Of a stretch of 64,000 bases of DNA, positions 1-64,000 are shown in pieces. Below the pieces are notes generated by a model. The model made no database searches and was not told where the DNA came from. It saw only the letters and a list, made by a program, of their open reading frames with translations. Position 1 is the stretch's first letter; each line of letters opens with the position of its first letter. This DNA is from Chloropicon primus (Eukaryota; Chlorophyta; Chloropicophyceae; Chloropicales; Chloropicaceae), in contig CP060769.1 in NCBI GenBank assembly GCA_023205875.1, positions 434,001 to 498,000 of the forward strand, in the 5' to 3' direction. Made by a program: the position numbers and the translations under genes.

Positions 1-1
1 A

Positions 2-316
2 GGGAACGTCACCACTGACGTCGTTCGGACGCTTCCAAACATCGTGCAGAAAGCTTATAACACCATCATGCCGCTGTTTCTCCTGAGCCCGGAGGAGGGG
101 GCGAGGTCCACGCTCTTTGCGGCGACGGCGTCGACGGCGAACGACGATTCCAAGGAAGTTTTCAATTACTTCAACTCGAACTGCGAGCCCACGATGCCGA
201 GCGTGGAAGCGAGGGATCCAGCGGAGGCTCAGAAGGTCTGGGAGTGGACCCTCGGCGAAGTCGATCCTTACCTGTCCAAGGAGGCCAAGGAGTTGGTGCT
301 TGCGATGAATGTGTGA
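2..316 (+). CDS. Short-chain dehydrogenase/reductase, C-terminal part (cut by window edge)
   Basis: The reading frame is open from the first bases of the window to a TGA at 314-316, giving about 104 residues of the C-terminal end. The segment has the layout of the tail of retinol-dehydrogenase/WWOX/TIC32-type SDR enzymes: an N-V-x-T-D motif after the cofactor domain, a hydrophobic stretch, S-P-E-E-G-A leading into T-L-x-A-A-T, then a tyrosine/cysteine-rich strand and a final W-E-x-T-L segment near the stop. These enzymes reduce or oxidise small carbonyl or alcohol substrates with NAD(P)H. The Rossmann fold and the YxxxK catalytic motif lie outside the window, so substrate and compartment cannot be told. 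The family call rests only on the C-terminal pattern. Confidence 0.7.
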   Translation, partial: GNVTTDVVRTLPNIVQKAYNTIMPLFLLSPEEGARSTLFAATASTANDDSKEVFNYFNSNCEPTMPSVEARDPAEAQKVWEWTLGEVDPYLSKEAKELVLAMNV

Positions 317-535
317 TTCATTTGTTACAAAAAGATATGTTATTTTGGAAAAAGGATACTTTTGTTAGGGGTGGGGGGGGGGCCGAACGAAAATCAAACC
401 AAACCAAACTAAACCAAACCGAACGTTCGCTGCTTCCTCCTTGCTTCCAATCCCGATTCCTTTCCGTTCCCATAATACAATATTACCGTCCACTGTACAA
501 TATAACTTCGTTCTATTTCATCGTATCCTGTTCCA
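317..535. other. Convergent intergenic spacer
   Basis: Short spacer between two 3' ends. It holds a G-run near 369-380 and an AAACC/AAACT pentanucleotide tract at about 399-421. No gene is seen. Confidence 0.6.
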
Positions 536-1510
536 TCACAATCGATTGGATTGCTGCGTCGTCAGCATATCCTCTATTGTGGGGTCCTCTGAAATATTGT
601 TCAAACCCGATGGAGTATCCGTCAAGCTATCCGAATCACTCGTGCCGTCCGCCACTCTCTTGTTGAAGGAGTTCCTGCCATCGTTGAAGGAGTTCCTGCC
701 GTCGTTGAAGGAGTTCCTGCCGTCGTTGAAGGAGTTCCTGCCGTCCGAGTTGAAGGAGCCCCTCGGGGAGTTATTTGCTGTGCTCACGGGCGTGACAAGA
801 TCCTGCTCCTCTTCCTTCTCATCGAGGCTGCCACTCCTGCCATCTGCAAAAATGTTTCCCAACCCAGGCGAGTCCCTTGGCATGGAGATCGACGAGGACC
901 TTCGGCCCTTCCGAAGGTTCTTGAAAAAATCAACAATGCTGCTTCGCCTCCGCCTGCTCCTGATGGTGGCTTCGCTCGGCCCTGAAGGAGTCTTGCCAGC
1001 GTCCTGAGAAGCCCGCCGGATCTTCCTCTGAACCTTCTGGCTCTGTTCCTGCTCACCCTTCTCAAACCTCGCCAGCTTCCTGCGGACTTCCATCTCCTTC
1101 CTCAGGTTGTACTGGAAGGTCTCCTTGCGCTTCTCCTTGATCTCCTGCTTGGACTGAGACCGCTTCTCGGCCCTCTTGGTCAACTCCATCGCCTTCTGAG
1201 AAGGCTTGTGGGCCGACAGGAACGACTGGGACTTCTTCCAAGCCTTGCCGTCCTTGATCGGCCTCAGCGAAGGCTGCAGCTTTGACTCCTTCTTCTTGTT
1301 CTTCATGTTGTTGATCGCTTTCAGGGTTTCCAGCTCTTGCTTCAAGCGGAGCTTCTCCTCTATCAGGCACTTTCTGCAGTAGATGGGGTCACCCCTCTTC
1401 ACGTACCACATCTTGGCCTCCTCGATACTCAACTGGTTCTGCGTCTTGTCCGCGCTCTTCTCGCACACGGAGCAGACTATGATGGCAGAATCACCTAAGC
1501 AGCAAAGCAT
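536..1510 (-). CDS. Unrecognised basic protein with a CX2C-X28-CX2C motif and DGRNSFN repeats
   Basis: A 324-residue ORF from an ATG at 1510 with a favourable context. The frame stays open about 60 nt upstream but without another ATG. Cysteines 13, 16, 45 and 48 form two CX2C pairs 28 residues apart, suggesting a small zinc ribbon. A charged, probably coiled segment follows (about residues 50-150), then a Lys/Arg/Ser-rich tail with RRRSS-like sites that look like basophilic kinase targets. Near the C-terminus the heptapeptide DGRNSFN occurs four times in a row. I do not recognise the family. A zinc-ribbon protein with a regulatory, phosphorylated tail is the most that can be said. Confidence 0.75.
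   Translation of the reverse strand: MLCCLGDSAIIVCSVCEKSADKTQNQLSIEEAKMWYVKRGDPIYCRKCLIEEKLRLKQELETLKAINNMKNKKKESKLQPSLRPIKDGKAWKKSQSFLSAHKPSQKAMELTKRAEKRSQSKQEIKEKRKETFQYNLRKEMEVRRKLARFEKGEQEQSQKVQRKIRRASQDAGKTPSGPSEATIRSRRRRSSIVDFFKNLRKGRRSSSISMPRDSPGLGNIFADGRSGSLDEKEEEQDLVTPVSTANNSPRGSFNSDGRNSFNDGRNSFNDGRNSFNDGRNSFNKRVADGTSDSDSLTDTPSGLNNISEDPTIEDMLTTQQSNRL
662..745 (-). repeat. Four 21-bp tandem coding repeats
   Basis: Four head-to-tail 21-bp units (662-682, 683-703, 704-724, 725-745) differ at one base and encode DGRNSFN on the minus strand. A degenerate half unit follows. The near identity suggests recent expansion, and copy number could vary between strains without shifting the frame. 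Confidence 0.95.
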
Positions 1511-3090
1511 CTTGGCAGGTCTCGGCTGGAAGAACCTCTCAACAGCAGCCACCGAATTCCTTTGGTGAACTTAAAAAAAATCTTTTGCTCGTTCCCTCTC
1601 CTTGAGGACCTTGTCTTGAAGCAAGTTATGTAAGAGAGTGACACGAGGGACTCAATCAACTGCCTGTGACATGCTCATGCTCCACGGTTGGCATGCGAAA
1701 AACAAAATGTTGTTGTGGGTCTTGTTCCTGTTCCCAATGCAGCGAGCCAAGGTGTGTATCTCAAAGCCAAAGAGAACAGGAAGGGACCCTGTGATGCAAA
1801 ATTCTTGCAAGCCTCGCGGAGTGGTGAACCCTTTGACCCCTTTGCTCTCCGCTTGGGCCACCCAACTACTCAAGGGGCCAAAATACTTGGCCTTGGCTCC
1901 AACGACTTTGCTCTTATGAACCTCCTGGACGATACCGGTCACCAAATGAGACAAGCGAGGGGTCCACCGAAAGCTTGGAAGCAGACGGTTCGTCTTGCGT
2001 GCTTAGTTACTCGAACTTGGTGGCGTTACCTTGCGCTTACGTCGACCAAAGGTCACGTCTTTGTTCAAGACGAAGACGCAAGACGAAGACGCCTCTTGAT
2101 TGAGTTGATTAAGAGAATTTTGTCAAAAACGGCTCGTTCTCGCTCTCGACACTGAACGTCCACGAAAGACGTTCCATCGGAACGGCAATGACGTAATCAA
2201 AGTGGAGGATAATGGATCGAAGCGTTGACGTGTTACATCGCAAAGGTGGACGATGTTTCGCTCGCGGCCGAAAGGTATCTTGGGATTTGAATAAGAAAAT
2301 CCAAAGACGGAATCGGAAAACGTGGACTCCTGGTGGAAAACTTCACCTCAACACGGCCATCCCTACTATAGCCCTTTGTGGAAATGTTCAACCTCCGCAC
2401 CTTTCAGTCGGCAGTTTGGAATTTCGGGGAAAAGAGAAGATGCTCCTGAGCTCTGGAGGACGAGGAGGAGGATGCCCCATTATGCCCCATTATGCCCCAT
2501 TATGCCCCATTATTATGCCCCATTATTATGCCTCATGATGATTAGCATCTGGATTAGCACTGACAGCCTGGAGGGCAGGAGGTTCCGGTTCCTCCCAGGG
2601 GATCTCGTGCGGATCACCAGGACCAGGGAAGAGCCTCCAGGCTTGAGCTATTGGTGGATTAAAATAACATTGTTGTTATATTTGGATTGACTAATGATGG
2701 ACTGTCACCCTCAAGACGGAGGGGAGAGAGATTGTCTTGTAATCTCTGTTTCTTGTTCGTGTGTTCTCTCTCTTGTCTTGTCTTTGTGTTCCTTTTTTCA
2801 AGAAGTGACAACAAGAGGACCTCCTGACTGGTGAGGTCACAAACGCACATGTTCTGTCACCCTCACTCACGTGGCCTTGGTCTCTTGGTCCTTGCCTTGC
2901 TTCTCCTGTCCTCGCCTTGCCTTGCTTCAAAGCGGGGGATGGGAGGATCCAACTCCCCAGACCTCGTCGCCGATGTAGCTTTCTCGACAGAAAGAGGAGT
3001 TTGGTTTGGTTTGGTTCCAAAAGATAACCAATCGATTCACCTTTCGAGAGGAATGTCTAAATTTATAACTAATCCTAATTGGGTTCAGCT
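1511..3090. other. 1.6-kb intergenic region without a recognised gene
   Basis: This lies upstream of the CxxC gene and downstream of QCR6. Open frames of 90-155 codons occur around 1640-2155 on both strands, but they have no recognisable domain and no coding-like codon use. It contains a 10-bp tandem repeat (2472-2533), TTTGG pentamers near 3000-3016 and a purine/pyrimidine-rich stretch around 2740-2800. Confidence 0.6.
2472..2533. repeat. ATGCCCCATT tandem repeat
   Basis: Four near-perfect 10-bp units of ATGCCCCATT are followed by two 13-bp variants that carry an extra ATT. Confidence 0.95.
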
Positions 3091-3372
3091 CTACTTCAGT
3101 TCCTTGAAGAGCTTGGGGCCCACGCAGTGGTCAATACAAGCCCAGTAGTCGAAATACTGCCCCGTGCAGTGAGCCTCGCCCGTCGTGTCCTTGGAAACTC
3201 TGTCTGTGCACTCTTGGTACGCTACCCAAGCTTTCACGCATTTTGGCTTGCAGAATTCTTCCAGCTGTGGACGCACGTCTTCTGGATCCTCTTCCTCTTC
3301 CTCCTCCTCGTCCTCAACGTCCTCCTCCGGCTCCTCCTCGTCGGCGTAAACGTACTTGGTAAACCACCACAT
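3091..3372 (-). CDS. QCR6: Cytochrome b-c1 complex hinge subunit (QCR6/UCRH)
   Basis: A 93-residue protein. The C-terminal ~65 residues match the hinge protein of mitochondrial complex III, which helps cytochrome c dock on cytochrome c1. The acidic D-P-E-D-V segment and the cysteines expected to form the paired disulphides of the helical hairpin (C-K-P-K-C, E-C, H-C, W-A-C-I-D-H-C) are present. A strongly acidic run of about 25 Glu/Asp residues precedes the domain, as in other QCR6 proteins. The start at 3372 is chosen because a clean acceptor (pyrimidine tract ending CCCCAG) sits one base upstream of the ATG. This suggests a 5'-leader intron ending right at the start codon. Confidence 0.9.
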   Translation of the reverse strand: MWWFTKYVYADEEEPEEDVEDEEEEEEEDPEDVRPQLEEFCKPKCVKAWVAYQECTDRVSKDTTGEAHCTGQYFDYWACIDHCVGPKLFKELK

Positions 3373-3819
3373 TCTGGGGCAACGAATCGAACAAAAAAGA
3401 GGAGTCAGAAACCCGAGCACTGTGACACGACATCATAATCCTGCAACGGACGCAGCTCCAGGTGGCATCAACTTCCTCACGAGCTCTCAAGACCGACGAA
3501 AGTCTCAAGCAATGGTAAGGCCTCGTTGGTTCCCCAACCGAACACACGCGTTTGGCTCGAGATCTTCTCGAGGACGACAATGGCTTCCATCAATTCACTC
3601 CACTCTCACGTCTCTCTTCACGCAATTGTAACCAACTCCCTCTCTTTACTCCACTCCACTCCACTCCACTCCATTCCATTCCATTCCATTCCGTGGGTTT
3701 GACCATGCACTCACAGCCACGACGGTCTCTCAACGAGAACACGCAATCACTCCGGCTTCGACACCTTCTCGAGGAGGACAATGCCTAGCACCCATCCCCT
3801 TGCCTCCCTCTCTCTCTCC

Positions 3820-3864
<45 letters not shown>

Positions 3865-4243
3865 GTGTTGTGTCTCGGGTCGCTCACCTGTTGTCTCTTC
3901 GTCGCGTCGCTCGTCGCCTCCGCTGCTTCTGCTCCTGGAGGTAAGATGGATTACGTAGAGCAAAGGCGCTGAAGAGGAAGGAGAAGTTCGTTCGTTCGCT
4001 CGGCTCCACTTCTGACGCCTCTCTTCCTCTGTCGGACTTTCGAAAGAAGCGAAAGCAAAAGCTCCCCGCCCATCAGCAACAGAATCAGAGTCGCCTTTGG
4101 TTAGTGGTTGGTGTGGAAGTTTAGTCAACAACAAGCTCCTCAGGGGGGGAGCACTAAACTACAAGGCAAAGAGATTAATCTATAAAGCAACTTCTTGATC
4201 GTACACTATCGTATCTCGTCGTACACGTGCCAGCACCTTCAAG
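3373..4243. other. Upstream region of QCR6 with microsatellites
   Basis: No gene is seen. It holds a pentamer tract that shifts from CCACT to CCATT units (about 3648-3697), a CT tract (about 3807-3862) and two copies about 209 bp apart of a short block around TTCTCGAGGA-GACAATG (3563 and 3771). The likely QCR6 leader intron lies at its left end. Confidence 0.6.
3648..3697. repeat. Pentanucleotide tract CCACT to CCATT
   Basis: Four to five CCACT units run directly into four to five CCATT units. This is a two-phase pentamer microsatellite. Confidence 0.95.
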
Positions 4244-5394
4244 CTAAGTCGAGGCGCTCCTGGTTCGATCGGCCATCGTTGGCAGCCCCACGTCGTACTT
4301 CCAGCTGATGTACCTCAAGGCGACGCACGTTCCGATCCCGGCGATCAGGCCAGTGGCCGCGGGGAGCTTGACAATGTGAGTCGTGATCACAAAAGAGGTG
4401 GCCGCTCCAAGCGCAGTTGTGGCGTAGAGCCCGCTGTCCGTGTGGAAGATCCAGGGCTTCTGCTGGCAAAGGAGGTCGCGAATGATGCCTCCAAACGTTG
4501 CTGTGACCATGCCGCAGACCGGGACGCACAGCCAGTGCATCCTCAGCTGCGTCTGTGGAGAGAGAGAGAGAGAGTCAGTCAGTCAGTCAGGCCGCCGCCG
4601 CTTGTGTGGTGGCGAGGGATTCGTGCTGCCACTCACCGCATGAATGGCTCCCACGCACGCAAAGGCCCCCAGCGCGATGGCGTCGGCCCAGTTCATCAGC
4701 TCCTGCTCGTGCTCCGCGAGGTTGAGGCCGGTGATGGCCTCTTTCCTTAGCTTTGGGTACAGGAAGAAGGTGGCGAGAGCGCTGGCGACAGCGAGAGCAA
4801 TGTACTGCGGCTGCTTGAGCCAGAACACCGGGGTGGTTCCGGTGATCAGGTCACGGACTGTGCCGCCTCCCACCGCCGTCGTGAAGCCGACGAGGCAGCA
4901 GCCCAGGACGTCCATCTGGGCCACGGTCGCCGCCTTCATCGTTCCCGTGAATGCGAACTTGCAAGAACAAACGAGGATTGTGTGTGTGAGGGTCAGTCAG
5001 GGGTTAAGATCGAGCCTTCGTGTTTGTGTTTGTGACTCACCAAGGCGGTGCCGACGTAGTCGAGGCCGACGAGGACTCTCTTGATGACAACGCATTCCAC
5101 GTACTCCAGCCTGAGCCTCCTCTGACTCGCAAACGACCTCTGGACCAAGCGGTTGGCATCAACCCTGGGAACCAAGAGCGGCCTCACCAGCTTGCTTGAA
5201 CTTTGAGTGAGGCACGGCGACGGCGACGACTTGGTCAGCAGTGCTGCGTTCCGAAGACACGGCGTCGTGGAGTTGAACCGCGCCGCTTGGGCGAACAAGC
5301 AAGAGGAGGAGGTCCCGCACGCCTGCTTCCTCGTCGCCAACGATGCCAGCGACCCCGTGAGCCTCCGAAGCAAGGACGACGACGACGACGCCAT
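4244..5394 (-). CDS. UPF0126/TRIC-type membrane protein (YadS/YicG family), probably organellar
   Basis: Three exons (5041-5394, 4637-4957, 4244-4552), both introns phase 0 (83 and 84 nt), give 327 residues. Two homologous halves each carry the family signature: F-A-x-T-G-T followed by G-G-G-T-V-R-D in the first, and F-G-G-I-I-R-D in the second, with about seven hydrophobic helices. Bacterial relatives are proposed glycine transporters and the fold is related to TRIC cation channels. Exon 1 encodes a ~100-residue Ser/Arg-rich leader (MASSSSSLLRRL start) that looks like a mitochondrial or plastid presequence, so an organelle inner membrane is inferred. The transported ion or metabolite is not evident. 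Confidence 0.88.
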
Positions 5395-5844
5395 GTTGAT
5401 TGATTGATTGATGATGATGCTTGAATGGATGATGAAGTTTTGTTGTGGAGGAAGGAAGAACATCTTTTCAGTACTTCGGTCGAGCGTGCGAGAGAGAGGT
5501 AGGGAGAGAGAGAGAGGTTGCGTCGCTCGCTCGTCCTCACGAAGCCAACGCATCTCGAGAGAGAAGGAGAGGGACAGAGCGATGTTTTGCTTGCTCCCTG
5601 GGCTGGTGTTGGCTTTCGCTCCTCACGGGAAACCCTCACCCTCGCGTTCCGACTTGAAGTGTTCGGCATCGCTGGAAAGACCGAGAGACACCCTTTCGAC
5701 ACCTGCCCCCTTCCTTCCCTCCCTCTCCCTCTCCCCCCCCTCGGCTCCACAAACAAGTGCCTTCCTCTCTCTTGCTCTCACGAGACATCCAGCAGCCCTT
5801 GTGCAAGCGTTCCCGATCACTCAGGACGCCATTCGGGTCGATGA

Positions 5845-5872
5845 AGGTATCCTCGGAAAGATCGTGAGACGT
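5845..5872 (-). promoter_or_regulatory. Recurrent leader motif, copy for the TRIC-like gene
   Basis: On the minus strand it reads CGTCTCACGATCTTTCC and then GATACCTT. This is among the best matches to the consensus shared by other leaders in the window and has the same sense as the gene. Confidence 0.6.
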
Positions 5873-6306
5873 ACTTTCGTGATAATCGATCCAAAACACG
5901 CCACAACGCCGTCCTCGACCCCCACAACCCCCCACGAACGCGATCACTCCCCTCCCCTTCCCCTGAGAAACGAAAACCAACCCAACGCACAAACGCACGA
6001 AAACCGTGTACCCCATTGCGTACACTCCGATCGCAACCTCATTTTTTTTCCTTTTTTTTTTTGATTTTTTTCCCTTGATCGATCGTGTGCGATCGCAAGA
6101 CGTGATCTGTACTCTTCGATCGAAACTCTTCGATTGTTTTTCGATCGTGGCGCGCGCCTCGCGAGCACAAGACGTGTTTCGCACTCGGCCGCGCGATCGA
6201 TCGAATCGCTGCGATCGAAAGAGAAAGAGAGAGAGAGAAGAGGAACCAGGCGGCACAACGCGATCGATCACAAACAAAACGAAACGCGAAGAAGCGCGGA
6301 GCGGAG

Positions 6307-6706
6307 GTGAGTCACCAGGGCACCACACACGACAGGGGCCAGCGCAAGAGAGAGGGAGGGCCTTGGTTTGCGCCGTCGCCGGTCGCGCAAGGTGTTGGGT
6401 GGTCTCTCTCTCTCTCTCTCTCTGTCTCTCTGTCTCTCTTGTGTGTGTGTTCTTCTTGAGGCCGCGGGCATGGCAAACGAGGGACAGAGGTTCCGCTCTC
6501 CTCTCCTCTCTCTGTCTCTGTCTCTGTCTCTGTCTCTGTTTCTCTCTTGCGGTTTCCTGGCCGCTTTCATCTTCTTCTTCTTCTTTTTGGACGGAGAGCG
6601 GACGGGACATGCCCACGAAGCGGCGAGCGAGACCAAGACACTGACCCTCTCTCTCTCTCTCTCACTCATGCTCTTGTTCCGTTTTCCGGTTTTCGTTTTT
6701 TTGCAG
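6307..6706 (+). other. Probable 5'-leader intron of the GYF gene
   Basis: A strong donor (GGAG|GTGAGT at 6307) and a strong acceptor (long T-tract then TTGCAG ending 6706) bracket 400 nt upstream of the start codon. Confidence 0.6.
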
Positions 6707-6920
6707 GAGATTGTTTGATTGAGAAACAAGCCACAGAGATCTGCCAGCATCAAAGAACAAGAACAAGAAGAACAAGAAGAACATCATCATCCAAAGAGGG
6801 TCAAAGCGTTTTTTGTTTTTGTTCTAGTTTTTTTTTTGTTGTTGTTGTGGAGTGAGAAGTTTTGTGTTCCTTAGGCGGAGAGTTCCCCACCACTCGACAT
6901 ACACACACACACACACACAT

Positions 6921-8957
6921 ATGGGCCGCCATGCAAATAGCGCAACTGAGTCGTCCGATGGAAAGAACGCAAAGGTGCAGCAGTTGACTCAGGCGGGCTC
7001 CAACAAGGAAGCGCCGGTCGGCGGGAAGCAGAAGGAGAGGAAGGAGCACCACCAAGTGGCGGTGCCTGAGAAGCAGCAGGTCAGTGCCAATGGCAACGTC
7101 AATGGCAAGGCGAACAGCAAGGGCGCCGGGAAGCATCAGGAGGACAAGGGCGGCGCCAAGGCCGTCGTTGCGGTGAACGGGGGGTCCGGAGACGCTCCCC
7201 ACCACCACCACCACCACCAGCAGCAGCAGAACGTGAACGGTCACGCCGCCGGGAGCAAGAAGGGCCAGAGGAGCAACAACAAGGGGTCCGGGGACTCGCT
7301 AGCCGAGAAGGAGAACAACAAGCAGACGCACTCCAATGGCGCCCCGGTGCAGAAGGACGCTCCGCAGGCGAACGGGCAGCACCAGCCGGCTTCCTCTGCG
7401 CGTGAGAATGGGGGTTCTGGGGGGCAACAGAGAGAGAGGGGTAACTTCAGGGGTGGCAGGGGTGGCTCGAGGAGGGGCTTCAACCACCAGAGGAGGTCGG
7501 GAGGGGGCCATAAGAGTTCTTCGTCGGGGGAGGCATCCGAGAAGCAGGGGAAAGGCAGCAGTCGCGGCTCTTCGCCAAAGCAGCAGTCCTCTCCGGAGGC
7601 CAGCAAGGATCACAGGAGCACCAACTCCTCCTCCTCCTCGACCTCGGACGCGGAGGAGCTTTCTCAGAAGCATCACCACGGAACGCCCGGAAAGTCGGCA
7701 AAGCTCACGGCGAACGGCGGAAAGCACGCCGCTGCCGCAGCCGCAAACACAAGCGCCGAAGACTCTGACAATCAGAAGCTCGAGGTGAAGGTCGACAACG
7801 GGGGGAACAGGAACGTGACCCTCGTCCAAGACCGGGGCTCCAACCAGTCTGGAAGGGGATCGAAGAAGGAGAGAAGCAGCAGGCAGCAGAAGGAGAAGGA
7901 GAACTCTTCTCACTCTTCTCAGTCGAGGGACGCCAAGCAGCAGCACCAGCAGAACCCTTCGCTGGGCGGCTCGTTCTACCTGAAGGATCCCAAGGGGAGG
8001 AAACTCGGGCCTTTCAGCGCGAGCGACATTGTGGCTTGGTTCGACGAGGGCATCCAGGTGTGCGAGGGCGACAGTGGCGGCTCTTGGGAAAACCTCCGGG
8101 GGGCAACCCTGAGCAAGTTGAGGAAGGGGAAGCAGCAGCAGCAGGGAAGGCAGGACGCGGCCCAATCCCACGCCCCAGCCGGCCAGGAGAAGCCGTCGTC
8201 TGGAAAGCAGCAGCAGCAGCAGCAGCAGGCCGACCAGCAGGCAGTTGTGCCGCTGCCGCAGAGGCAACCGAAGGAGCATCAGAGGAGGGGGACCCCCACA
8301 GGTGGCAAGAAGGAGCACGACTCGGGCTCGGAAAAGCATTCTTCGAAGCAGGCGGAGAAGGAGAAGGACCGATCTGCTTCCCAGCAAGGCGGCCAAGGGG
8401 CGCAGCAGCAGCAAAAGCAGCAGCAGCAGCAGCAGCAGCAGCATGTGGTGACCACCACGAGGGCACCAAAGCATGAGCAGCCCCCAAAGCAGCAGCAGCC
8501 TCTGCAGGAGGCCAGGGGAAAGGACACCTCCTCTGCCTACAAGAAGAACGTCAAGTACACCGACGTTGTTGTGCAGGATCTGTTTACCGGTGGGGTCAAG
8601 AGCAACCCGACGGAGGAGCCCGTGTGGAGGTACATTGACAACGAGCAGCAAATCCAAGGGCCTTGGACATCCAAACAGATGGTCTCTTGGTACAAGCAGG
8701 GCTATTTCGAGCTCAACTTGTTGGTCGTTGGCTGCGAGAGGAAGTTGTGTCCCCCCAACCTTCCAGGAAGGGACCGGTACACTCCTCTCGGCAAGCTCCT
8801 TCAGGACAATGCGACCAAGTTCCCCGGCAGCGCTGTCCAAGCTCTTCCTCAACAGGGTGGCTCGCCGCACCATCACAACAACAGGCACGGCGGCCACCAC
8901 GGCCACCACCAGCACGGCAACAACAACAGACGGGGAAATTACAGAAGGAGCAACTAG
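6921..8957 (+). CDS. Two-GYF-domain, glutamine-rich protein
   Basis: A single-exon 678-residue protein from an ATG just after a CA tract. Most of it is low complexity: Gln runs, His runs, Ser/Lys/Gly-rich stretches and an RGG-box-like block (about residues 175-195) typical of RNA-binding proteins. Two GYF-like modules are visible. The first (about 350-400) has F-Y-L-K-D followed by G-P-F-S and W-F-D-E-G. The second (about 567-630) has W-R-Y-I-D followed by G-P-W-T and W-Y-K-Q-G-Y-F. GYF domains bind proline-rich peptides and in GIGYF-type proteins link translational repression to mRNA decay. A cytoplasmic mRNA-regulatory role is inferred. Two divergent GYF modules near the C-terminus, rather than one, is unusual. 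Confidence 0.85.
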   Translation: MGRHANSATESSDGKNAKVQQLTQAGSNKEAPVGGKQKERKEHHQVAVPEKQQVSANGNVNGKANSKGAGKHQEDKGGAKAVVAVNGGSGDAPHHHHHHQQQQNVNGHAAGSKKGQRSNNKGSGDSLAEKENNKQTHSNGAPVQKDAPQANGQHQPASSARENGGSGGQQRERGNFRGGRGGSRRGFNHQRRSGGGHKSSSSGEASEKQGKGSSRGSSPKQQSSPEASKDHRSTNSSSSSTSDAEELSQKHHHGTPGKSAKLTANGGKHAAAAAANTSAEDSDNQKLEVKVDNGGNRNVTLVQDRGSNQSGRGSKKERSSRQQKEKENSSHSSQSRDAKQQHQQNPSLGGSFYLKDPKGRKLGPFSASDIVAWFDEGIQVCEGDSGGSWENLRGATLSKLRKGKQQQQGRQDAAQSHAPAGQEKPSSGKQQQQQQQADQQAVVPLPQRQPKEHQRRGTPTGGKKEHDSGSEKHSSKQAEKEKDRSASQQGGQGAQQQQKQQQQQQQQHVVTTTRAPKHEQPPKQQQPLQEARGKDTSSAYKKNVKYTDVVVQDLFTGGVKSNPTEEPVWRYIDNEQQIQGPWTSKQMVSWYKQGYFELNLLVVGCERKLCPPNLPGRDRYTPLGKLLQDNATKFPGSAVQALPQQGGSPHHHNNRHGGHHGHHQHGNNNRRGNYRRSN

Positions 8958-9099
8958 TCTATATTTTAATTAAACGTTTTGAAGCAAAACATGTATTAGG
9001 ACTTTGCCTGTCTTTTTCTTTGGATACAAGATAATACAAAAAGGAGACGGAGGGAGGGCCACACACACGCGCGCGCGTGCTCTCCCTCTCTGGTAGTCT
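8958..9099. other. Convergent spacer
   Basis: A short AT-rich 3' region shared by the GYF and HVA22 genes, with a CA/CG dinucleotide tract at about 9060-9080. Confidence 0.5.
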
Positions 9100-9800
9100 C
9101 TACCTCGGCGGAGGATTGAAGAAGGAAGTGAGCGCGTCCGCCACGGCCCGAGTTGTCGCGCTGGCCAAGTGCACGAACTTTCCGATGTCGCCTTCCGCTG
9201 CCCTTGCTTGGGCCCCAACTTCTTTCTCAGCATATGTCAGAGCAGCATCGACGGTGTTCTCGTGCTTCAGCAGGAGCGGCCTCATGTATTCCCTGTACAA
9301 CTTCTCCGCGCCCCTCTTCGACTGCATCCAGACCAACAAGCCCAGCTTGCAGTGGTAATACCACGGAAACATCTGAGACGGACAGAGAGTGGCGGCAGTG
9401 TTGGTGTGTGAGAAACGCGCCAATGACTCAGACACGCGCGGGGTGTCACGACACACACAAGAGAAGGAGAGACTTTTCGTGGGATGGATAAGACGAGACG
9501 CACCTGGAACAGAGGCTCTGCCCCTGCCTCCGCCATGGAAACGCAACCAAACACGCTCCAATAGGTGAGACAGTCCTGCCTGTCCCCCTCAACGCCACCT
9601 CCGAGCCACTGCTCGAGAGGGTTCGTGCCACTTGAACCCCCTTCCCTCGAACTCGCACGGATACTCCTCCTCTCCAGAGCCTTGAACGTCCGATAGACGG
9701 GGTACGCTGCGCCAACGAGCAAGCAGCATGCCTTGGCAAGTCCTGCCGTGTTCTTCGGACTCAGCAGAGCCGCCAAGCCCGCCTGCTGCACCAGACTCAT
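9100..9800 (-). CDS. HVA22/REEP/Yop1 family ER-shaping protein
   Basis: Two exons (9504-9800 and 9100-9372) joined in phase 0 across a 131-nt intron give 189 residues. The TB2/DP1/HVA22 pattern is clear: a hydrophobic hairpin, A-L-E-R-R-S, then the L-T-Y-W-S-V-F-G core. After the splice come W-Y-Y-H-C-K-L-G-L-L-V-W and R-G-A-E-K-L-Y-R-E-Y. These proteins insert hairpins into the ER membrane and bend it into tubules; plant HVA22 members are stress-induced. The insertion between A-L-E and L-T-Y-W is longer than usual and rich in Ser/Gly. The tail is an amphipathic, Ala-rich helix. Confidence 0.9.
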
Positions 9801-9940
9801 CTCTTCTCGCACACACACACTCACACACTCACTCTCTCGCTCTCTGCTGGCTTTGAGGCCAAAGGAAAGGAACACGAAGAAGAAGGATTATTTAGCCCTA
9901 TCCACCTCAAACGTCGTCCTTTCGCCTCGCGCGTGTAACG

Positions 9941-9963
9941 TTTCGAAAGATCGTGAGATAACG
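9941..9963 (-). promoter_or_regulatory. Recurrent leader motif, HVA22 copy 1
   Basis: The minus-strand core is TCTCACGATCTTTCGAAA, flanked by GTTAC on the far side. Confidence 0.6.
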
Positions 9964-10113
9964 CTTCCGTTTGTGGCGCTCTCCCTCGCTTCTGTCGTCT
10001 TTCTCGCTCCCCGCACCGTCCCAAAGCCTTACCTGTCACCACCACCAGCAAGAGAAAAGCATACGTTTCAGTCTCTCTCATCCTCATCACGGCGCCAAAT
10101 GTTTCAAGCAAAA

Positions 10114-10135
10114 GGTCTTTCGAAAGCCCGGAGCA
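10114..10135 (-). promoter_or_regulatory. Recurrent leader motif, HVA22 copy 2
   Basis: The minus-strand core is GGGCTTTCGAAAGACC. It lies about 171 bp from copy 1, one in each predicted leader module. Confidence 0.55.
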
Positions 10136-10317
10136 CGAATATTCCTCTCGTGACCCTTTCTTCCGCCCCCTCCGTCGTTACCTTCCTCCTCATCGTCGCC
10201 ACTCACCTCGTTCCTCGTGTGGTTCCCCGCCTCTCCGCCTTTTCACATGGGGAGCTTTCCCCTCCATTTCTATTGTTGACCAGAAGCTGTCCACCTTGGG
10301 GGTGAGATTGAGTCAAG

Positions 10318-10695
10318 GTGAGTGACTTTGGAGGGATCTTGGAGAGGAAGGGCGAGGATTGTGGCACCAGGGAAAGCAATCATCGGGTAATGCAGCTCGA
10401 GGTCTTTCCAAAGATAGTTTACTTGCTCAATTTGGCTCCGGTTTTGGTGGAAAGATTCCTCGTGAAAGGGTTGACTCTCCTGGGGGGGAAGAGGGGGAAG
10501 GAGAGGCCCTAGTTTGGGCAAGGGTGACGGCGTGTTGGGTCGTGTGAGGAAGGAAGGGAAGGCACGGAGGGAACTGTTGTGTTGCTTCCTTGCCGTGGAC
10601 GCCCGCTCGTACTCGGTGACGTGTTGTGGAGGAAGCGGAGGAACTGAACTTTCTGGTTTTGTCTGTGTCTTTGTGTGTGTTTTGGGTGCTGCCAG
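10318..10695 (+). other. Probable leader intron of the DPY-30-motif gene
   Basis: Donor GTCAAG|GTGAGT at 10318; strong acceptor (T/G-rich tract then GCCAG) ending 10695. The length of 378 nt is about twice the ~180-nt module. Confidence 0.5.
10401..10420 (+). promoter_or_regulatory. Recurrent leader motif, DPY-30 gene copy
   Basis: The core GAGGTCTTTCCAAAGATA is inside the predicted leader intron and in sense orientation. Confidence 0.55.
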
Positions 10696-10771
10696 GGGTG
10701 AAGCGAGGAGGTGACTGAGATCAGTCCAGAGGGTCCAGAGGGCGAGGGTATTGGAACAAACACCAGCAAAG

Positions 10772-11528
10772 ATGACGGAGACCACCAAGTTGGAGCAGGA
10801 GATGCGGGGCTACGCCCAGAGGTAAGCCACGAGGTCGTCGAGGAGTATGAGTTGTGTGTCCACCAGGGTAGTATCCTATCTTCCGGCTCGTTTCGTGTTC
10901 CTTACGATTGCATTGCATTGGCTTTCCCACACACAGCTACAAGGTGCAGGCTCTGATGCAGCAGATGCTGACGGACATCTTCATCAACAAGCCTGACGAG
11001 CCTATTGAATACATGATACAGTGGCTGAGAGGCCACACCGAGGACGGTGCGGAGGGTGGTGTTACGGAGCCCACGACGACTGTGGACGCCCCGGCCCCAG
11101 CGGAAGAGGTCCAGGCCCCAGAGCCAGAGGCCGTTGTGGAGGTTGAGGAGCCTGCCGCCGCTGAGCCGGCTGCTGAGCCGGAACCAGAGCCAGAACCAGA
11201 ACCGGCCGAGGAACCGGAAGCAGCTGCAGAGGAAGCACCTGCGGCTGAGCCTGAAGTGGCAACGGGAGAGGCAGAAGCGGAGGAGACCCCTGCGGAGGAG
11301 AAGCCTGCAGAGGAAGCTGCCCCCGAGGCTCCATCAGAAGAGCCCAAGGAGGCCGAGGCGGCCGAGGAGGAGGAAGCGAAGCCAACGGAAGAGACCGCGG
11401 AGGAGGCCGCGCCGGAGCCTGAAGCCCCTGAGCCCGAAGCCCCTGCAGAGGAGACGGCCGAGCCCGAGGCAGCCCCAGAGGCCGCACCAGAGCCACAGGC
11501 CGAAGCCGAGGCGCCACCCGCGGAGTGA
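10772..11528 (+). CDS. DPY-30/RIIa-motif protein with an acidic Ala/Glu/Pro tail
   Basis: Exon 1 is 10772-10821 and exon 2 is 10937-11528 (115-nt intron splitting a Ser codon), giving 213 residues. The N-terminal ~50 residues form a DPY-30/RIIa-like dimerisation helix pair: Y-K-V-Q-A-L-M-Q-Q-M-L followed by K-P-D-E-P-I-E-Y-M and W-L. This is the docking fold of PKA regulatory subunits, adenylate kinases and many ciliary radial-spoke and central-pair proteins. The remaining ~160 residues are almost entirely Ala, Glu and Pro in imperfect P-E-x-E/A-P-E repeats. There is almost no positive charge in the tail, so it should be extended and disordered. A ciliary or scaffold role is inferred from the motif and from CFAP45 in the same window; no partner is identified. 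Confidence 0.8.
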
Positions 11529-11999
11529 TAACGATAACGCACATCGATGAAGAGAGAAAAGCAAGAGGTATAGGTATAGGGAGAAGAAAGGAAAGTCAGT
11601 CTTGCTGTTTGGGAGATGAAGGGACAAAAGAAGAACGAAGCGCGCGTGTTGGTCATGAAATTAATCCCCTCCACGTTTGAAATCCATCATTGTTTCACTT
11701 GTATACCACGGCGACGACGACGAGGACAACGATCGAACGAGGACGAGGGAGGACTCATCACCATACGAAATAAAACTGAGCAAGTGAGGGCTCTTTGGAA
11801 AGATCAAGAGACAATGCATCCATCTGTCCATCCTCCTGTTTCCCTTCCTTCCCTCTCCCACCATCACCACCAACAACACCAACACCCAGCACCAACGCCA
11901 TCAGCAGCAGCACCAGCAGCACCAACGCCATCAGCAGCAGCTGCAAAGGAGAAGAGAGCGAGGCGTCCAGTCGCTTGGTTGACGTGAGTGGGATCGCGA
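11529..11999. other. Spacer upstream of TFB4
   Basis: No gene is seen. It holds the 3' region of the DPY-30 gene, one leader-motif copy (11789-11813) and CAC/CAG-rich triplet tracts (11860-11945). Confidence 0.6.
11789..11813 (+). promoter_or_regulatory. Recurrent leader motif, TFB4 copy
   Basis: The core GGGCTCTTTGGAAAGATC lies about 190 bp before the TFB4 start codon. The palindromic centre makes orientation ambiguous. Confidence 0.5.
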
Positions 12000-13087
12000 A
12001 TGGCGATGGAGGAGGAGACCGCGTTGGTCATCGTCGTGGACGCGAGCCTCTTCGCTTGGCATTGCGTCCAAGGGAAAGGGAAAGAAGATGAGTTCACACT
12101 TGGGGATCTCGTCGAACACCTTCACGTGTTCCTCAATGCTTTGGTGCTCGTGAGGTCCACGACGAAGGTCGGCATCGTCGTCATGAACGAGAGGAAGGCA
12201 AGCCTCCTGCCGTTACGTTCGCTCGGGCGGCGTTGCCTCTGCGTTACGAGCGGCGGCGTCAACAACAAAGACGAGGACGAGATGACGACGAGGGGAAGAG
12301 GCAAAGTGTTGGAGGACCTGAAAACGAAGTTGTTGGGTTTGATCGAGAGGGAATACTTTGGGGATGGGCAAGAAGCACGAGGGGGAGGGCTAGAGGAAGG
12401 CAAGGGGTGTGCATTGTCTTCCGCGTACTCGAAATGTCTCTGCCTCCTGAGAAGGCATCTGGAATCCTGCGAGGAGGAACACGGTTTGGGTTATGGTTCT
12501 GGACCTGGGGAGGTGGACCTCGAAGGGTTAGAGAGGCAAAGGAGGACGAGGGTGTTGTTCTTGCACGGCTCTCAGGACGTGGCCAGCCAATACATTCAAG
12601 TGATGAATGCTTCTTTCTGTGCACAGAGGCTGGGGACGGTGGTGGACACCTTTATGCTGGGGAGGAGGGACTCGAGTTTTCTACAGCAGGCGGCGAGTAT
12701 AACGGGGGGGCTCTACACAAATTTCTTTGCCGATGCGGCCTCCAAGGACATCAAGAAGTTCTCCTTGTCCACGTACCTGATCCAAGTCTTTCTGGCGGAT
12801 TCCGGGACGAGGGCGGACCTCCAGCTTCCTCAAGGTGAGTGACGGCGGTCCACATGGATCCCGGGCGGTGCGGTGTCTGACGCGTCTCTCCTCTCTCCCC
12901 CGCAGGGCACTCGAACGCCAGCCTCAAGGTGACTTGCTTCCTCACCAAGAAGGCCCTGGACATCGGCTTCGTGTGCTCGGTGTGCCTATCCATCTTCAAC
13001 CAGAAGCTCCAGACGTGTGCCGTCTGCGGGACAGAATTCTCCGACAACAGGGCCTTGAAGAAGAAAGTGCTGTCGAGGCAGGGGTGA
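12000..13087 (+). CDS. TFB4: TFIIH subunit TFB4/p34 (GTF2H3)
   Basis: Two exons (12000-12834, 12906-13087; 71-nt intron) encode 338 residues. The N-terminal vWA-like domain begins with V-I-V-V-D-A-S and W, followed by the L-V-L-V-R-S-T-T-K segment. Late in the protein F-F-A-D-A and S-L-S-T-Y-L-I-Q-V-F-L-A-D match the family. After the intron, T-C-F-L-T-K-K-A-L-D-I-G-F-V-C-S-V-C-L-S-I-F and the C4 zinc finger (CxxC, then CAVCG) are diagnostic. TFB4 belongs to the TFIIH core that works in RNA polymerase II initiation and nucleotide-excision repair, where it pairs with p44/SSL1. Length agrees with yeast and human orthologues. Confidence 0.96.
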
Positions 13088-13218
13088 TGGGCTGCTTGCT
13101 TCCTTGCTTTGGACTGTAAAGTAAATTGTACAATATTACATTATCTTTTGTTTCTTGTTGTTATATGATGATGTACAGCTCCTTTCTCGTTGCCGGGCCC
13201 ACCGGACTCCATCAGTCT

Positions 13219-14511
13219 TCAGTCGCTGCCCTCGTGGTCCCTCCAGAGGTCAGCGAACTCGTCAGGTGTCTTGGCGTTGCTCTCCTCGTGGAGCTTCCTC
13301 CTTTTCTTTGCCTTCACCTTTTGGACGTACCGCGAGGACTTGCCCTTCCTCTCGTCCGCTCTCATTACGTTCGGAGAGACGTACGAGGGGTTCTCGTAAA
13401 GCACTTGCCCCTTGAAGCTTCCGGCGAACATTTTGACCGGGTTCAGCACGAACCTCGGGCCGACCTCCACCAGCTTCATCTTCTCGAAGTTCGTCTTGGC
13501 CCTCTCGTCGCTCAGCACGATCTGGTAGTTCCTGAACCAGATCCTGTTGTCCGCGAACGTGAAGCTGAAGACGTGGTCGATGAAAGGCTTCGTCTTCTGG
13601 TGCTTCTTCGTGGACGACCCGAAGATCTGGGACAGGAGCTCCTTCAGCAGCTGGAGGTGGGGCTGCTCGTCGAACGAGCCGTCGAAGCTCAAGATCGCCC
13701 TTGACCCCTTCAAGTGGTTCCCCGTCAGCTTGAGCTCCGCCATGGTGTGGATGTTCTGCACGTGGAACTTGATCGAGGGCCCGTTGGGCGTCTTTGCCAT
13801 CCACAGGTACAAGTCCATCCGTTTCCTGACCTCGAACAATATGCAGCTCGTGCACCCCTTGAGCTCAGCAATCTCGTTCACCACATCCTTGTCCTTCTTC
13901 GTGTCGAGCTTGTTCTCCTTCTTTCCACTCGGCAGGAGCTGCAGCAGGTCCTGGAACAAGTGCCGGTGCCTGGGAGAGGAGCCAAGGAGGAGGAGGAGAA
14001 GAAAAGGTTTCATCCAGAAGGAGAAGGTCACGTCAGCGGATCGGATCGAGTGGCTGATTCCAGGTGGTGATTGAGGTCGGTGAAGCCTTCTTCTTCCTTT
14101 GTCTCAGACACAAGATTACACTAAATCACGGGTGGCTTGTGAAAGCCACTCCCTCATATGACACGCATGAATAGTAAAAAATCATTTCATCACGGACCAA
14201 AGAAGAAAGACAGAAAGGCGATGCTGCTGGTGCTGCCAATGGTGGTGATGGTGATGCTGCTGCTAGTGATGATGATGATGATGATGATGATAAGCAGCAG
14301 CAGCAGGAGGAGGAGGAGGAGGAGGAGAGAGTGTTGGGATGGGCATTGGGAATTTGTTGGGCTGGAGGAGGTCTTACCTGTGGGTGACACCCCTGGTGCA
14401 CAGGAGGAGGACTTTCTCGAGATCCTTGCGCTTCCTCTCCTTCGACTTCACGATGTCGAGCTCCCCATCGATGGAGACTCCTCCCCCTTTGACGCCTTTG
14501 GACCTCACCAT
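13219..14511 (-). CDS. BRX1: Ribosome biogenesis protein BRX1 (Brix domain)
   Basis: Two exons (14378-14511 and 13219-13969; 408-nt intron splitting an Arg codon) give 294 residues, the size of yeast Brx1. The Brix domain is full length. It opens with V-L-L-L-C-T-R-G-V-T-H-R-x-R-H-L and continues with G-C-T-S-C-I-L-F-E, D-L-Y-L-W-M-A-K-T-P-N-G-P-S, L-K-G-S-R and F-S-F-T-F-A-D-N-R-I-W-F-R-N-Y. It closes with E-V-G-P-R-F-V-L-N-P-V-K. BRX1 works in the nucleolus in early 60S subunit assembly and 27S pre-rRNA processing. The C-terminal tail is basic. The coding intron holds ATG/GAG triplet tracts. A leader intron ends four bases before the ATG. Confidence 0.97.
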
Positions 14512-14515
14512 GCCT

Positions 14516-14688
14516 CTGCACGACAACGAGCACAAGGGGAGCACGTTTCAGTCTCTGACATGACCGAATGAACGTCATTCTTCTCAACCAAGAGGTCATT
14601 GGAAAGCTCACGAGACGATCTTTCGAAAGGTGTGACCTTCATGTCGAGAATATCCCAAATTACGTCGACAACTCGGCCACAAACTCAC
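14516..14688 (-). other. Probable 173-nt leader intron of BRX1
   Basis: On the minus strand the donor GAACGAG|GTGAGT (G at 14688) and the acceptor GTCGTGCAG (ending 14516) enclose 173 nt, four bases upstream of the ATG. A motif copy lies in its middle. Confidence 0.6.
14599..14630 (-). promoter_or_regulatory. Recurrent leader motif, BRX1 double copy
   Basis: On the minus strand a TTTCGAAAGATCGTCTCGTG block runs directly into GAGCTTTCCAATGACC, so two half-overlapping copies share the CGTCTC box. Confidence 0.6.
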
Positions 14689-15090
14689 CTCGTTCCAATC
14701 AATCCCCCTTCGCCCCCTTTTTCGAGAATGAATGCGCCGCCTCCAGGGGGTCGAAAAAAGAATGCACCGTACACTCATGAAAACACATTCGCCACGAGAC
14801 ACTTCAGATATGTTCTGTACTAGACATTACTCACACAGAATATTTTCTCTTTTGACTCTTTTGTTCGGTTTCGTTCCAGGAAGGGTAACGAAATCTTGAA
14901 GAGAGGATCTTGCGGTTCAAGAACAGAAGCTGCGGTCGTGGAGGGTTCGCATTAACGTGCGATTTGTACACCGCTCACGTGTTTGGCAAGAGCGGAGAGC
15001 GGACGGGAACGAAGCGAAAGAGAGGTAAGTTCGCGCACCTCTGCACGACGGAGGACCCAAGGAAAACGAGTGAGGGTGGCATCAAACGAA

Positions 15091-15113
15091 GCGTCTCGTC
15101 GAGACCTTTCGAA
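15091..15113 (+). promoter_or_regulatory. Recurrent leader motif, MYB copy 1
   Basis: The core GCGTCTCGTCGAGACCTTTC is followed by GAACGAG, in the first leader module. Confidence 0.55.
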
Positions 15114-15282
15114 CGAGCTCGGTCTCGAAGCGAATGGCGCCAGGATGAGGATTTGCCGAGGGACTGACGTCGATGCACGTATGCTTGGTCTGTTCTTTGG
15201 ATGGAGCAGGTGAGTTCGAGGCCGGGACGGAGGGAGCGTAACGCCTGGAAGCCGCGCGCGGACGTTACGAAGGCCTTGATCG

Positions 15283-15312
15283 TGTCATGATCTTTCGAAA
15301 GAGCCCTCGCGC
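15283..15312 (+). promoter_or_regulatory. Recurrent leader motif, MYB copy 2
   Basis: The core TGTCATGATCTTTCGAAAGA is followed by GCCCTCGCGC. It lies in the second leader module, about 190 bp after copy 1. Confidence 0.6.
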
Positions 15313-15840
15313 GAAACGATTGGCCCAAGGGATGACACGCGAAGCCTTTCGAAGGGACTGACACCCTTTTTTTTTTTTTTTTTTTCGGGTTCTTTGGTGC
15401 TTGGGATGGGAACCAAGGTAAGCTCCAGCGTAACGCCTCCTCCGCGTAACGCCTCGGTCTTTTTCCCTTAACGCTCCCCTTTCGACGGAGGCGGAGCAGG
15501 ACTTTGGCAAGGGGGAGACTGACGTTTTCTTTGCAAACCAGTTTGAAGGTTTTTTTTTTTTGTCTCAAGAGGCGGAGGAGAACGCCTTAGCAAGTCGTGG
15601 ACTTGGCCCAGACCTCCGAGAAAGGGAAGACCGGAGCACACACCCGTCGTCTGAGACGTCTCAGTGAAGTGTGGTCTTTCTGGCTCTGGCTTTGGCTCGA
15701 CGGTGTGTTCGGGAAAGGAAACACAGCAACAACCAGCCAGCCAGCCAGCCAGCCAGCGACGGCAACAGCAGCAAACACCCCAGAGCATGAGAAGCGAGGC
15801 TTGAGGAAATCGAGGGGTTCTTAACGTTGTTTTCTTCGCC

Positions 15841-17055
15841 ATGCTGAACGGAGCGCAGGAGGGCTCCGCGCCGCAGGGCGACGGGAAGCAGGAGCAGGCA
15901 CGGCCTGCGCAGGCGTCCCAACCGCAGGCGGGGACGACGAAGAAGAAGGTCCGCAAGCCGTACACGATCACGAAGCAGAGAGAGTCGTGGACGATGCAGG
16001 AGCATGAGAAATTCGTCGAGGCGCTGAAGCTCTTCGAGCGGGACTGGAAGCGGATAGAGAAGCACATAGGGACGAAGACCGTGATACAGATCCGGTCTCA
16101 TGCTCAAAAGTACTTTCTCAAGGTCCAGAAGAGCGGGAACGGGGAGCACGTTCCCCCGCCGAGGCCGAAGAAGAAGTCCAAGGTGCCCTACCCGCACAAG
16201 GAGGTGACCTCCGGTGGGGGGCGGAGCGGGTCCGGCGCGGGCGGGGCGCAGCGCCAGAGAGGAGCAAAGGGTGCCGCCGCGGGGGCGGCCTCGCACCCGG
16301 CCCAAGGGCAGGGAGCGGCCTCCAAGGGGAAGGGGAGGTCGAATCGGGGGGCAAAGTCCGGGGGGAAGGGCGGGAAGGTGGGGGCGGGGAAGGACAAGGT
16401 TGCGGGAAAGAGGGAGACCGGCGACTTCCCGAAGCTCTACCGCTTCCTCAGCAAGCTCTTCGACCCCAGGAGGGACGGGAGCGACAAACCGGGCTCTGGA
16501 AAGGGCAGCGGGGGGTACGGCAGCAACACGGACGCGAAAGCGAGCGGGAAGAAGTCCGCAACCAAGTCGGACCGGGTCCTGGACCAGCTGGTCAAGGAGG
16601 TGGAAGCCTTCCCCAGAGTGGACAAGGAGGTTTGCATGCTCCTCATGTACAACTTGTCGGGTAACTTGCAGAGCAGGGAGATGTGGGCGCAGCAGCAGAA
16701 CCTCATGAACTGGGGCCTGCCGAACATCATGAACAACACAGGAAGGAACGTGTACTCGTCGCAACTCCAGCTCGACAGCCAGAGCATGGGGCAGGTGCAG
16801 ACCTCGAGGAGCGTCAACGTGCCGTCTCTGCAGCACCAACCCGGCGAGGCCATGGGCCAGGTGGGGACCAGCCCTTCCCCAGTCAACCTGCAAGCGGATG
16901 CTCTGAACATGTCGGCGACCATGAGCAAACCGCAGCTCAAGCTGGACGTGGACAGCCTTGTCAAGGACTCGAAGGACTCCAGCAACAACAACAACAACAA
17001 CAGCAGCAGCAGCAAGATGAACCAGGACGGCAACGCCATGACGGACTCGAGCTGA
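15841..17055 (+). CDS. SHAQKYF-type MYB transcription factor, REVEILLE/LCL group
   Basis: A single-exon 404-residue protein. A single MYB repeat (about residues 47-96) contains R-E-S-W-T-x-x-E-H-E-K-F and ends in the SHAQKYF motif (86-92). It is followed by the [10 protein letters not shown]-x-P-Y-P-H-K block seen in CCA1/LHY/RVE proteins. A basic Gly/Lys-rich linker follows, then a region (about 196-287) with [14 protein letters not shown] and [13 protein letters not shown]. This resembles the LCL domain of RVE4/6/8, which recruits LNK coactivators. Such factors bind evening elements and act in the circadian clock. The C-terminus has Asn and Ser runs. A clock or light-response role is inferred. 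The leader region is unusually complex. Confidence 0.9.
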
Positions 17056-17110
17056 GGTTGTTGGCGTGGCGCATCTGGCTCCAGATGACTTGTACTCATA
17101 CACCGGATTG

Positions 17111-17143
<33 letters not shown>

Positions 17144-17450
17144 CTCGAGGGCTTTTGGCGCCTCCTTTGGGTGCTGTTCTCCACGGCAGCAAGGCGACGT
17201 CTGCCGAGTGAGTGAGTTGGAGATGGAGTTCGCAGTTTTCTTTGCTAATGTAATCAATTTTTGAAGTTAGTATGAATATATTAAGAAGAAATTTCTCCTC
17301 GACGCGACGGGTGTGCTCGACCAGCTTGTTCCTCTCGAGAGCGTGCGCGCGGACAACGGAGTGCCCCGCCCCACCCGCGGCCACGACGACGCGGCGCCAC
17401 GAAAGTCGCCCACCAAAACTTCCACTTGTTTCCAAACTCCAAGGAATCGC
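17056..17450. other. Convergent spacer between the MYB and cofilin genes
   Basis: No gene is supported. There is a CT tract at about 17114-17140. Short open frames at 17270-17530 overlap the end of the cofilin gene on the other strand and show no domain. Confidence 0.55.
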
Positions 17451-18045
17451 TCAGTGTCCAGAGCACTTGTCCAAGAAAACCTTCTCTTCAACCTCGCTGA
17501 AGTCCGTTCCCTGGATCTCCACCTGAATACCATCGAGCTCCCTCTTGAACTTGTCCTTGCTCGAAGCGTAAAGCATCTTGTTCCTGATCTTCGCAGTATC
17601 CGGAACCCAAGTCACAAAAACGATCTTGCTCTTCTTGCAGCCGTCCTTCGTCTCCCACTCGAAGTCGAACACGGCATACCTTCACGCCATTTCATTCCAA
17701 TCCATCAAACAAACCATCAGCATCACGAAATGGAGTGAAAGAAACGAGAGATGGAGAGAGAGAAGAGAGAGAGAGAGAGAAGAGAGAGAGAAAGAAAGAA
17801 AGAGACGGAGAGGGAGAGGGAGGCGCGACGTATCGTGACGCTCGCGCGATGCCTTACCTTGGATCGTTCTCAGGGAGAGCTTCGGTGAACTCGTCAAAGC
17901 CTGCGTTCGGTGCTCCCTCATTCGCGACGACGATGCAGTCGTTGTCAATTTTGTACGTGACATACTTGTACTTTCTCTTGGACTTGAGGTCCTTGAACTT
18001 CAAGACGCAAGCGTCGTCCACTGGAGTTCCTGCTGCGCTCGCCAT
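17451..18045 (-). CDS. Actin-depolymerising factor/cofilin
   Basis: Two exons (17858-18045, 17451-17679; 178-nt intron splitting an Arg codon) give 138 residues, the normal ADF length. The ADF-H fold is recognisable from K-Y-K-Y-V-T-Y-K-I, then Y-A-V-F-D-F-E-W and [27 protein letters not shown]. This last block includes the long actin-binding helix. The N-terminal [11 protein letters not shown] contains a Ser at position 3, the usual inhibitory phosphorylation site. The protein severs and recycles actin filaments in the cytosol. The intron holds a GA-rich tract. Confidence 0.96.
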
Positions 18046-18564
18046 GGTTCGTTCCTCGTCGGTCGCGTCGCGTCGCGTCGGTCGCCGTCCTCTCAAGCAA
18101 AGTGGTTCGCTCGTGCGGTCGGCGGAAAACCTAATTCAAACTAAAACGATACTTTTCCCCAGACAGAGAGAGCGAGAGAGAGAAGAGGCAGAGGAGAGGG
18201 GGAGGGGAGGAGGAAGAGGAGGAGAGGGAGAGGAGGACAAGGGGCAGAGGAAGGAGCGTCTCTTGTCTCTTCTTCCTCTTTTTTCGATAGAGCCATCTCT
18301 TGCTGACCACGAAAGGTGAACGAAGCAGCAAGCAGAGGAGAGAGAGAGAGGGGGAGAGGGATTGCTTCTCATTGTTTCTTGGTTTGTTTCGAGGAAGGAT
18401 GTAATCGTGTGACCCGCATTACCTAACCTGTTTTTTTGGGTTTCAAAGAAGGAAGGAAGGGGAAGTTTGGGTTCAAGAGCAATCCAAAAGCAGGAAGGAG
18501 CCCCTTTCGCTTTCGCTTTCAGCTTCTTGGAGTTTCCTTAAGGCAATGCAATGCTTTCCTCCTC

Positions 18565-18605
<41 letters not shown>

Positions 18606-19259
18606 GATACGCTCTTCTCTTCTCTTTCTCTGCTTCGCGTTCCTTTCCTTGGAGTTTCCTCAAGGCTTTCATCCCTCCTCCATCTCAAGGGAAGCAGTTG
18701 ACCGTTCTCCCCTCCTCGAGAAACCTCGCTCTCGCTCCTCCGTACCAATTTCATCTTACATCTTGGATCGCTTGGGAGGAATTGACCACCGCTCGAGGAA
18801 ATCTAACGAAAGGAACACCCTGAAGAACGTCTAACACGAAATAGATCAGATCATAGAATGTCTTCCAAAGAATCGTTGGGTTCCCCGGGCCGTTGGACCG
18901 GGAAGGGGAGGGCCTTCACGACGAGCCCAAAGACGAGCATAGTCGACCGACGACTTGGGAGGAAGCAGAGAGAGGGACAGAGGCAGGACAAAGGCGAAGA
19001 CTTGTCTCGCTTGCTGGATTCCATCAACGTGTCAAGCTTGAAAAAAAAAAGAAGAAGAACAAGAATACCTTTCACTCGAGTGGAAACTCGAATCATCATT
19101 AATTAACGCCCGAGTATCCAAGGACCTTGCTTGCTTGCTTGGCCAAGGTTTCCATTTGTTGTGGAGGGGAGGACAGGAGAGGCTTGTGGAAGGAACTTGC
19201 TAGGTTCTAGGTTCTTTTTGATTTTTTTTTAGGTTGTTGTTGTTGGGGAAGAAAGAAAG
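18046..19259. other. Divergent region between cofilin and CFAP45
   Basis: No gene is seen. It contains GA-rich sequence (18165-18360), a GAAA tract (about 18566-18605), a weak motif-like TCTTCCAAAGA block near 18861 and a T-tract ending in TTTTTTTTTAG at 19222-19231, a possible leader acceptor for CFAP45. Confidence 0.6.
18566..18605. repeat. GAAA tetranucleotide tract
   Basis: About ten GAAA units in a row. Confidence 0.95.
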
Positions 19260-20822
19260 ATGGTGTCCGCACAAAGCAGTCGCGCGAGCTCGAGGGGTTC
19301 GACCTCTCACAGGTACAGGACCGTGAGCAAGGGCTCGGAAGTGGACGAGTCTCTGTTCGGCAGCACCAAGCCAGGAGCGAGGACGATGAGCAAGGGCACG
19401 AAGAAGAAGGTGCAGATCGAGTCCATTCATACGGCTCAGCCCACGTTTCCTATCGAGAGCCTGGAGAATGTGACGATAAGCGGTTCTGACTTGCACAGGA
19501 TGAGAGGAAGCTCGAACATCCTGAGTCCCGAGCAAGTTGCTGCAATTAAGAAGGCTAAGATGGCTGCCCGAGAGAAGGAGCTTGCCCAGAGCAAGCTGAG
19601 GAAGCAGCAGATGCTGAAGCTTGAGGAGGAGAGGAAGAAGCGGATGCCTCCGACGGAGACGGAGAGGCTCAAGCTTCTGAGTGACCAGAAGACTCTGTCC
19701 AGGGCGGAGTACCTTCAGCAGGAGGAGCACGACGACGTGAAGAGCATGAACCGCATGCTGCTTTACGCCAAGTGCGTGACGATCAGGGACCAGCAGATCA
19801 TGGACAAGCAGAGGATGATGGAAGCGGAGGAGGAGGAGGAGAGGAAGATGGACCTGGTGATGGAAATCGAGAGGATCAAGGCCCTGCAGGCGTACGGGGA
19901 GCGCGAGGTCCAGCGGGCCGCGGAGAGGAAGCGCGGCGCACAGATCCTGAACATGCAGATCCAGGAGAGAGAGAAGGACCGCATCAGGCTGGAGGAGCTG
20001 AGGGACCAGGAGAGGGAGCACATGCTTGCTGAGATCGACCGGATGAAGGCGGAGGAGAAGAAGAGGGTTCTGGAGAAGAAGGACCAGGGCAGGAGAATGC
20101 TGGAGGAGGTTGCCGCCAGCAACAGGGAGCAGATCGAGAGGAAGAAGCTCATCAAGATTGCTGAGGAGGAGGAGGACAGGCGAATCACTCGGTACCTCAA
20201 GGAGAAGGACGCCAAGGAGCAGGCCCTGCTTCAGGAGAAGGAGCGCATCGCCAAGGAGAAGGAGTTGGAGACTGCGAGGCTCAGAGCCCAGCAGGAGAAG
20301 GTCAAGGACAGGCAAGCGGAGCTGGACGAGCTCAGGGCGAGGAGGGCGCAGGAGGCATACGAGAGGGAGTGGAGAGAGAAGGAGAGGAGGGAGATCGAGA
20401 GGGTCAGGAAGATTCACAAGGACCTCGCGGAAAGCAGAGAGTCCCAGAAGCAGTACAAGCTCAAGCAGCTTGCTGACATGGCCGCCATGGAGGAGCTCGA
20501 CTTCAAGAGGATCATCCAGGCCAACAGGGCCAAGGACAAGGAGGAGAACCATGCCCACTTGCAGCAGATGGAGATCAGGACGAACCACAGGGACGAGCTC
20601 CTGGCCCAGATCCAAGCGAACGAGGAGTTCAGAGGAAAGGAGAGGAAGGAGTACCTCGAGGAGGGCAAGAAGCTGAGGCAGCAGCACTTGGAGGAGAAGA
20701 TGAAGTTGGAGCACATCAAGTCCAGGAAGCTGAAAGAGCTTGAGGAGCTCGGCGTCCCTGACAAGTACAGAGCAGAGCTCGAGAGGAAGAGAGTGCTGGA
20801 GCTCAACGTCACCAGCGGTTGA
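19260..20822 (+). CDS. CFAP45: Cilia- and flagella-associated protein 45 (CFAP45/CCDC19)
   Basis: A single-exon 520-residue protein, almost wholly charged coiled coil of the trichohyalin/plectin-homology (TPH) type. Diagnostic family blocks in order are: Y-R-T-V-S-K-G-S-E-V-D-E-S-L-F-G near the N-terminus; L-S-P-E-Q-V-A-A-I-K; L-L-Y-A-K-C-V-T-I-R-D-Q-Q-I; L-R-A-Q-Q-E-K-V-K-D-R-Q-A-E-L-D; E-W-R-E-K-E-R; and a C-terminal L-K-E-L-E-E-L-G-V-P-D-K-Y. CFAP45 is a microtubule inner protein of the axonemal doublet and is reported to bind AMP. Its conservation implies that this organism builds, or retains the genes for, motile flagella. Confidence 0.97.
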   Translation: MVSAQSSRASSRGSTSHRYRTVSKGSEVDESLFGSTKPGARTMSKGTKKKVQIESIHTAQPTFPIESLENVTISGSDLHRMRGSSNILSPEQVAAIKKAKMAAREKELAQSKLRKQQMLKLEEERKKRMPPTETERLKLLSDQKTLSRAEYLQQEEHDDVKSMNRMLLYAKCVTIRDQQIMDKQRMMEAEEEEERKMDLVMEIERIKALQAYGEREVQRAAERKRGAQILNMQIQEREKDRIRLEELRDQEREHMLAEIDRMKAEEKKRVLEKKDQGRRMLEEVAASNREQIERKKLIKIAEEEEDRRITRYLKEKDAKEQALLQEKERIAKEKELETARLRAQQEKVKDRQAELDELRARRAQEAYEREWREKERREIERVRKIHKDLAESRESQKQYKLKQLADMAAMEELDFKRIIQANRAKDKEENHAHLQQMEIRTNHRDELLAQIQANEEFRGKERKEYLEEGKKLRQQHLEEKMKLEHIKSRKLKELEELGVPDKYRAELERKRVLELNVTSG

Positions 20823-20941
20823 TCACCCAAGCATTGATCCCTCTTCAATATGAATTAGATCGCACCCCTAAATACGAAACGAAATCCAGGACTCATTGTA
20901 TTGATACAACTATATTTTAAATGGTGGTGACCCACTCCCCT

Positions 20942-22264
20942 TCAGTTCGAGACCACGTCCAAGAGGCCCAGCTTGGCGAGCTCCCTCTGCCCCGCGTCAA
21001 AGTTCACCTGCTCCAGCGCGAACAGCTCCGGCGCGGGGATCTCATCCGAGCCGAATTCGTACGAGTTGTAGTCGCACAGCGTGGGGTCCAGGTGCCAAGA
21101 GTTCGTGCCGTCCTTCCCGTAGTACACCTTGGCGTAACCCAAGTCCAGGAACAGGTGAGCGACCCACTTGGACCTCAGGCCCGTGTTGCAGATGAGGACG
21201 ATGACGTCGTGCGACGCCGGCTTGGGGTGCCGAAACTTCTTCTCCCACTCCTCCTCGCTCAGGTGAAGCCCGTGAGGCGTGTGGCCCGAGGGGAGGTGCT
21301 TCGCTCCCTCAAAGGTCCCGAAGAGCGAGAGCTCGTCGTGCCTCCTCACGTCGTACACGTGCGTCCGCGCGACCACTGGGCTCCCCTTGGCCGGGCTCGC
21401 TTGCTGCTTGCCACCCTTCCGCTCGCTCAGCTGCCTGGTCTTGCTCAGGTACATGAGGCTGAATATCCCGTCCCTCGTGATTCCCTCCACGCCAGCCTGG
21501 GAGCTGGCGCCCTCTTTCTCCCCCCCGCCCAGGGACTGCGCTCCCCCCTTGACGTACACGCACCGAAAGCCCAGCTCGCACGTGTAGCTCGCGAACTGCT
21601 CGATGCGCTCGTCGCCCTCGTCCGACACGAGGACGACCAGATCCGTCCTCCTGAGCTGCTGCTGGCTCTTCTCCTCGTCCCCGAGCTCCGAAGAGGAGCG
21701 GTGGCTGTCCTCGGCCATCCGCTCCAGGGATCCGATCGTCGGCCGCCTCGTGGTCGAAGACCCCGCCGCCGTCGTCGTGTTGTTCAGGGCTCTCGGCGCG
21801 AGGGACCGCAGCAGGAGGTCCTTGAGCGCCCGCTCCGGGAGGCACCGCGCCTGGGCCAGGATTCCGTCCTGGGTCTCCGCCACCAGAGGTTCCTCCTCGG
21901 CGGATGACCCGCTGGATGACCCGCTGGATGACCCCCCGCTTCCGTCCTCCGTCGTCGTCGTCGACGACCTCGCCACCTCCTTCTCCTCCCGATACACCCT
22001 GAACACCACGAACCCCACCGGCCTCTCCTCCACCAGATACCTGAAAGCCGCCGATGAGATCGCCACCGAGGCGAACTTGCCCCTCCTCCTCTTGTTCAAG
22101 AGACGGGACAACAGGTAATTGAGTCCAGCCAAGTTGAACCTGTTGCTCGTGTCCTGCAAGATGTTCCTCAACGCCGCGCCTCTCAGCGCACGGATTCCCC
22201 ACGCCAGCAGCGTCAGCGACAATGCCGTCGTCAGGGAACCCCCTGACGTTATCGTGAACGCCAT
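20942..22264 (-). CDS. Rhodanese-domain protein with an N-terminal hydrophobic segment
   Basis: A single-exon 440-residue protein from the first in-frame ATG. An N-terminal hydrophobic stretch (about residues 10-32) could be a signal anchor. A Ser/Thr/Gly-rich linker follows. The C-terminal ~160 residues form a rhodanese fold: V-Y-D-V-R near its start, G-A-K-H-L-P-S-G, then the active-site loop C-N-T-G-L-R-S with Cys359, and G-Y-A-K-V-Y-Y-G-K-D-G. The CX4R loop is typical of sulphurtransferase or persulfide-handling domains. An earlier block (D-L-V-V-L-V-S-D-E-G-D-E-R followed by G-F-R-C-V-Y-V-K-G-G) looks like a second, inactive rhodanese half. The substrate is unknown. It is convergent with CFAP45. 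Confidence 0.85.
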   Translation of the reverse strand: MAFTITSGGSLTTALSLTLLAWGIRALRGAALRNILQDTSNRFNLAGLNYLLSRLLNKRRRGKFASVAISSAAFRYLVEERPVGFVVFRVYREEKEVARSSTTTTEDGSGGSSSGSSSGSSAEEEPLVAETQDGILAQARCLPERALKDLLLRSLAPRALNNTTTAAGSSTTRRPTIGSLERMAEDSHRSSSELGDEEKSQQQLRRTDLVVLVSDEGDERIEQFASYTCELGFRCVYVKGGAQSLGGGEKEGASSQAGVEGITRDGIFSLMYLSKTRQLSERKGGKQQASPAKGSPVVARTHVYDVRRHDELSLFGTFEGAKHLPSGHTPHGLHLSEEEWEKKFRHPKPASHDVIVLICNTGLRSKWVAHLFLDLGYAKVYYGKDGTNSWHLDPTLCDYNSYEFGSDEIPAPELFALEQVNFDAGQRELAKLGLLDVVSN

Positions 22265-22585
22265 TATCAATAACCAAACAAACCTATTGTATATCTATAT
22301 CTATATCTATGCCTCAATCCATCCACCCATCAAAGGAATGGAATGGAATGGAATTATCAAAGGATTCCATCACGAGAGGAGGAAGACGAGGCAGGCGGTA
22401 AGTGGGACGCCGAAGGACGTGAAGCTTTTCCGATCCTCCACCGACTCCGAGAAGAGTAGAAAAGAAAACAAAAAACTCCAAGCCGAGGATGCCTTGTCCT
22501 TTCCTTCCTTCCAATGATGATGTTGTTGTTGATGATGAACAAGGTCAGTAACCAATGCAATGCGGAAGCAAATCCTTCGAGGAAG

Positions 22586-22612
22586 GTGTCTACGGAAAGA
22601 TCATGAAATGAA
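22586..22612 (-). promoter_or_regulatory. Recurrent leader motif, rhodanese-gene copy
   Basis: The minus-strand core is ATTTCATGATCTTTCCGTAG, then ACACCTTCC. Confidence 0.55.
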
Positions 22613-23062
22613 TCATCCGAAGATGTGGCTTCCACGAGTGCGGGACGATCGACGCGTCCGCCACGCTCGCCCAAAAAGAAGTCACCTCACCTCCTTCGCC
22701 TTCCCTCCCAAAGCAGCTCTGGCCCTCCGGAGAAGGGCGAAACTCAGAGTAACGTCCCTGAACGAAACATCAACCTTCCCGTAACTAAATTATAGTTCAT
22801 CATTCTTTACACCACATTACCTTTAATACGTATTATGCACATAAAAAATATGTCATGGAGAGAATGCATGTATTTAAGATTTGAAGTTTGGGTAATATTT
22901 CTTGCTGTATTTCAATGTACGACGTTTGGTTCGGAAGAGGGCCAATCACCGTCGTTGTTCCATCTCTCCCCTCAAGATGGATTTTCTACACGAATCTCTT
23001 CACATTATCCAAAAATAGTTTTTGGGCGGGCGATCAGCGAGATCCACAACCACGAAGACAAG

Positions 23063-23244
23063 GTAAGGTTTGCGCCGCTACGGTGGACGAACGCGATCGA
23101 GAGGGAAGGAGGACGGCGCGCAGGGGGAACCATCATGTCGTGATCTTTCCAAAGAACCCGCTCTTGAAAGAAATGACGCCATGGGGACGATGGAAGGGCC
23201 CGGAACACGTCTTGCCTTCTCCTTGGGTGGGTATGCATCGTGCA
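23063..23244 (+). other. Probable 182-nt leader intron of thioredoxin m
   Basis: Donor ACAAG|GTAAGG at 23063, acceptor CATCGTGCAG ending 23244. One motif copy is inside. Confidence 0.5.
23133..23160 (+). promoter_or_regulatory. Recurrent leader motif, thioredoxin copy 1
   Basis: The core TGTCGTGATCTTTCCAAAGA is followed by ACCCGC. Confidence 0.6.
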
Positions 23245-23439
23245 GGCAACTTGGTCGCGAGATACACGACGGAGGGGGAGGGTCGCAGCGAGGCGGGCGT
23301 TACAACTGGATCACTCGCGCATTAATCTCTCGTTGGACCCCTCGGTCGAACCGAACGACGCCGTTTTGAGGATTCCAGAGACTGAAACGTTTGGTGTTTT
23401 TCTTGTTGTGTTCTCTGGCGGATACCCACTGGTCTCAAG

Positions 23440-23582
23440 GTGAGTCGAATGGCGGGAAGGGGGAGGAGGGCGAGGAAGAGGGCGGGATGAGGAGAAGCAC
23501 CGCGTCCTTCTCTTTCGAAAGAGCCCTCGAACTCTGAGTGAGACGCTCTGTCTCGGATGTCGTGACTCTTGGCTGACTCTTG

Positions 23583-23614
<32 letters not shown>

Positions 23615-23615
23615 G
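23440..23615 (+). other. Probable 176-nt leader intron of thioredoxin m
   Basis: Donor CTCAAG|GTGAGT at 23440; long CT tract then CCTAG ending 23615. A motif copy lies in the middle. The donor is preceded by a pyrimidine-rich acceptor-like stretch, so it may be another AG|GT junction. Confidence 0.5.
23505..23532 (+). promoter_or_regulatory. Recurrent leader motif, thioredoxin copy 2
   Basis: The core GTCCTTCTCTTTCGAAAGAG is followed by CCCTCG. Confidence 0.6.
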
Positions 23616-23660
23616 TAGGAAGGAAGGAAGGAAGTACAAGTGAGGAAGTGAGGAGGATCA

Positions 23661-24410
23661 ATGGCGTGCAAAGGAATTGTTTCGACTTCGACGCGTGCGA
23701 AGGGGGCCGCGACGACGAGCAACTCGAGACTCGTGACGTCGTCGCTGAGGGCGTCGACCGGGCTTCAGAGAAGCCAGAGGAGGAGACACCAGGGTTCCGA
23801 GTTGGGTTCGCTCAAGAGGACGACGACGAGTCTGGCGTTCAGTGCCGGGAAGGGACCCAGGTCGAGGAACTTGTGCGTCCAGACGTGGGCCAAGGCGAAC
23901 AAGGCGGAGCCTCAAGGTAGGTACCATAGGTACACGAAGCGCGGGCGGCGAGAGCATTTTTTTCTCTCTCTCTTTCTCTTTCTCGTCGTCGTCGTCGCCT
24001 CGGGTGGTCGCGCCATCCAAAGGTTCCCTTCCTCGTCTTGTGCTGACTCCTTTGAATCTCCGACATTCTCTCTCTCTCGCTTGCTTGCAGCCGACGCCGT
24101 GACGGACGCTGATTGGGAGGAGAAGGTGCTCAAGTCTGACCTGCCGGTGCTGGTCGATTTCTGGGCCCCTTGGTGCGGACCTTGCAGGATGATAGCCCCT
24201 CTCGTGGACGAGCTCGCGGAGGAATATAAGGGAAAGTTGTACGCCGTCAAACTGAACACAGACGAGTCCCCAGCCGTCGCCACGGAGTACGGCATCAGGT
24301 CCATCCCAACTGTCATGATATTCAAGAACGGCAAAAAGATGGACACCGTCATCGGAGCCGTCCCCAAGCAGACTCTCGCTCAGACCATAGATAAGTACAT
24401 TGACGAGTAA
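23661..24410 (+). CDS. Plastid thioredoxin, m-type
   Basis: Exon 1 is 23661-23916 and exon 2 is 24091-24410 (174-nt intron with a GTAGGT donor and a TTGCAG acceptor), giving 191 residues. Exon 1 is a Ser/Thr/Arg-rich plastid transit peptide. Exon 2 encodes a complete thioredoxin fold with [11 protein letters not shown] (redox Cys114 and Cys117), the cis-proline loop S-I-P-T-V and the C-terminal G-A-V-P-K. The [13 protein letters not shown] form is typical of bacterial and m-type chloroplast thioredoxins, which pass electrons from ferredoxin-thioredoxin reductase to Calvin-cycle and other targets. The intron is a multiple of three and has no in-frame stop, so unspliced RNA would still be read through as 249 residues. 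Confidence 0.94.
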
Positions 24411-24741
24411 GTGAGGGGTGGGACTCGGGTACCATTGGAGACCAAAATACCTTCTTCGTTCTATTTTCACCATCATCGACAAAGGAGGAGACACGCGCGC
24501 TTCGCTTTGCGAGATGCTTTAACAAAAAAAAATCAATTGTAACACACGAAAAAGCGTCACTCATCATTATGCCATGCACACGTACCCTTGGGTTGCCTCC
24601 TCCCCACCCCCACCCCCACCCCTCTCCCCCTCTCTCAATCTCTCAACGCCAAGGGCCTCCCGCTTCAGTGAGACCCCAGGGAGCTGAGCGTTTCTCTCCT
24701 GTGCTGCTCTGTAACGGCCGGGCGGCAAAGGGGTCGGGCGG
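24411..24741. other. Short spacer upstream of the GT47-like gene
   Basis: No gene is seen. It contains an A-run (24522-24530) and a C-rich CCCCCAC tract (24601-24632). No leader motif is found. Confidence 0.55.
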
Positions 24742-26254
24742 ATGAGTGCGCGGATACCAGTATCGGTGCCTGTGGGAGCGAGGAGGAGGACGAGCCGATG
24801 GCCCTTGGGTCGGACGACCGTGGGGCTCTCTCGTCGTCACAAGACGTTCGTCAAGTTCTTCCTCCTCGCTGGTCTTGCATTGTTCTTCGTGTTGTCTTGG
24901 TACTTGACCGAACGCTCTGGCTGGAGCATGAGCGACGCGAGGACCGCCATGTTTGAGAACGAGGTGAGGTTGAGTCTGTATGCGTCCCCTCCGCAGCTGG
25001 GTGCTGAGCCGAGACCCCCAAAACGCTTGGTCTTCTTGCGCTTGTTCAAGGGAAAGGATTCGTTTCAGTGTGACTTGGAGAACTTGTTTGGGAACGACAT
25101 CGAGGCCCAGTACTATGCAGAGATCCTGCACGACTACGAGCGCTTGAGCGTGGACCGGGCGGAGGACCTCGGCCCGAACGACAATGTCGACGTCCTTGCC
25201 TTCTCCATCCATTCGCACTCCGTCAAGGAGGTTATGAAACTTATACGGAAGCACAAGCCGAGCGTGCTGATCGTGAACTCGGACGAGCACGGCAATCTGC
25301 CAAAGTATGAAAAGCTTTTCCCTTTCGTTCGGCTCGTGTACAGGCAGTACAGGTACAAGACGGGGACCAGGGGGTACCGCAACCCCCCGAACCAAAGGAT
25401 CATGCCCATCGGTTACCGTAAGTCTCGGAATGCGCGCGCGCGCACTGTGATGCCCCGGACACTGACCTCCGCCCTATTTCTCGGGTTTCCTTTTTCGCGA
25501 GAGCAGACTGCTGGGATGAGAAGGCAAAGTCGGACAAGCCCCTGTCCGAAAGGAAGTACGTTTGGTCTTTCATTGGCACCATAGCAACGGACGAGAACAT
25601 CAACAGGATTCGGTTGATCAATCTGGTTGCCAGGTTCGTGATGGGCGCGTACCGGAAGCAGATTCAGAGGTACGAAATGGTCCGCGAGCTCTCGAAGAGT
25701 GGCCTTGACCCTCACTTCGCGGGATCTACGCTGGCCACCAGCCCCGAAGAGAGGGCAGAAAAGAACTTTGAGGTGTTCAGGGAATCCAAGTTCGTGGTCT
25801 GCCCCCGAGGGAACTCGAACATCGATACGTCGAGGACGTACACCGCGAGCAAAACGGGCGGGATCCCCGTGGTCATCGTGCCGAGGGAGGATTGGGACGA
25901 GTAAGTGAATCCTTGGCTGTGCCTGTGGCTCCTCTCCTTCTCTCTCTCTGACGCTTTTGGGTTGTCGTGTCCCTGCAATTCCATAGATTCTACGCGCACA
26001 TGGACATCGAGCCTCCCTGGCCTCGAGCGGACGACACAGCGGGAGCTGTGCGGATCATGAGAAACCTGACGGAAGGACCCGCGGAGAGGCTGAACCAGAT
26101 GCAAAGAGACGTCCTGCACTGGTGGGACGCGCTGAACGTCGAGATCCGCAAAAACATCGACGAGAGCGTCAACTACTGCAGAGATTTCTGGCAGCGCGCA
26201 AAGGAGCTTGGCGTGCCCACACAAGACATGCTTTGTCGACCACCCCCTTCCTAA
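24742..26254 (+). CDS. Exostosin-like (GT47-type) Golgi glycosyltransferase
   Basis: Three exons (24742-25417, 25507-25900, 25987-26254; introns 89 and 86 nt) give 445 residues. A short basic N-terminus and one membrane segment (about residues 37-54) make a type II Golgi or ER protein. The lumenal part has the exostosin/GT47 layout: Q-R-I-M-P-I-G-Y, then W-S-F-I-G-T, and late F-V-V-C-P-R-G-N-S-N-I-D-T-S-R-T-Y followed by G-G-I-P-V-V-I-V-P. The P-R-G block and the G-G-I-P-V block form the likely sugar-nucleotide site. Family members transfer uronic acids, galactose or other sugars onto cell-wall or proteoglycan glycans. The donor cannot be deduced here. Confidence 0.82.
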
Positions 26255-26426
26255 ATCGAACAAGACCACGAACTCGGTTGTTGTCCACATTATTCTTCCT
26301 CCGTCCTCCACTCCACCTCACCTCAATCCAACACCAAGCTTGAATTGACTCTGTTGGGCCTTTCCTTCCCCTTCCCCCATAGAAAGCCGGAAGCCGTTTT
26401 AGGTTTTCATTTTTTTATAACAGCCG

Positions 26427-28638
26427 ATGATGAAGGGCGGCGAGGGCGGGGCCGATGGGGGAGGAGATAGCGTGAGACGAGCGCTCATCGACTTCAAAGT
26501 GAAGAAGGACATCGGTTGGACTGCTCAGTACTCTCGCAAGTCCTCGGAAGCATCCGAATCGACCTCCAGCGTCGCCACTGCTTCGGAAAAGTCAACAACA
26601 CTCCGTCGTGCCGAGGGAAAGCATGGTGGCGGTGCCCCGATCTCCTCGCTTCTCAGGCCGGCGTTGGTGGGGCTGGCGGTCGTTTTTCTGCTCCCAGTCC
26701 TCACTCAGAGAGCCAGGGATTACGGGAAGCCACTTGCCTCGTCATCACGCGGGACTGGGGGCTCTCTGACTCCCTTCGAGGAGCAGGAGAGGTGCTTGCT
26801 CTCGGGGAACGTGAGGGACTGCAGCTGCGATTACCTCCAGGTGGATGCTCTCAATGAGGAAATCGTTCGGCCAAAGCTCAACGAGCTCGTGAACAAGAGG
26901 TTCTTCAGTTACTTTAAGGTGGACCTTCATTGCAGTTGCCCCTTTTGGCCGGACGACGGCATGTGCAGCATGCCTCACTGCAGCGTGTGTGAGTGCAGCG
27001 GGGATGAGGTAAGACGCCCGGGCCTCTCTGATTCTCTTGCTTGCCCTTCTGACTCTCGTGTTGCCTCTGCCCACTGCACTGCGCACCAGGTTCCGGAATT
27101 CCTGCGAGCCAAGGACGTGCTCGAGTGCGACCTCGGGAAAGCGGGCGGCGCCAGAACAACTTTCTCGGAGAAGTGGGAGTCTAGCGTGGATCGATCGGTG
27201 GAGAAGGGCGTTGGGGGCGGTGAGTACCACTTTTTTGGGATCCCGAATGCAACGGAACGAGCGAGCGTGTCGCCTGCTGACTGATGATTCTCTCTCCTCC
27301 GAAGACGATGGAATGGATTGGAAGGCTTCATCCAACCCCTGGTTATTTAACGGCGAGGAAACCTCGAAGACGATCGGGGTGGGCTCCCCCGAGAGCGCGC
27401 AAAGGGAGGAGGATGCCTACGTCTACGTCGACCTTCACTTGAATCCGGAGAGGTTCACGGGTTACGACGGCGAGCACGCGCACAGGATCTGGGAAGCTAT
27501 TTACAGCCAAAGCTGCTTTCATGGGCTGAGGGAGGGGAAGCAAGTTGAGCAAGTGAAGCAAGTCGCGGGATCGTTCCCTGGATTGGTCTTCGAGGAGAAG
27601 TCAGAGCAAGTGGTGTGCAAGGAGAAAGAGATTTTTTACAGATTGATCTCCGGCGTGCACGCGAGTATCACGGCTCACATCGCCGGGGAGCACCCCAAGG
27701 AAATCTGTCATGGCGCTCACGGCGGGGGACCGCCACAGTCCAGTCCACACACCACCGCCTTCATGACCCCGGGTCAAGCCCCGGGGCACGGAGGTTCGTT
27801 CAGCGGCTTTGGAAGTGCCCTGGGTACGCGCCGCGGGGACTTCAATCCGTTCGCTGGGGGTGGGGATGCCGGGTGCGTGCTTGACGAGAAGCACTGGGGG
27901 CCGAACTTGAAGCTGTTCTACAACAGACTTGGGAAGACAGAATTCAAGTCCCGGGTCGAGAACTTGTACTTCACGTACTTGTTCACCCTCCAGTCCGCCG
28001 TGAAGGCTGCTCCTTACCTTTTGAGCACGGAGTACTTCACCGGTCACGGCGACGACGACGCGGTCACGAAGATGCTGATGAAATCTCTGCTGACGAACGT
28101 TAGGCTCACCCGAATGTGCACCAAGGCCTTTGACGAGGGCGTGCTGTGGAGAAGCCCCCTCTTCGAGGGCAAAGACATCCAGAGGGAGTTGAAGAGGGCG
28201 CAAAAGAAAACGAGAAAGTCGAAGAAAAGAGAGCAAAAGAGAAGGAAGGAAAAGCAATACTTTTCGGGTGGCGAGCCAAAGGCCGGAGAAGTGCCCGCAA
28301 GGGAGGAGCCCCAATTCGATCAGTTGCAAGTGGAAATGCAAGAGCACTTTCAGAATATTTCCAGGATCATGGACTGCGTCGGGTGCGAGAAGTGCAAGCT
28401 TTGGGGCAAGCTTCAGATTCTTGGCCTGGGCACGGCCCTCAAAATTCTCTTCAGCGTCGACGATATTGACCAGCTCGTCCTCACACGGAACGAGGTCATT
28501 GCGTTGCTGAACCTGATCTCGAGGCTGAGCGAGTCCATTCACGTTGTGGGACAACTTCTCTGCACATTGATCAGTCAGGGGTACACGGACGTTATCGTCC
28601 CCAGCCAGTGCAGGGTTGGCAGCTCGGTGGCGCACTAA
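26427..28638 (+). CDS. ERO1: ER oxidoreductin ERO1
   Basis: Three exons (26427-27008, 27090-27219, 27305-28638; introns 81 and 85 nt) give 681 residues. A signal anchor lies at about residues 76-93. The ERO1 domain starts at D-C-S-C-D-Y-L. The shuttle pair is C-S-M-P-H-C (Cys180/Cys185) after C-P-F-W-P-D-D-G. Exon 2 to 3 gives M-D-W-K-A-S-S-N-P-W-L-F, then Y-V-D-L-H-L-N-P-E-R-F-T-G-Y. The FAD-proximal active site is C-V-G-C-E-K-C-K-L-W-G-K-L-Q (DNA about 28374-28415). ERO1 reoxidises protein disulfide isomerase in the ER with FAD and O2. The protein is longer than plant or animal forms because of a long N-terminus and a basic Lys/Arg-rich insertion encoded at about 28185-28320. Confidence 0.96.
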
Positions 28639-29093
28639 TTCCATCCACCTTGGCTTGGCCTAATAATTCACTCTTTACCGCATCGAACCCATCAGGCCAC
28701 CTTTTCATCCATCCCTTCTCCTCCTCGCGAAACACTTGAGGAAGAAGGCCCAATGATGCCTCCCCACTGGAGACTCTCCAGTACATCCATCACACCAGAG
28801 CAAGTAATCCTGCTGCTAATGCTTCTGCTAATGCTCCTACTGTTGTTGCTCCTGCTGTTGTTGTTGTTGCTAATGATGTTGCCTCCCTTCCTACCTCCCT
28901 CCCTCTCCCCTCATCCTCTCTCTCATCCTAATCACCCAGTGAGGCCTCGGTGCCTCTCAGCCACGAGAGCCGCTTGCTCAGAGATCCTCCCCTCCTCTGA
29001 AGAGAGAGAGAGAGAGAGAGAGAGTTGTGGCGACGACGAGCGTTGCGTTGACGCGGCACGAGCAGAGCGGCACGAGCAGAGCGGCAGGAGAGG
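28639..29093. other. Spacer upstream of PreP
   Basis: No gene is seen. It contains a CTG/TTG triplet tract (28805-28880), a GA tract (29000-29025) and two copies of GCACGAGCAGAGCG just before the PreP start. No leader motif is found. Confidence 0.55.
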
Positions 29094-32000
29094 ATGATCA
29101 CGGCGGCCGTCAGGAGTACTACGTCCTGCGCGGCGAGACTTCAGGGTAACAAAGCAACTTTCGCCACAAGAAAGGCAACAACGTCATCAAAATCAAGATC
29201 ATCAACAACAACAAACACCAAGACACCTACGATGATGTTGACCAAGTTGTGGAGAAGCGTCGTGGGTAATGGAGCGTGCAGGGCCAGGCACACGCTCCGA
29301 GCTTACAACGGGACCAACAAGGCGGCCTTCTCCGTCGCATCGCCGGATAAGGTCGATGTCCAGGTGAGTCTTCGCCTCTCAACCTCGTCGATCAGCCATT
29401 ACAACACCACGAGTTCACGACGCCCATGCAGTGGGAGCGCTCACTCAGTGATTCATTCAGCCAGTCATTCATTCATTCAATCATGCAGTCCGTCCATTGT
29501 TTCTTTCGAGCAAGAGGCAACGCATGCAATCTAGCACCCTTCCTCTTGTCTCCAAACTAACACCCTTCTTCTCCTGCTGCTCCTGCCGCTGCTGCTTCTG
29601 TTGCTGTGAAGATCCCTGTGGCTGTGAGTCCAGAGGTTGCCAAGAAGCATGGGTTCGAGGTGATCAAGGAGGAATTCGTCAAGGAGTACGGCTCGAACTG
29701 TGTGCTGTATCGTCACACTGGAACAGGAGCAGAGCTCATGTCCGTGCATAGCGCCGACGAGAACAAGACCTTTGGTGCCGTGTTCAGGACGCCGGTGGAG
29801 GACTCGACGGGGGTGCCTCACATTCTGGAGCACTCGGTGCTGTGCGGGTCGAGGAAGTACCCGATCAAGGAGCCCTTCGTGGAGCTCATGAAATCGAGTT
29901 TGAACACGTTCCTCAACGCGTTCACTTACCCGGACAGGACGTGCTACCCGGTGGCCTCCTGCAACACGAGGGACTTTTACAATCTCGTGGACGTTTACCT
30001 GGATGCGGTGTTCTACCCAAGGTGCGCGGAGAAGTCCAACCCAGAGAACGTGAAGATCTTCGAGCAGGAAGGTTGGCATCACGAGCTTGATTCGCCAGAC
30101 CCTTCGCAGCTTCAGTACAAGGGCGTCGTCTTTAATGAGATGAAGGGAGTGTACTCGTCCCCGGACTCGGTCTTGGGGAGGGTCTGCCAGCAGGCTCTGT
30201 TCCCTGAGATCACGTACGGCGTGGACTCGGGGGGAGATCCAAGGTACATCACTGACTTGACCTACGAGCAGTTCTGTGATTTTCACTCGGATTTTTATCA
30301 CCCAAGCAACACGAGGTTCTGGTTTTACGGCGACGATGACCCAGAGACCAGGTTGGAGATCTTGTCCAACTACCTGAAAGACTTCGAGGCCAACCAGGCC
30401 GGCGTGGAGAAGTCCAGAGTCCTCACCCAGAAGAAATTCACGGAGCCACGTACCGTGACGGATTACTACGCCGTGAGCGAGAGCGAAGATCCGAGCCAAG
30501 CTGGCCAGCAGAAGGCCTACGTGAATGTCAACTGGGTTCTGGAGGATGATGTCTTCGATCTGGAGACCCAGCTGGCGTTTGGGTTCCTCGATTTCATTCT
30601 GTTGGGAACGAGTGGATCGCCACTGAGGAAGGCCTTGATCGACTCTGGCTTGGGGGAGGCCGTCTGCGGCGGTGGCCTTGAAGATGAGCTCAGACAACCA
30701 ACCTTTTCCATCGGCTTGAAGGGCGTGGAGTCGAGCTCGGAGGAGAACCTGAAGAAGGTGGAGACCCTGGTTCTTGAGACCTTGGAGAGCCTGGCAGAGA
30801 AGGGGTTCAGCGACTCTTCCATTGAGGCTGCCTTGAATACCATTGAGTTTTCCCTCAGGGAGAACAACACCGGGAGTTTCCCGAGGGGACTGTCTCTCAT
30901 GCTGAGGTCGATGCAGGCGTGGATCTACGACAAGGACCCACTGGAGCCTTTGAAGTGGGAGGACCAGCTCGAGGGCTTCAAGGCTAAGCTCAAGGAGCAA
31001 ACGCCTACCAAACTTTTCGGCGACTTGATCAGAAAGTACTTGATCGACAATCCTCACAGGGTCACGGTGAACTTGCTTCCCAACACTACCCTGCAAGCGG
31101 AGCTTGACGGGGAGGAGCAGGGTAAGCTTGACGAGCTGAGGAAGGGCATGACGGACGAGGACATGCAGGAGCTGATGAGGAAGACGCAGGAGTTGAAGAC
31201 TCACCAGGAGACACCAGACCCTGCGGAGGCCCTCAAGTGCATTCCTACTCTCGATCTTGCTGACATCCCAAAGGAGTCTCAAGAGATCCCATCCTCGCTC
31301 AGGGAGCTCACGTCAGGAGGGGAGAAGGTCGATATCCTGTCTCACGACATCTTCACAAACGACGTCGTCTACGCTGAGTTTGCCTTCGACATGAGCTCTG
31401 TTCCAAAGCATCTTCTGTACCTCATTCCTCTCTTCTGCAGGTGCCTGACGGAGATGGGAACAACAAAGGAGGACTTTGTTGAGCTCACGGAGAGAATTGG
31501 CAGGAAGACCGGGGGCCTCTCTGCTTACTCTTTCACCTCTGCCTTGAAGGACGAGGACAAGCCTAGCGCTTACATCATTGTTAGGGGTAAGTCGACGAAG
31601 GACAAGTTTGGCGACTACTGTGAGATTGTCGAGGACATCATCCAAAACGTCGAGCTGGACAACAAGGAGAGGTTCAAGCAGATGGTCCTGGAAACCATTG
31701 CGGGCCAGGAAGCTGCTATGGTTGGAAGGGGGCACACGTATGCGATTGGGAGATTGCATGCTCAGAGAGACACGGCGAGTGCTGCGGGCGAGTACATGGG
31801 CGGTGTGGCCAACTACCATGCCATGAAGGGTCTCGCAGAGAAGCTGGATGCCGATTGGGACCAGGTGCACAACGATCTCAAGCTCCTCAAGAACGCCATC
31901 TTCAAGAAGAAGGGGATGCTTGTGAACTTGACAGCGGATGAGAAGACGCTCACGTCCATCGACAAGGATGTGGCTGGGTTCGTGGACTCTCTTCCAGATG

Positions 32001-32671
32001 TGGGTCAGGCACCCTCGGATCAGGGCTCCCTGTTGTGGTACGAGGGCAAGGATTCCGGCCTGCTTCTGCCAAAGCAGAACGAGCTTTTGGTCGTCCCTAC
32101 CCAAGTCAACTACGTCGGAAAGTGCACGAACATGTACAAGGACACGCCTTACAAGCAGCACGGCAGCTCTGTTGTGATCAGCAAGTACCTCTCCACCACC
32201 TGGCTGTGGGACAGAGTTCGCGTGGTTGGCGGCGCCTACGGCGGCTTCTGTTCCTTTGACAACACCTCTGGGCACTTTTCTTTCATGTCCTACAGGGACC
32301 CAAACCTGTCGAAGACCATCGACAACTACGACGGGAGCACGAACTTCTTGAAGGAGCTCACCTTGGACAAGGACGAGCTTACCAAGAGCATCATCGCCAC
32401 GATGGGGGACATCGATTCCTACCAGCTTCCGGACAGCAAGGGGTACACTGCGTTCATGAGGCACCTCCTCAAGGTAACGGACGAGGAGAGGCAGCAGAGG
32501 AGGGACGAGATCCTCTCCACCAAGCTGCAGGATTTCAAGGACTTTGGCGATGCCCTCCAGTCGGCTTTGGAGGCGAACTCCCAGGTGTGCGCCGTGACGA
32601 GCAAGGACATGGCGAAGCAGGCGGAGGAGGAGAGGAAGGATCTCGGTTTCGTCACGAGTCAGGTGCTGTGA
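29094..32671 (+). CDS. PREP: Presequence protease PreP (M16C metallopeptidase)
   Basis: Exon 1 (29094-29363) and exon 2 (29612-32671), joined in phase 0 across 248 nt, give 1109 residues. Exon 1 is a ~90-residue Thr/Ser/Arg-rich targeting leader, suitable for mitochondria or plastids or both. The inverted zinc motif H-I-L-E-H (residues 160-164) sits in V-P-H-I-L-E-H-S-V-L-C-G-S-R-K-Y-P, with the distal Glu expected in the following N-T-F-L-N-A helix region. The two M16 halves are joined by a helical hinge, and the C-terminal half has R-V-V-G-G-A-Y-G-G. PreP degrades cleaved presequences and other unstructured peptides of up to about 65 residues in the organelle matrix. Length and motif order match plant PreP. 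Confidence 0.96.
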
Positions 32672-32832
32672 GGAGGAGGAGGACCTTCTGCTCCACACGC
32701 ACGCACACAAACAAAAATCATTTCAAACGATGAATCCACAAGTACAAAAACTGTTAGAGACCTTAGCCCACAGCTCGTTTTTCTTTTCTTTTACAATGGG
32801 GGTGGTGCGGCCCACCTATGGTTCGCGCGCGC
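32672..32832. other. Convergent spacer
   Basis: A short 3' region shared by PreP and the DNL gene. Nothing else is seen. Confidence 0.5.
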
Positions 32833-33630
32833 CTAGTTCCACAGGTGCCTCGGGGGATCCTTCTCGTCCTCCTCGCGCATCTCCTTCTCCTTCTTCTTCT
32901 TCTTGCCCTTTGGTAGTGGCTTTTGGAGCAAATCAAAGACACCGAGGTTATCCACGAGCTGGTGCTTCACTCCGCACCCGTCGCACCGGATCACGATGGC
33001 CCCGTTCTCCCACGCGTGCGGGTTGATGAGCTTGGTCATTCGAGTCAAGCAGAGCTTGCAGGTGAACGAGAGCTGCTTCGTCCTTCGCTTGGAAAAGTTG
33101 AATCCGGGGGAGGCGCTGCTCGAAGAAGGCTCGTCCTCCTCGACCCAATCCGGCGGCCGCCAGAGCGCGGGGAGGTTCCCGCTCTCCGCCTGCGAGAGGA
33201 GGTACTGCGTGACACGGCTGTCGCTCAGAGAGTGCCCGCTCAACAAGTCGTACTGCTCCTCGCTGGCCAGGCCGTCCTCCTCCTCCTCCATGAGTTCCCC
33301 CACCTTGTGCAGGTGGGCCTCGTAGCGGTACATCACAAACCCGGGTCCCTGGACCTGCTGCTCCGAGAAGAACGAGTAGAAGCTCGGCTCGCCCGCTGCC
33401 TCAACTTCTCCACGGCTGCTCTTCGAGACCCAGTCAAAGCCCAAGTCCAAACCCGGGACGATGACGTGGTGGTCCTCCTCGTCCCTCTTCTCCCCCCTCA
33501 CGCCGTCACCCTCTCCCTCGCTGCAGCGGCAAGCCCTCGCCCTCCTCGATCCTCCGGTCCTTTGCCCTCCCTCTCTCCAACCCACGAGAGGCCCTTGCCC
33601 TCGCGCCACGCTCCAGCACCCGTTGGCCAT
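32833..33630 (-). CDS. DNL-type zinc-finger protein (ZIM17/HEP1-like Hsp70 escort)
   Basis: A single-exon 265-residue protein. The C-terminal third is a DNL zinc finger: F-T-C-K-L-C-L-T-R-M-T-K, then I-V-I-R-C-D-G-C-G-V-K-H-Q-L-V-D-N-L-G-V-F. The two CxxC pairs and the D-N-L signature are all present. DNL proteins keep organellar Hsp70 (mtHsp70, or cpHsp70 in algae) soluble. The long N-terminal part begins with an Arg/Gly/Ser-rich stretch that could be a targeting peptide, followed by an acidic region with no known domain. The first in-frame ATG (33630) is used. The frame is open upstream and a leader acceptor is near 33661. The highly basic tail after the finger (K-K-K-K-K-E-K) is unusual. 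Confidence 0.88.
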   Translation of the reverse strand: MANGCWSVARGQGPLVGWREGGQRTGGSRRARACRCSEGEGDGVRGEKRDEEDHHVIVPGLDLGFDWVSKSSRGEVEAAGEPSFYSFFSEQQVQGPGFVMYRYEAHLHKVGELMEEEEDGLASEEQYDLLSGHSLSDSRVTQYLLSQAESGNLPALWRPPDWVEEDEPSSSSASPGFNFSKRRTKQLSFTCKLCLTRMTKLINPHAWENGAIVIRCDGCGVKHQLVDNLGVFDLLQKPLPKGKKKKKEKEMREEDEKDPPRHLWN

Positions 33631-33680
33631 CCTCCTCCCACCCTTCAAAGGATTGCGATGCTGAGCGATGCAAAAACGAC

Positions 33681-33815
33681 ACGAGCGTCGCACTCCGAGG
33701 GTCAAACGCGTCGAGTGAATGGTCGAACGAAAGATCGCGAGACGTATGATCGTTCTATCTGGGCGTTACACCTCAAGAAGCGACGTAATCGTCCCAAAAG
33801 TCCAACCGAAACCTC
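33681..33815 (-). repeat. 135-bp duplicated leader module, copy 1
   Basis: About 94% identical to copy 2, which begins 181 bp further right. It contains the leader motif and, on the minus strand, the AG|GTGTAACGCC junction at 33772/33771. Confidence 0.9.
33722..33744 (-). promoter_or_regulatory. Recurrent leader motif, DNL copy 1
   Basis: The minus-strand core is CGTCTCGCGATCTTTCG, then TTCGACC. Confidence 0.6.
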
Positions 33816-33952
33816 AACACTCCACCACCTGTCACCGAGTAATCCCAAGTGTAATCCCTCAACGAGCGTGGCACTCCGAGGGTCAAACGCGTCGAGTGAA
33901 TGGTCGAACGAAAGATCACGAGACGTATGATCGTTCTATCCGGGCGTTACAC
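33772..33952 (-). other. Possible 181-nt leader intron bounded by AG|GT at both ends
   Basis: On the minus strand the segment starts GTGTAACGCC at 33952 directly after CGAG, and ends CTTGAG at 33772 directly before another GTGTAACGCC. The donors are non-canonical (GTGTAA), so splicing is uncertain. Confidence 0.35.
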
Positions 33953-33996
33953 CTCGAGTAGCGACGTAACCGTCCCAAAAGTCCAACCGAAACCTC
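33862..33996 (-). repeat. 135-bp duplicated leader module, copy 2
   Basis: Direct repeat of 33681-33815 with about eight substitutions and no indels noticed. Confidence 0.9.
33903..33925 (-). promoter_or_regulatory. Recurrent leader motif, DNL copy 2
   Basis: The minus-strand core is CGTCTCGTGATCTTTCG, then TTCGACC, 181 bp from copy 1. Confidence 0.6.
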
Positions 33997-34212
33997 GCCC
34001 CTTGGGAACACGTCCCGTGCCTGCTTTGCCTTTTGATTTGATTTGATTTTGGTGATCGGATCCCGGGATCCGAATTCAGCCGTCGTTTGAGATCAAAAAA
34101 CCGAATCGATCGATCGGGCGACGAAGTGATCGAGTGATCGAGTGATCGCGATCGATCCTGACGGGAGTCACGAGGCGTAAGAGGCAAGGATACCGCCACA
34201 GGAAGACGCTCC

Positions 34213-34240
34213 ATCTCCAGGGCTTTCGTTCGACCATTCC
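34213..34240 (+). promoter_or_regulatory. Recurrent leader motif, calcium-pump copy
   Basis: The plus-strand core CCAGGGCTTTCGTTCGACC shares the TTTCGTTCGACCATTC half with the two DNL copies, in opposite orientation. It therefore points towards the calcium-pump gene. Confidence 0.55.
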
Positions 34241-34582
34241 ATTCCCTCTGCTTTGTTCTCGTAAGTGTGAGGTGAGGTCGATCCATTCTTTCCATTCCAT
34301 TTCATTCCATTCCCACGACGACGTGGTTGATCGAACCCGGGAGAGGAAAAGGTGCGTGGTCAGTCCTCCCTCGCCGGGTGGCGCGCGAGGCGTAACGTAA
34401 CGTAACGTAACGCTCGCCGACCCGGAAGCATGCGAGGAAGCGTTACGAAGGTCTCTGACCGCGTTTTTTTTTTTTCCTTTTCTTTCTCTTGGGTGTGGCT
34501 TCATGATCCTTGGTCCTTCCTGCTCGTGTCGATGACTCGTGGGCGTTTGCTTTTGTTTGCTAGGTTTTTTTGATCGGAGGTG

Positions 34583-37500
34583 ATGGTGAAGGAGGCAGGG
34601 AAGGTCCCTGCTGCTGCGTGGGAATGCGACGAGGAGACGGTCGTGTTGGCGTACCTGAACGAGGACCGGAAGGGGGGCTTGCTCCACGCCAAGGAGGCTT
34701 TGGCCCAAGGGTTGAGCTCGGACCAGGTCAGGGAGAGGAGGGAAAAGCATGGACTGAATGAGTTGGAGAAGCCGCCATCAACACCGATCTGGAAGCTGGT
34801 TCTGGAGCAGTTCGATGACACGCTCGTCAAGGTTCTCTTGGTTGCCGCTATCGTGAGCTTCGTCCTCGCGATAAGTGAGGAGCTGGAGGCGATAAAGGAG
34901 GTCCACCCGGACGCGAACATTTGGAGCTTGCTCTCGATGGACTCCCTGAAAGCCTTCGTGGAGCCTGGGGTCATCGTCCTCATCCTTCTCCTGAACGCGA
35001 TCGTCGGCGTGTGGCAGGAGTCGAACGCGGAGAAGGCCTTGGAGGCCTTGCAGGAGCTGAACGACGCGTCCTGCCAGTGCCTGAGGGACGGCAGCTGGGT
35101 GGGCGACCTTCCCGCCAAGGAGCTCGTGCCCGGGGATGTCATCAAGCTCGGCGCGGGGGACAAGGTGCCGGCGGACGGGAGAATGGTCGTGCTCTCGACT
35201 CAGACGATCAGGCTTGACCAGGCCTCCCTCACTGGGGAGTCCGTCCCGGTGGAGAAGGTCACCGAGGCCCTGCCCAGTCACAAGGGGGGCGGGGACCTGG
35301 ACATCCAGAGCAAGGTGAACATGCTCTTCGCGGGAACTTCGGTGTCGAACGGCGGCTGCATCATGGTCGCCACGGGAACGGGGAAGGATACAGAGATCGG
35401 AAAGACGCACGAGCTCATCGTCGATGCCCAGGACGAGCAGGAGGACACGCCCTTGAAGAGGAAACTGGATGACTTTGGTGACGCGCTCAGCAAAATCATT
35501 GGAGTGATCTGCCTGATCGTCTGGGCGATCAACTACAAGCATTTCCTGGCCTTTCGCGTCGCTGGGAAAGGGGAGACGCTGGCGATCTCCCCCGACAAGA
35601 CGTCCTTCAGCCTGGATTTGCTGGGAACGGGAAGCTCTCTGTGGATCGAGTTCGACCTTTACAAGTGCACGTACTACTTCAAGATTGCAGTCGCCCTCGC
35701 AGTCGCGGCGATTCCTGAGGGGCTTCCTGCAGTGATCACCACCTGCCTCGCCCTCGGTACGAGGAAAATGGCGAAGCAGAAGGCCATCGTTAGGAAGCTC
35801 CCATCGGTGGAGACGCTCGGGTGCACCTCTGTCATCTGTTCTGACAAGACCGGGACGCTCACGAGCAACCAGATGTCCTGCGTCGAAGTTGTTGCCGCAG
35901 GGACGAAGAGGGGATCCCTTCTCGAGAGGTGCCAGGTCAGTGGCCATACCTACGACCCCAAGGTAGGCAAAATTTTGGGATTGAGCAGGCTGAACGAGTC
36001 ATGGGAATGCCTCATGAGAGTGTGCGCGCTTTGCAACGAAGCAAGCGTGGAGGAAGTGGAAGAGGAGTCCAATGCCACCTCCTACAAGGCAGTGGGCTCG
36101 CCAACGGAGGCGGCTATGAAGGTCCTCGCGGAGAAGATTGGAGCGCTTTCCTCCAGCGCCAGGCCGGGCTCTGGCAAGGTTCTCCCCTACAGCGAAGCCA
36201 TTTTGGAGAGCTACGACAGGCGGGCCATCTTGGAGTTCAACAGGGACAGGAAGAGCATGAGCGTGCTTGTCGCGGACAAGCAATCCAAAGCGAGGAAGCA
36301 CAAGAATGAGCTGATGGTGAAGGGGGCCCCGGAATCGGTGCTCGAGCGCTGCACACACTTCATGAACGCAGATGGAAGCAAAGTTTTGCTGACGAAGAGC
36401 ATGAGAAGCGAAATCAGCGAAGTGATCCAGGACATGTCCATGAAGGCTTTGAGGTGCCTCGCGGTAGCAGTGAAAGACGATCCAAGGGCGCTTGGAGAAC
36501 TTTCGAGCTACGACGGAAGCTCTGGCCATCCCGCTCACAAGCTCTTGAAAAACATCGGCGGTTACAGTGAGCTCGAGAGCAAGCTTTGCTTTGTTGGCCT
36601 GGCCGGGCTTCAGGACCCTCCAAGGCCGGAGGTCAAGGAATCCATCGCGAGCTGCCAGGATGCCGGCGTCAGAGTGATTGTGATCACCGGAGACAACAAG
36701 CTGACGGCGGAAAGCATTTGCAAGAACATTGGAATTTTCGAGGAGGGGGATGACCTCAATGACAGGTCTTTCACGTGCTCCGACTTTTTCTCGTCGAGGG
36801 TGTCCGCGGCGAAGAGGCTGAGCATCCTCAAGAAGAGTGCCGATGCCAAGGCGGGCGGGCTGCTCTTCAGTCGCGCAGAGCCAAAGCACAAGCAAGATAT
36901 TATTCGCCTTCTGAAGGCAGATGGAAGCGATGTCATTGCCATGACAGGAGATGGGGTGAACGACGCACCTGCTCTCGCCCTGGCGGACATTGGTATCGCA
37001 ATGGGTATTGCTGGAACAGAGGTTGCCAAGGAGGCGAGTGACATGGTGCTCGCCGATGACAACTTCTCCACCATTGTCAGTGCTGTGAGGGAGGGAAGGG
37101 CTATTTACAACAACATGAAAGCTTTCATTAGGTACATGATAAGCAGCAACGTGGGCGAGGTGGCCTCTATCTTCATCACTGCTGCCCTTGGCCTTCCGGA
37201 AGGGTTGATTCCCGTTCAGCTCTTGTGGGTAAACCTTGTGACGGATGGCCCACCTGCGACAGCTCTGGGCTTCAACCCTCCTGACCCTGACGTCATGACG
37301 AAGAAGCCCAGATCGAACCAGGACGGCCTCATCACGCCGTGGGTCCTCTTTAGGTACATGGTAGTCGGCTTGTACGTCGGAATTGCGACCGTGGGCATTT
37401 TTGCGGTGTGGTATACCCAAACGTCCTTCTTGGGTATCGACCTCTCTGAAGATGGCCATACTCCAATCACCTTCCACCAGCTCAGCCACTGGCAGAGCTG

Positions 37501-37954
37501 CGACACGTGGGACCGCAGCACCTTCAAATTCACGGACTACACCGCCGGGGACCAAGTTTACAGGATAAGCCAAGATGGGAATCCTTGCGACTACTTTTCT
37601 GCCACAGGGAAGGCGAAAGCGAGCACTCTGTCCTTGACGGTGCTTGTTGCGATCGAGATGTTCAACGCCTTCAATGCTTTGAGCGAAGACATGTCGATCT
37701 TGACTGTTCCCCCTTACGTCAATCCGTACTTGATCATCGCAGCTGCTCTGAGTTTTGCTCTCCACTGCTTTATTTTGTACACGCCGAGCATGAACCAAAT
37801 CTTCGAGATCACTCCTCTCAGTTGGAACGAGTGGTTGCTGGTGCTGGCCTTTTCCCTGCCGGTCATCTTGATCGACGAGGTCTTGAAGTTTTTCGGAAGG
37901 CAGCTGAACGAGAGGGAGAGACGTGCTCGGTCCAGCAAGAGCAAAATGGAATAG
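34583..37954 (+). CDS. P-type Ca2+-ATPase, type IIA (SERCA/ECA)
   Basis: A single-exon 1123-residue protein from the first ATG after a GTG. All P-type landmarks are present: T-L-T-G-E-S-V-P-V in the actuator domain, P-E-G-L-P-A in M4, the phosphorylation site C-S-D-K-T-G-T-L-T (Asp421), K-G-A-P-E for nucleotide binding, [11 protein letters not shown] in the hinge, and [17 protein letters not shown] in M6. These place it with SERCA and plant ECA pumps, which load Ca2+ (and Mn2+) into the ER or Golgi. It ends in KSKME, a KxKxx-type retrieval signal, which supports ER residence. No N-terminal calmodulin-binding extension is seen. Confidence 0.97.
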
Positions 37955-38031
37955 GGATAGAAATATTTTTAGGAACCTTGTTGTTGTATATTATTTACTT
38001 ATTAATTTTGGAAAAGGCAGCTTTTCAAAGT
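37955..38031. other. Convergent spacer
   Basis: A 77-bp AT-rich spacer shared by two 3' ends. Confidence 0.5.
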
Positions 38032-40155
38032 TTACGGCATTCGCTGCTGGGCTCGAACGACGTTTTGCCTCCCCGTGAGGAGACCCTCGATCCATTTGGG
38101 CACTTCCTGTGACATGGTGGACAGGAATGGATGCTGCCCGTCCCTGGAAATCGGGCTCTTGGTGCGCTCGATGCCTTGCAGAACATCGTTTGCGCTCACT
38201 TGAGGAGCACTCCGCCTTGTCGCCATCAAGACAGCCTCGTTGACCACGTTCGCTATATCTGCTCCCGAGCAGCCGCCCGTGCCCGCAGCAATGAGTTCTG
38301 CGTAGTAGACCTCCAGCTTTCTTTGATCTCTCGTGGCCCCCAGCGGCTGGAGAGGCATGTCCCTCAGGTAGACCAAAGCGATGTCTTTCCTTCCCTTCTC
38401 ATCTGGCAGCGAGATTTTCACTTTTCTGGACAGTCTCCCCGGGCGAAGGAGGGCATCATCAAGCACTTCGGGTCGATTCGTCGCGCAGATCAGCAGAACA
38501 TTTGGGCCCACCTCCTCGCCATCCTTAGCGCTCTCATTGAAGCCATCCAACTCTGTCAGCAACTGGTTCAAGGTTTGATCTCTCTCTTCGTTGAACCCAG
38601 CTCCCCTCTTTCCTCCCACCGCGTCGATCTCATCGATGAAGACAATGCTGGGAGAGCTCAGCCGCGCCTGCTTGAAGAGGTCCCTCACCCTTGCGGCTCC
38701 TCTTCCCACGAAGAGCTCCACGAACTCGCTCGCGCTGCAGGCAAAGAACGGGACACTCGCCTCTCCCGCTACCGCCTTGGCGAGGAGGGTCTTGCCGGTA
38801 CCTGGTGGTCCACTCAGCAGAACCCCTCTCGGCATCTTAATGAAGTCCTTGAGCGTAACGTTCTCAGCCACTCCTCCAAGCGCTTGTGAGGGGCTGCCCA
38901 GAGCCTGCCCAACCTTCGAATGAACTTCCCTGGACTCCAGCTCGCTAGGTTTGTCCGTCGTGGTTCCTCTCAACTTGTTCCAAATCGCCCCGAAAAGCCG
39001 GAAAACATTCAGACTCCCCAAGAACGCTGTTGCATACTTGCTCCGCCCTCTCCTCGACTGCACCTTTCTCAAGTCAGCCATTTGCCTTTGCTTCCAATTC
39101 AAAAAGTCGACGATCTCCTGGAGCTCCTCAATCGCGTAGTCTGCGCCGGCCACATCCTTGAAGGTGACTTCTGGAACCCTCTGGTTTGAGCCAGACCCCT
39201 TGCCCTTCTTCCCCCCCAGGTTTCTCCTCTTTGTTGTGTTCGATCGGCCCATCCCTTGCTGCTGCTGAATCTGCCGCCTGACAAACAGGAAAAGGGGAAC
39301 GAGTGGCAGCCAAAGCAGCAGGACTGTTGCCAGCACCTTCCCCACGGAGCCCGACACGGAATTCCTCGTGCCGAAAGCAACCTTCTTTTGAATCAAGAGG
39401 GGGAGCAAGGACGCGTCGCTAGGAACCCGCTTGGTGGAAAGCCACCTGCTCGCTCCGCTTTTCGAGACCTCGAAGTATATTTTTGGCGTATTCTCGTCGA
39501 ACTTCACGTTCTTGACTTTGCCACTCTTTACCGCGTGGTAGAACGTGCTGTACATGACCGAATCAACTTTCTTGCCCATTCTCCCCTTCTTGCCATCCTT
39601 GGAGGAGGCCTTCTTCCTCGAGCTCAGCTCCTTCACTTTCGACAGAGTCGCCGTGGACGTCTTGGCACCATAGTCCACGATGTGAGCCAGCTTCGAGCCC
39701 GCCTTCTTTCCGCAGGCCCCGAGAGCTTGCTTGCCGCCCTCCAAGCGGCCCTGCCAAGTGGCGTGCGTCGGGGTGGGAGCGTGAGACCCCGCGAGAGCGG
39801 GCCTCGCCCCGCACAGCGACACCGCGAACGCCTGCGAGCCAAATACGGCCACCGCCGCAGTCCTCCTTGCCAAACCCAGGAGCCACTTGCTAGAGGAGTC
39901 CGCTTCTCCTCCATCCCCCCTCAAGGGCAGCGAGGCATCCAACACCACCCCCTCCCTTTCCACGGCCTCCGCTCTCTGACTCTCCAAAGGACCTCCACAC
40001 CTCCTGTGCTCCCTTCCCGCTCGGCCTTGGCGTGAACTGGCAGCACAAGGGAGGACTCCGGCACCATTCCGCGTTCCCTCTCTCCTGACTCCCCTTTGGT
40101 GACCACTCCACCTGCTCACCCTCCTCCCCTCACCCTTCATCCTCATCCTCGCCAT
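38032..40155 (-). CDS. FtsH-like AAA ATPase lacking the protease domain (FtsHi-like)
   Basis: A single-exon 707-residue protein. It has a basic N-terminal leader, a hydrophobic patch ending A-R-P-A-L-A-G (thylakoid-transfer-like), an FtsH N-terminal region ([15 protein letters not shown]), and one membrane helix ([14 protein letters not shown]). The AAA module then begins [10 protein letters not shown]. Walker A is G-P-P-G-T-G-K-T, Walker B is I-V-F-I-D-E-I-D, and the second region of homology is [18 protein letters not shown]. It stops about 30 residues after the AAA lid. The M41 HExxH domain is therefore absent, not merely mutated. A ~75-residue insertion precedes Walker A. Plastid FtsHi proteins act as import motors or chaperones, and such a role is inferred. 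Confidence 0.88.
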
Positions 40156-40428
40156 CCCCTCCCCCTCCTCTCTCTCTCTCTCTCTCTCTCTGCAGACCAA
40201 TCTCCTCGCCGAGAGAATGGGAAAACGCTTCGAGCTCCACGAGGCAGAAAAAGAACGAGAGGCAACGAGGCAGATGCCGCGACCTCCGACGCCAGAGGTG
40301 AACCGCCTCTTCCTCACGCGATGAACCACCTCCTCGTGATTGAAAACAACGTCTGACCTTCTCCTCCTCCTCTTTCTCTCTCTCTCTTGCTTTCTTGGAG
40401 CGATGGATGGGTCGCCTGCTTCGACCAA

Positions 40429-40456
40429 AGTATCAATCGAAAGATCTCGAGACGAT
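40429..40456 (-). promoter_or_regulatory. Recurrent leader motif, FtsH-like gene copy
   Basis: The minus-strand core is CGTCTCGAGATCTTTCGA, then TTGATACTT. Confidence 0.6.
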
Positions 40457-40512
40457 CCTTGCGATGGTCCGGTCCTCCACTCCCCTCGACGCCTTCCGAC
40501 CTCCTCCTTCGC

Positions 40513-40543
<31 letters not shown>

Positions 40544-40696
40544 CTGCGCCGCTGGAGATCTCTCCTCCACAACTCTCTCTCTCTCTCTCTCTCTGTCTCT
40601 GTGTTTCTGTTCTGGAAGGAGACGTAACGCTTCTCGAGGCTGTAACGGCCGAGGAGGGTCGCAAAACGAGGAGAAGAGGACGCAGACGTGAAGCGC

Positions 40697-40722
40697 GTCT
40701 CTTGCTCTTTCCAAAGACCTGT
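40697..40722 (+). promoter_or_regulatory. Recurrent leader motif, pTAC5-like gene copy
   Basis: The core GTCTCTTGCTCTTTCCAAAG is followed by ACCTGTC. Confidence 0.6.
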
Positions 40723-40808
40723 CGCTTGCTCGGTTTGAGTCTTCGGGTGAAGGGTAACCAAAGGACTTGGCCATTCGCATCGTAGGAGGCAGAGAGGTGA
40801 GGTGTGGC

Positions 40809-42299
40809 ATGCAGGTGGCCGTGACGAGAGCGGTGGGTGGGGAGAGGGGGAGGTGCCATAGCGTGAGGGTGGGGACGTGTGTTGAGGTGCGGCATGCCAG
40901 GCGGAATCCCGTTCCTTTGGGTTCCTCGGCTTCCGTGACGAGGACGGTGGTGCATCAACGTGGCCTGGCGGTGGAGGAGTGGAGGGGAACGAGGGGGATG
41001 AGGAGGGTGGCGATGAGGGCAAAGGGCGAGGACATCGACGCTTTCGTGAAAAAGCGTTTGAAGAAAGTTGTGAGGAAGGCGGTGGAGGAGTCACTCGCTC
41101 AGGAGATCGGTCAGCTCAAGTATCTCGCCAGGAAACTCAAGGAGGAGAGGGAGGCCCTGGCGAGCCTCGTGGAGGTGGTCCAGGAGAAACTCGTAGAGGT
41201 GGATGAGAAGCTCCTTGTGGTGGACTCCAGTCCATCGGCTGCTTCCCTCCCTCCTGCGGAGAGACCTGCTCCGGGGGGAGGCACTGGTGGGCCGAGGGAC
41301 AACGGCGGAGGCGGAAGGACGCCGTTGGAGGACTCGATGCACGTGACGGAGGATATCATGGGCGCCATCTCGAGGGTCGGGTTCCCGGACAGCTTCGGCG
41401 GGGTGAATGGGGACGGGATTCGTCGGGAAGATGCGCAAGGAGATCCCGGTGCCACGGCCCTGGCTTCGAAAGGCGTGGCCACCGGGACCAAGAAGGAGGC
41501 GGCGGTTGGGAAGAAGGGCAAGACCGTTACTCAGATGCCTTCCGTCACCGTGGGTTGCGACTCCATCCAACTGATGTCCCTCTTGCACGCCAAGCTGGAG
41601 GAGAGAGGGTTCTACTGCACGGACGAGGAGAGGGAGGACTGGTACTTTGGCGAGAGCACACAGAACTCCGTCATGGCCTTCCAGGCCTCGAACGGGTTGA
41701 CGGAGAACGGCACCGTGACCGCCAAGGAGTGGGCAATCCTTCTGGAGAACGAGGTGGACTTTGTGTGGGAGGAGGTCGACGAGGAGGGCATCGTGGTTGA
41801 CTTGGAGGCGGCCTCGACGTCTGGCCAAGCGAGCGTCGAGGAGGAGACGCCGGTGGGGGAGAAGGAAGCGAAGGAAGCTGGAAGCGGCGCCTCGCCTCCG
41901 CTGAATCTCCTGGACGCGGAGAGCTTTCCGATGCTGAGGGAAGGCGACGGCGGTCGGTACGTGCGCCTCCTTCAGCTGGCCCTGGACAAGAAGGGCTTTT
42001 GCGTCTCGGACGACGAGCTCGAGTTCTGGATGTTTGGGGACACCACCGAGACCGCGCTGAAGACCTTTCAAGCGTGCAGCGGGGTGCCAGAGAGCGGGGT
42101 GGTGGACGAGGAGGTCTGGTCCATGCTCTGCGAGGGCTTGGAGGACGAAGTGTGCTCCATCGAGTTCCTGGAGGAAAGAACCAACGGAGTCTCGGAGGCC
42201 GAGGAGGCGGATCCTTACAACATCGATCGGGCGGACGGGAAGGGCGTCTTCCTCCTCGGCGAGGGCCGCTACGAGGATCCTGACAGGCTCCAATCCTAG
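40809..42299 (+). CDS. Protein with two peptidoglycan-binding-like domains (pTAC5-like), probably plastid
   Basis: A single-exon 496-residue protein. The N-terminal ~75 residues are Arg/Val/Ser-rich and look like a transit peptide. A charged coiled coil follows (about 80-140). Two peptidoglycan-binding-1-like modules come next. The first has L-M-S-L-L-H-A-K-L-E-E-R-G-F-Y and W-Y-F-G-E-S-T-Q-N-S-V-M-A-F-Q-A-S-N-G-L. The second has V-R-L-L-Q-L-A-L-D-K-K-G-F and F-G-D-T-T-E-T-A-L-K-T-F-Q-A-C-S-G-V. This order (coiled coil, then paired PGB modules) resembles plant pTAC5, a plastid nucleoid protein. A plastid nucleoid role is inferred. An alternative start inside the first 70 residues is possible because a CAG acceptor-like site overlaps the first ATG. 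Confidence 0.78.
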   Translation: MQVAVTRAVGGERGRCHSVRVGTCVEVRHARRNPVPLGSSASVTRTVVHQRGLAVEEWRGTRGMRRVAMRAKGEDIDAFVKKRLKKVVRKAVEESLAQEIGQLKYLARKLKEEREALASLVEVVQEKLVEVDEKLLVVDSSPSAASLPPAERPAPGGGTGGPRDNGGGGRTPLEDSMHVTEDIMGAISRVGFPDSFGGVNGDGIRREDAQGDPGATALASKGVATGTKKEAAVGKKGKTVTQMPSVTVGCDSIQLMSLLHAKLEERGFYCTDEEREDWYFGESTQNSVMAFQASNGLTENGTVTAKEWAILLENEVDFVWEEVDEEGIVVDLEAASTSGQASVEEETPVGEKEAKEAGSGASPPLNLLDAESFPMLREGDGGRYVRLLQLALDKKGFCVSDDELEFWMFGDTTETALKTFQACSGVPESGVVDEEVWSMLCEGLEDEVCSIEFLEERTNGVSEAEEADPYNIDRADGKGVFLLGEGRYEDPDRLQS

Positions 42300-43120
42300 G
42301 GATTGCAGTGGGCAGCGCGCGCCACAGGGAGCGAGGTCCCAACGGCGTGTTCGTCTGCGTGTTTTTTGCTGAGCGATTTGGGTTTTGGCGGCGACGACTA
42401 CTGTACAGAAGAGTGACGCATGTCATTCGACTTGGCCAATCCTGATGATTCTTAATGCACGCTTCTCAAGTCCGTGAACGAGGCAAAATGTCGATCCTGG
42501 TGGCCTTCTCGTCCTCAACCCGATTCCTCACCCCAGCTCTCTCTCCCTCTCTCTCGCGTGCGTGCGGTCGAGGACCACGACCAAGACCAAGACCAAGGTG
42601 CTCTCTGTCTCTGTCTTGAATTGCGATTTCATCGCCAGGAGAGAGAGAGAGAAGAGCGAAGAGCGAAGAGAGAGAGAGAGAGAGAGTTGCAGAAAGACAA
42701 GCAAGCAAGGAAGAATCTTACCTTGTCCTCGTCCATGTCCTTGGTCCCTCTCCTCTCCATCCTCCTCCTCTTGTACCCGCTGATCTCAAGATCAAAAATG
42801 AGTGGCCATGAGATGAGGATCAGATTTCTGGTCAGCCTGAGTCAGCAGCGAGCGGGAGTCCAAGGACAAGCGACGACCTTGGGCCGGGGACCGCTACCGA
42901 GGAGTCGACGGACCCGTGACCTCCTCGTTTTCCCTCCTTCGCAAACCGCTTTCGCTTCACTCCGCGAAAGAAACAATCGAGGAAGCGAAAGCTCATCATC
43001 ATCAACAACAACAACAACATCATCCATCAACTACATCATCTTCATCATCAACAACAACTTGTCATCGAGTCTGTCGAGAGGAGAGGACCGTGTCTGGGAA
43101 AAGGTTTGTTCGACGACGCA
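42300..43120. other. Spacer upstream of an unrecognised gene
   Basis: No gene is supported. It contains GA/CT tracts (42535-42555, 42635-42690) and ATC/AAC triplet tracts (42985-43065). Long open frames here are made of these tracts. No clear leader motif is found. Confidence 0.55.
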
Positions 43121-43983
43121 ATGTCCGTTACCACTGCGAAGATCTTGAGGGGGGTCCATCACCGCCACCACCGTGGCTCCGTGGCGTTGTGGAGGGCGAG
43201 GGGGAGGTCCTCGTCTGCTGGGATACTGGTGAGCCAAGGCAGGGGTCATCCGAGGGCGTCTGCTTACCATGGCGATGGCAATGACTTTGGAGACTTTGGG
43301 GACTGGGGATTGCCGGAGCCGGATCCTGTGGAAGGAAGCGAAGGAAGGAAGCAAGAGGAGATCATCCACATTTTCACGCAGGAGCTGGAGGTCGTGACCT
43401 TCGGGCCGAAAAGACCGCAGGTACGCGAGCGAAGTGTCCTGCGTCACGTCTGTTCCACCACACTGTGCCGTGTCCCCCTCCTCCCCGCCGACTCTTCTGA
43501 CATCTCTCGACTCGCTCGCTCTATATATCGAAACTTCTGCAGCTCCTGGGGAGCGAGGAGCTGGGCTCGAACATCATCAGCGGCGAAGGACAGCAGGACT
43601 TGGGCGCGTCTCCTGAGCAGAACATTGCCCCGCTGGACGGTCGAATGCCCACGGTGGAGGAGCAGGGCCTCTGCATCGGGGCCACGTTCGGGATCAAGGC
43701 CTTCAACGCGGTGGATCCCTCCAGGCAGATCAGTGTCCTTGGCTTCTGCCGCTGCGTCCACACGCTGGGCTGGCACGTCAACAGGGCCGTGCTCACAAAA
43801 GGAGGCGTCGTGACCATGAAGAACCACCAGGTCTCCATGGAGAAGATGGAGGAGAAGCTCACCATGAGCATTCAGGTTCCCTTCCTCTTTGGCGTCCCCC
43901 AAGAGTGGGACGCTATCAGTGAGGCCATCAGCACCGGCGGCGGTCTCATCGACAGGGTGTCCCAGAAGTGGTTGCTGTACTGA
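43121..43983 (+). CDS. Unrecognised conserved-looking protein, possibly organellar
   Basis: Exon 1 (43121-43420) and exon 2 (43543-43983), joined in phase 0 across a 122-nt GT-AG intron (acceptor ACTTCTGCAG), give 246 residues. The first ~50 residues are His/Arg/Ser-rich without acids and look like a mitochondrial or plastid targeting peptide. A short acidic F-G-D-F-G-D-W stretch follows. The body (about 125-246) is globular-looking, with G-A-T-F-G-I-K-A-F-N-A, I-S-V-L-G-F-C-R-C-V-H-T-L-G-W and a C-terminal G-G-L-I-D-R-V-S-Q-K-W-L-L-Y. I do not recognise the family. The intact frame across a well-formed intron argues that it is real. Confidence 0.7.
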
Positions 43984-44405
43984 CCAGACGGGGGCACACT
44001 GGCCTGGCACCAGCTTTGTACAAAATTAATGTTTATTTGCGATTATTCTATGATTTTTTCATCCTGTTTTACTCTTTGCCAAACCACTTTCTTTTGCTGT
44101 TGCTCCCGAAGGAAGAAAGGGAAAGCCGCGCGTTCGTTCGCAAAGAGAACGGGACGAAAGAAAGAAAGTCTAAACCCGTGTTACAGAAACGGCATTTTGT
44201 GTTATTCTCGCGCCATTAAGAGCCTCCTGGTTTTTGTGTTCTGTCAAGGAGTTAAAAACCGTCCTTTCTCTTCCCGACAATCTAAAAACTGAATATGTTG
44301 GTGGTGGTACACGCATGCTTCCGAGAGAGAATGGTAGGAAACACGGGCAAGGTTCTGCCCCCCCCCTCCTTCCCCATTCCTCTCCTCCACACGCCTCGTC
44401 TCTGC
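43984..44405. other. Convergent spacer
   Basis: No gene is seen. T-rich and AT-rich 3' regions of the flanking genes; a C-run lies at 44358-44367. Confidence 0.55.
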
Positions 44406-45101
44406 TTATTGGGTGCTGCTCTTTCCTGACAAGATAATACCGACAATAAGTCCGTACAAGGCCAAAGCCTCAGCGAAAATGAGGATGAGGATCATACCCA
44501 CAAAGAGCTTTGGCTGTTGCGCGTTAGCCCTAACCCCGCTATCTCCAACAACGCCGATGGCCATACCCGCACTCAGGCCGCTCAGACCACAAGCCAAGCC
44601 AGAAGCCAAGTGCGCATACCCGTCAAACATCTTGTAGTCCTGTTTCAACCCGAACCGTTACCACGGAGGTTAAAAGAAAACGGACGAGAAGCACCAAGTG
44701 AACCACCATCGAGTCAGCAACAGAACGGCAAGAGGAATGCACGCGACGGGTGGCGGCGATGACGTCGGTGTTGGTGCTGGTGGTCTCTCTCTCTCTGTCT
44801 CATCTCCGAAATTCTTTTTTTGTTTTGTTTTGTTTTTGTTTTGTGGATGGACTCTTACCTGTGGAGCAACCTTCTGCGCGATGAGGACGGAGATAATGAA
44901 GCCGTAGATACCCAAGACACCCGCCATGACAACTGGAACGATGGACTTCATGACAAGCTCCGGTCTCATCACTCCCATGGCAGCAATACCCACGCCACTC
45001 TTCGCAGTACCGTACGCTGCTCCCATGGACGAGAACACGAGGGCGGCCGCCGCACCAATGAACCCGAAGAAAGGCGCCGTCGAGTCTCCACTGTCTGCCA
45101 T
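44406..45101 (-). CDS. VMA3: V-type H+-ATPase subunit c (proteolipid)
   Basis: Exon 1 (44859-45101) and exon 2 (44406-44639), joined in phase 0 across 219 nt, give 158 residues. Four membrane helices are present: [13 protein letters not shown] and [15 protein letters not shown] in the first half, and [12 protein letters not shown] and [15 protein letters not shown] in the last. The Glu in F-A-E-A-L-A-L-Y-G is the proton-carrying residue of helix 4. The protein forms the rotor ring of the vacuolar and endomembrane proton pump. The splice point lies in the loop between helices 2 and 3. Confidence 0.97.
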
Positions 45102-45403
45102 GATTGCCTTTTGTTCCTCTCTCTCTCTCTCTCTTGTTGCCTCGGGCCTCGTTTGTTAACGCGACGCGACGTCTCCTCTCCGCCGTCAACTCAACTCCCC
45201 TTCGCTCGCGCGCTCTCGCCTCTTAGGGTTTTCCAAGCCGAGATGAGTGTAAGCGCGAGGTACACTTGCTGGGACCAGGAGGGAGAACGCGGATCGATCA
45301 AGAGGAAGCGGACGCAAAGTGTGCCGTCTCACGACAACGGAACTGGAACTTCACTTCACTTCACTTCAATTGGTGTTCACCGGAGCAAAGGCCTTCGTCC
45401 TTG

Positions 45404-45463
45404 CCTTGCCTTGCATTGCCTTGCATTGCATTGCATTGCCTTGTGTTGTGTTGTGTTGTGTTG
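45404..45463. repeat. Pentanucleotide tract TTGCC/TTGCA/TTGTG
   Basis: About twelve TTGNN pentamers in a row, changing unit from left to right. Confidence 0.95.
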
Positions 45464-45738
45464 TGGTCCTTTCCTCTTTTCCCTGGCAGGGCAAACCGTG
45501 ATGAGCAAAGGAAGGAAGACCGTGGCAATCCAAGACTCACACACACACACATACACACACACACATAGAGAGAGACAGAGAGAGGCACGCAGAGAGAAGC
45601 AGAGCAAACTGTCCGCCATCCCCCTTCACCCCCCTCATCCTCCGTTTACACTCCTCGCCCTCCTCGGTCGGTTTCGCGCGCAAATCAGTTTTTTTTCCTC
45701 TTCAATCCGTTCGCTGACAGAGCGTGCGATCGCAAAAG

Positions 45739-46060
45739 GTAAGGGCGTCGTCTGCCGCGATTGCGGCGGAGGTCGAGGAGGGAAGAGGTACGGGAGAGGT
45801 GTCACTGGAACCGCCACACCTCGAGCTTTCCAAAGACCACTCACTTGCGAAGAATGGCGGAGGATTGGAGAAACTGAAGCGAAACAAACTGCTTCCCCTC
45901 TTCCTCTTCCTCTTGCCATTCTATCGAAAGGCAGAGAGAGACAGAGGGAAGGTTACATTGTGATCGACGTTGGCCAAAGCTTGCTCCTCCCTCCCTGCGG
46001 GTACCGTCATCGATCGGATTCTCACTCCGTGTCTTCGTCTTGCTCTGTACTTGTTGACAG
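45739..46060 (+). other. Probable leader intron of the IQ-motif gene
   Basis: Donor CAAAAG|GTAAGG at 45739; acceptor TACTTGTTGACAG ending 46060 (322 nt). An internal AAG|GTTAC at 45950-45952 could split it into a 213-nt module and a shorter one. Confidence 0.5.
45820..45842 (+). promoter_or_regulatory. Recurrent leader motif, IQ-motif gene copy
   Basis: The core CTCGAGCTTTCCAAAGACC lies inside the predicted leader intron. Confidence 0.6.
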
Positions 46061-46135
46061 GGAAGGAGAGTCGAACTGGTGTCGTACAATTCAAAGATTG
46101 GTGTTGGGACGCATACTTTGTCGCGAGGCGAAGCG

Positions 46136-49100
46136 ATGAGGAGCGGAGGTACAATAGCGGAAGCCATCATGCGGTTCAGGCAGTCGCCGCCCAAAGCGAG
46201 GGATGAGAGGGAGAAGGGCACGACGTTCTGGTGGCAGGACAAAGGGCGGAAGTTGGAGAGGCAGATGGAGGAGGTGGGCAGGACGGAAGGAGGAGGTGAA
46301 CAAAGTTCAAGTCCAGGCACCGCCAAGGTTGAGGTTGCCGGGGACGTGGCCGATCACCAAGAAGAAATCAGCTTGAGAGTCGTGCAGCGGCCTGACGATG
46401 CTGCGGAGAGCGGAGTGGTGTCAGGGGGCATGCTCTTGTTCGGAGAGGAAGTGTTGCGTCAAAAGGTGGAGAAGTTCGAGGAGGCATTGGAGAAGGCTTC
46501 CTCCCCTTCCTTCTCCCCAGTGGCGCCCCCCCTCTCTAGTGCTGTTGCGAGGGAGGCAGAGGAAACGGTGGCCGAAGAGAAAGAGGTGGCGGCGGGGACC
46601 CAAGAAGTCGAATCAGACTCCAGTAGGAGTCCACGCGAAGAAGCGGGGAATGACGAAGGCTGCGAAGAAGGGCCGCCCGACCCTCAATCGCGGGAGAAGG
46701 CATTGGGGGAAGAGATGCCTCGGCAGGAGCATTCTCCTTCTCCTGTCGCGGGGGAAGAGAGCGAAAAGGCCATGCAGGCGCTCGCAGCACAACACCCAAA
46801 GCTCTATCAAGCGCTTCAATCAAAAGTTGGAGTGAAACAGAACCTTTTCTCCCCTGCCGAGGAAACGGAAGAGGCGGGGGCAAGCACCCGCTCGGATCCA
46901 TTCGTCGAAGCGCTTGACGACGCGGGGGCGGCGGTCGTGGCGGACTCTCTCGAGGAAATAGAAGATGTCCTGCACGAGGAAGATATCTTGGGGGGATGCA
47001 CGAGCGAGGAGGAGGATGCAGAAAATAAGGACGGAAGAGAAGCAATCTTGGGAGAGTCGACGACCCCCGCGGTGAGGGAGCTCGAGAGCGCTCTGGAAGA
47101 TGTCCTCGAAGATGCGAGAAGCAGCGTCGAGATTGGCGAAGGAGGAAGCGATGATCCTGGCGCTGCCGCAGTCAGTGAGGAAGGGGGCGAACCCGGATCT
47201 GGAGGCGCCGTTGACCTTCCTGAATTTGGGGAGGCGACAACCTCAGCTGAAGTGGACGTCAGCGCCAGTCCAGTGGTGCAGATGGCCCAAGAAGGGGAAA
47301 CCGGCGCCAGCGTCGATTCGGGTATTGCTGAGGACGAGGCGGAAGCCCCGGTGCCAAATCCAGAGGATTTTCTCAGGGACTCTGGAGACGAGCTCATCAA
47401 GAAAGTCTTGTGCGAAATTGAAGCCCAAGTAGGCTCGGACGTTTTCACGTCTGACATTGCGGCCAACTTGGAGCTTCAGGCCATGATAAGGAGGCAGATT
47501 GAATCCGCACAACTAGAGAGCAGTGGAGCGTCGTCACCCGCAAAGAGCATTCAGGAGGCCCTGCTTGCGAGCTCACTCGGTATACGAGCTGCGCCGGAGC
47601 GTCCATCGCCTTCGCACGCGGGGCCGGAGGACACGAAGGAATCGGGTGAACCTCCTGCGATGCATCTGGAAATGGTCCATCGCTACAACCGAGCGGCAGC
47701 CTGCATACAAAAAGCTTTCCGTTCCTACCTGGTGGGAAAAAAAGACGACAGTGGTGGAGGTAGTGATAAGGGGGGCGACAACCCGAGGGTTGAGTATGAA
47801 AAGTACTTGTCTTCGTGCACGGGGACGGTGGACAAGCTTTGGGCGGAGGTTTCTGGCCTATTTTCAGCCTTCCCCGTGATTTGCACCCAACTGTACCAAG
47901 ACGCGCTCCTGATGGCGAACAAGGAGCCACACCACAGGCTGAAGGTGGAAGAGGCCGTAAGGTTCCTGGGATCGACCTTGTCCCTCGAAGAGAATGTCAA
48001 GACGTACATGAGGGCCATATTTCAGCTCGACCAGTGTGGCGACAGTTTGAGCCTGGAGCAGCTGCATTCCAAGGTGATGGGAAACCTGTGCCTCAAGGAG
48101 GACTACGTCCCCGATGCGACGTGGGAGGGACAGCTGAAGGAGGCTTACCTTGTTTTGCAGTCCGAAAACGGAAAGCACGTCTTTGAGCAGCTCGACATCG
48201 ACCAAAGCATGAAATTCAGTTTGCCGCGGATAGCTTGCTGCTTTGAGATCCTGTTTGAAGCGTCCTCGAACGAGCTGATGGAATTGTGCAAGCAAATGAT
48301 TCATTACTTGGCATCGAAGGATTTGTGGGAACTCGCGTACGAGGACGTCGTCCGGGCTTTCCAGTTGATCGGGAACATCAGCGTGGAAGATGGTGCGAGC
48401 GAGAATGCTGCGAGAGTCCCCGACGGGGGCATGAAGACTGCGGGAGACACGCTAAATCAGGTGGACGAGAAGGAAAGGCTGATCATGGTCAGCAATATGA
48501 TCGACGCAAAATTTGAGAAAAACCTTGCTGAGGTCGATGAAATGTTCGATGCCATGGGTGCCGAGTTAGATGCGAAGGCGAAAGAGGAAGGGGAAGAAGA
48601 CGCCGAATCCAACGCTGGCTCCGTGAAAGGTCTGATCGAGGCCATTGACGATCTCCCCTGTGAGGAAATCGATGCGATCAAAGAGGGCGTCATCCGAGCA
48701 GATGATGGGTCTGAGGACAGCGAAGGAGACATCGATGGTGGCGACAACGTTCTCGAGGCGATCGCAGCAGAACTCGCAAAGGAAGAGGTTTCTCCTCCTG
48801 CTGCTGCTCCTGCTGCTGCTGAGGACTCTGATGAACCGACTGAGCGGCCTGCTAACGTAAGTGACGGACAATTTGACCCTGTTGTCGAGGGGTCCCGCGA
48901 TGCTGCTGCGAGCCCCTCGCAAGTGGCGGACGGCGAAGAGCAAAAGGACTGCGTTGAAGTTGCCACAAAGGACTACATTGAAGTTGCCACAAAGGACTGC
49001 TCGACCCAGGCCAGCGGCACGGATGCCGAAGCGCAGAACAGGGACACAGGAAGGAAACTTGGTGGAAACGCCGTGCTGCTGAACAGGGCAATGGATCGCA

Positions 49101-50089
49101 TTCGGTTGGCCAAGAAACTTTCTCACCAAAAGAAAATCAGGGACAACATCTTCTCGCAGATCGGGGACTTGTGCGTAGACGATCTGATGCACAAGCTGCC
49201 AGAGAATTGCAGGCTGAAGGAGAGTCTGGAGATGCAGCACAAGCCTTCGATCGCGCACGCGCCCAAGCAGCCATCCGGGTACAGTCCAGCATCACCTGCA
49301 GTAGTGGCCCAGGAGCAGCTGCCTCGGCACAACTTGAATCCAGGAGGCATTGGCGAGACTGCTGCGGGAAACTATCCGCAGTGGCCTCCTCCCGTCCACG
49401 CGCCCTCGACTTTCGAGGCTGCGCAGGCCCAAGACAGTGCTGCGACGAGTTTCCAGGGCCTTGGTGCGGGCATCAATCACGACAAGCTGTCGAACATCAG
49501 TGGCAAGATTTGCAAGGACCTGGACAATCTCCTGCACCATTTCGAGCGCAGGGACAGGGCAGCTGCTCCGCACAATCCTTTGGTGGCGCAGCCGAGCGAA
49601 GGCCTCCTCCGCCAGGGTGAGAGCGAGGCTCCACCAGCTCTTCCTCCACAACAGGCAGGGCACCAGCAGCAATGGGGCTGGTCCGCCGCCTCGGGTGGTG
49701 CGGTCCCAAAGGGGGCGTGCAAGCAACCTTTCTTTCCCTTTCCCTTTCCTTACTACGGGGCAGGGCAGCAGTTTCACGCCGCGGCGACTTCGGGGGCCTC
49801 TTTCGTGGCCGGCGGGAGTCCGGGCACCCCACCCCCAGGCTTCCCGATGGACGTCGGAGCTTACGGCCAGGTGGTGCACCCAAACCGCAACGAGCGCGGC
49901 AGGGTGGGTGGGGGTGGTGCCGCCACGTACTCCATCGAAGACAGCTTTCAGTACATCTCGAAGCAGGGTTGGTCGAACGCGAACTTTCCCAAAAAGGTGT
50001 CAAGCATCGAGAACTTCGAGAGAGACGACCTGAAGCGAGCTTACGTCAACACTTGGCAGCAAGTCCAAGCCGTGTACCGGCAAGTGTGA
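46136..50089 (+). CDS. Large acidic IQ-motif protein of unknown function
   Basis: A single-exon 1317-residue protein from the first ATG after a leader acceptor. The N-terminal ~40 residues look like a conserved linear motif (T-I-A-E-A-I-M-R-F-R, P-P-K-A-R, F-W-W). Residues ~50-510 are highly acidic and Ser/Ala/Glu-rich, likely disordered. An IQ motif (A-C-I-Q-K-A-F-R-S-Y-L-V-G-K-K, about 518-536) suggests calmodulin or centrin binding. A folded, helix-rich region follows (about 550-770). After more acidic linker comes a K-L-S-H-Q-K-K-I-R-D segment and a Pro/Gln/Gly-rich tail that ends in an aromatic helix. I do not recognise the family. A centrin- or calmodulin-linked cytoskeletal role is only a guess from the IQ motif. 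Confidence 0.8.
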   Translation: MRSGGTIAEAIMRFRQSPPKARDEREKGTTFWWQDKGRKLERQMEEVGRTEGGGEQSSSPGTAKVEVAGDVADHQEEISLRVVQRPDDAAESGVVSGGMLLFGEEVLRQKVEKFEEALEKASSPSFSPVAPPLSSAVAREAEETVAEEKEVAAGTQEVESDSSRSPREEAGNDEGCEEGPPDPQSREKALGEEMPRQEHSPSPVAGEESEKAMQALAAQHPKLYQALQSKVGVKQNLFSPAEETEEAGASTRSDPFVEALDDAGAAVVADSLEEIEDVLHEEDILGGCTSEEEDAENKDGREAILGESTTPAVRELESALEDVLEDARSSVEIGEGGSDDPGAAAVSEEGGEPGSGGAVDLPEFGEATTSAEVDVSASPVVQMAQEGETGASVDSGIAEDEAEAPVPNPEDFLRDSGDELIKKVLCEIEAQVGSDVFTSDIAANLELQAMIRRQIESAQLESSGASSPAKSIQEALLASSLGIRAAPERPSPSHAGPEDTKESGEPPAMHLEMVHRYNRAAACIQKAFRSYLVGKKDDSGGGSDKGGDNPRVEYEKYLSSCTGTVDKLWAEVSGLFSAFPVICTQLYQDALLMANKEPHHRLKVEEAVRFLGSTLSLEENVKTYMRAIFQLDQCGDSLSLEQLHSKVMGNLCLKEDYVPDATWEGQLKEAYLVLQSENGKHVFEQLDIDQSMKFSLPRIACCFEILFEASSNELMELCKQMIHYLASKDLWELAYEDVVRAFQLIGNISVEDGASENAARVPDGGMKTAGDTLNQVDEKERLIMVSNMIDAKFEKNLAEVDEMFDAMGAELDAKAKEEGEEDAESNAGSVKGLIEAIDDLPCEEIDAIKEGVIRADDGSEDSEGDIDGGDNVLEAIAAELAKEEVSPPAAAPAAAEDSDEPTERPANVSDGQFDPVVEGSRDAAASPSQVADGEEQKDCVEVATKDYIEVATKDCSTQASGTDAEAQNRDTGRKLGGNAVLLNRAMDRIRLAKKLSHQKKIRDNIFSQIGDLCVDDLMHKLPENCRLKESLEMQHKPSIAHAPKQPSGYSPASPAVVAQEQLPRHNLNPGGIGETAAGNYPQWPPPVHAPSTFEAAQAQDSAATSFQGLGAGINHDKLSNISGKICKDLDNLLHHFERRDRAAAPHNPLVAQPSEGLLRQGESEAPPALPPQQAGHQQQWGWSAASGGAVPKGACKQPFFPFPFPYYGAGQQFHAAATSGASFVAGGSPGTPPPGFPMDVGAYGQVVHPNRNERGRVGGGGAATYSIEDSFQYISKQGWSNANFPKKVSSIENFERDDLKRAYVNTWQQVQAVYRQV

Positions 50090-50420
50090 CCGTGTTCCTC
50101 GTCGTTGCGACAGACAATTTGATTGCTAACGCTGATGAAACCACAGCAAAGATGGTCATGCAAAGTAAAGATGATTCAACCCCTTCCCATTGTATGCTCA
50201 CTCCCCTGTTCCTTGTCTTCCGTGTCCTTGACCTCCTCCGGTCTTCCTCCTGGCCATCATAGTACTGAGTGAACCTCTCCCCTCTCTGCCGTTACATCAT
50301 TTCCTCTGGCCCCTGGCGCCGCTAAAGGGACAAGACAAGACCTGGAGGGCTCTGTCTCGGTCGCGAGGGAGGGCGAGACCGGGCGGCGGGGTAGCGAGGA
50401 GAGGCACCGGTGGAAGAGGC

Positions 50421-50448
50421 GTCTCCTTCTCTTTCGAAAGACCCCCGC
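50421..50448 (+). promoter_or_regulatory. Recurrent leader motif, importin copy
   Basis: The core GTCTCCTTCTCTTTCGAAAG is followed by ACCCCCGCGC. Confidence 0.6.
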
Positions 50449-50554
50449 GCGTTGAGGAATGACGTCCCGTCGAGGAAGCGAGGACTAATTCAAACCTGGG
50501 AGTCTTGTCTTTCTTTGAGCCATTCCATTCCTTTCCATTCCAACGAGGAGAGAG

Positions 50555-50598
50555 AGCGTTGGAGGAAAGCGTTGGAGGAAAGCGTTGGAGGGAAGCGG
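50555..50598. repeat. Three 14-bp units of AAAGCGTTGGAGGA type
   Basis: Three near-identical tandem units just before the importin leader end. Confidence 0.85.
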
Positions 50599-50687
50599 CA
50601 TGCTTTGACATGTAGCCGGATCGAAAGCTTTGCTCCGTTCTTTCATTCTTTTGGTTTGTTCTGCTTGCTCTCCGAAGCGTTTTGGCC

Positions 50688-53600
50688 ATGGCTTCGTCAC
50701 CTGGCAGCAGCCATGGGGGTACGATATCAGCCGAGGGCGTGGTGGACGTCCTGACCCAGTCGATGTCTCAGGATGGTGTGGCAAGGGACAGGGCGTTACG
50801 AGCTCTGGAGCACTGGCAGAGGGACCACTGCCGTGGCATCCTCCCCGCGTTGTTGGAAATCATTCAGTCCAAGGCGCTCAAGGCTGTGGACCCCATGGGT
50901 CTGAGGCTGTACGCGGCCGTCATGGCGAAGAACCTCGTGGGTTGCGCCTGGGATCGGTCCTCCTCGAGCTCCTTCGGGAGGACTTTTGCGGAGAAGAGGG
51001 AGTGGAATGGGATAGATAACGCGGAGAAGAATGCTTTGAAGGAGGGCCTGCTCTGCATGCTTTTCGCGGAGAAGGACGCGAGGGTGAGGGAGCAGCTCGT
51101 CGTTCTGGTCGCTACGGTGGCTCGGTACGAGCTCCCGGGTGGGTGGCCGTCTCTCCTCGGGGAGCTGATGGACGCGGCGAACCACCAGGACCTGTTCTTG
51201 GAGGAGAGGAACGTCGCGCTGCGGGCGCTGAAGAAGGTTCTCGCCGGGCTCAAGGGGAAGAAGGCCTTGCTGTCTGTGACCAGTGCGGAATTGCTTCGAG
51301 ATCGAGCCAAGCTCCAGAACTTTGCGCGAACTGGGGCCTTGGAGATGCAATCGCTGCAGTCTTCCATCAAAGCCGTCGCGGTTGCCCTGCATCAGCTTTG
51401 GAAGAGGGGGTCCAGCGTGCTGGGAAGTGGGGACCAAGGTTGGGATTGCGCCGGTCTCGTCGCGAACGCCAGTCTCTCCTGCATGAGGCAGGTCATCCTC
51501 GTCCTCGAGTCCTTTGACGGCGTTTCGGACACCATGAGCACTTTCTTTGCAGAGGCGGCTCAGCAGGCCGAAGACTTGAGGAACGTGTACATCGAGCCCC
51601 CCGCTGGGACTCCGGCGAGCCAGGACGTCGATCGTTGGCGGGAGATGGCAAACAAGTCGTTCGTCGTCATCAACAAGTGCTGCATCGCTGCGGTGGATAA
51701 GCATGCGAGGGAGTTCGCACCGTTGATGATCCCGTTCATGCGAATTTACATCGAGTCCATCATGGCCCTGGATCACGGCATGCTCCAAGTCCTGAGCCAG
51801 AAGAGGCTTGTGCTGATGACGAGGTTCCTTGCCAAGGTTTTCCATAACCCTACTTACAAGAGAAGCCCGGGTCTGCTGCAGAGGCAGATGACGGACGCTG
51901 GCGACGAGGCCCACCTGAAGATCATCGAGGGAATGCAAGTGGCCCTCAGATACATCGGGGAGTTCTGGGAGAGCCCCGTCTTCTCTCAGTTTGTTGAGGC
52001 CTTGATCACTCGATTTCTGGTCCTGACGGACGAGGAGCTCCAGGAGTGGGAGTCGGACCCCGAGAACTTTTTCTTGGTGAGCAACTTGGATCTGGACATC
52101 GAGTCTGAGGTGAGGAGGTGCTGCGCGGAGGCTTTGCTTCTGTTTTTGATGGAAAGAAACACGGAAGCAACCTCGAGGGTCGTGATGACTCTGGCTTCCC
52201 AGTCGCTGAACCCGGAGGCATCCTTCGGTTGGCAGCCAAGGCTTGTGGAAGGCTGCTTGCACGCGATCGATGCGACGGCCTTGCTGATACCCACGGGCAC
52301 CTTAAATTACGACGCCTTCTTCTGCAGTGACGCGATGAGGTTCCTGGAGATGCCATCGAGCGATGTGGTGACCCGCACTCTGCAAGGGAGGGTTCTCCAC
52401 ATGCTTGTGACCATGTCTGCAGAATTATCTGCAGAGAGCTACGAGAAGGCCTTGGAGGCTGCCCTCAAGTTCCTTCAGTCCCCCGACATCGTGCTTGCCC
52501 TGAACAGCGTGACGCTCCTGCACAAGCTCTGCGTCGCGGACATCATAGGAAGGGGTCCGTACGCCAAGGTGCACTCCAGGCTGCTGAAGGCCCACGTGAC
52601 CGAAATGCTGAGCTCCTCCTTCCTCCTGGCTCACAAGCTGAACGAGGGGGAGAACTTGCAGGCGGTGTTGAGGCTCATCGCGATCGAGGTGGAAGCTCTG
52701 GTGAACCACGGCAACCTCTTTGACGCCTCTGGGGAAGCCGAAGCGGAGCGTGCTAAGACCATGGAGCTGATCCAGTTTCTGGCGGTGCAGATGCCCCAGG
52801 TGTGGCAGAGGATACTGAATCAGGGGGGAGGGGAGAGCGGGTACGGGGCGGCCTGCCAGTCCTCCCTGATCAACATCTTGCTGCTCCTCATCGAGAAAGT
52901 TGGGGAGATTTGTCTAGCGGTGAACCCACTCCGGGAGGTCGTCTTCGAGCTGATAGGATTTTGCGTGAACATTGGTGCGCCTCACTCGGAGTACCTCCTG
53001 GAGGACGGCCTCAAGCTCTGGCGCACAGTCATGCTGTACGGGAGCTGGCAGTCCATAGGTCAGCCCGTCCAGAGCTCGGTTGGAGACCTCTTTTGCATCC
53101 TGCAATCCGGCAGGGAGAACCACGAGGCCCTTTGCGTCCTCAAGTTGTACGTTGTTCTCTGCGGCCCACAAGTTCTTGCGGACCGCTCCCAGTTGCTGAA
53201 AGCGCTCATGGACCACTGCCTCAGCGCCGAGGGCACCGTGAAGGAGGTCTACACCGCGCTAGACTTCCTTTACACCCTGGCTCTAGTCGACCTGCAGCTG
53301 GCGTTCCACGTGTCCCAGCAGGGCATGGCGTACCTCCTTCAGAAGCTGAAGAACCAGGAGCTCGTTCGGGCCGTCCTGGAGCCCCTTCTGTCCCTCCTCG
53401 CGCTCTTTGCCCTCAGGAACGAGAGCCTCTTGAGCGGCCTGGCGTTCGGCATCGTGGACGAGATGACGAAAATTTTGCTGACCTACAAGGGCATCCGGAG
53501 CATCCACGAGTTCCTCAACACGACCGGCGCGAGGGGCTCCGGGTTCATGAAGAGGAAGGTCGCGTTCGTCCTCCTAGCTTTCGTGGCCAAGTACTTTCCC

Positions 53601-53918
53601 GACTTGGGGAGGAGGCACAAGAGGGACATCCTCGAGTTTGGCCTCTCCCAGGCCCAGGAGGAGGACAAGCGGCCGCTCTCTGTGGCCGCCTTTCTCAACG
53701 TGAAGGGCAGCCTCACCCAAGTCTCCGACGCGGAGGTGTGGCGGGGGAGCGAGTACTTCAACAAGGCCAAGGCCGTGTACGAGACCGACCCCATCTTCGC
53801 CTTGAGCCTCAGGGACCTCTTGCACCGCACCGCGGAGGCCCTGGTCTCCGAGGAGGACGGCGGGAACGGCGTGGACGCCTTGCTGGGCAGCCTGAACGGC
53901 TTGAACATGTCCCAGTAA
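50688..53918 (+). CDS. Importin-beta family karyopherin, importin-11/Kap120 type
   Basis: A single-exon 1076-residue protein, all helical. An importin N-terminal domain is visible at about residues 20-100, with A-x-x-A-L-E-H-W near the start and L-R-L-Y-A-A-V-M-A-K-N-L-V after it. The block W-x-x-I, E-K-x-x-L-K-E-G-L-L, V-R-E-Q-L-V-V-L-V-A-T-V-A-R-Y-E-L-P-G-G-W-P-S-L-L-G-E-L is the importin-11 form of HEAT repeats 3-5. A family-typical helical stretch near 330-400 is followed by the W-E-S-D-P-E-N-F region, shared by importin-9 and -11 type receptors. Such receptors carry ubiquitin-conjugating enzymes and ribosomal proteins into the nucleus under RanGTP control. The exact cargo is unknown, and importin-9 is the main alternative. 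Confidence 0.85.
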   Translation: MASSPGSSHGGTISAEGVVDVLTQSMSQDGVARDRALRALEHWQRDHCRGILPALLEIIQSKALKAVDPMGLRLYAAVMAKNLVGCAWDRSSSSSFGRTFAEKREWNGIDNAEKNALKEGLLCMLFAEKDARVREQLVVLVATVARYELPGGWPSLLGELMDAANHQDLFLEERNVALRALKKVLAGLKGKKALLSVTSAELLRDRAKLQNFARTGALEMQSLQSSIKAVAVALHQLWKRGSSVLGSGDQGWDCAGLVANASLSCMRQVILVLESFDGVSDTMSTFFAEAAQQAEDLRNVYIEPPAGTPASQDVDRWREMANKSFVVINKCCIAAVDKHAREFAPLMIPFMRIYIESIMALDHGMLQVLSQKRLVLMTRFLAKVFHNPTYKRSPGLLQRQMTDAGDEAHLKIIEGMQVALRYIGEFWESPVFSQFVEALITRFLVLTDEELQEWESDPENFFLVSNLDLDIESEVRRCCAEALLLFLMERNTEATSRVVMTLASQSLNPEASFGWQPRLVEGCLHAIDATALLIPTGTLNYDAFFCSDAMRFLEMPSSDVVTRTLQGRVLHMLVTMSAELSAESYEKALEAALKFLQSPDIVLALNSVTLLHKLCVADIIGRGPYAKVHSRLLKAHVTEMLSSSFLLAHKLNEGENLQAVLRLIAIEVEALVNHGNLFDASGEAEAERAKTMELIQFLAVQMPQVWQRILNQGGGESGYGAACQSSLINILLLLIEKVGEICLAVNPLREVVFELIGFCVNIGAPHSEYLLEDGLKLWRTVMLYGSWQSIGQPVQSSVGDLFCILQSGRENHEALCVLKLYVVLCGPQVLADRSQLLKALMDHCLSAEGTVKEVYTALDFLYTLALVDLQLAFHVSQQGMAYLLQKLKNQELVRAVLEPLLSLLALFALRNESLLSGLAFGIVDEMTKILLTYKGIRSIHEFLNTTGARGSGFMKRKVAFVLLAFVAKYFPDLGRRHKRDILEFGLSQAQEEDKRPLSVAAFLNVKGSLTQVSDAEVWRGSEYFNKAKAVYETDPIFALSLRDLLHRTAEALVSEEDGGNGVDALLGSLNGLNMSQ

Positions 53919-54387
53919 AGAGAGAAGAGAGAGAGAGAGAGAGAGAGGGACTAAAGGGGCAGGTAGGGTGGATGAGAAAGAATATTGTTGTACCAATAGT
54001 AGTAGTACATTGTCTTGTCTCTTCTCTTTGTTGGCTTGGTCAAATCGTTCCCGTTCCTCCCCCCTTCTCCACCCCCAAACTAAAGGTCTTAATTGGTTGT
54101 AAGACGTTACAAAATTCTTCCCCCTCATTCGAGCCGTTTCAAAAAAGCAAAAAAAAAGCTCATAACCGACAGAACAGAAAGCAAAAGAACCCTCGTCGCC
54201 ACGCGTGAGCGACGGACGTTACGACCGTTACGTTACGACGACCAAAACCCGACGGGCGCCGCGGCGCACGAGTCGAGTGAGATTCTTACCCGAGCAAGCG
54301 GCCGGTCGGTTCGGTTCGGTTCGTTTTTGCTTGCGAAGAGAAAGAGAGACAGAGAGAGAGAGAGAGAGGTGAAGAGGTGAAGGTGAG
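53919..54387. other. Spacer upstream of the coiled-coil gene
   Basis: No gene is seen. It contains a GA tract (53920-53950), CGTTACG boxes (54216-54240), GGTTC pentamers (54303-54323) and a second GA tract (54345-54370). Confidence 0.55.
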
Positions 54388-55731
54388 ATGTCGAGCAGCG
54401 GGAGTGCGAACCGCGAGTCGAACCAGGCGCTTCTGTTCCGCCTTTCGACGGCTCTGAAGAAGGTGGACCGCCTCAAGTCAGCGCAAGCGAACGTGCTGAA
54501 CAGGATGGAGCTGGCGAGGAAGATCACGCCGGGAAGGGTGGGCGAGAACGTCTTCTCCCCTTTGGACATCAAAGCGAAGGCGACGAGAGGGAGCAGAGGA
54601 CCCGCCGTGCGCCTCCGCTCGCCTCTGCAGGCTCGAGACTTGAACGCACCACCTCCCGTGGTTCCTCCCCCTCCGGCGCCCATCGTGTCGTCGTCCCCTG
54701 TGGACAAGCCCAAGGCCGAGGAAGCTGTGGCAGAGGAAGCTGAGGAGTACCACCCCCTGAGCTCCCTGAGGAAGCGAAGGTACCGCAAGTCGGTGTCCTT
54801 GCCCTCTGCCCTGACCCTGTCCATCCCGGACTCGCCGGTGAGGCCCGGCCTGACCTTCAAGAGGGCGTTGAAGACGCCCGTGAAGCGCAAGGGGACCGAC
54901 TTCATCTCCCCTGGCAAGGAGTTTGAGGTGGCCGAGGAGAGGGACAGGAGGCGGGACGAGGAGGCGAAGAGGGACGAGCAGGAGGAGGAGACGCTCCAGT
55001 CCCTCACCTCGTTGTTCGTCACCCCTTCTCCGCCCCCAGTGAAGGAGGACGTGGGCATCGTGCTGAGGAGCATCGCCAAGGAGGGCGAAGCGGCAGCGGC
55101 GGGGGGTGGGGAGGCGGTGGTGATCCGCAACCTGCAAAGGGCCCTGAAAAGGGAAGCAAAGTCGAAGAGCGCCGCGATCAAGGCCGTTGAGAAGATGCAC
55201 GAGAAGATCACCGAGATGCACGGGCACGTCGAGGTCGCTTTCAAGATGAAGAAAGTGGCGGAGAACAAGCTGGCCGACGTCGTGGCGGACCATCAGGCCA
55301 AGGAGCTCGAAAGCCTGAGGAAAGTCAAGGACTTGCAGCAGACCATCCAGGCCATGGAGAAGGGGCATCAGATCCAAAAGGCCCAGTCGGACAAGAAGGT
55401 GCTGAAATTGAAGAAGAAGCTCGTCGAGTCGCAGAGGGACATCTCGAGCCTGGAGACTCACTTGCACAAGTACGAGCGGCAAATCAATTCCCTCCAGGCC
55501 CAGATCGAGCTCCTCAGGAGGAGCATGTTGAAGTCGACAAACCTGCACAGGTATGCGGCATTGAGTCCGGCGAAGATGAGGGTGCTTGAAAGGATCAGCG
55601 CCAGCGCCTGCGGGACACCTTCGGACGCGAGCAGTAACCTTGGCACGTGCGGTATCGCAAGCGCCATCTCTCTGCCATCGGTGGACTACACTCCGTCCAT
55701 CCTAGATGCCCTCAACATCGAAATGTTCTAA
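54388..55731 (+). CDS. Unrecognised coiled-coil protein with many S/T-P sites
   Basis: A single-exon 447-residue protein. The N-terminal half is basic, Pro-rich and disordered, with repeated S-P and T-P dipeptides (F-S-P-L, R-S-P-L-Q, D-S-P-V-R, K-T-P-V-K-R-K, I-S-P-G-K) that are candidate cyclin-dependent-kinase sites. Residues ~240-390 form a long coiled coil (about 150 residues) rich in Lys/Glu with heptad Leu. A short S-P-A-K tail and a hydrophobic end follow. The layout (phospho-regulated basic arm plus coiled coil) recalls mitotic, kinetochore or centrosomal factors, but no family signature is seen and the function is not assigned. Confidence 0.75.
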   Translation: MSSSGSANRESNQALLFRLSTALKKVDRLKSAQANVLNRMELARKITPGRVGENVFSPLDIKAKATRGSRGPAVRLRSPLQARDLNAPPPVVPPPPAPIVSSSPVDKPKAEEAVAEEAEEYHPLSSLRKRRYRKSVSLPSALTLSIPDSPVRPGLTFKRALKTPVKRKGTDFISPGKEFEVAEERDRRRDEEAKRDEQEEETLQSLTSLFVTPSPPPVKEDVGIVLRSIAKEGEAAAAGGGEAVVIRNLQRALKREAKSKSAAIKAVEKMHEKITEMHGHVEVAFKMKKVAENKLADVVADHQAKELESLRKVKDLQQTIQAMEKGHQIQKAQSDKKVLKLKKKLVESQRDISSLETHLHKYERQINSLQAQIELLRRSMLKSTNLHRYAALSPAKMRVLERISASACGTPSDASSNLGTCGIASAISLPSVDYTPSILDALNIEMF

Positions 55732-55884
55732 CACCAAACGGAGCAAAAACTCTACTATTCTTTTTTGTTTGAAAATTGAAATTGTTTTCTCGCTTTGGTG
55801 TTTCTTGCGCGGCCGGGTCTCTCCTCCCCCCCCCTCACCTCACCACCGCCCTTCTCATCTCCTCCTCCATCACATCGTATGAAG

Positions 55885-55908
55885 TGAGGGATCTTTCGAA
55901 AGAGGAGG
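55885..55908 (+). promoter_or_regulatory. Recurrent leader motif, ILR1-like copy
   Basis: The core GTGAGGGATCTTTCGAAAGA is followed by GGAGG. Confidence 0.55.
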
Positions 55909-55915
55909 GAGGGAA

Positions 55916-55980
55916 CCACCCATCCATCCATCCATCCATCCACCCATCCATCCATCCACCCATCCATCCATCCATTCCAT
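55916..55980. repeat. CCAT tetranucleotide tract
   Basis: An imperfect run of CCAT/CCAC units with two CCAC interruptions. Confidence 0.95.
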
Positions 55981-56108
55981 CACTTCTTCTCTTGCTCAGA
56001 GCAAGTTGCCTCTCCCCTCCGACGACATCCACTCCTCTGCTGCTGCTCCATCGTCACAATCAATCAGGATCGCGTCGAGTGGAGGGGCAGAGCACGACAA
56101 CGACGACG

Positions 56109-57574
56109 ATGACGGCGACGAGGATGGCGATGACGGTGGCTACGTCCTTGTGCAGTCTCGCCCTGGTTCTCCTGGCAACCGCAACGTCGGCGTCCGCGCT
56201 CAAGGTGGACTCCACTTTGCTGGAGAAGGCCAAGGAGGACCACGTGTGGTTGCTGTCCATTCGTCGTGAGCTTCACACCAAGCCAGAGCTGATGTACAAG
56301 GAGTACGAGACCTCGAAGGTGATTCAGCGGGAGTTGGAGAGCATCGGTATCCCCTTCGTCGCTGGCATCGGCGGGACGGGCGTCGTGGCGACGCTTGGGT
56401 CAGGAGAGGGTCCAGTGATTGGACTTCGGGCGGATATGGATGCCCTGCCTTTGGATGAGGAGAGCAGCGTGGAGTTCAAGAGCGAGAACGAGGGAAGGAT
56501 GCACGCATGTGGGCACGACATTCACGTCACCATGCTGCTGGGGGCCGCCAGGCTCCTCAAGAGGATGGAGAAGCAGGGGGAACTCGGTCGAGGTGAGTCA
56601 TCATCAATCAGCAACAACAACATCATCAACATATCACACAAAAAGACACAAAATCATTCTTTATTGGTGTCCCATGCCTCTTGCCACGTACCGTGCTAAT
56701 GCTGACCGGTCTTGCTGGCTCTTGCCTTGGGTGTTGATGGATTGGTGCAGGGACGATCAAGTTGTGCTTCCAGCCCGCGGAAGAAGGAGGAGCTGGGGCC
56801 TTGCACATGAGGAAGTACCTTGACGAGGCGGGTGTTCAGTTGAAGTCGATGTTTGGGTTTCATGTTTGGCCCAACTTGGCGACGGGCAAGGTCGCCACGA
56901 GGAGGGGCACCATTATGGCAAGTGCGGCCTTCTTCAAGTGCTTTTTCAAGGGGAAGGGAACGCATGGCGCGATGCCGCACTTGGGTACAGATCCGGTTGT
57001 CGCGGCCTCTGCGGCGATCCAAGCGCTCCAGACTCTCGTCTCGAGAACGAGCTCTCCGTTTGATTCGAGCGTTGTGTCTGTCACTCAGTTCAAGGCGGGC
57101 GAGGCTTTGAACGTCATCCCGGACAAGACAATGATCGGAGGAACGGTGAGGGCAATGACCGAGGAGACCATGAGGAATCTGATCGAGAGAGCCACGATGA
57201 TTATGGAGAGCATCGGCAAGGCTCACGGATGCGAAGTTGTTGTGGACTTCATGGAAAAGGATCACCCCGTCACTCCCCCTGTGGTGAACAGCAAGGCTTC
57301 CCACGAGCTCGTGAGCTCGGTGGGTAAGGCTCTGCTGGGGGAAGACAGCGTGATTGAGACAGAGCCGAGCATGGCCGCTGAGGACTTTTCCTACTACACA
57401 CAGAACAATGACGGTGCTTTCACGTTCCTGGGGATTCAAGGCGGCGCAGACGGGACTTTCCCTTTGCACCATCCCAAGTTCACTGCGGACGAGAACGTGC
57501 TCCCGATTGGGGTAGCCTTTCACACTGCTCTGGCCTTGTCAAGCCTAGGAGAAAACACAAAAAGTGAATTGTAA
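56109..57574 (+). CDS. IAA-amino acid hydrolase ILR1/IAR3-like (M20 amidohydrolase)
   Basis: Exon 1 (56109-56592) and exon 2 (56751-57574), with a 158-nt intron splitting a Gly codon, give 435 residues. A signal peptide (about 1-30, ending T-S-A-S-A) and a C-terminal KSEL indicate an ER-retained lumenal enzyme, as in plant ILR1-like proteins. M20D landmarks are R-R-E-L-H-T-K-P-E-L, G-L-R-A-D-M-D-A-L-P, M-H-A-C-G-H-D-I-H (metal ligands), F-Q-P-A-E-E-G-G-A-G (general base Glu), and G-x-x-x-G-T-V-R-A near the dimerisation domain. Plant members release auxin or other hormones from amino-acid conjugates. The algal substrate could instead be another N-acyl amino acid. A second in-frame ATG at 56124 is possible. 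Confidence 0.94.
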
Positions 57575-57593
57575 GCTGTATAATTACACAATT

Positions 57594-59801
57594 TTAAGCG
57601 AGTTCCAGGTGAACCTTGAGGATTTTCGTCTTCTTCAGGAACTTGCACTTTAGGGGCACATTTGTTTTCAAGTTGACATCCAGTTCAAGAAAATACTTTC
57701 CTTCCACGTCGCATATCACCTTGTTCTTGCTCAGCTGCAGATCAATCTCCTTCTGGTATTCAACAGATGGCAGTTTCACTTCGAGTTTTAGCCGCTTGCC
57801 TCCTTTAGAGCGCTCCGCTGTTTCCATGGTGTACTCGGGCTCAGGCACTGCGGGGGCGCTCGAGGTGGTCTGCTCCTCCTCCTGCTCCTCCTCCTTCTCC
57901 TCCTTCTTCTCCTCCTCCTTCGTCTCCTCCTTCGTCTCCTCCTTCGTCTCCTCCTTCGTCTCCTCCTCTGTATTGCTCAATCCTACTTCAAGGTGCGTCC
58001 CCGCACTACCCTCGCTAGTCGATGGACCTTCATCTTCTTCTTGCACCGCGTTTTCAGTCTGTTCCTTCCTTGCTTGAGCCCCCCCCTCGTCGACCTCAGC
58101 AGTTGCGGCAGAGGCATCACTGCCGGCTGCATCTGATTCCTTGGCCACCACCGTCCCTTTCGTGGTGTGGTCCTTGACGCTGTCCCTCTTGTACAAAAGC
58201 ATGTAGACGTTCTGAGAGAGCACAGTCCTCGTGCTCACTGGGGTGATGGAGCTGTCGTCGCACTTGTACCACTGGTCCCCTCGTTTCACGAAAGAAATAT
58301 AGTGCCCAGCCGATGAGAAGGGCGAGATGTGAACGATGACTGCATACAGAGAGTACTCCAAGTCTTCCGTATCCACCGCATCCTCTGCCATGTACGGCTC
58401 AAGATCAAGGCTTTCAGGGAAGGAGACTTGCGTGTTGATCTTCCCGAACCCATAGTACGAAAATCGCTTCAACGCGATCATGAGAACGTTTGGGCAAACC
58501 TCAAGCACGCTCCTCACCCTCGCGTCTCGTTTTTGCTTGCACGTGTCGCACTTGTACTGGTTCTCGCCACACAGCTCCTCCTCCTCTGTAAAGGCTTCCA
58601 GGGCCCCCTCCAGGGTCCTGATGCCGCGTGAGATCTGGAGCTCCAGCGTCAGGAATCCCTGGAAGGTCTTGGACACAAACCCGCAGTCGCACTCCACTTC
58701 CCCTCTGGTGTACCCCCCGAAAATTTGCCAGATCAAGGACGTCTCCTCGCTCCTCTCGTCGAGCTTCTTCTTTCCCTCGCTCGCAGCTGCCTCTTTGGCC
58801 ATGAGCGTCTGGATGGAATCGAGCCACTCCACCATGAAATCGTGGGCATCTTCCTGATCACCAAAGGTAAAGTGGCTTCCGATCTCCTCGATGTTTAGCA
58901 AGAATGAACGCGGCGAAAACACTTTCTTGTCACACCCGTAGTAGGACTGAACCAAGTCCTCCGTCTCGCAAAGTGGGCACCAGTCCCCCGCTTTGCTGCA
59001 CTCGCCAGAGTCGTTGTGGCTGAGACCCTGCAAGAAAAAGTTGGCAAAGGGCTCAATGTGCAAGAGGCACTGCGTGACTGAATTCGCGAAGCACGAATTC
59101 CCAACGTTCCTCAGGCCCACTGGAGAGGAAAGGCAGGCAAAGGAGTCCTCCCCAATCTCCTCGATGACCACGTCGTCGTTCTCGGTGTCGCTCGTGCTCC
59201 CCTCAACACCCTCGTAAAGGTCCTTGAACTTGGCAAATGGGAACAGAACTTTCTTTGGCTTTGCCAAGATATTGTCATCCCCCGCCGAGCTCGTTGACGC
59301 GTCCCCGTTGGCCACCGCGGAGGCGGATGAGCTCCTCCTCCTCAGCGGAGACGATCTCGCAGGGGAAGAACCGGCCGAGCTCACCCTGCAGATGTTCTTG
59401 TGGCCACCCTGCCAGTCAGCTCTCTGGCACTCTGTCGTGCAGTACCTCACAGCCTTGCAACGCGCGCACCTCCTCGTCGCCTTGGCGTTGCAATCGGGCC
59501 TGCTACACACATACTCGATCCGCCCGCTGCTCTCCAAGCCTGTGGAAGTCGAGCTCACGTTCCCACCCGGCTGGCTTCTAATGAGCTCGCCCTTGGCTCT
59601 CATCCCCATGGCTCTCCTCTTCGTAGTCCTCCGAACCCTTCTGTTCGTCCCAACTCTCCGCGTCCCCGTCCTCTTGGTTCCGAAGGTCCTGTTCAACAGC
59701 ACTAAAGCCACAACAAGAGACGACACGAGGCAGGACAAAAGCAATACAGGCAAAATAAAGCTCTCGCGACCTTTTGCCTTGTCCACAAGTATACTTATCA
59801 T
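57594..59801 (-). CDS. MYND-USP deubiquitinase (UBP15-19-like) with a C-terminal PIH1 CS-like domain
   Basis: A single-exon 735-residue protein. The N-terminus has a membrane helix (about 15-36), then a MYND zinc finger (C-x4-C, C-x2-C, C-x3-C, H-x3-C, about 95-135). The USP domain starts at G-L-R-N-V-G-N-S-C-F-A-N-S with the catalytic Cys, has zinc-finger cysteines (C-D-C-G, C-D-T-C), and ends in the His box S-A-G-H-Y-I-S-F with W-Y-K-C-D-D. This arrangement matches plant UBP15-19. An acidic linker with four E-E-T-K repeats follows. The last ~70 residues (L-K-L-E-V-K-L-P-S-V, G-K-Y-F-L-E-L, C-K-F-L-K-K-T-K-I-L-K-V) resemble the CS-like domain of PIH1 proteins that work with Hsp90/R2TP. Catalytic residues look intact. 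Its stop is 19 bp from the ILR1-like stop. Confidence 0.88.
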   Translation of the reverse strand: MISILVDKAKGRESFILPVLLLSCLVSSLVVALVLLNRTFGTKRTGTRRVGTNRRVRRTTKRRAMGMRAKGELIRSQPGGNVSSTSTGLESSGRIEYVCSRPDCNAKATRRCARCKAVRYCTTECQRADWQGGHKNICRVSSAGSSPARSSPLRRRSSSASAVANGDASTSSAGDDNILAKPKKVLFPFAKFKDLYEGVEGSTSDTENDDVVIEEIGEDSFACLSSPVGLRNVGNSCFANSVTQCLLHIEPFANFFLQGLSHNDSGECSKAGDWCPLCETEDLVQSYYGCDKKVFSPRSFLLNIEEIGSHFTFGDQEDAHDFMVEWLDSIQTLMAKEAAASEGKKKLDERSEETSLIWQIFGGYTRGEVECDCGFVSKTFQGFLTLELQISRGIRTLEGALEAFTEEEELCGENQYKCDTCKQKRDARVRSVLEVCPNVLMIALKRFSYYGFGKINTQVSFPESLDLEPYMAEDAVDTEDLEYSLYAVIVHISPFSSAGHYISFVKRGDQWYKCDDSSITPVSTRTVLSQNVYMLLYKRDSVKDHTTKGTVVAKESDAAGSDASAATAEVDEGGAQARKEQTENAVQEEDEGPSTSEGSAGTHLEVGLSNTEEETKEETKEETKEETKEEEKKEEKEEEQEEEQTTSSAPAVPEPEYTMETAERSKGGKRLKLEVKLPSVEYQKEIDLQLSKNKVICDVEGKYFLELDVNLKTNVPLKCKFLKKTKILKVHLELA

Positions 59802-60033
59802 ACCATATGTGGTGAATATTGTATGGAACAAAAATATCTCTCTCTGTCTCTCTGTCTTTCTGACAAAAGCACTGGATCACGATCCAGCCAAGCCTCCCTT
59901 CTGCCTCGTCCTCGCCGCTCTCCTCTTCCTCCCTCCTCTCTCTCTCTCTCTGTCTGTCTGTCTCCTTCAAGCAGAAGAGATACGAAACGTTCAGCCTTGT
60001 CAAAATCTCATCCCTCCGTTGTTTCTCTCGACA

Positions 60034-60056
60034 AAAGTATCATTCGAAAGAGGAAG
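60034..60056 (-). promoter_or_regulatory. Recurrent leader motif, USP copy 1
   Basis: The minus-strand core is CTTCCTCTTTCGAATGATAC. Confidence 0.5.
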
Positions 60057-60115
60057 AAACCCTCTCGCCGCAGGTAATGCCAGCACGCCTCGCCTCGCGA
60101 CGACACGCGTCCCAG

Positions 60116-60136
60116 ACTCTTCCGAAAGAGACACCC
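60116..60136 (-). promoter_or_regulatory. Recurrent leader motif, USP copy 2 (weak)
   Basis: The minus-strand core is GGTGTCTCTTTCGGAAGAGT. Confidence 0.4.
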
Positions 60137-60215
60137 TCGATCCACGGTATTGGCACTTCCCTCTTTGACACACTCCCTTTCGTCAAATCCTCATTCCAGC
60201 GTCGTTTCTCACGAG

Positions 60216-60242
60216 AAAACCATCATTCGAAAGAGGACGAGT
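60216..60242 (-). promoter_or_regulatory. Recurrent leader motif, USP copy 3
   Basis: The minus-strand core is CGTCCTCTTTCGAATGATGG. It lies 182 bp from copy 1, within a duplicated block. Confidence 0.5.
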
Positions 60243-61134
60243 CAAACTGTTCCCCTATAACGCTTTCGTTCCACACCCCTCGTCCGTACGTTCCACACCC
60301 TGCGCCGAAACAGCGCCACTCACCTCTGCCCCCCCGGAGGCGACGCTCTGGACTGATACTTTGGCCGACACCTCATAAAGCGTGTACTATCGCGTACATC
60401 GAATCGTGGATGAGATAACGTCACATACCGAAAATATCATCCCCAGGACAAGGAGGGCAAAAAGGTGGCGTCTTGGACATTAGGTGAGGCCACGAGTCAC
60501 ACACAGACACACAGACAACAGACAGGCAGACAGACACAGGTTGGAGGAGCCTTGGAGCTTTGTTGACACACCTTTAGGTCAGGATCTTGCCGTGCGTTAC
60601 GATTCTCTTTTGCGTAACGCGCTCGTGCTTGTGCTGAAGGACGGTTGTTGTTTGTTGGTCGTAGTAGTGGCGGTTGGGTTGAGGGAGTGGGAGGAGGGGA
60701 GTGTTGGTGTGCTGGTGTGGTGCGTGCCACGCGTTACTTTTTTAGGTGGGATAGTAACGGGTGGAGAAAGATTGTGACTTGGAGGGGTGAGGACAACGCG
60801 GGCGAAGGCTACGAGGTCGAGGAGGCACAAAGCAAGGGAGGCCAAGGGGTAGTGGGAGAGAGAGAGGTCGTAGTGGGCAATGGGCTCCTCCTTTGTCTTC
60901 ACGTCCGACTGACGAGGAGCAAGGGACACGGAATTGAAGAAAGGGCCTGGCAGGGAACGGGAGAGGGAAGAGAGAGAGGAGAGACTCTTTGAGGTTTGTG
61001 TTTGGTGGACGAGGCCCTTGCTGGTGGAGGACGCCACCCAGAGAGAGAGGGAGAGAGAGAGAAAGAGAGAGAGAGAAAGCGAGGGAGGTTGAGAGACCGC
61101 GAAGAGAGCAGGAACTTCAATCCCTGGAGAGACG

Positions 61135-61915
61135 ATGAACGTGACAGGGCAGATAGGAAAATTCGCGGCGAAGAGGCAAAGGGATGCCATTGCCCAAAGG
61201 ATGAAGGAAGGAATGAACTTCGGGAACTCGTCAAAGGTACTTGTTGGTCAAGCTCTTTCTTTCCCTTCCCTCTGCAGCGTCGCCACCGCCATGCGTGCTT
61301 TCCTCGTCTTGTACTGACTCTTCGAGTTTGGTGTCCTCTCTTCAGGTTGACTGGGAAGACTACAACTATCCACCGTTGTTGCAGATTATACATTTTAGCT
61401 TAGATGATATCGAGGACGCTCAAGCCAAGTCTGCGGTGCGTTGGGCGCACATGAGCTACAGATTCGTTTGCTTCACCCTGCTCTTCAACATCGCGGCGAC
61501 TTTGGTGTTGGTGAGCTCTGGAGCAAAGGGGAGTTTCCTCAACGTCCTGTACTCTATCTTCAACTTCATCATCGTCTCGCTCGTTGGTCTGTATTCGTTC
61601 TACAACGCGTACAAGGGGTTGGCCACAAACAACATGTCGATGAGTTTGAAGTACATCATGATTCAGTGCTTGACGATTGTGTTCATGGTCGTCTCCGTTT
61701 CGGCTTACGGGGCCAACTTCAACGGACTCGGGTCGCTCAAGAAGGCAAACAACGCGTCGTCGAAGATAAAGCAAATGTGGGTGGCTTGGGTTATCGTAGA
61801 GAGCATCATGTGGATCATCAACCTGTGCACGGGCATCTACAGTGCACTTAAGGTTCAGCAAAATAGGAGGGAAGGAAGGCCTACTGCCTTTCCCCTGACG
61901 GAGAATCCTACGTAG
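61135..61915 (+). CDS. Tetraspan membrane protein, SCAMP-like
   Basis: Exon 1 (61135-61236) and exon 2 (61346-61915), joined in phase 0 across 109 nt, give 223 residues. A short amphipathic N-terminus is followed by N-Y-P-P-L-L-Q-I-I-H-F, then four hydrophobic helices separated by short loops, and a polar tail with Q-Q-N-R-R-E. The Y-P-P-L-L-Q-I-I-H lead-in before the first helix and the four-helix core recall secretory carrier membrane proteins, which act in post-Golgi and endocytic traffic. The usual NPF repeats are missing. The family call is moderate; another four-helix vesicle protein is possible. Confidence 0.65.
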
Positions 61916-62019
61916 ACTGCGCCGGAGGGGCTTTGGCGTGTGGGCAGGGGTAGTGTTGCCGAGAAGCGAAGGGCCTTCTTGCACGGAGTAATTATGATAT
62001 CACACACTCCGCTTGTCTA
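61916..62019. other. Convergent spacer
   Basis: A short 3' region shared by two genes. Nothing else is seen. Confidence 0.5.
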
Positions 62020-63382
62020 TTATTTAGTCTTTAGCTTACGTCTTAATCTAAGTTTCCAGATGCAAAGGAACAGTGCCGTGGCAACTCCAACGGTGATCCA
62101 AGACCACTTGACGAGCTGCGGCCACGGCTGGCTGAACAAGTCCTTCCCGAATTTGTAAATGATCAGGAATTCCAGGATGGTGCAGGACAGGAATATCCAT
62201 GTGAAGACGCCAAGCTTGTTCACTTGCTCCTTTCCAGTCTTCGTAATGAAGTAGTAGTACTCGTTCACCGCAGGGATCACCATGAAGAAAAACACGAAGA
62301 GCCTGTAGGTGTTCAGCATGTTTCTTGGTGGTATCCAAAGAACGTATTTCATGAAGAAAGCGTTGACCTCGCAGGCCAAGCACGCTGCCGCCAGGACCAG
62401 GCACTGAACGAAGCGCTTCGGGTTGCTCATCATGTTCCACTCGTATCGCTCCACCTTCTCTGGGGTGAACTGCAGGAAAAGGCGCTTCGCTTTCAGCAAA
62501 AACGTCGGCTGGTCGCTCACACCAACCCACTCGTTGCCATACGCTTCTCTCTTTTGGATCCAAAACAATCCAATCAGCATCCCCAAATTGTTGCAGAGGA
62601 CGACGTCCAGGATCCAGCTGTCCCACCAGCACTCGTTGAAGTTGGGAAGCATGTGGGCAAAGGTAAGCTCCATGAGTTCGAAACCTATCGACAGAAACAA
62701 GAGTATTTTCCAATCCCTGAACACCATCGCCTTGGCGACCCAGCCAAAGAGGTGAGCCAGGACGAACTCATCCAGTAGAGTGTCCATGATGTTCGCAATT
62801 TTGCTTCTCGGGTTCTCTGGAGTGAACACGCGGCAGTCGTTTCCATAAGCGCGTTCGTCCAGGGCGACTCCGAGCTCGTCGTACAGATACTTGAAGGACT
62901 GTCGCGCCTGTGTGAAAAGCGGGGGTGAAAACGCAGTGATCGAAAAGTGTCAGGCTTCAAGGCACACGGCTCAGCGAGCTGGGAAGCTGTCCTACCTGGT
63001 TGGCGTCCATGAACAGGATAAGAACAAGGAAGAGCATGTAGAGCAAGGTCACTCCGTGCACTATCTTCCACACTATGGGGTGCGGTCTTATCATGAAGGT
63101 GTGGGGCGCATAAAGGGCAGAGTACGCCAAAAAAGTGGCAATGATCGCCGCAACTCCTTGCTTCACCCTGGCTTCGGTGGAGAACTCCGTCTGATACAGT
63201 CCAAACGCGTCCGAGAAATAAGCAAGCAGGCAGAGCCCACAAGCCATGACCGTGACCGTTCTCGGCCTATAAAATATTTTGGCGAGAGGGTCGACATCCT
63301 CAATCAGAGGGTGGGCACCAGTTCCCAATCCCGTTCCCGTTCCCCTCCCTTCCCCTCCCTTCCCCGACCGAGTTCGCACCAT
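62020..63382 (-). CDS. Phosphatidylserine synthase, base-exchange type (PSS1-like)
   Basis: Exon 1 (62996-63382) and exon 2 (62020-62907), joined in phase 0 across 88 nt, give 424 residues. About eight to nine membrane helices are present. Family blocks are R-P-H-P-I-V-W-K-I-V-H-G, F-V-L-A-H-L-F-G-W-V-A-K-A, L-S-I-G-F-E-L-M-E-L-T-F, L-P-N-F-N-E-C-W-W-D-S-W-I-L-D-V-V-L-C-N-N-L-G-M and F-F-M-K-Y-V-L-W-I-P-P-R-N. The E-C-W-W-D and C-N-N-x-G motifs are diagnostic. The enzyme swaps serine for the head group of PE or PC in the ER in a Ca2+-dependent reaction. The C-terminus is basic (R-L-R-R-K-L-K-T-K), which could serve as an ER retrieval signal. Confidence 0.96.
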
Positions 63383-63649
63383 TCCTCTGCCCTATCCAAA
63401 ACCAAATCAATCCCAAAGCAAATAATCAATCGAACGCTCGGAAGTGATGCCAAGTCAAGCGAAACAATGCGAAGGACGGCAAGACGACTCAGGTAGCTCT
63501 CCGTCGAGCGCAGACCTAACGTCCCGGCCCAGTCGTAATGCTCGCTTCGTTCGTTCTGTTCACCACCAACCTCTTCTTCCCTCGCAGAACTCAAGTCACA
63601 CCGTCGTCCCTCGTTCTCCACGAACCCTGGCGCCAAATCCTTCAAGCGC

Positions 63650-63678
63650 GGTACCAATCCAAAGCTCGCGAGACGAAG
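63650..63678 (-). promoter_or_regulatory. Recurrent leader motif, PSS copy
   Basis: The minus-strand core is CGTCTCGCGAGCTTTGGATT, then GGTACC. Confidence 0.55.
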
Positions 63679-63922
63679 CTTCGTTCTGACTCCCTCTCGA
63701 CGCCTGTTACCTTGGTCCTCGTCGCGCAATTCTTCGCCAAAGCGTTGATTCTCCTCTCCTCCTCGTTGGAGCCCCTCCCTCTCTCGGTTGATCTTGATCT
63801 GTCAAATTCAAGACGCGATCTTGGATTGGGGCGATGGCGGGATGGGCACAACTGATGCGGGTTTGACGACCAGGGGGATGGTCGGAGGGGAACAGTAGCG
63901 ACGTAGAGTGATACTACATCTT

Positions 63923-63944
63923 CAGGGCTTTCGATAGATACCTT
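63923..63944 (+). promoter_or_regulatory. Recurrent leader motif near the right edge
   Basis: The core CAGGGCTTTCGATAGATACC is the same CAGGGCTTTCG variant as the calcium-pump copy. It points right, so a plus-strand gene just outside the window is predicted. Confidence 0.45.
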
Positions 63945-64000
63945 GGTTGAAGGTTTTGGCGGCCGGAGTGAGGAGGGAGACCGTTATGACGGCTTGAACA

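What the first reader, a model, noticed from the sequence alone, without database searches (positions are those of the whole stretch)
5845..63944. A recurrent, gene-oriented leader motif in most long upstream regions
About 24 intergenic sites share a core centred on CTTTCGAAAG. Written in the sense of the gene it precedes, the 5' box is CGTCTC-N2-GATCTTTC and the 3' box is either AAAGACC/AGCCC or N4-GATACC. Examples are 5845, 9941, 14599, 15283, 22586, 23133, 33722, 33903, 40429, 40697, 45820, 50421 and 63650. In divergent regions the copies split by strand so that each points at its own gene. No copy was noticed inside a coding exon or coding intron. Short upstream regions (before the GT47, ERO1 and PreP genes) lack it. 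I know of no described motif of this form. Candidates are an intron-mediated enhancer, a core promoter element or a leader-intron family signature.
Basis: partly seen in the sequence, partly recalled or inferred. Interest (0 to 1): 0.85.

Follow-up and report, generated by a model that had tools for sequence, protein, structure and literature searches.

The report
180-bp-phased leader motif in alga
A roughly 75-letter DNA signal sits near the start of many genes of what is probably a tiny marine green alga, pointing along the gene and often repeated every ~180 letters, about the spacing of DNA-packaging spools, which suggests a gene-start control element of a form not seen in the papers searched.

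Summary
The window holds 25 matches to a ~75-bp oriented element (49 bits); all 13 listed sites are among them. Genome-wide, CTTTCNNNNGANNNNTCNNTYG occurs 1201 times against 5 for its reversed control. Two features are new. (1) Spacing: same-strand neighbours lie ~180 bp apart (genome-wide 90 GATCTTTC pairs at 160-190 bp, 3 at 129-159, 5 at 191-221), and facing copies in divergent promoters ~245 bp apart. (2) Position: the element appears transcribed. 34 of 115 copies sit ~57-85 bp after a strong 5' splice site; a second class (46 copies) hardly ever does and is depleted of ATG. Both classes share the spacing, so "leader-intron signature" fails as the basic explanation. RNA pairing is unsupported. 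Most likely it is a protein-bound DNA element acting from downstream of the transcription start, in register with the first nucleosomes, functionally like plant intron-mediated-enhancement/GATC motifs but with another sequence. Transcription starts, nucleosomes and the binding protein were not measured. The genome fits Chloropicon primus (inferred). One window copy (11810) belongs to a separate dispersed repeat.

The parts
1926..2001 (-). leader element, class B, upstream of the gene at 618-1554
   Evidence: PWM 39.3 bits; class
5632..5707 (-). weak second copy, 181 bp downstream of 5868
   Evidence: 18.7 bits; spacing
5813..5888 (-). leader element, class B, upstream of the minus-strand gene below 5400
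   Evidence: 48.7 bits
9902..9977 (-). leader element, class A, second copy, 177 bp downstream of 10134; 5' splice site at -75
   Evidence: 43.0 bits; donor score 11.1
10079..10154 (-). leader element, class A, first copy; 5' splice site at -72; faces 10396 across 262 bp
   Evidence: 59.0 bits
10376..10451 (+). leader element upstream of the plus-strand gene with coding exon 10935-11525; the one class B copy with a donor scoring over 8.5 (-78)
   Evidence: 41.4 bits
11755..11830 (-). member of a separate dispersed repeat family that carries the core; not oriented to a gene
   Evidence: 59.2 bits; 61 further genomic matches
14559..14634 (-). leader element, class A, upstream of the Brix-domain gene
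   Evidence: 57.3 bits; Pfam
14516..14688 (-). inferred 173-nt leader intron around the 14614 element: GTGAGT at -74 to CAG at +98, start codon 5 nt after the acceptor (14511)
   Evidence: sequence read; donor score 10.4; not confirmed by cDNA
15078..15153 (+). leader element, class A, first copy, upstream of a Myb-domain gene (weak REVEILLE match); donor at -73
   Evidence: 58.3 bits
15264..15339 (+). leader element, class A, second copy, 186 bp after the first; its donor (15210) directly follows a CAG (...GCAG/GTGAGT...)
   Evidence: 55.9 bits; sequence
22552..22627 (-). leader element, class B, upstream of the rhodanese-domain gene; a donor of borderline score (8.4) at -83
   Evidence: 48.3 bits
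23117..23192 (+). leader element, class A, first of three; donor at -74
   Evidence: 66.3 bits
23299..23374 (+). second of three, 182 bp on
   Evidence: 43.4 bits
23484..23559 (+). third of three, 185 bp on; donor at -64; leads into the gene starting near 23.66 kb
   Evidence: 41.5 bits
33686..33761 (-). leader element, class B, second copy; DNL zinc-finger gene
   Evidence: 57.1 bits
33867..33942 (-). leader element, class B, first copy, 181 bp from the second
   Evidence: 56.9 bits
40396..40471 (-). leader element, class B, AAA/FtsH-like gene; faces 40699 across 248 bp
   Evidence: 40.2 bits
40679..40754 (+). leader element, class B, gene with PG_binding_1 domain
   Evidence: 41.4 bits
45798..45873 (+). 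leader element, class A, donor at -79
   Evidence: 43.1 bits
50403..50478 (+). leader element, class A, importin-like gene, in a head-to-tail gap
   Evidence: 35.7 bits
55855..55930 (-). weak hit between two plus-strand genes, antisense to both; doubtful
   Evidence: 26.5 bits
60003..60078 (-). leader element, class A, second copy, 183 bp from the first; ubiquitin hydrolase gene
   Evidence: 37.5 bits
60186..60261 (-). leader element, class A, first copy; donor at -82
   Evidence: 46.2 bits
63617..63692 (-). leader element, class B, phosphatidylserine synthase gene; faces 63920 across 248 bp
   Evidence: 55.1 bits
63900..63975 (+). leader element, class B; its gene would lie beyond the window
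   Evidence: 51.2 bits

Best explanation
The motif is a long (~75 bp), oriented, sequence-specific DNA element on the downstream side of promoters, inside the transcribed leader. It is bound at DNA level by a protein or complex, probably one with two-fold symmetry, since the core reads CTTTCGAnnGAG-nn-CTCnnTCGAAAG. It promotes transcription or fixes the start site from roughly 70-150 bp downstream of the start, in register with the +1 nucleosome, and extra copies sit in register with the +2 and +3 nucleosomes ~180 bp further on. In some genes the leader containing it is spliced out, in others it stays in the mRNA; the element does not depend on splicing. Shown by sequence: the motif, its orientation, its absence from 34 coding introns, the 180- and 245-bp spacing, the split by splice site, ATG depletion in the class without splice sites, no pairing covariation. 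Inferred: start-site position, nucleosome register, protein binding, activating effect.
For: Enrichment 1201 vs 5 genome-wide. A conserved block of 49 bits with little column information outside it. One whole unit tested (23060-23240) has only one other match in the genome, 38 bp over the core. Tandem spacing: 35 of 37 neighbours at 172-188 bp; genome-wide 90 vs 3 and 5 in the two adjoining 31-bp bins, the 90 having mean 179.9, sd 4.5. Spacing also holds where flanks have diverged to about the level of unrelated loci, for example window pairs at 177, 182, 185 and 186. Divergent spacing: 20 of 22 at 218-279 bp; genome-wide 19 vs 4 and 3. Transcribed location: a donor scoring 8.5 or more lies at -100 to -50 in 34 of 115 elements, against 4 of 118, 4 of 114 and 2 of 114 in three same-sized windows nearby, 17 of 117 at -260 (where an upstream tandem copy's donor falls) and 69 of 3000 random windows. 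Around each class A donor there are 2 ATG in 825 nt on the exon side against 71 in 4290 nt on the intron side (p=0.0006). In class B, -60 to -20, 3 ATG in 1840 nt against 13 in 1320 nt in donor-bearing class A (p=0.0017); those columns were not used to define the classes.
Against: No transcript, nucleosome or binding data were available. 81 of 115 elements lack a strong 5' splice site nearby. For the 36 class A copies without a donor ATG is not depleted (13 in 1440 nt at -60 to -20), so the transcribed-leader argument is untested there. The donor threshold of 8.5 was set after seeing the scores; at 5 the split is 41 of 69 vs 10 of 46 (p=0.0001). A start near -90 would leave first exons of only some 5-35 nt before the donors, which is tight. 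About a dozen window genes lack an element on their own strand on my reading (for example 6948, 12000, 19309, 29576, 34575, 43175, 54385), and four samples from match-poor domains (three on C1, one on C2) hold none in 40 kb, so it is not a universal promoter part. Five of 118 point away from the nearest gene without explanation. Some tandem copies are recent duplicates (core and flank identity up to 100%), so the 90 genomic pairs are not all independent. The ~10-bp periodicity of conservation is weak (permutation p 0.016-0.039 at 9-10 bp, among 13 periods tried).
Confidence: 0.58

Rival explanations
1. Leader-intron signature or introner-like mobile introns: the conserved block belongs to a ~175-nt intron unit that spread through leaders, and the 180-bp period is intron length.
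For: 34 of 115 elements have a strong donor, all at -57 to -85; branch-like sequence at +50 to +85 in 35 of 69 class A against 8 of 46 class B and 15 of 114 at +200 to +240; in one tandem pair a CAG directly abuts the next donor (15209/15210). Introners are known in algae (PMC9860276, passages read).
Against: Class B has a strong donor in 1 of 46 but the same spacing (11 of 11 B-B pairs at 177-183 bp). No copy in 34 coding introns. The one unit tested has no genomic relative beyond a 38-bp core match.
Confidence: 0.1
2. Upstream transcription-factor or core-promoter site: transcription starts downstream of the element, at least in class B, where many copies lie close to the coding start.
For: Class B median distance to the predicted coding exon is 250.5 bp, with 14 of 46 under 115 bp. 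A dyad-symmetric core is typical of dimeric factors (general knowledge).
Against: ATG is depleted across the class B element region. Donor-bearing class A copies lie after a splice site and share the divergent geometry with class B.
Confidence: 0.17
3. RNA element in the 5' leader (hairpin or protein-bound RNA) acting on translation or splicing.
For: Sense orientation; the dyad would allow a hairpin.
Against: Across 102 non-redundant cores and 31 dyad pairs, pairing is about what shuffled columns give; one pair (7-34) is 2 sd above and none strongly. In donor-bearing class A the element would be removed with the intron. The ~180-bp and facing spacings are hard to explain at RNA level.
Confidence: 0.05
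4. Post-start adenine-methylation (6mA) or linker-DNA signal: the GATC/ApT in the core marks linkers between the first nucleosomes.
For: Micromonas has periodic 6mA downstream of starts, out of phase with nucleosomes (PMC12695648, passages read).
Against: Only 52 of 118 elements keep GATC; a 75-bp motif is far more than a dinucleotide methyltransferase needs; no methylation data for this genome.
Confidence: 0.1

Closest known systems
Plant downstream GATC motif, YVGATCBR (Voichek et al. 2024, PMC11525189; passages read)
   Same: Acts from downstream of the transcription start, in leaders and introns; additive copies; thousands of genes; GATC core.
   Different: 8 bp without fixed spacing; reported effect modest or unclear in bryophytes, and the word alga does not occur in the main text. 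Here 0 of 118 cores match it (6 of 118 anywhere in the element), and the element is ~75 bp, oriented and phased at ~180 bp.
Arabidopsis intron-mediated-enhancement motif TTNGATYTG (Gallegos and Rose 2019, PMC6760150; abstract read)
   Same: Works from an intron or from unspliced 5' leader and coding sequence, splicing-independent; the same two settings as classes A and B.
   Different: Motif absent from all 118 elements; no spacing grid is mentioned in the abstract.
Intron-mediated enhancement in Chlamydomonas (PMC7419008; search listing only)
   Same: Green alga, introns raising nuclear gene expression.
   Different: Title calls it post-transcriptional; I did not read whether a shared motif was found.
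Human ZFX at +240 of CpG-island promoters (PMC5848610; passages read)
   Same: Protein bound downstream of the start at a fixed place relative to phased nucleosomes, at many promoters.
   Different: Short AGGCCTAG motif, itself symmetric around the start; one position just before the first downstream nucleosome; animals.
MuvB at the +1 nucleosome (PMC8792015; abstract read)
   Same: A sequence-specific complex associated with a positioned +1 nucleosome.
   Different: Represses human cell-cycle genes; no long repeated element.
Introners (PMC9860276; passages read)
   Same: Intron-sized units in algal genes; nucleosome-related placement.
   Different: See rival: no intron-wide similarity in the unit tested, not in 34 coding introns, a class almost without splice sites.

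Membership tests
Plant GATC / IME downstream motifs | Consensus YVGATCBR or TTNGATYTG | tested here: not met
   0 of 118 at the core position for YVGATCBR, 6 of 118 anywhere; 0 of 118 for TTNGATYTG
Plant GATC / IME downstream motifs | Lies in transcribed sequence near the start, in intron or leader exon | tested here: inconclusive
   Splice-site position and ATG depletion support it for 33 class A and 46 class B copies, not for 36 class A copies without donor; start sites not mapped
Plant GATC / IME downstream motifs | Raises expression only downstream of the start, dose-dependent | not testable with these tools
   needs reporters
Introners | Similarity across the whole intron between loci | tested here: not met
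   One 181-bp unit tested: only a 38-bp second match; flank identity between unrelated loci 0.60 and 0.56 with gaps, not compared with random sequence
Introners | Found in coding-sequence introns | tested here: not met
   0 of 34 reconstructed coding introns, same strand
Introners | Target-site duplications or terminal inverted repeats | not tested
   -
Structured RNA element | Compensatory changes in paired positions | tested here: not met
   Pairing at 31 dyad pairs close to that of shuffled columns
Core promoter elements (TATA, Inr, DPE class) | Fixed position within about 40 bp of the start | tested here: inconclusive
   Start not mapped; ATG counts in proximal class B copies fall near -90, which would put the element about 70-145 bp downstream (inference)
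Dispersed repeat / transposon | Whole units similar at unlinked loci | tested here: not met
   Not met for the one ordinary unit tested; met for the 11810 subfamily (61 further matches)

The most novel reading that the evidence does not exclude
A genome writes its promoter-proximal nucleosome array into the DNA: one long, oriented, dyad-symmetric recognition element per nucleosome for the first one to three nucleosomes on each side of shared promoters, read by a dedicated chromatin factor, with leader introns cut to the same ~180-bp grid.
Probability: 0.35. Interest if true: 0.9.

Novelty: new variant of a known kind. Interest (0 to 1): 0.74.

Why it matters
Regulation from downstream of the start site is established in flowering plants but its origin is open; the plant GATC effect fades towards bryophytes, and algae are not mentioned in that paper's main text. 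A long, precisely spaced downstream element in a chlorophyte would show that green algae also encode promoter information inside the transcript. It would give a natural test of whether sequence sets the +1/+2/+3 nucleosomes, because copies occur singly, in pairs and in triples at the same spacing. It would also supply a promoter part for a small-genome alga.

Tried and rejected
Tried without result: a scan of viral contigs with CTTTCGAAAGAGCCNTCGCTYGA found nothing. One genome pattern was mistyped with three instead of four Ns; its 7 hits serve only as an off-register control. Two- to four-class mixture models do not beat one class by BIC (24383, 25259, 26327 vs 24071); I keep two classes as a working split because the donor sites, which lie outside the clustered columns, separate 33 of 69 from 1 of 46 at score 8.5 (41 of 69 from 10 of 46 at score 5). 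The ATG-versus-TTG contrast at columns 36-38 (14 of 33 vs 1 of 46) and the branch-like contrast are partly circular, since those columns wholly or partly entered the clustering, so I rest on columns -60 to -20 and on the donors. Reading the pyrimidine-to-purine switch near -115 as the start site was dropped, because in facing pairs the partner's purine-rich leader forces that switch. Column pairs off the dyad do show mutual information above shuffles (for example 52-54, 40-52, -7 with 31), which I read as subclasses or shifts in register and did not pursue. Known-factor guesses from memory were not tested and are not claimed. Rows dropped: 5 of 123 matrix hits removed as reverse-strand echoes of the palindrome; 3 more of 118 dropped from the donor table for lack of flank. 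Literature: ten searches, of which I saw only the listed top rows, showed no description of this element; most subscription papers are not held.
Full report
WHERE IT IS. The window is contig C16:434001-498000 of a 17,584,162-base genome in 20 contigs, GC 56% in the window. This fits Chloropicon primus: 17.4-17.5 Mb, 20 chromosomes, 57.5% GC, mean intron 152-154 bp (PMC6731263 and PMC12301720, passages read). The RCC138 assembly is said to lack telomere repeats only at one end of chromosome 1, and the first 400 bases of contig C1 show none; other contig ends were not looked at. The species is an inference; no call names it.

CHECK. In short form it reads AC....gGAAgc..CGTCTC..GATCTTTC(G/C)AAAGAGCCCTCGCTCGAA.GATTTGGCG...GgTGAGG. 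It holds 49 bits. The window has 25 hits and all 13 listed sites are among them. Genome-wide counts exceed the reversed-pattern control by 80 to 0, 361 to 0 and 1201 to 5. The last pattern catches 60 of 118 elements in my sample and 6 of 25 in the window, and some palindromic sites are counted twice, so a few thousand copies is my estimate for the genome.

SAMPLE. I used the window and 23 loci of 10 kb (294 kb). Eighteen of the 20 loci were picked because they hold a 14-mer match. From 123 hits over 10 bits, 5 were removed as reverse-strand echoes, leaving 118. Two further 10-kb loci (L035, L036) fetched later hold no element.

ORIENTATION AND SURROUNDINGS. A simple coding-state model gave a gene map. 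Of 118 elements, 102 are followed by a same-strand coding exon, 11 by an opposite-strand one, 5 by none in the stretch. Of the 11, two I read as a gene-finder error, four belong to the repeat subfamily described below, and five stay unexplained. Ninety of 123 hits have a same-strand exon downstream and an opposite-strand exon upstream, that is, lie in divergent gaps. Pfam matches of window genes that follow an element include Brix, rhodanese, DNL zinc finger, FtsH-like AAA, importin, ubiquitin hydrolase, phosphatidylserine synthase and a Myb domain. I see no common function. No same-strand copy lies in 34 coding introns.

GEOMETRY. Among 118 elements, 35 of 37 same-strand neighbours are 172-188 bp apart, and 20 of 22 facing neighbours 218-279 bp apart. 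In the window alone, chosen without regard to this, tandem spacings are 181, 177, 186, 182, 185, 181, 183 and facing spacings 262, 484, 530, 248, 248. Genome-wide, GATCTTTC pairs number 90 at 160-190 bp but 3 at 129-159 and 5 at 191-221. The 90 span 168-189, mean 179.9, sd 4.5. Facing pairs number 4, 19 and 3 in three adjoining 31-bp gap bins; all 26 together have a median of 244.5 bp between reference points. Some pairs are recent duplicates, but pairs whose flanks have drifted to about the level of unrelated loci keep the spacing. I infer a chromatin constraint: 180 bp is a usual nucleosome repeat (general knowledge), and dyad-to-dyad distance across the shared promoter would be about 286 bp.

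TWO CLASSES. A two-component mixture on columns -20 to +75 splits 71 class A and 47 class B; BIC prefers one class, so this is a working split. It is borne out by a feature outside those columns: a 5' splice site scoring 8.5 or more at -100 to -50 is present in 33 of 69 class A and 1 of 46 class B (p=2e-8). The threshold was set after seeing the scores; at 5 it is 41 of 69 and 10 of 46. Same-sized windows elsewhere give 4 of 118, 4 of 114, 2 of 114 and 69 of 3000 random; the window at -260 gives 17 of 117, as expected from the upstream tandem copy. Branch-like sequences at +50 to +85 occur in 35 of 69 and 8 of 46, although part of that stretch was clustered on. An example is 14614: GTGAGT at -74, CTGAAAC at +63, CAG at +98, start codon five bases later.

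IS IT TRANSCRIBED. Upstream ATGs should be avoided in leader exons but not in introns. Around each class A donor there are 2 ATG in 825 nt on the exon side and 71 in 4290 nt on the intron side. In class B, -60 to -20 has 3 ATG in 1840 nt against 13 in 1320 nt for donor-bearing class A (p=0.0017). At -100 to -75 the two do not differ (7 in 1150, 2 in 825; p=0.32). In proximal class B copies, ATG counts fall near -90, which I take as the likely start site; with donors at -57 to -85 this leaves very short first exons, so the start may lie somewhat further up. The 36 class A copies without a donor show no ATG depletion and stay unexplained; they may be intronic through donors further off.

DNA OR RNA. 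The core is nearly dyad-symmetric, CTTTCGAnnGAG-nn-CTCnnTCGAAAG, but across 102 non-redundant cores the 31 dyad pairs match about as often as shuffled columns do. I therefore read the dyad as a protein-DNA feature.

REPEAT SUBFAMILY. The exception at 11810 belongs to a dispersed family with 61 further matches (40 of 43 candidates scored), 71-97% identical over 36-146 bp, many on C18-C20 and in an array spaced 149-162 bp at C18:415448-416450. The three L013 exceptions are among these matches. The one ordinary unit tested, 23060-23240, has one other match, 38 bp over the core.

DISTRIBUTION. On C1, 5 of 50 pattern matches lie in the first 937 kb and 45 in the rest; on C2, 44 of 46 lie below 900 kb of 1.77 Mb (my count of the list). 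Four samples of 10 kb from the poor domains, three on C1 and one on C2, hold no element.

MECHANISM AND COMPARISON. The best reading is a downstream promoter element bound by protein and registered with the first nucleosomes. It works like the plant downstream motifs, which act from intron or exon (PMC6760150, abstract; PMC11525189, passages), but fails their sequence test (0 of 118 at the core). Introner and structured-RNA membership fail tested features. Adenine methylation after the start is a live rival because Micromonas has it between nucleosomes there (PMC12695648, passages), though only 52 of 118 copies keep GATC.

Noticed in passing
upstream zone of elements, e.g. L014 between 7960 and 8218, L011 near 7400, L032 near 1440: A second motif, TGTCCNTGGGA, sits in the middle of divergent promoters: 6 of 6 exact matches in 314 kb (window and 25 loci) fall 30-215 bp upstream of an element, a zone that makes up 5.7% of that sample. 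Looser versions are not enriched as clearly (TGTCCNTGG 7 of 32, CTGTCCA 4 of 55).
   Followed up: partly
window 11690-11920 (minus strand); C18:415448-416450: A dispersed repeat family carrying the element core, with an array spaced 149-162 bp, many copies on contigs C18-C20.
   Followed up: partly
C1 0-937 kb, C2 above 900 kb: Large chromosome domains nearly free of the element (5 of 50 and 2 of 46 matches); four 10-kb samples there have none and 57.6-60.4% GC.
   Followed up: partly
window 15209/15210; 23319-23504: Adjacent leader units where a 3' splice site abuts or nearly abuts the next 5' splice site (GCAG/GTGAGT), like zero-length or micro-exons or recursive splicing.
   Followed up: no
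L009 near 8677 (minus strand): A stretch that by eye recalls a TnpB-like nuclease; no family search was run, and no minus-strand open frame of 150 codons or more covers it.
   Followed up: no
L021 7492 and 7670, L018 7826, L025 7596 (all minus): Strong elements pointing towards the 3' end of an opposite-strand gene; possible non-coding divergent transcripts or missed genes.
   Followed up: no
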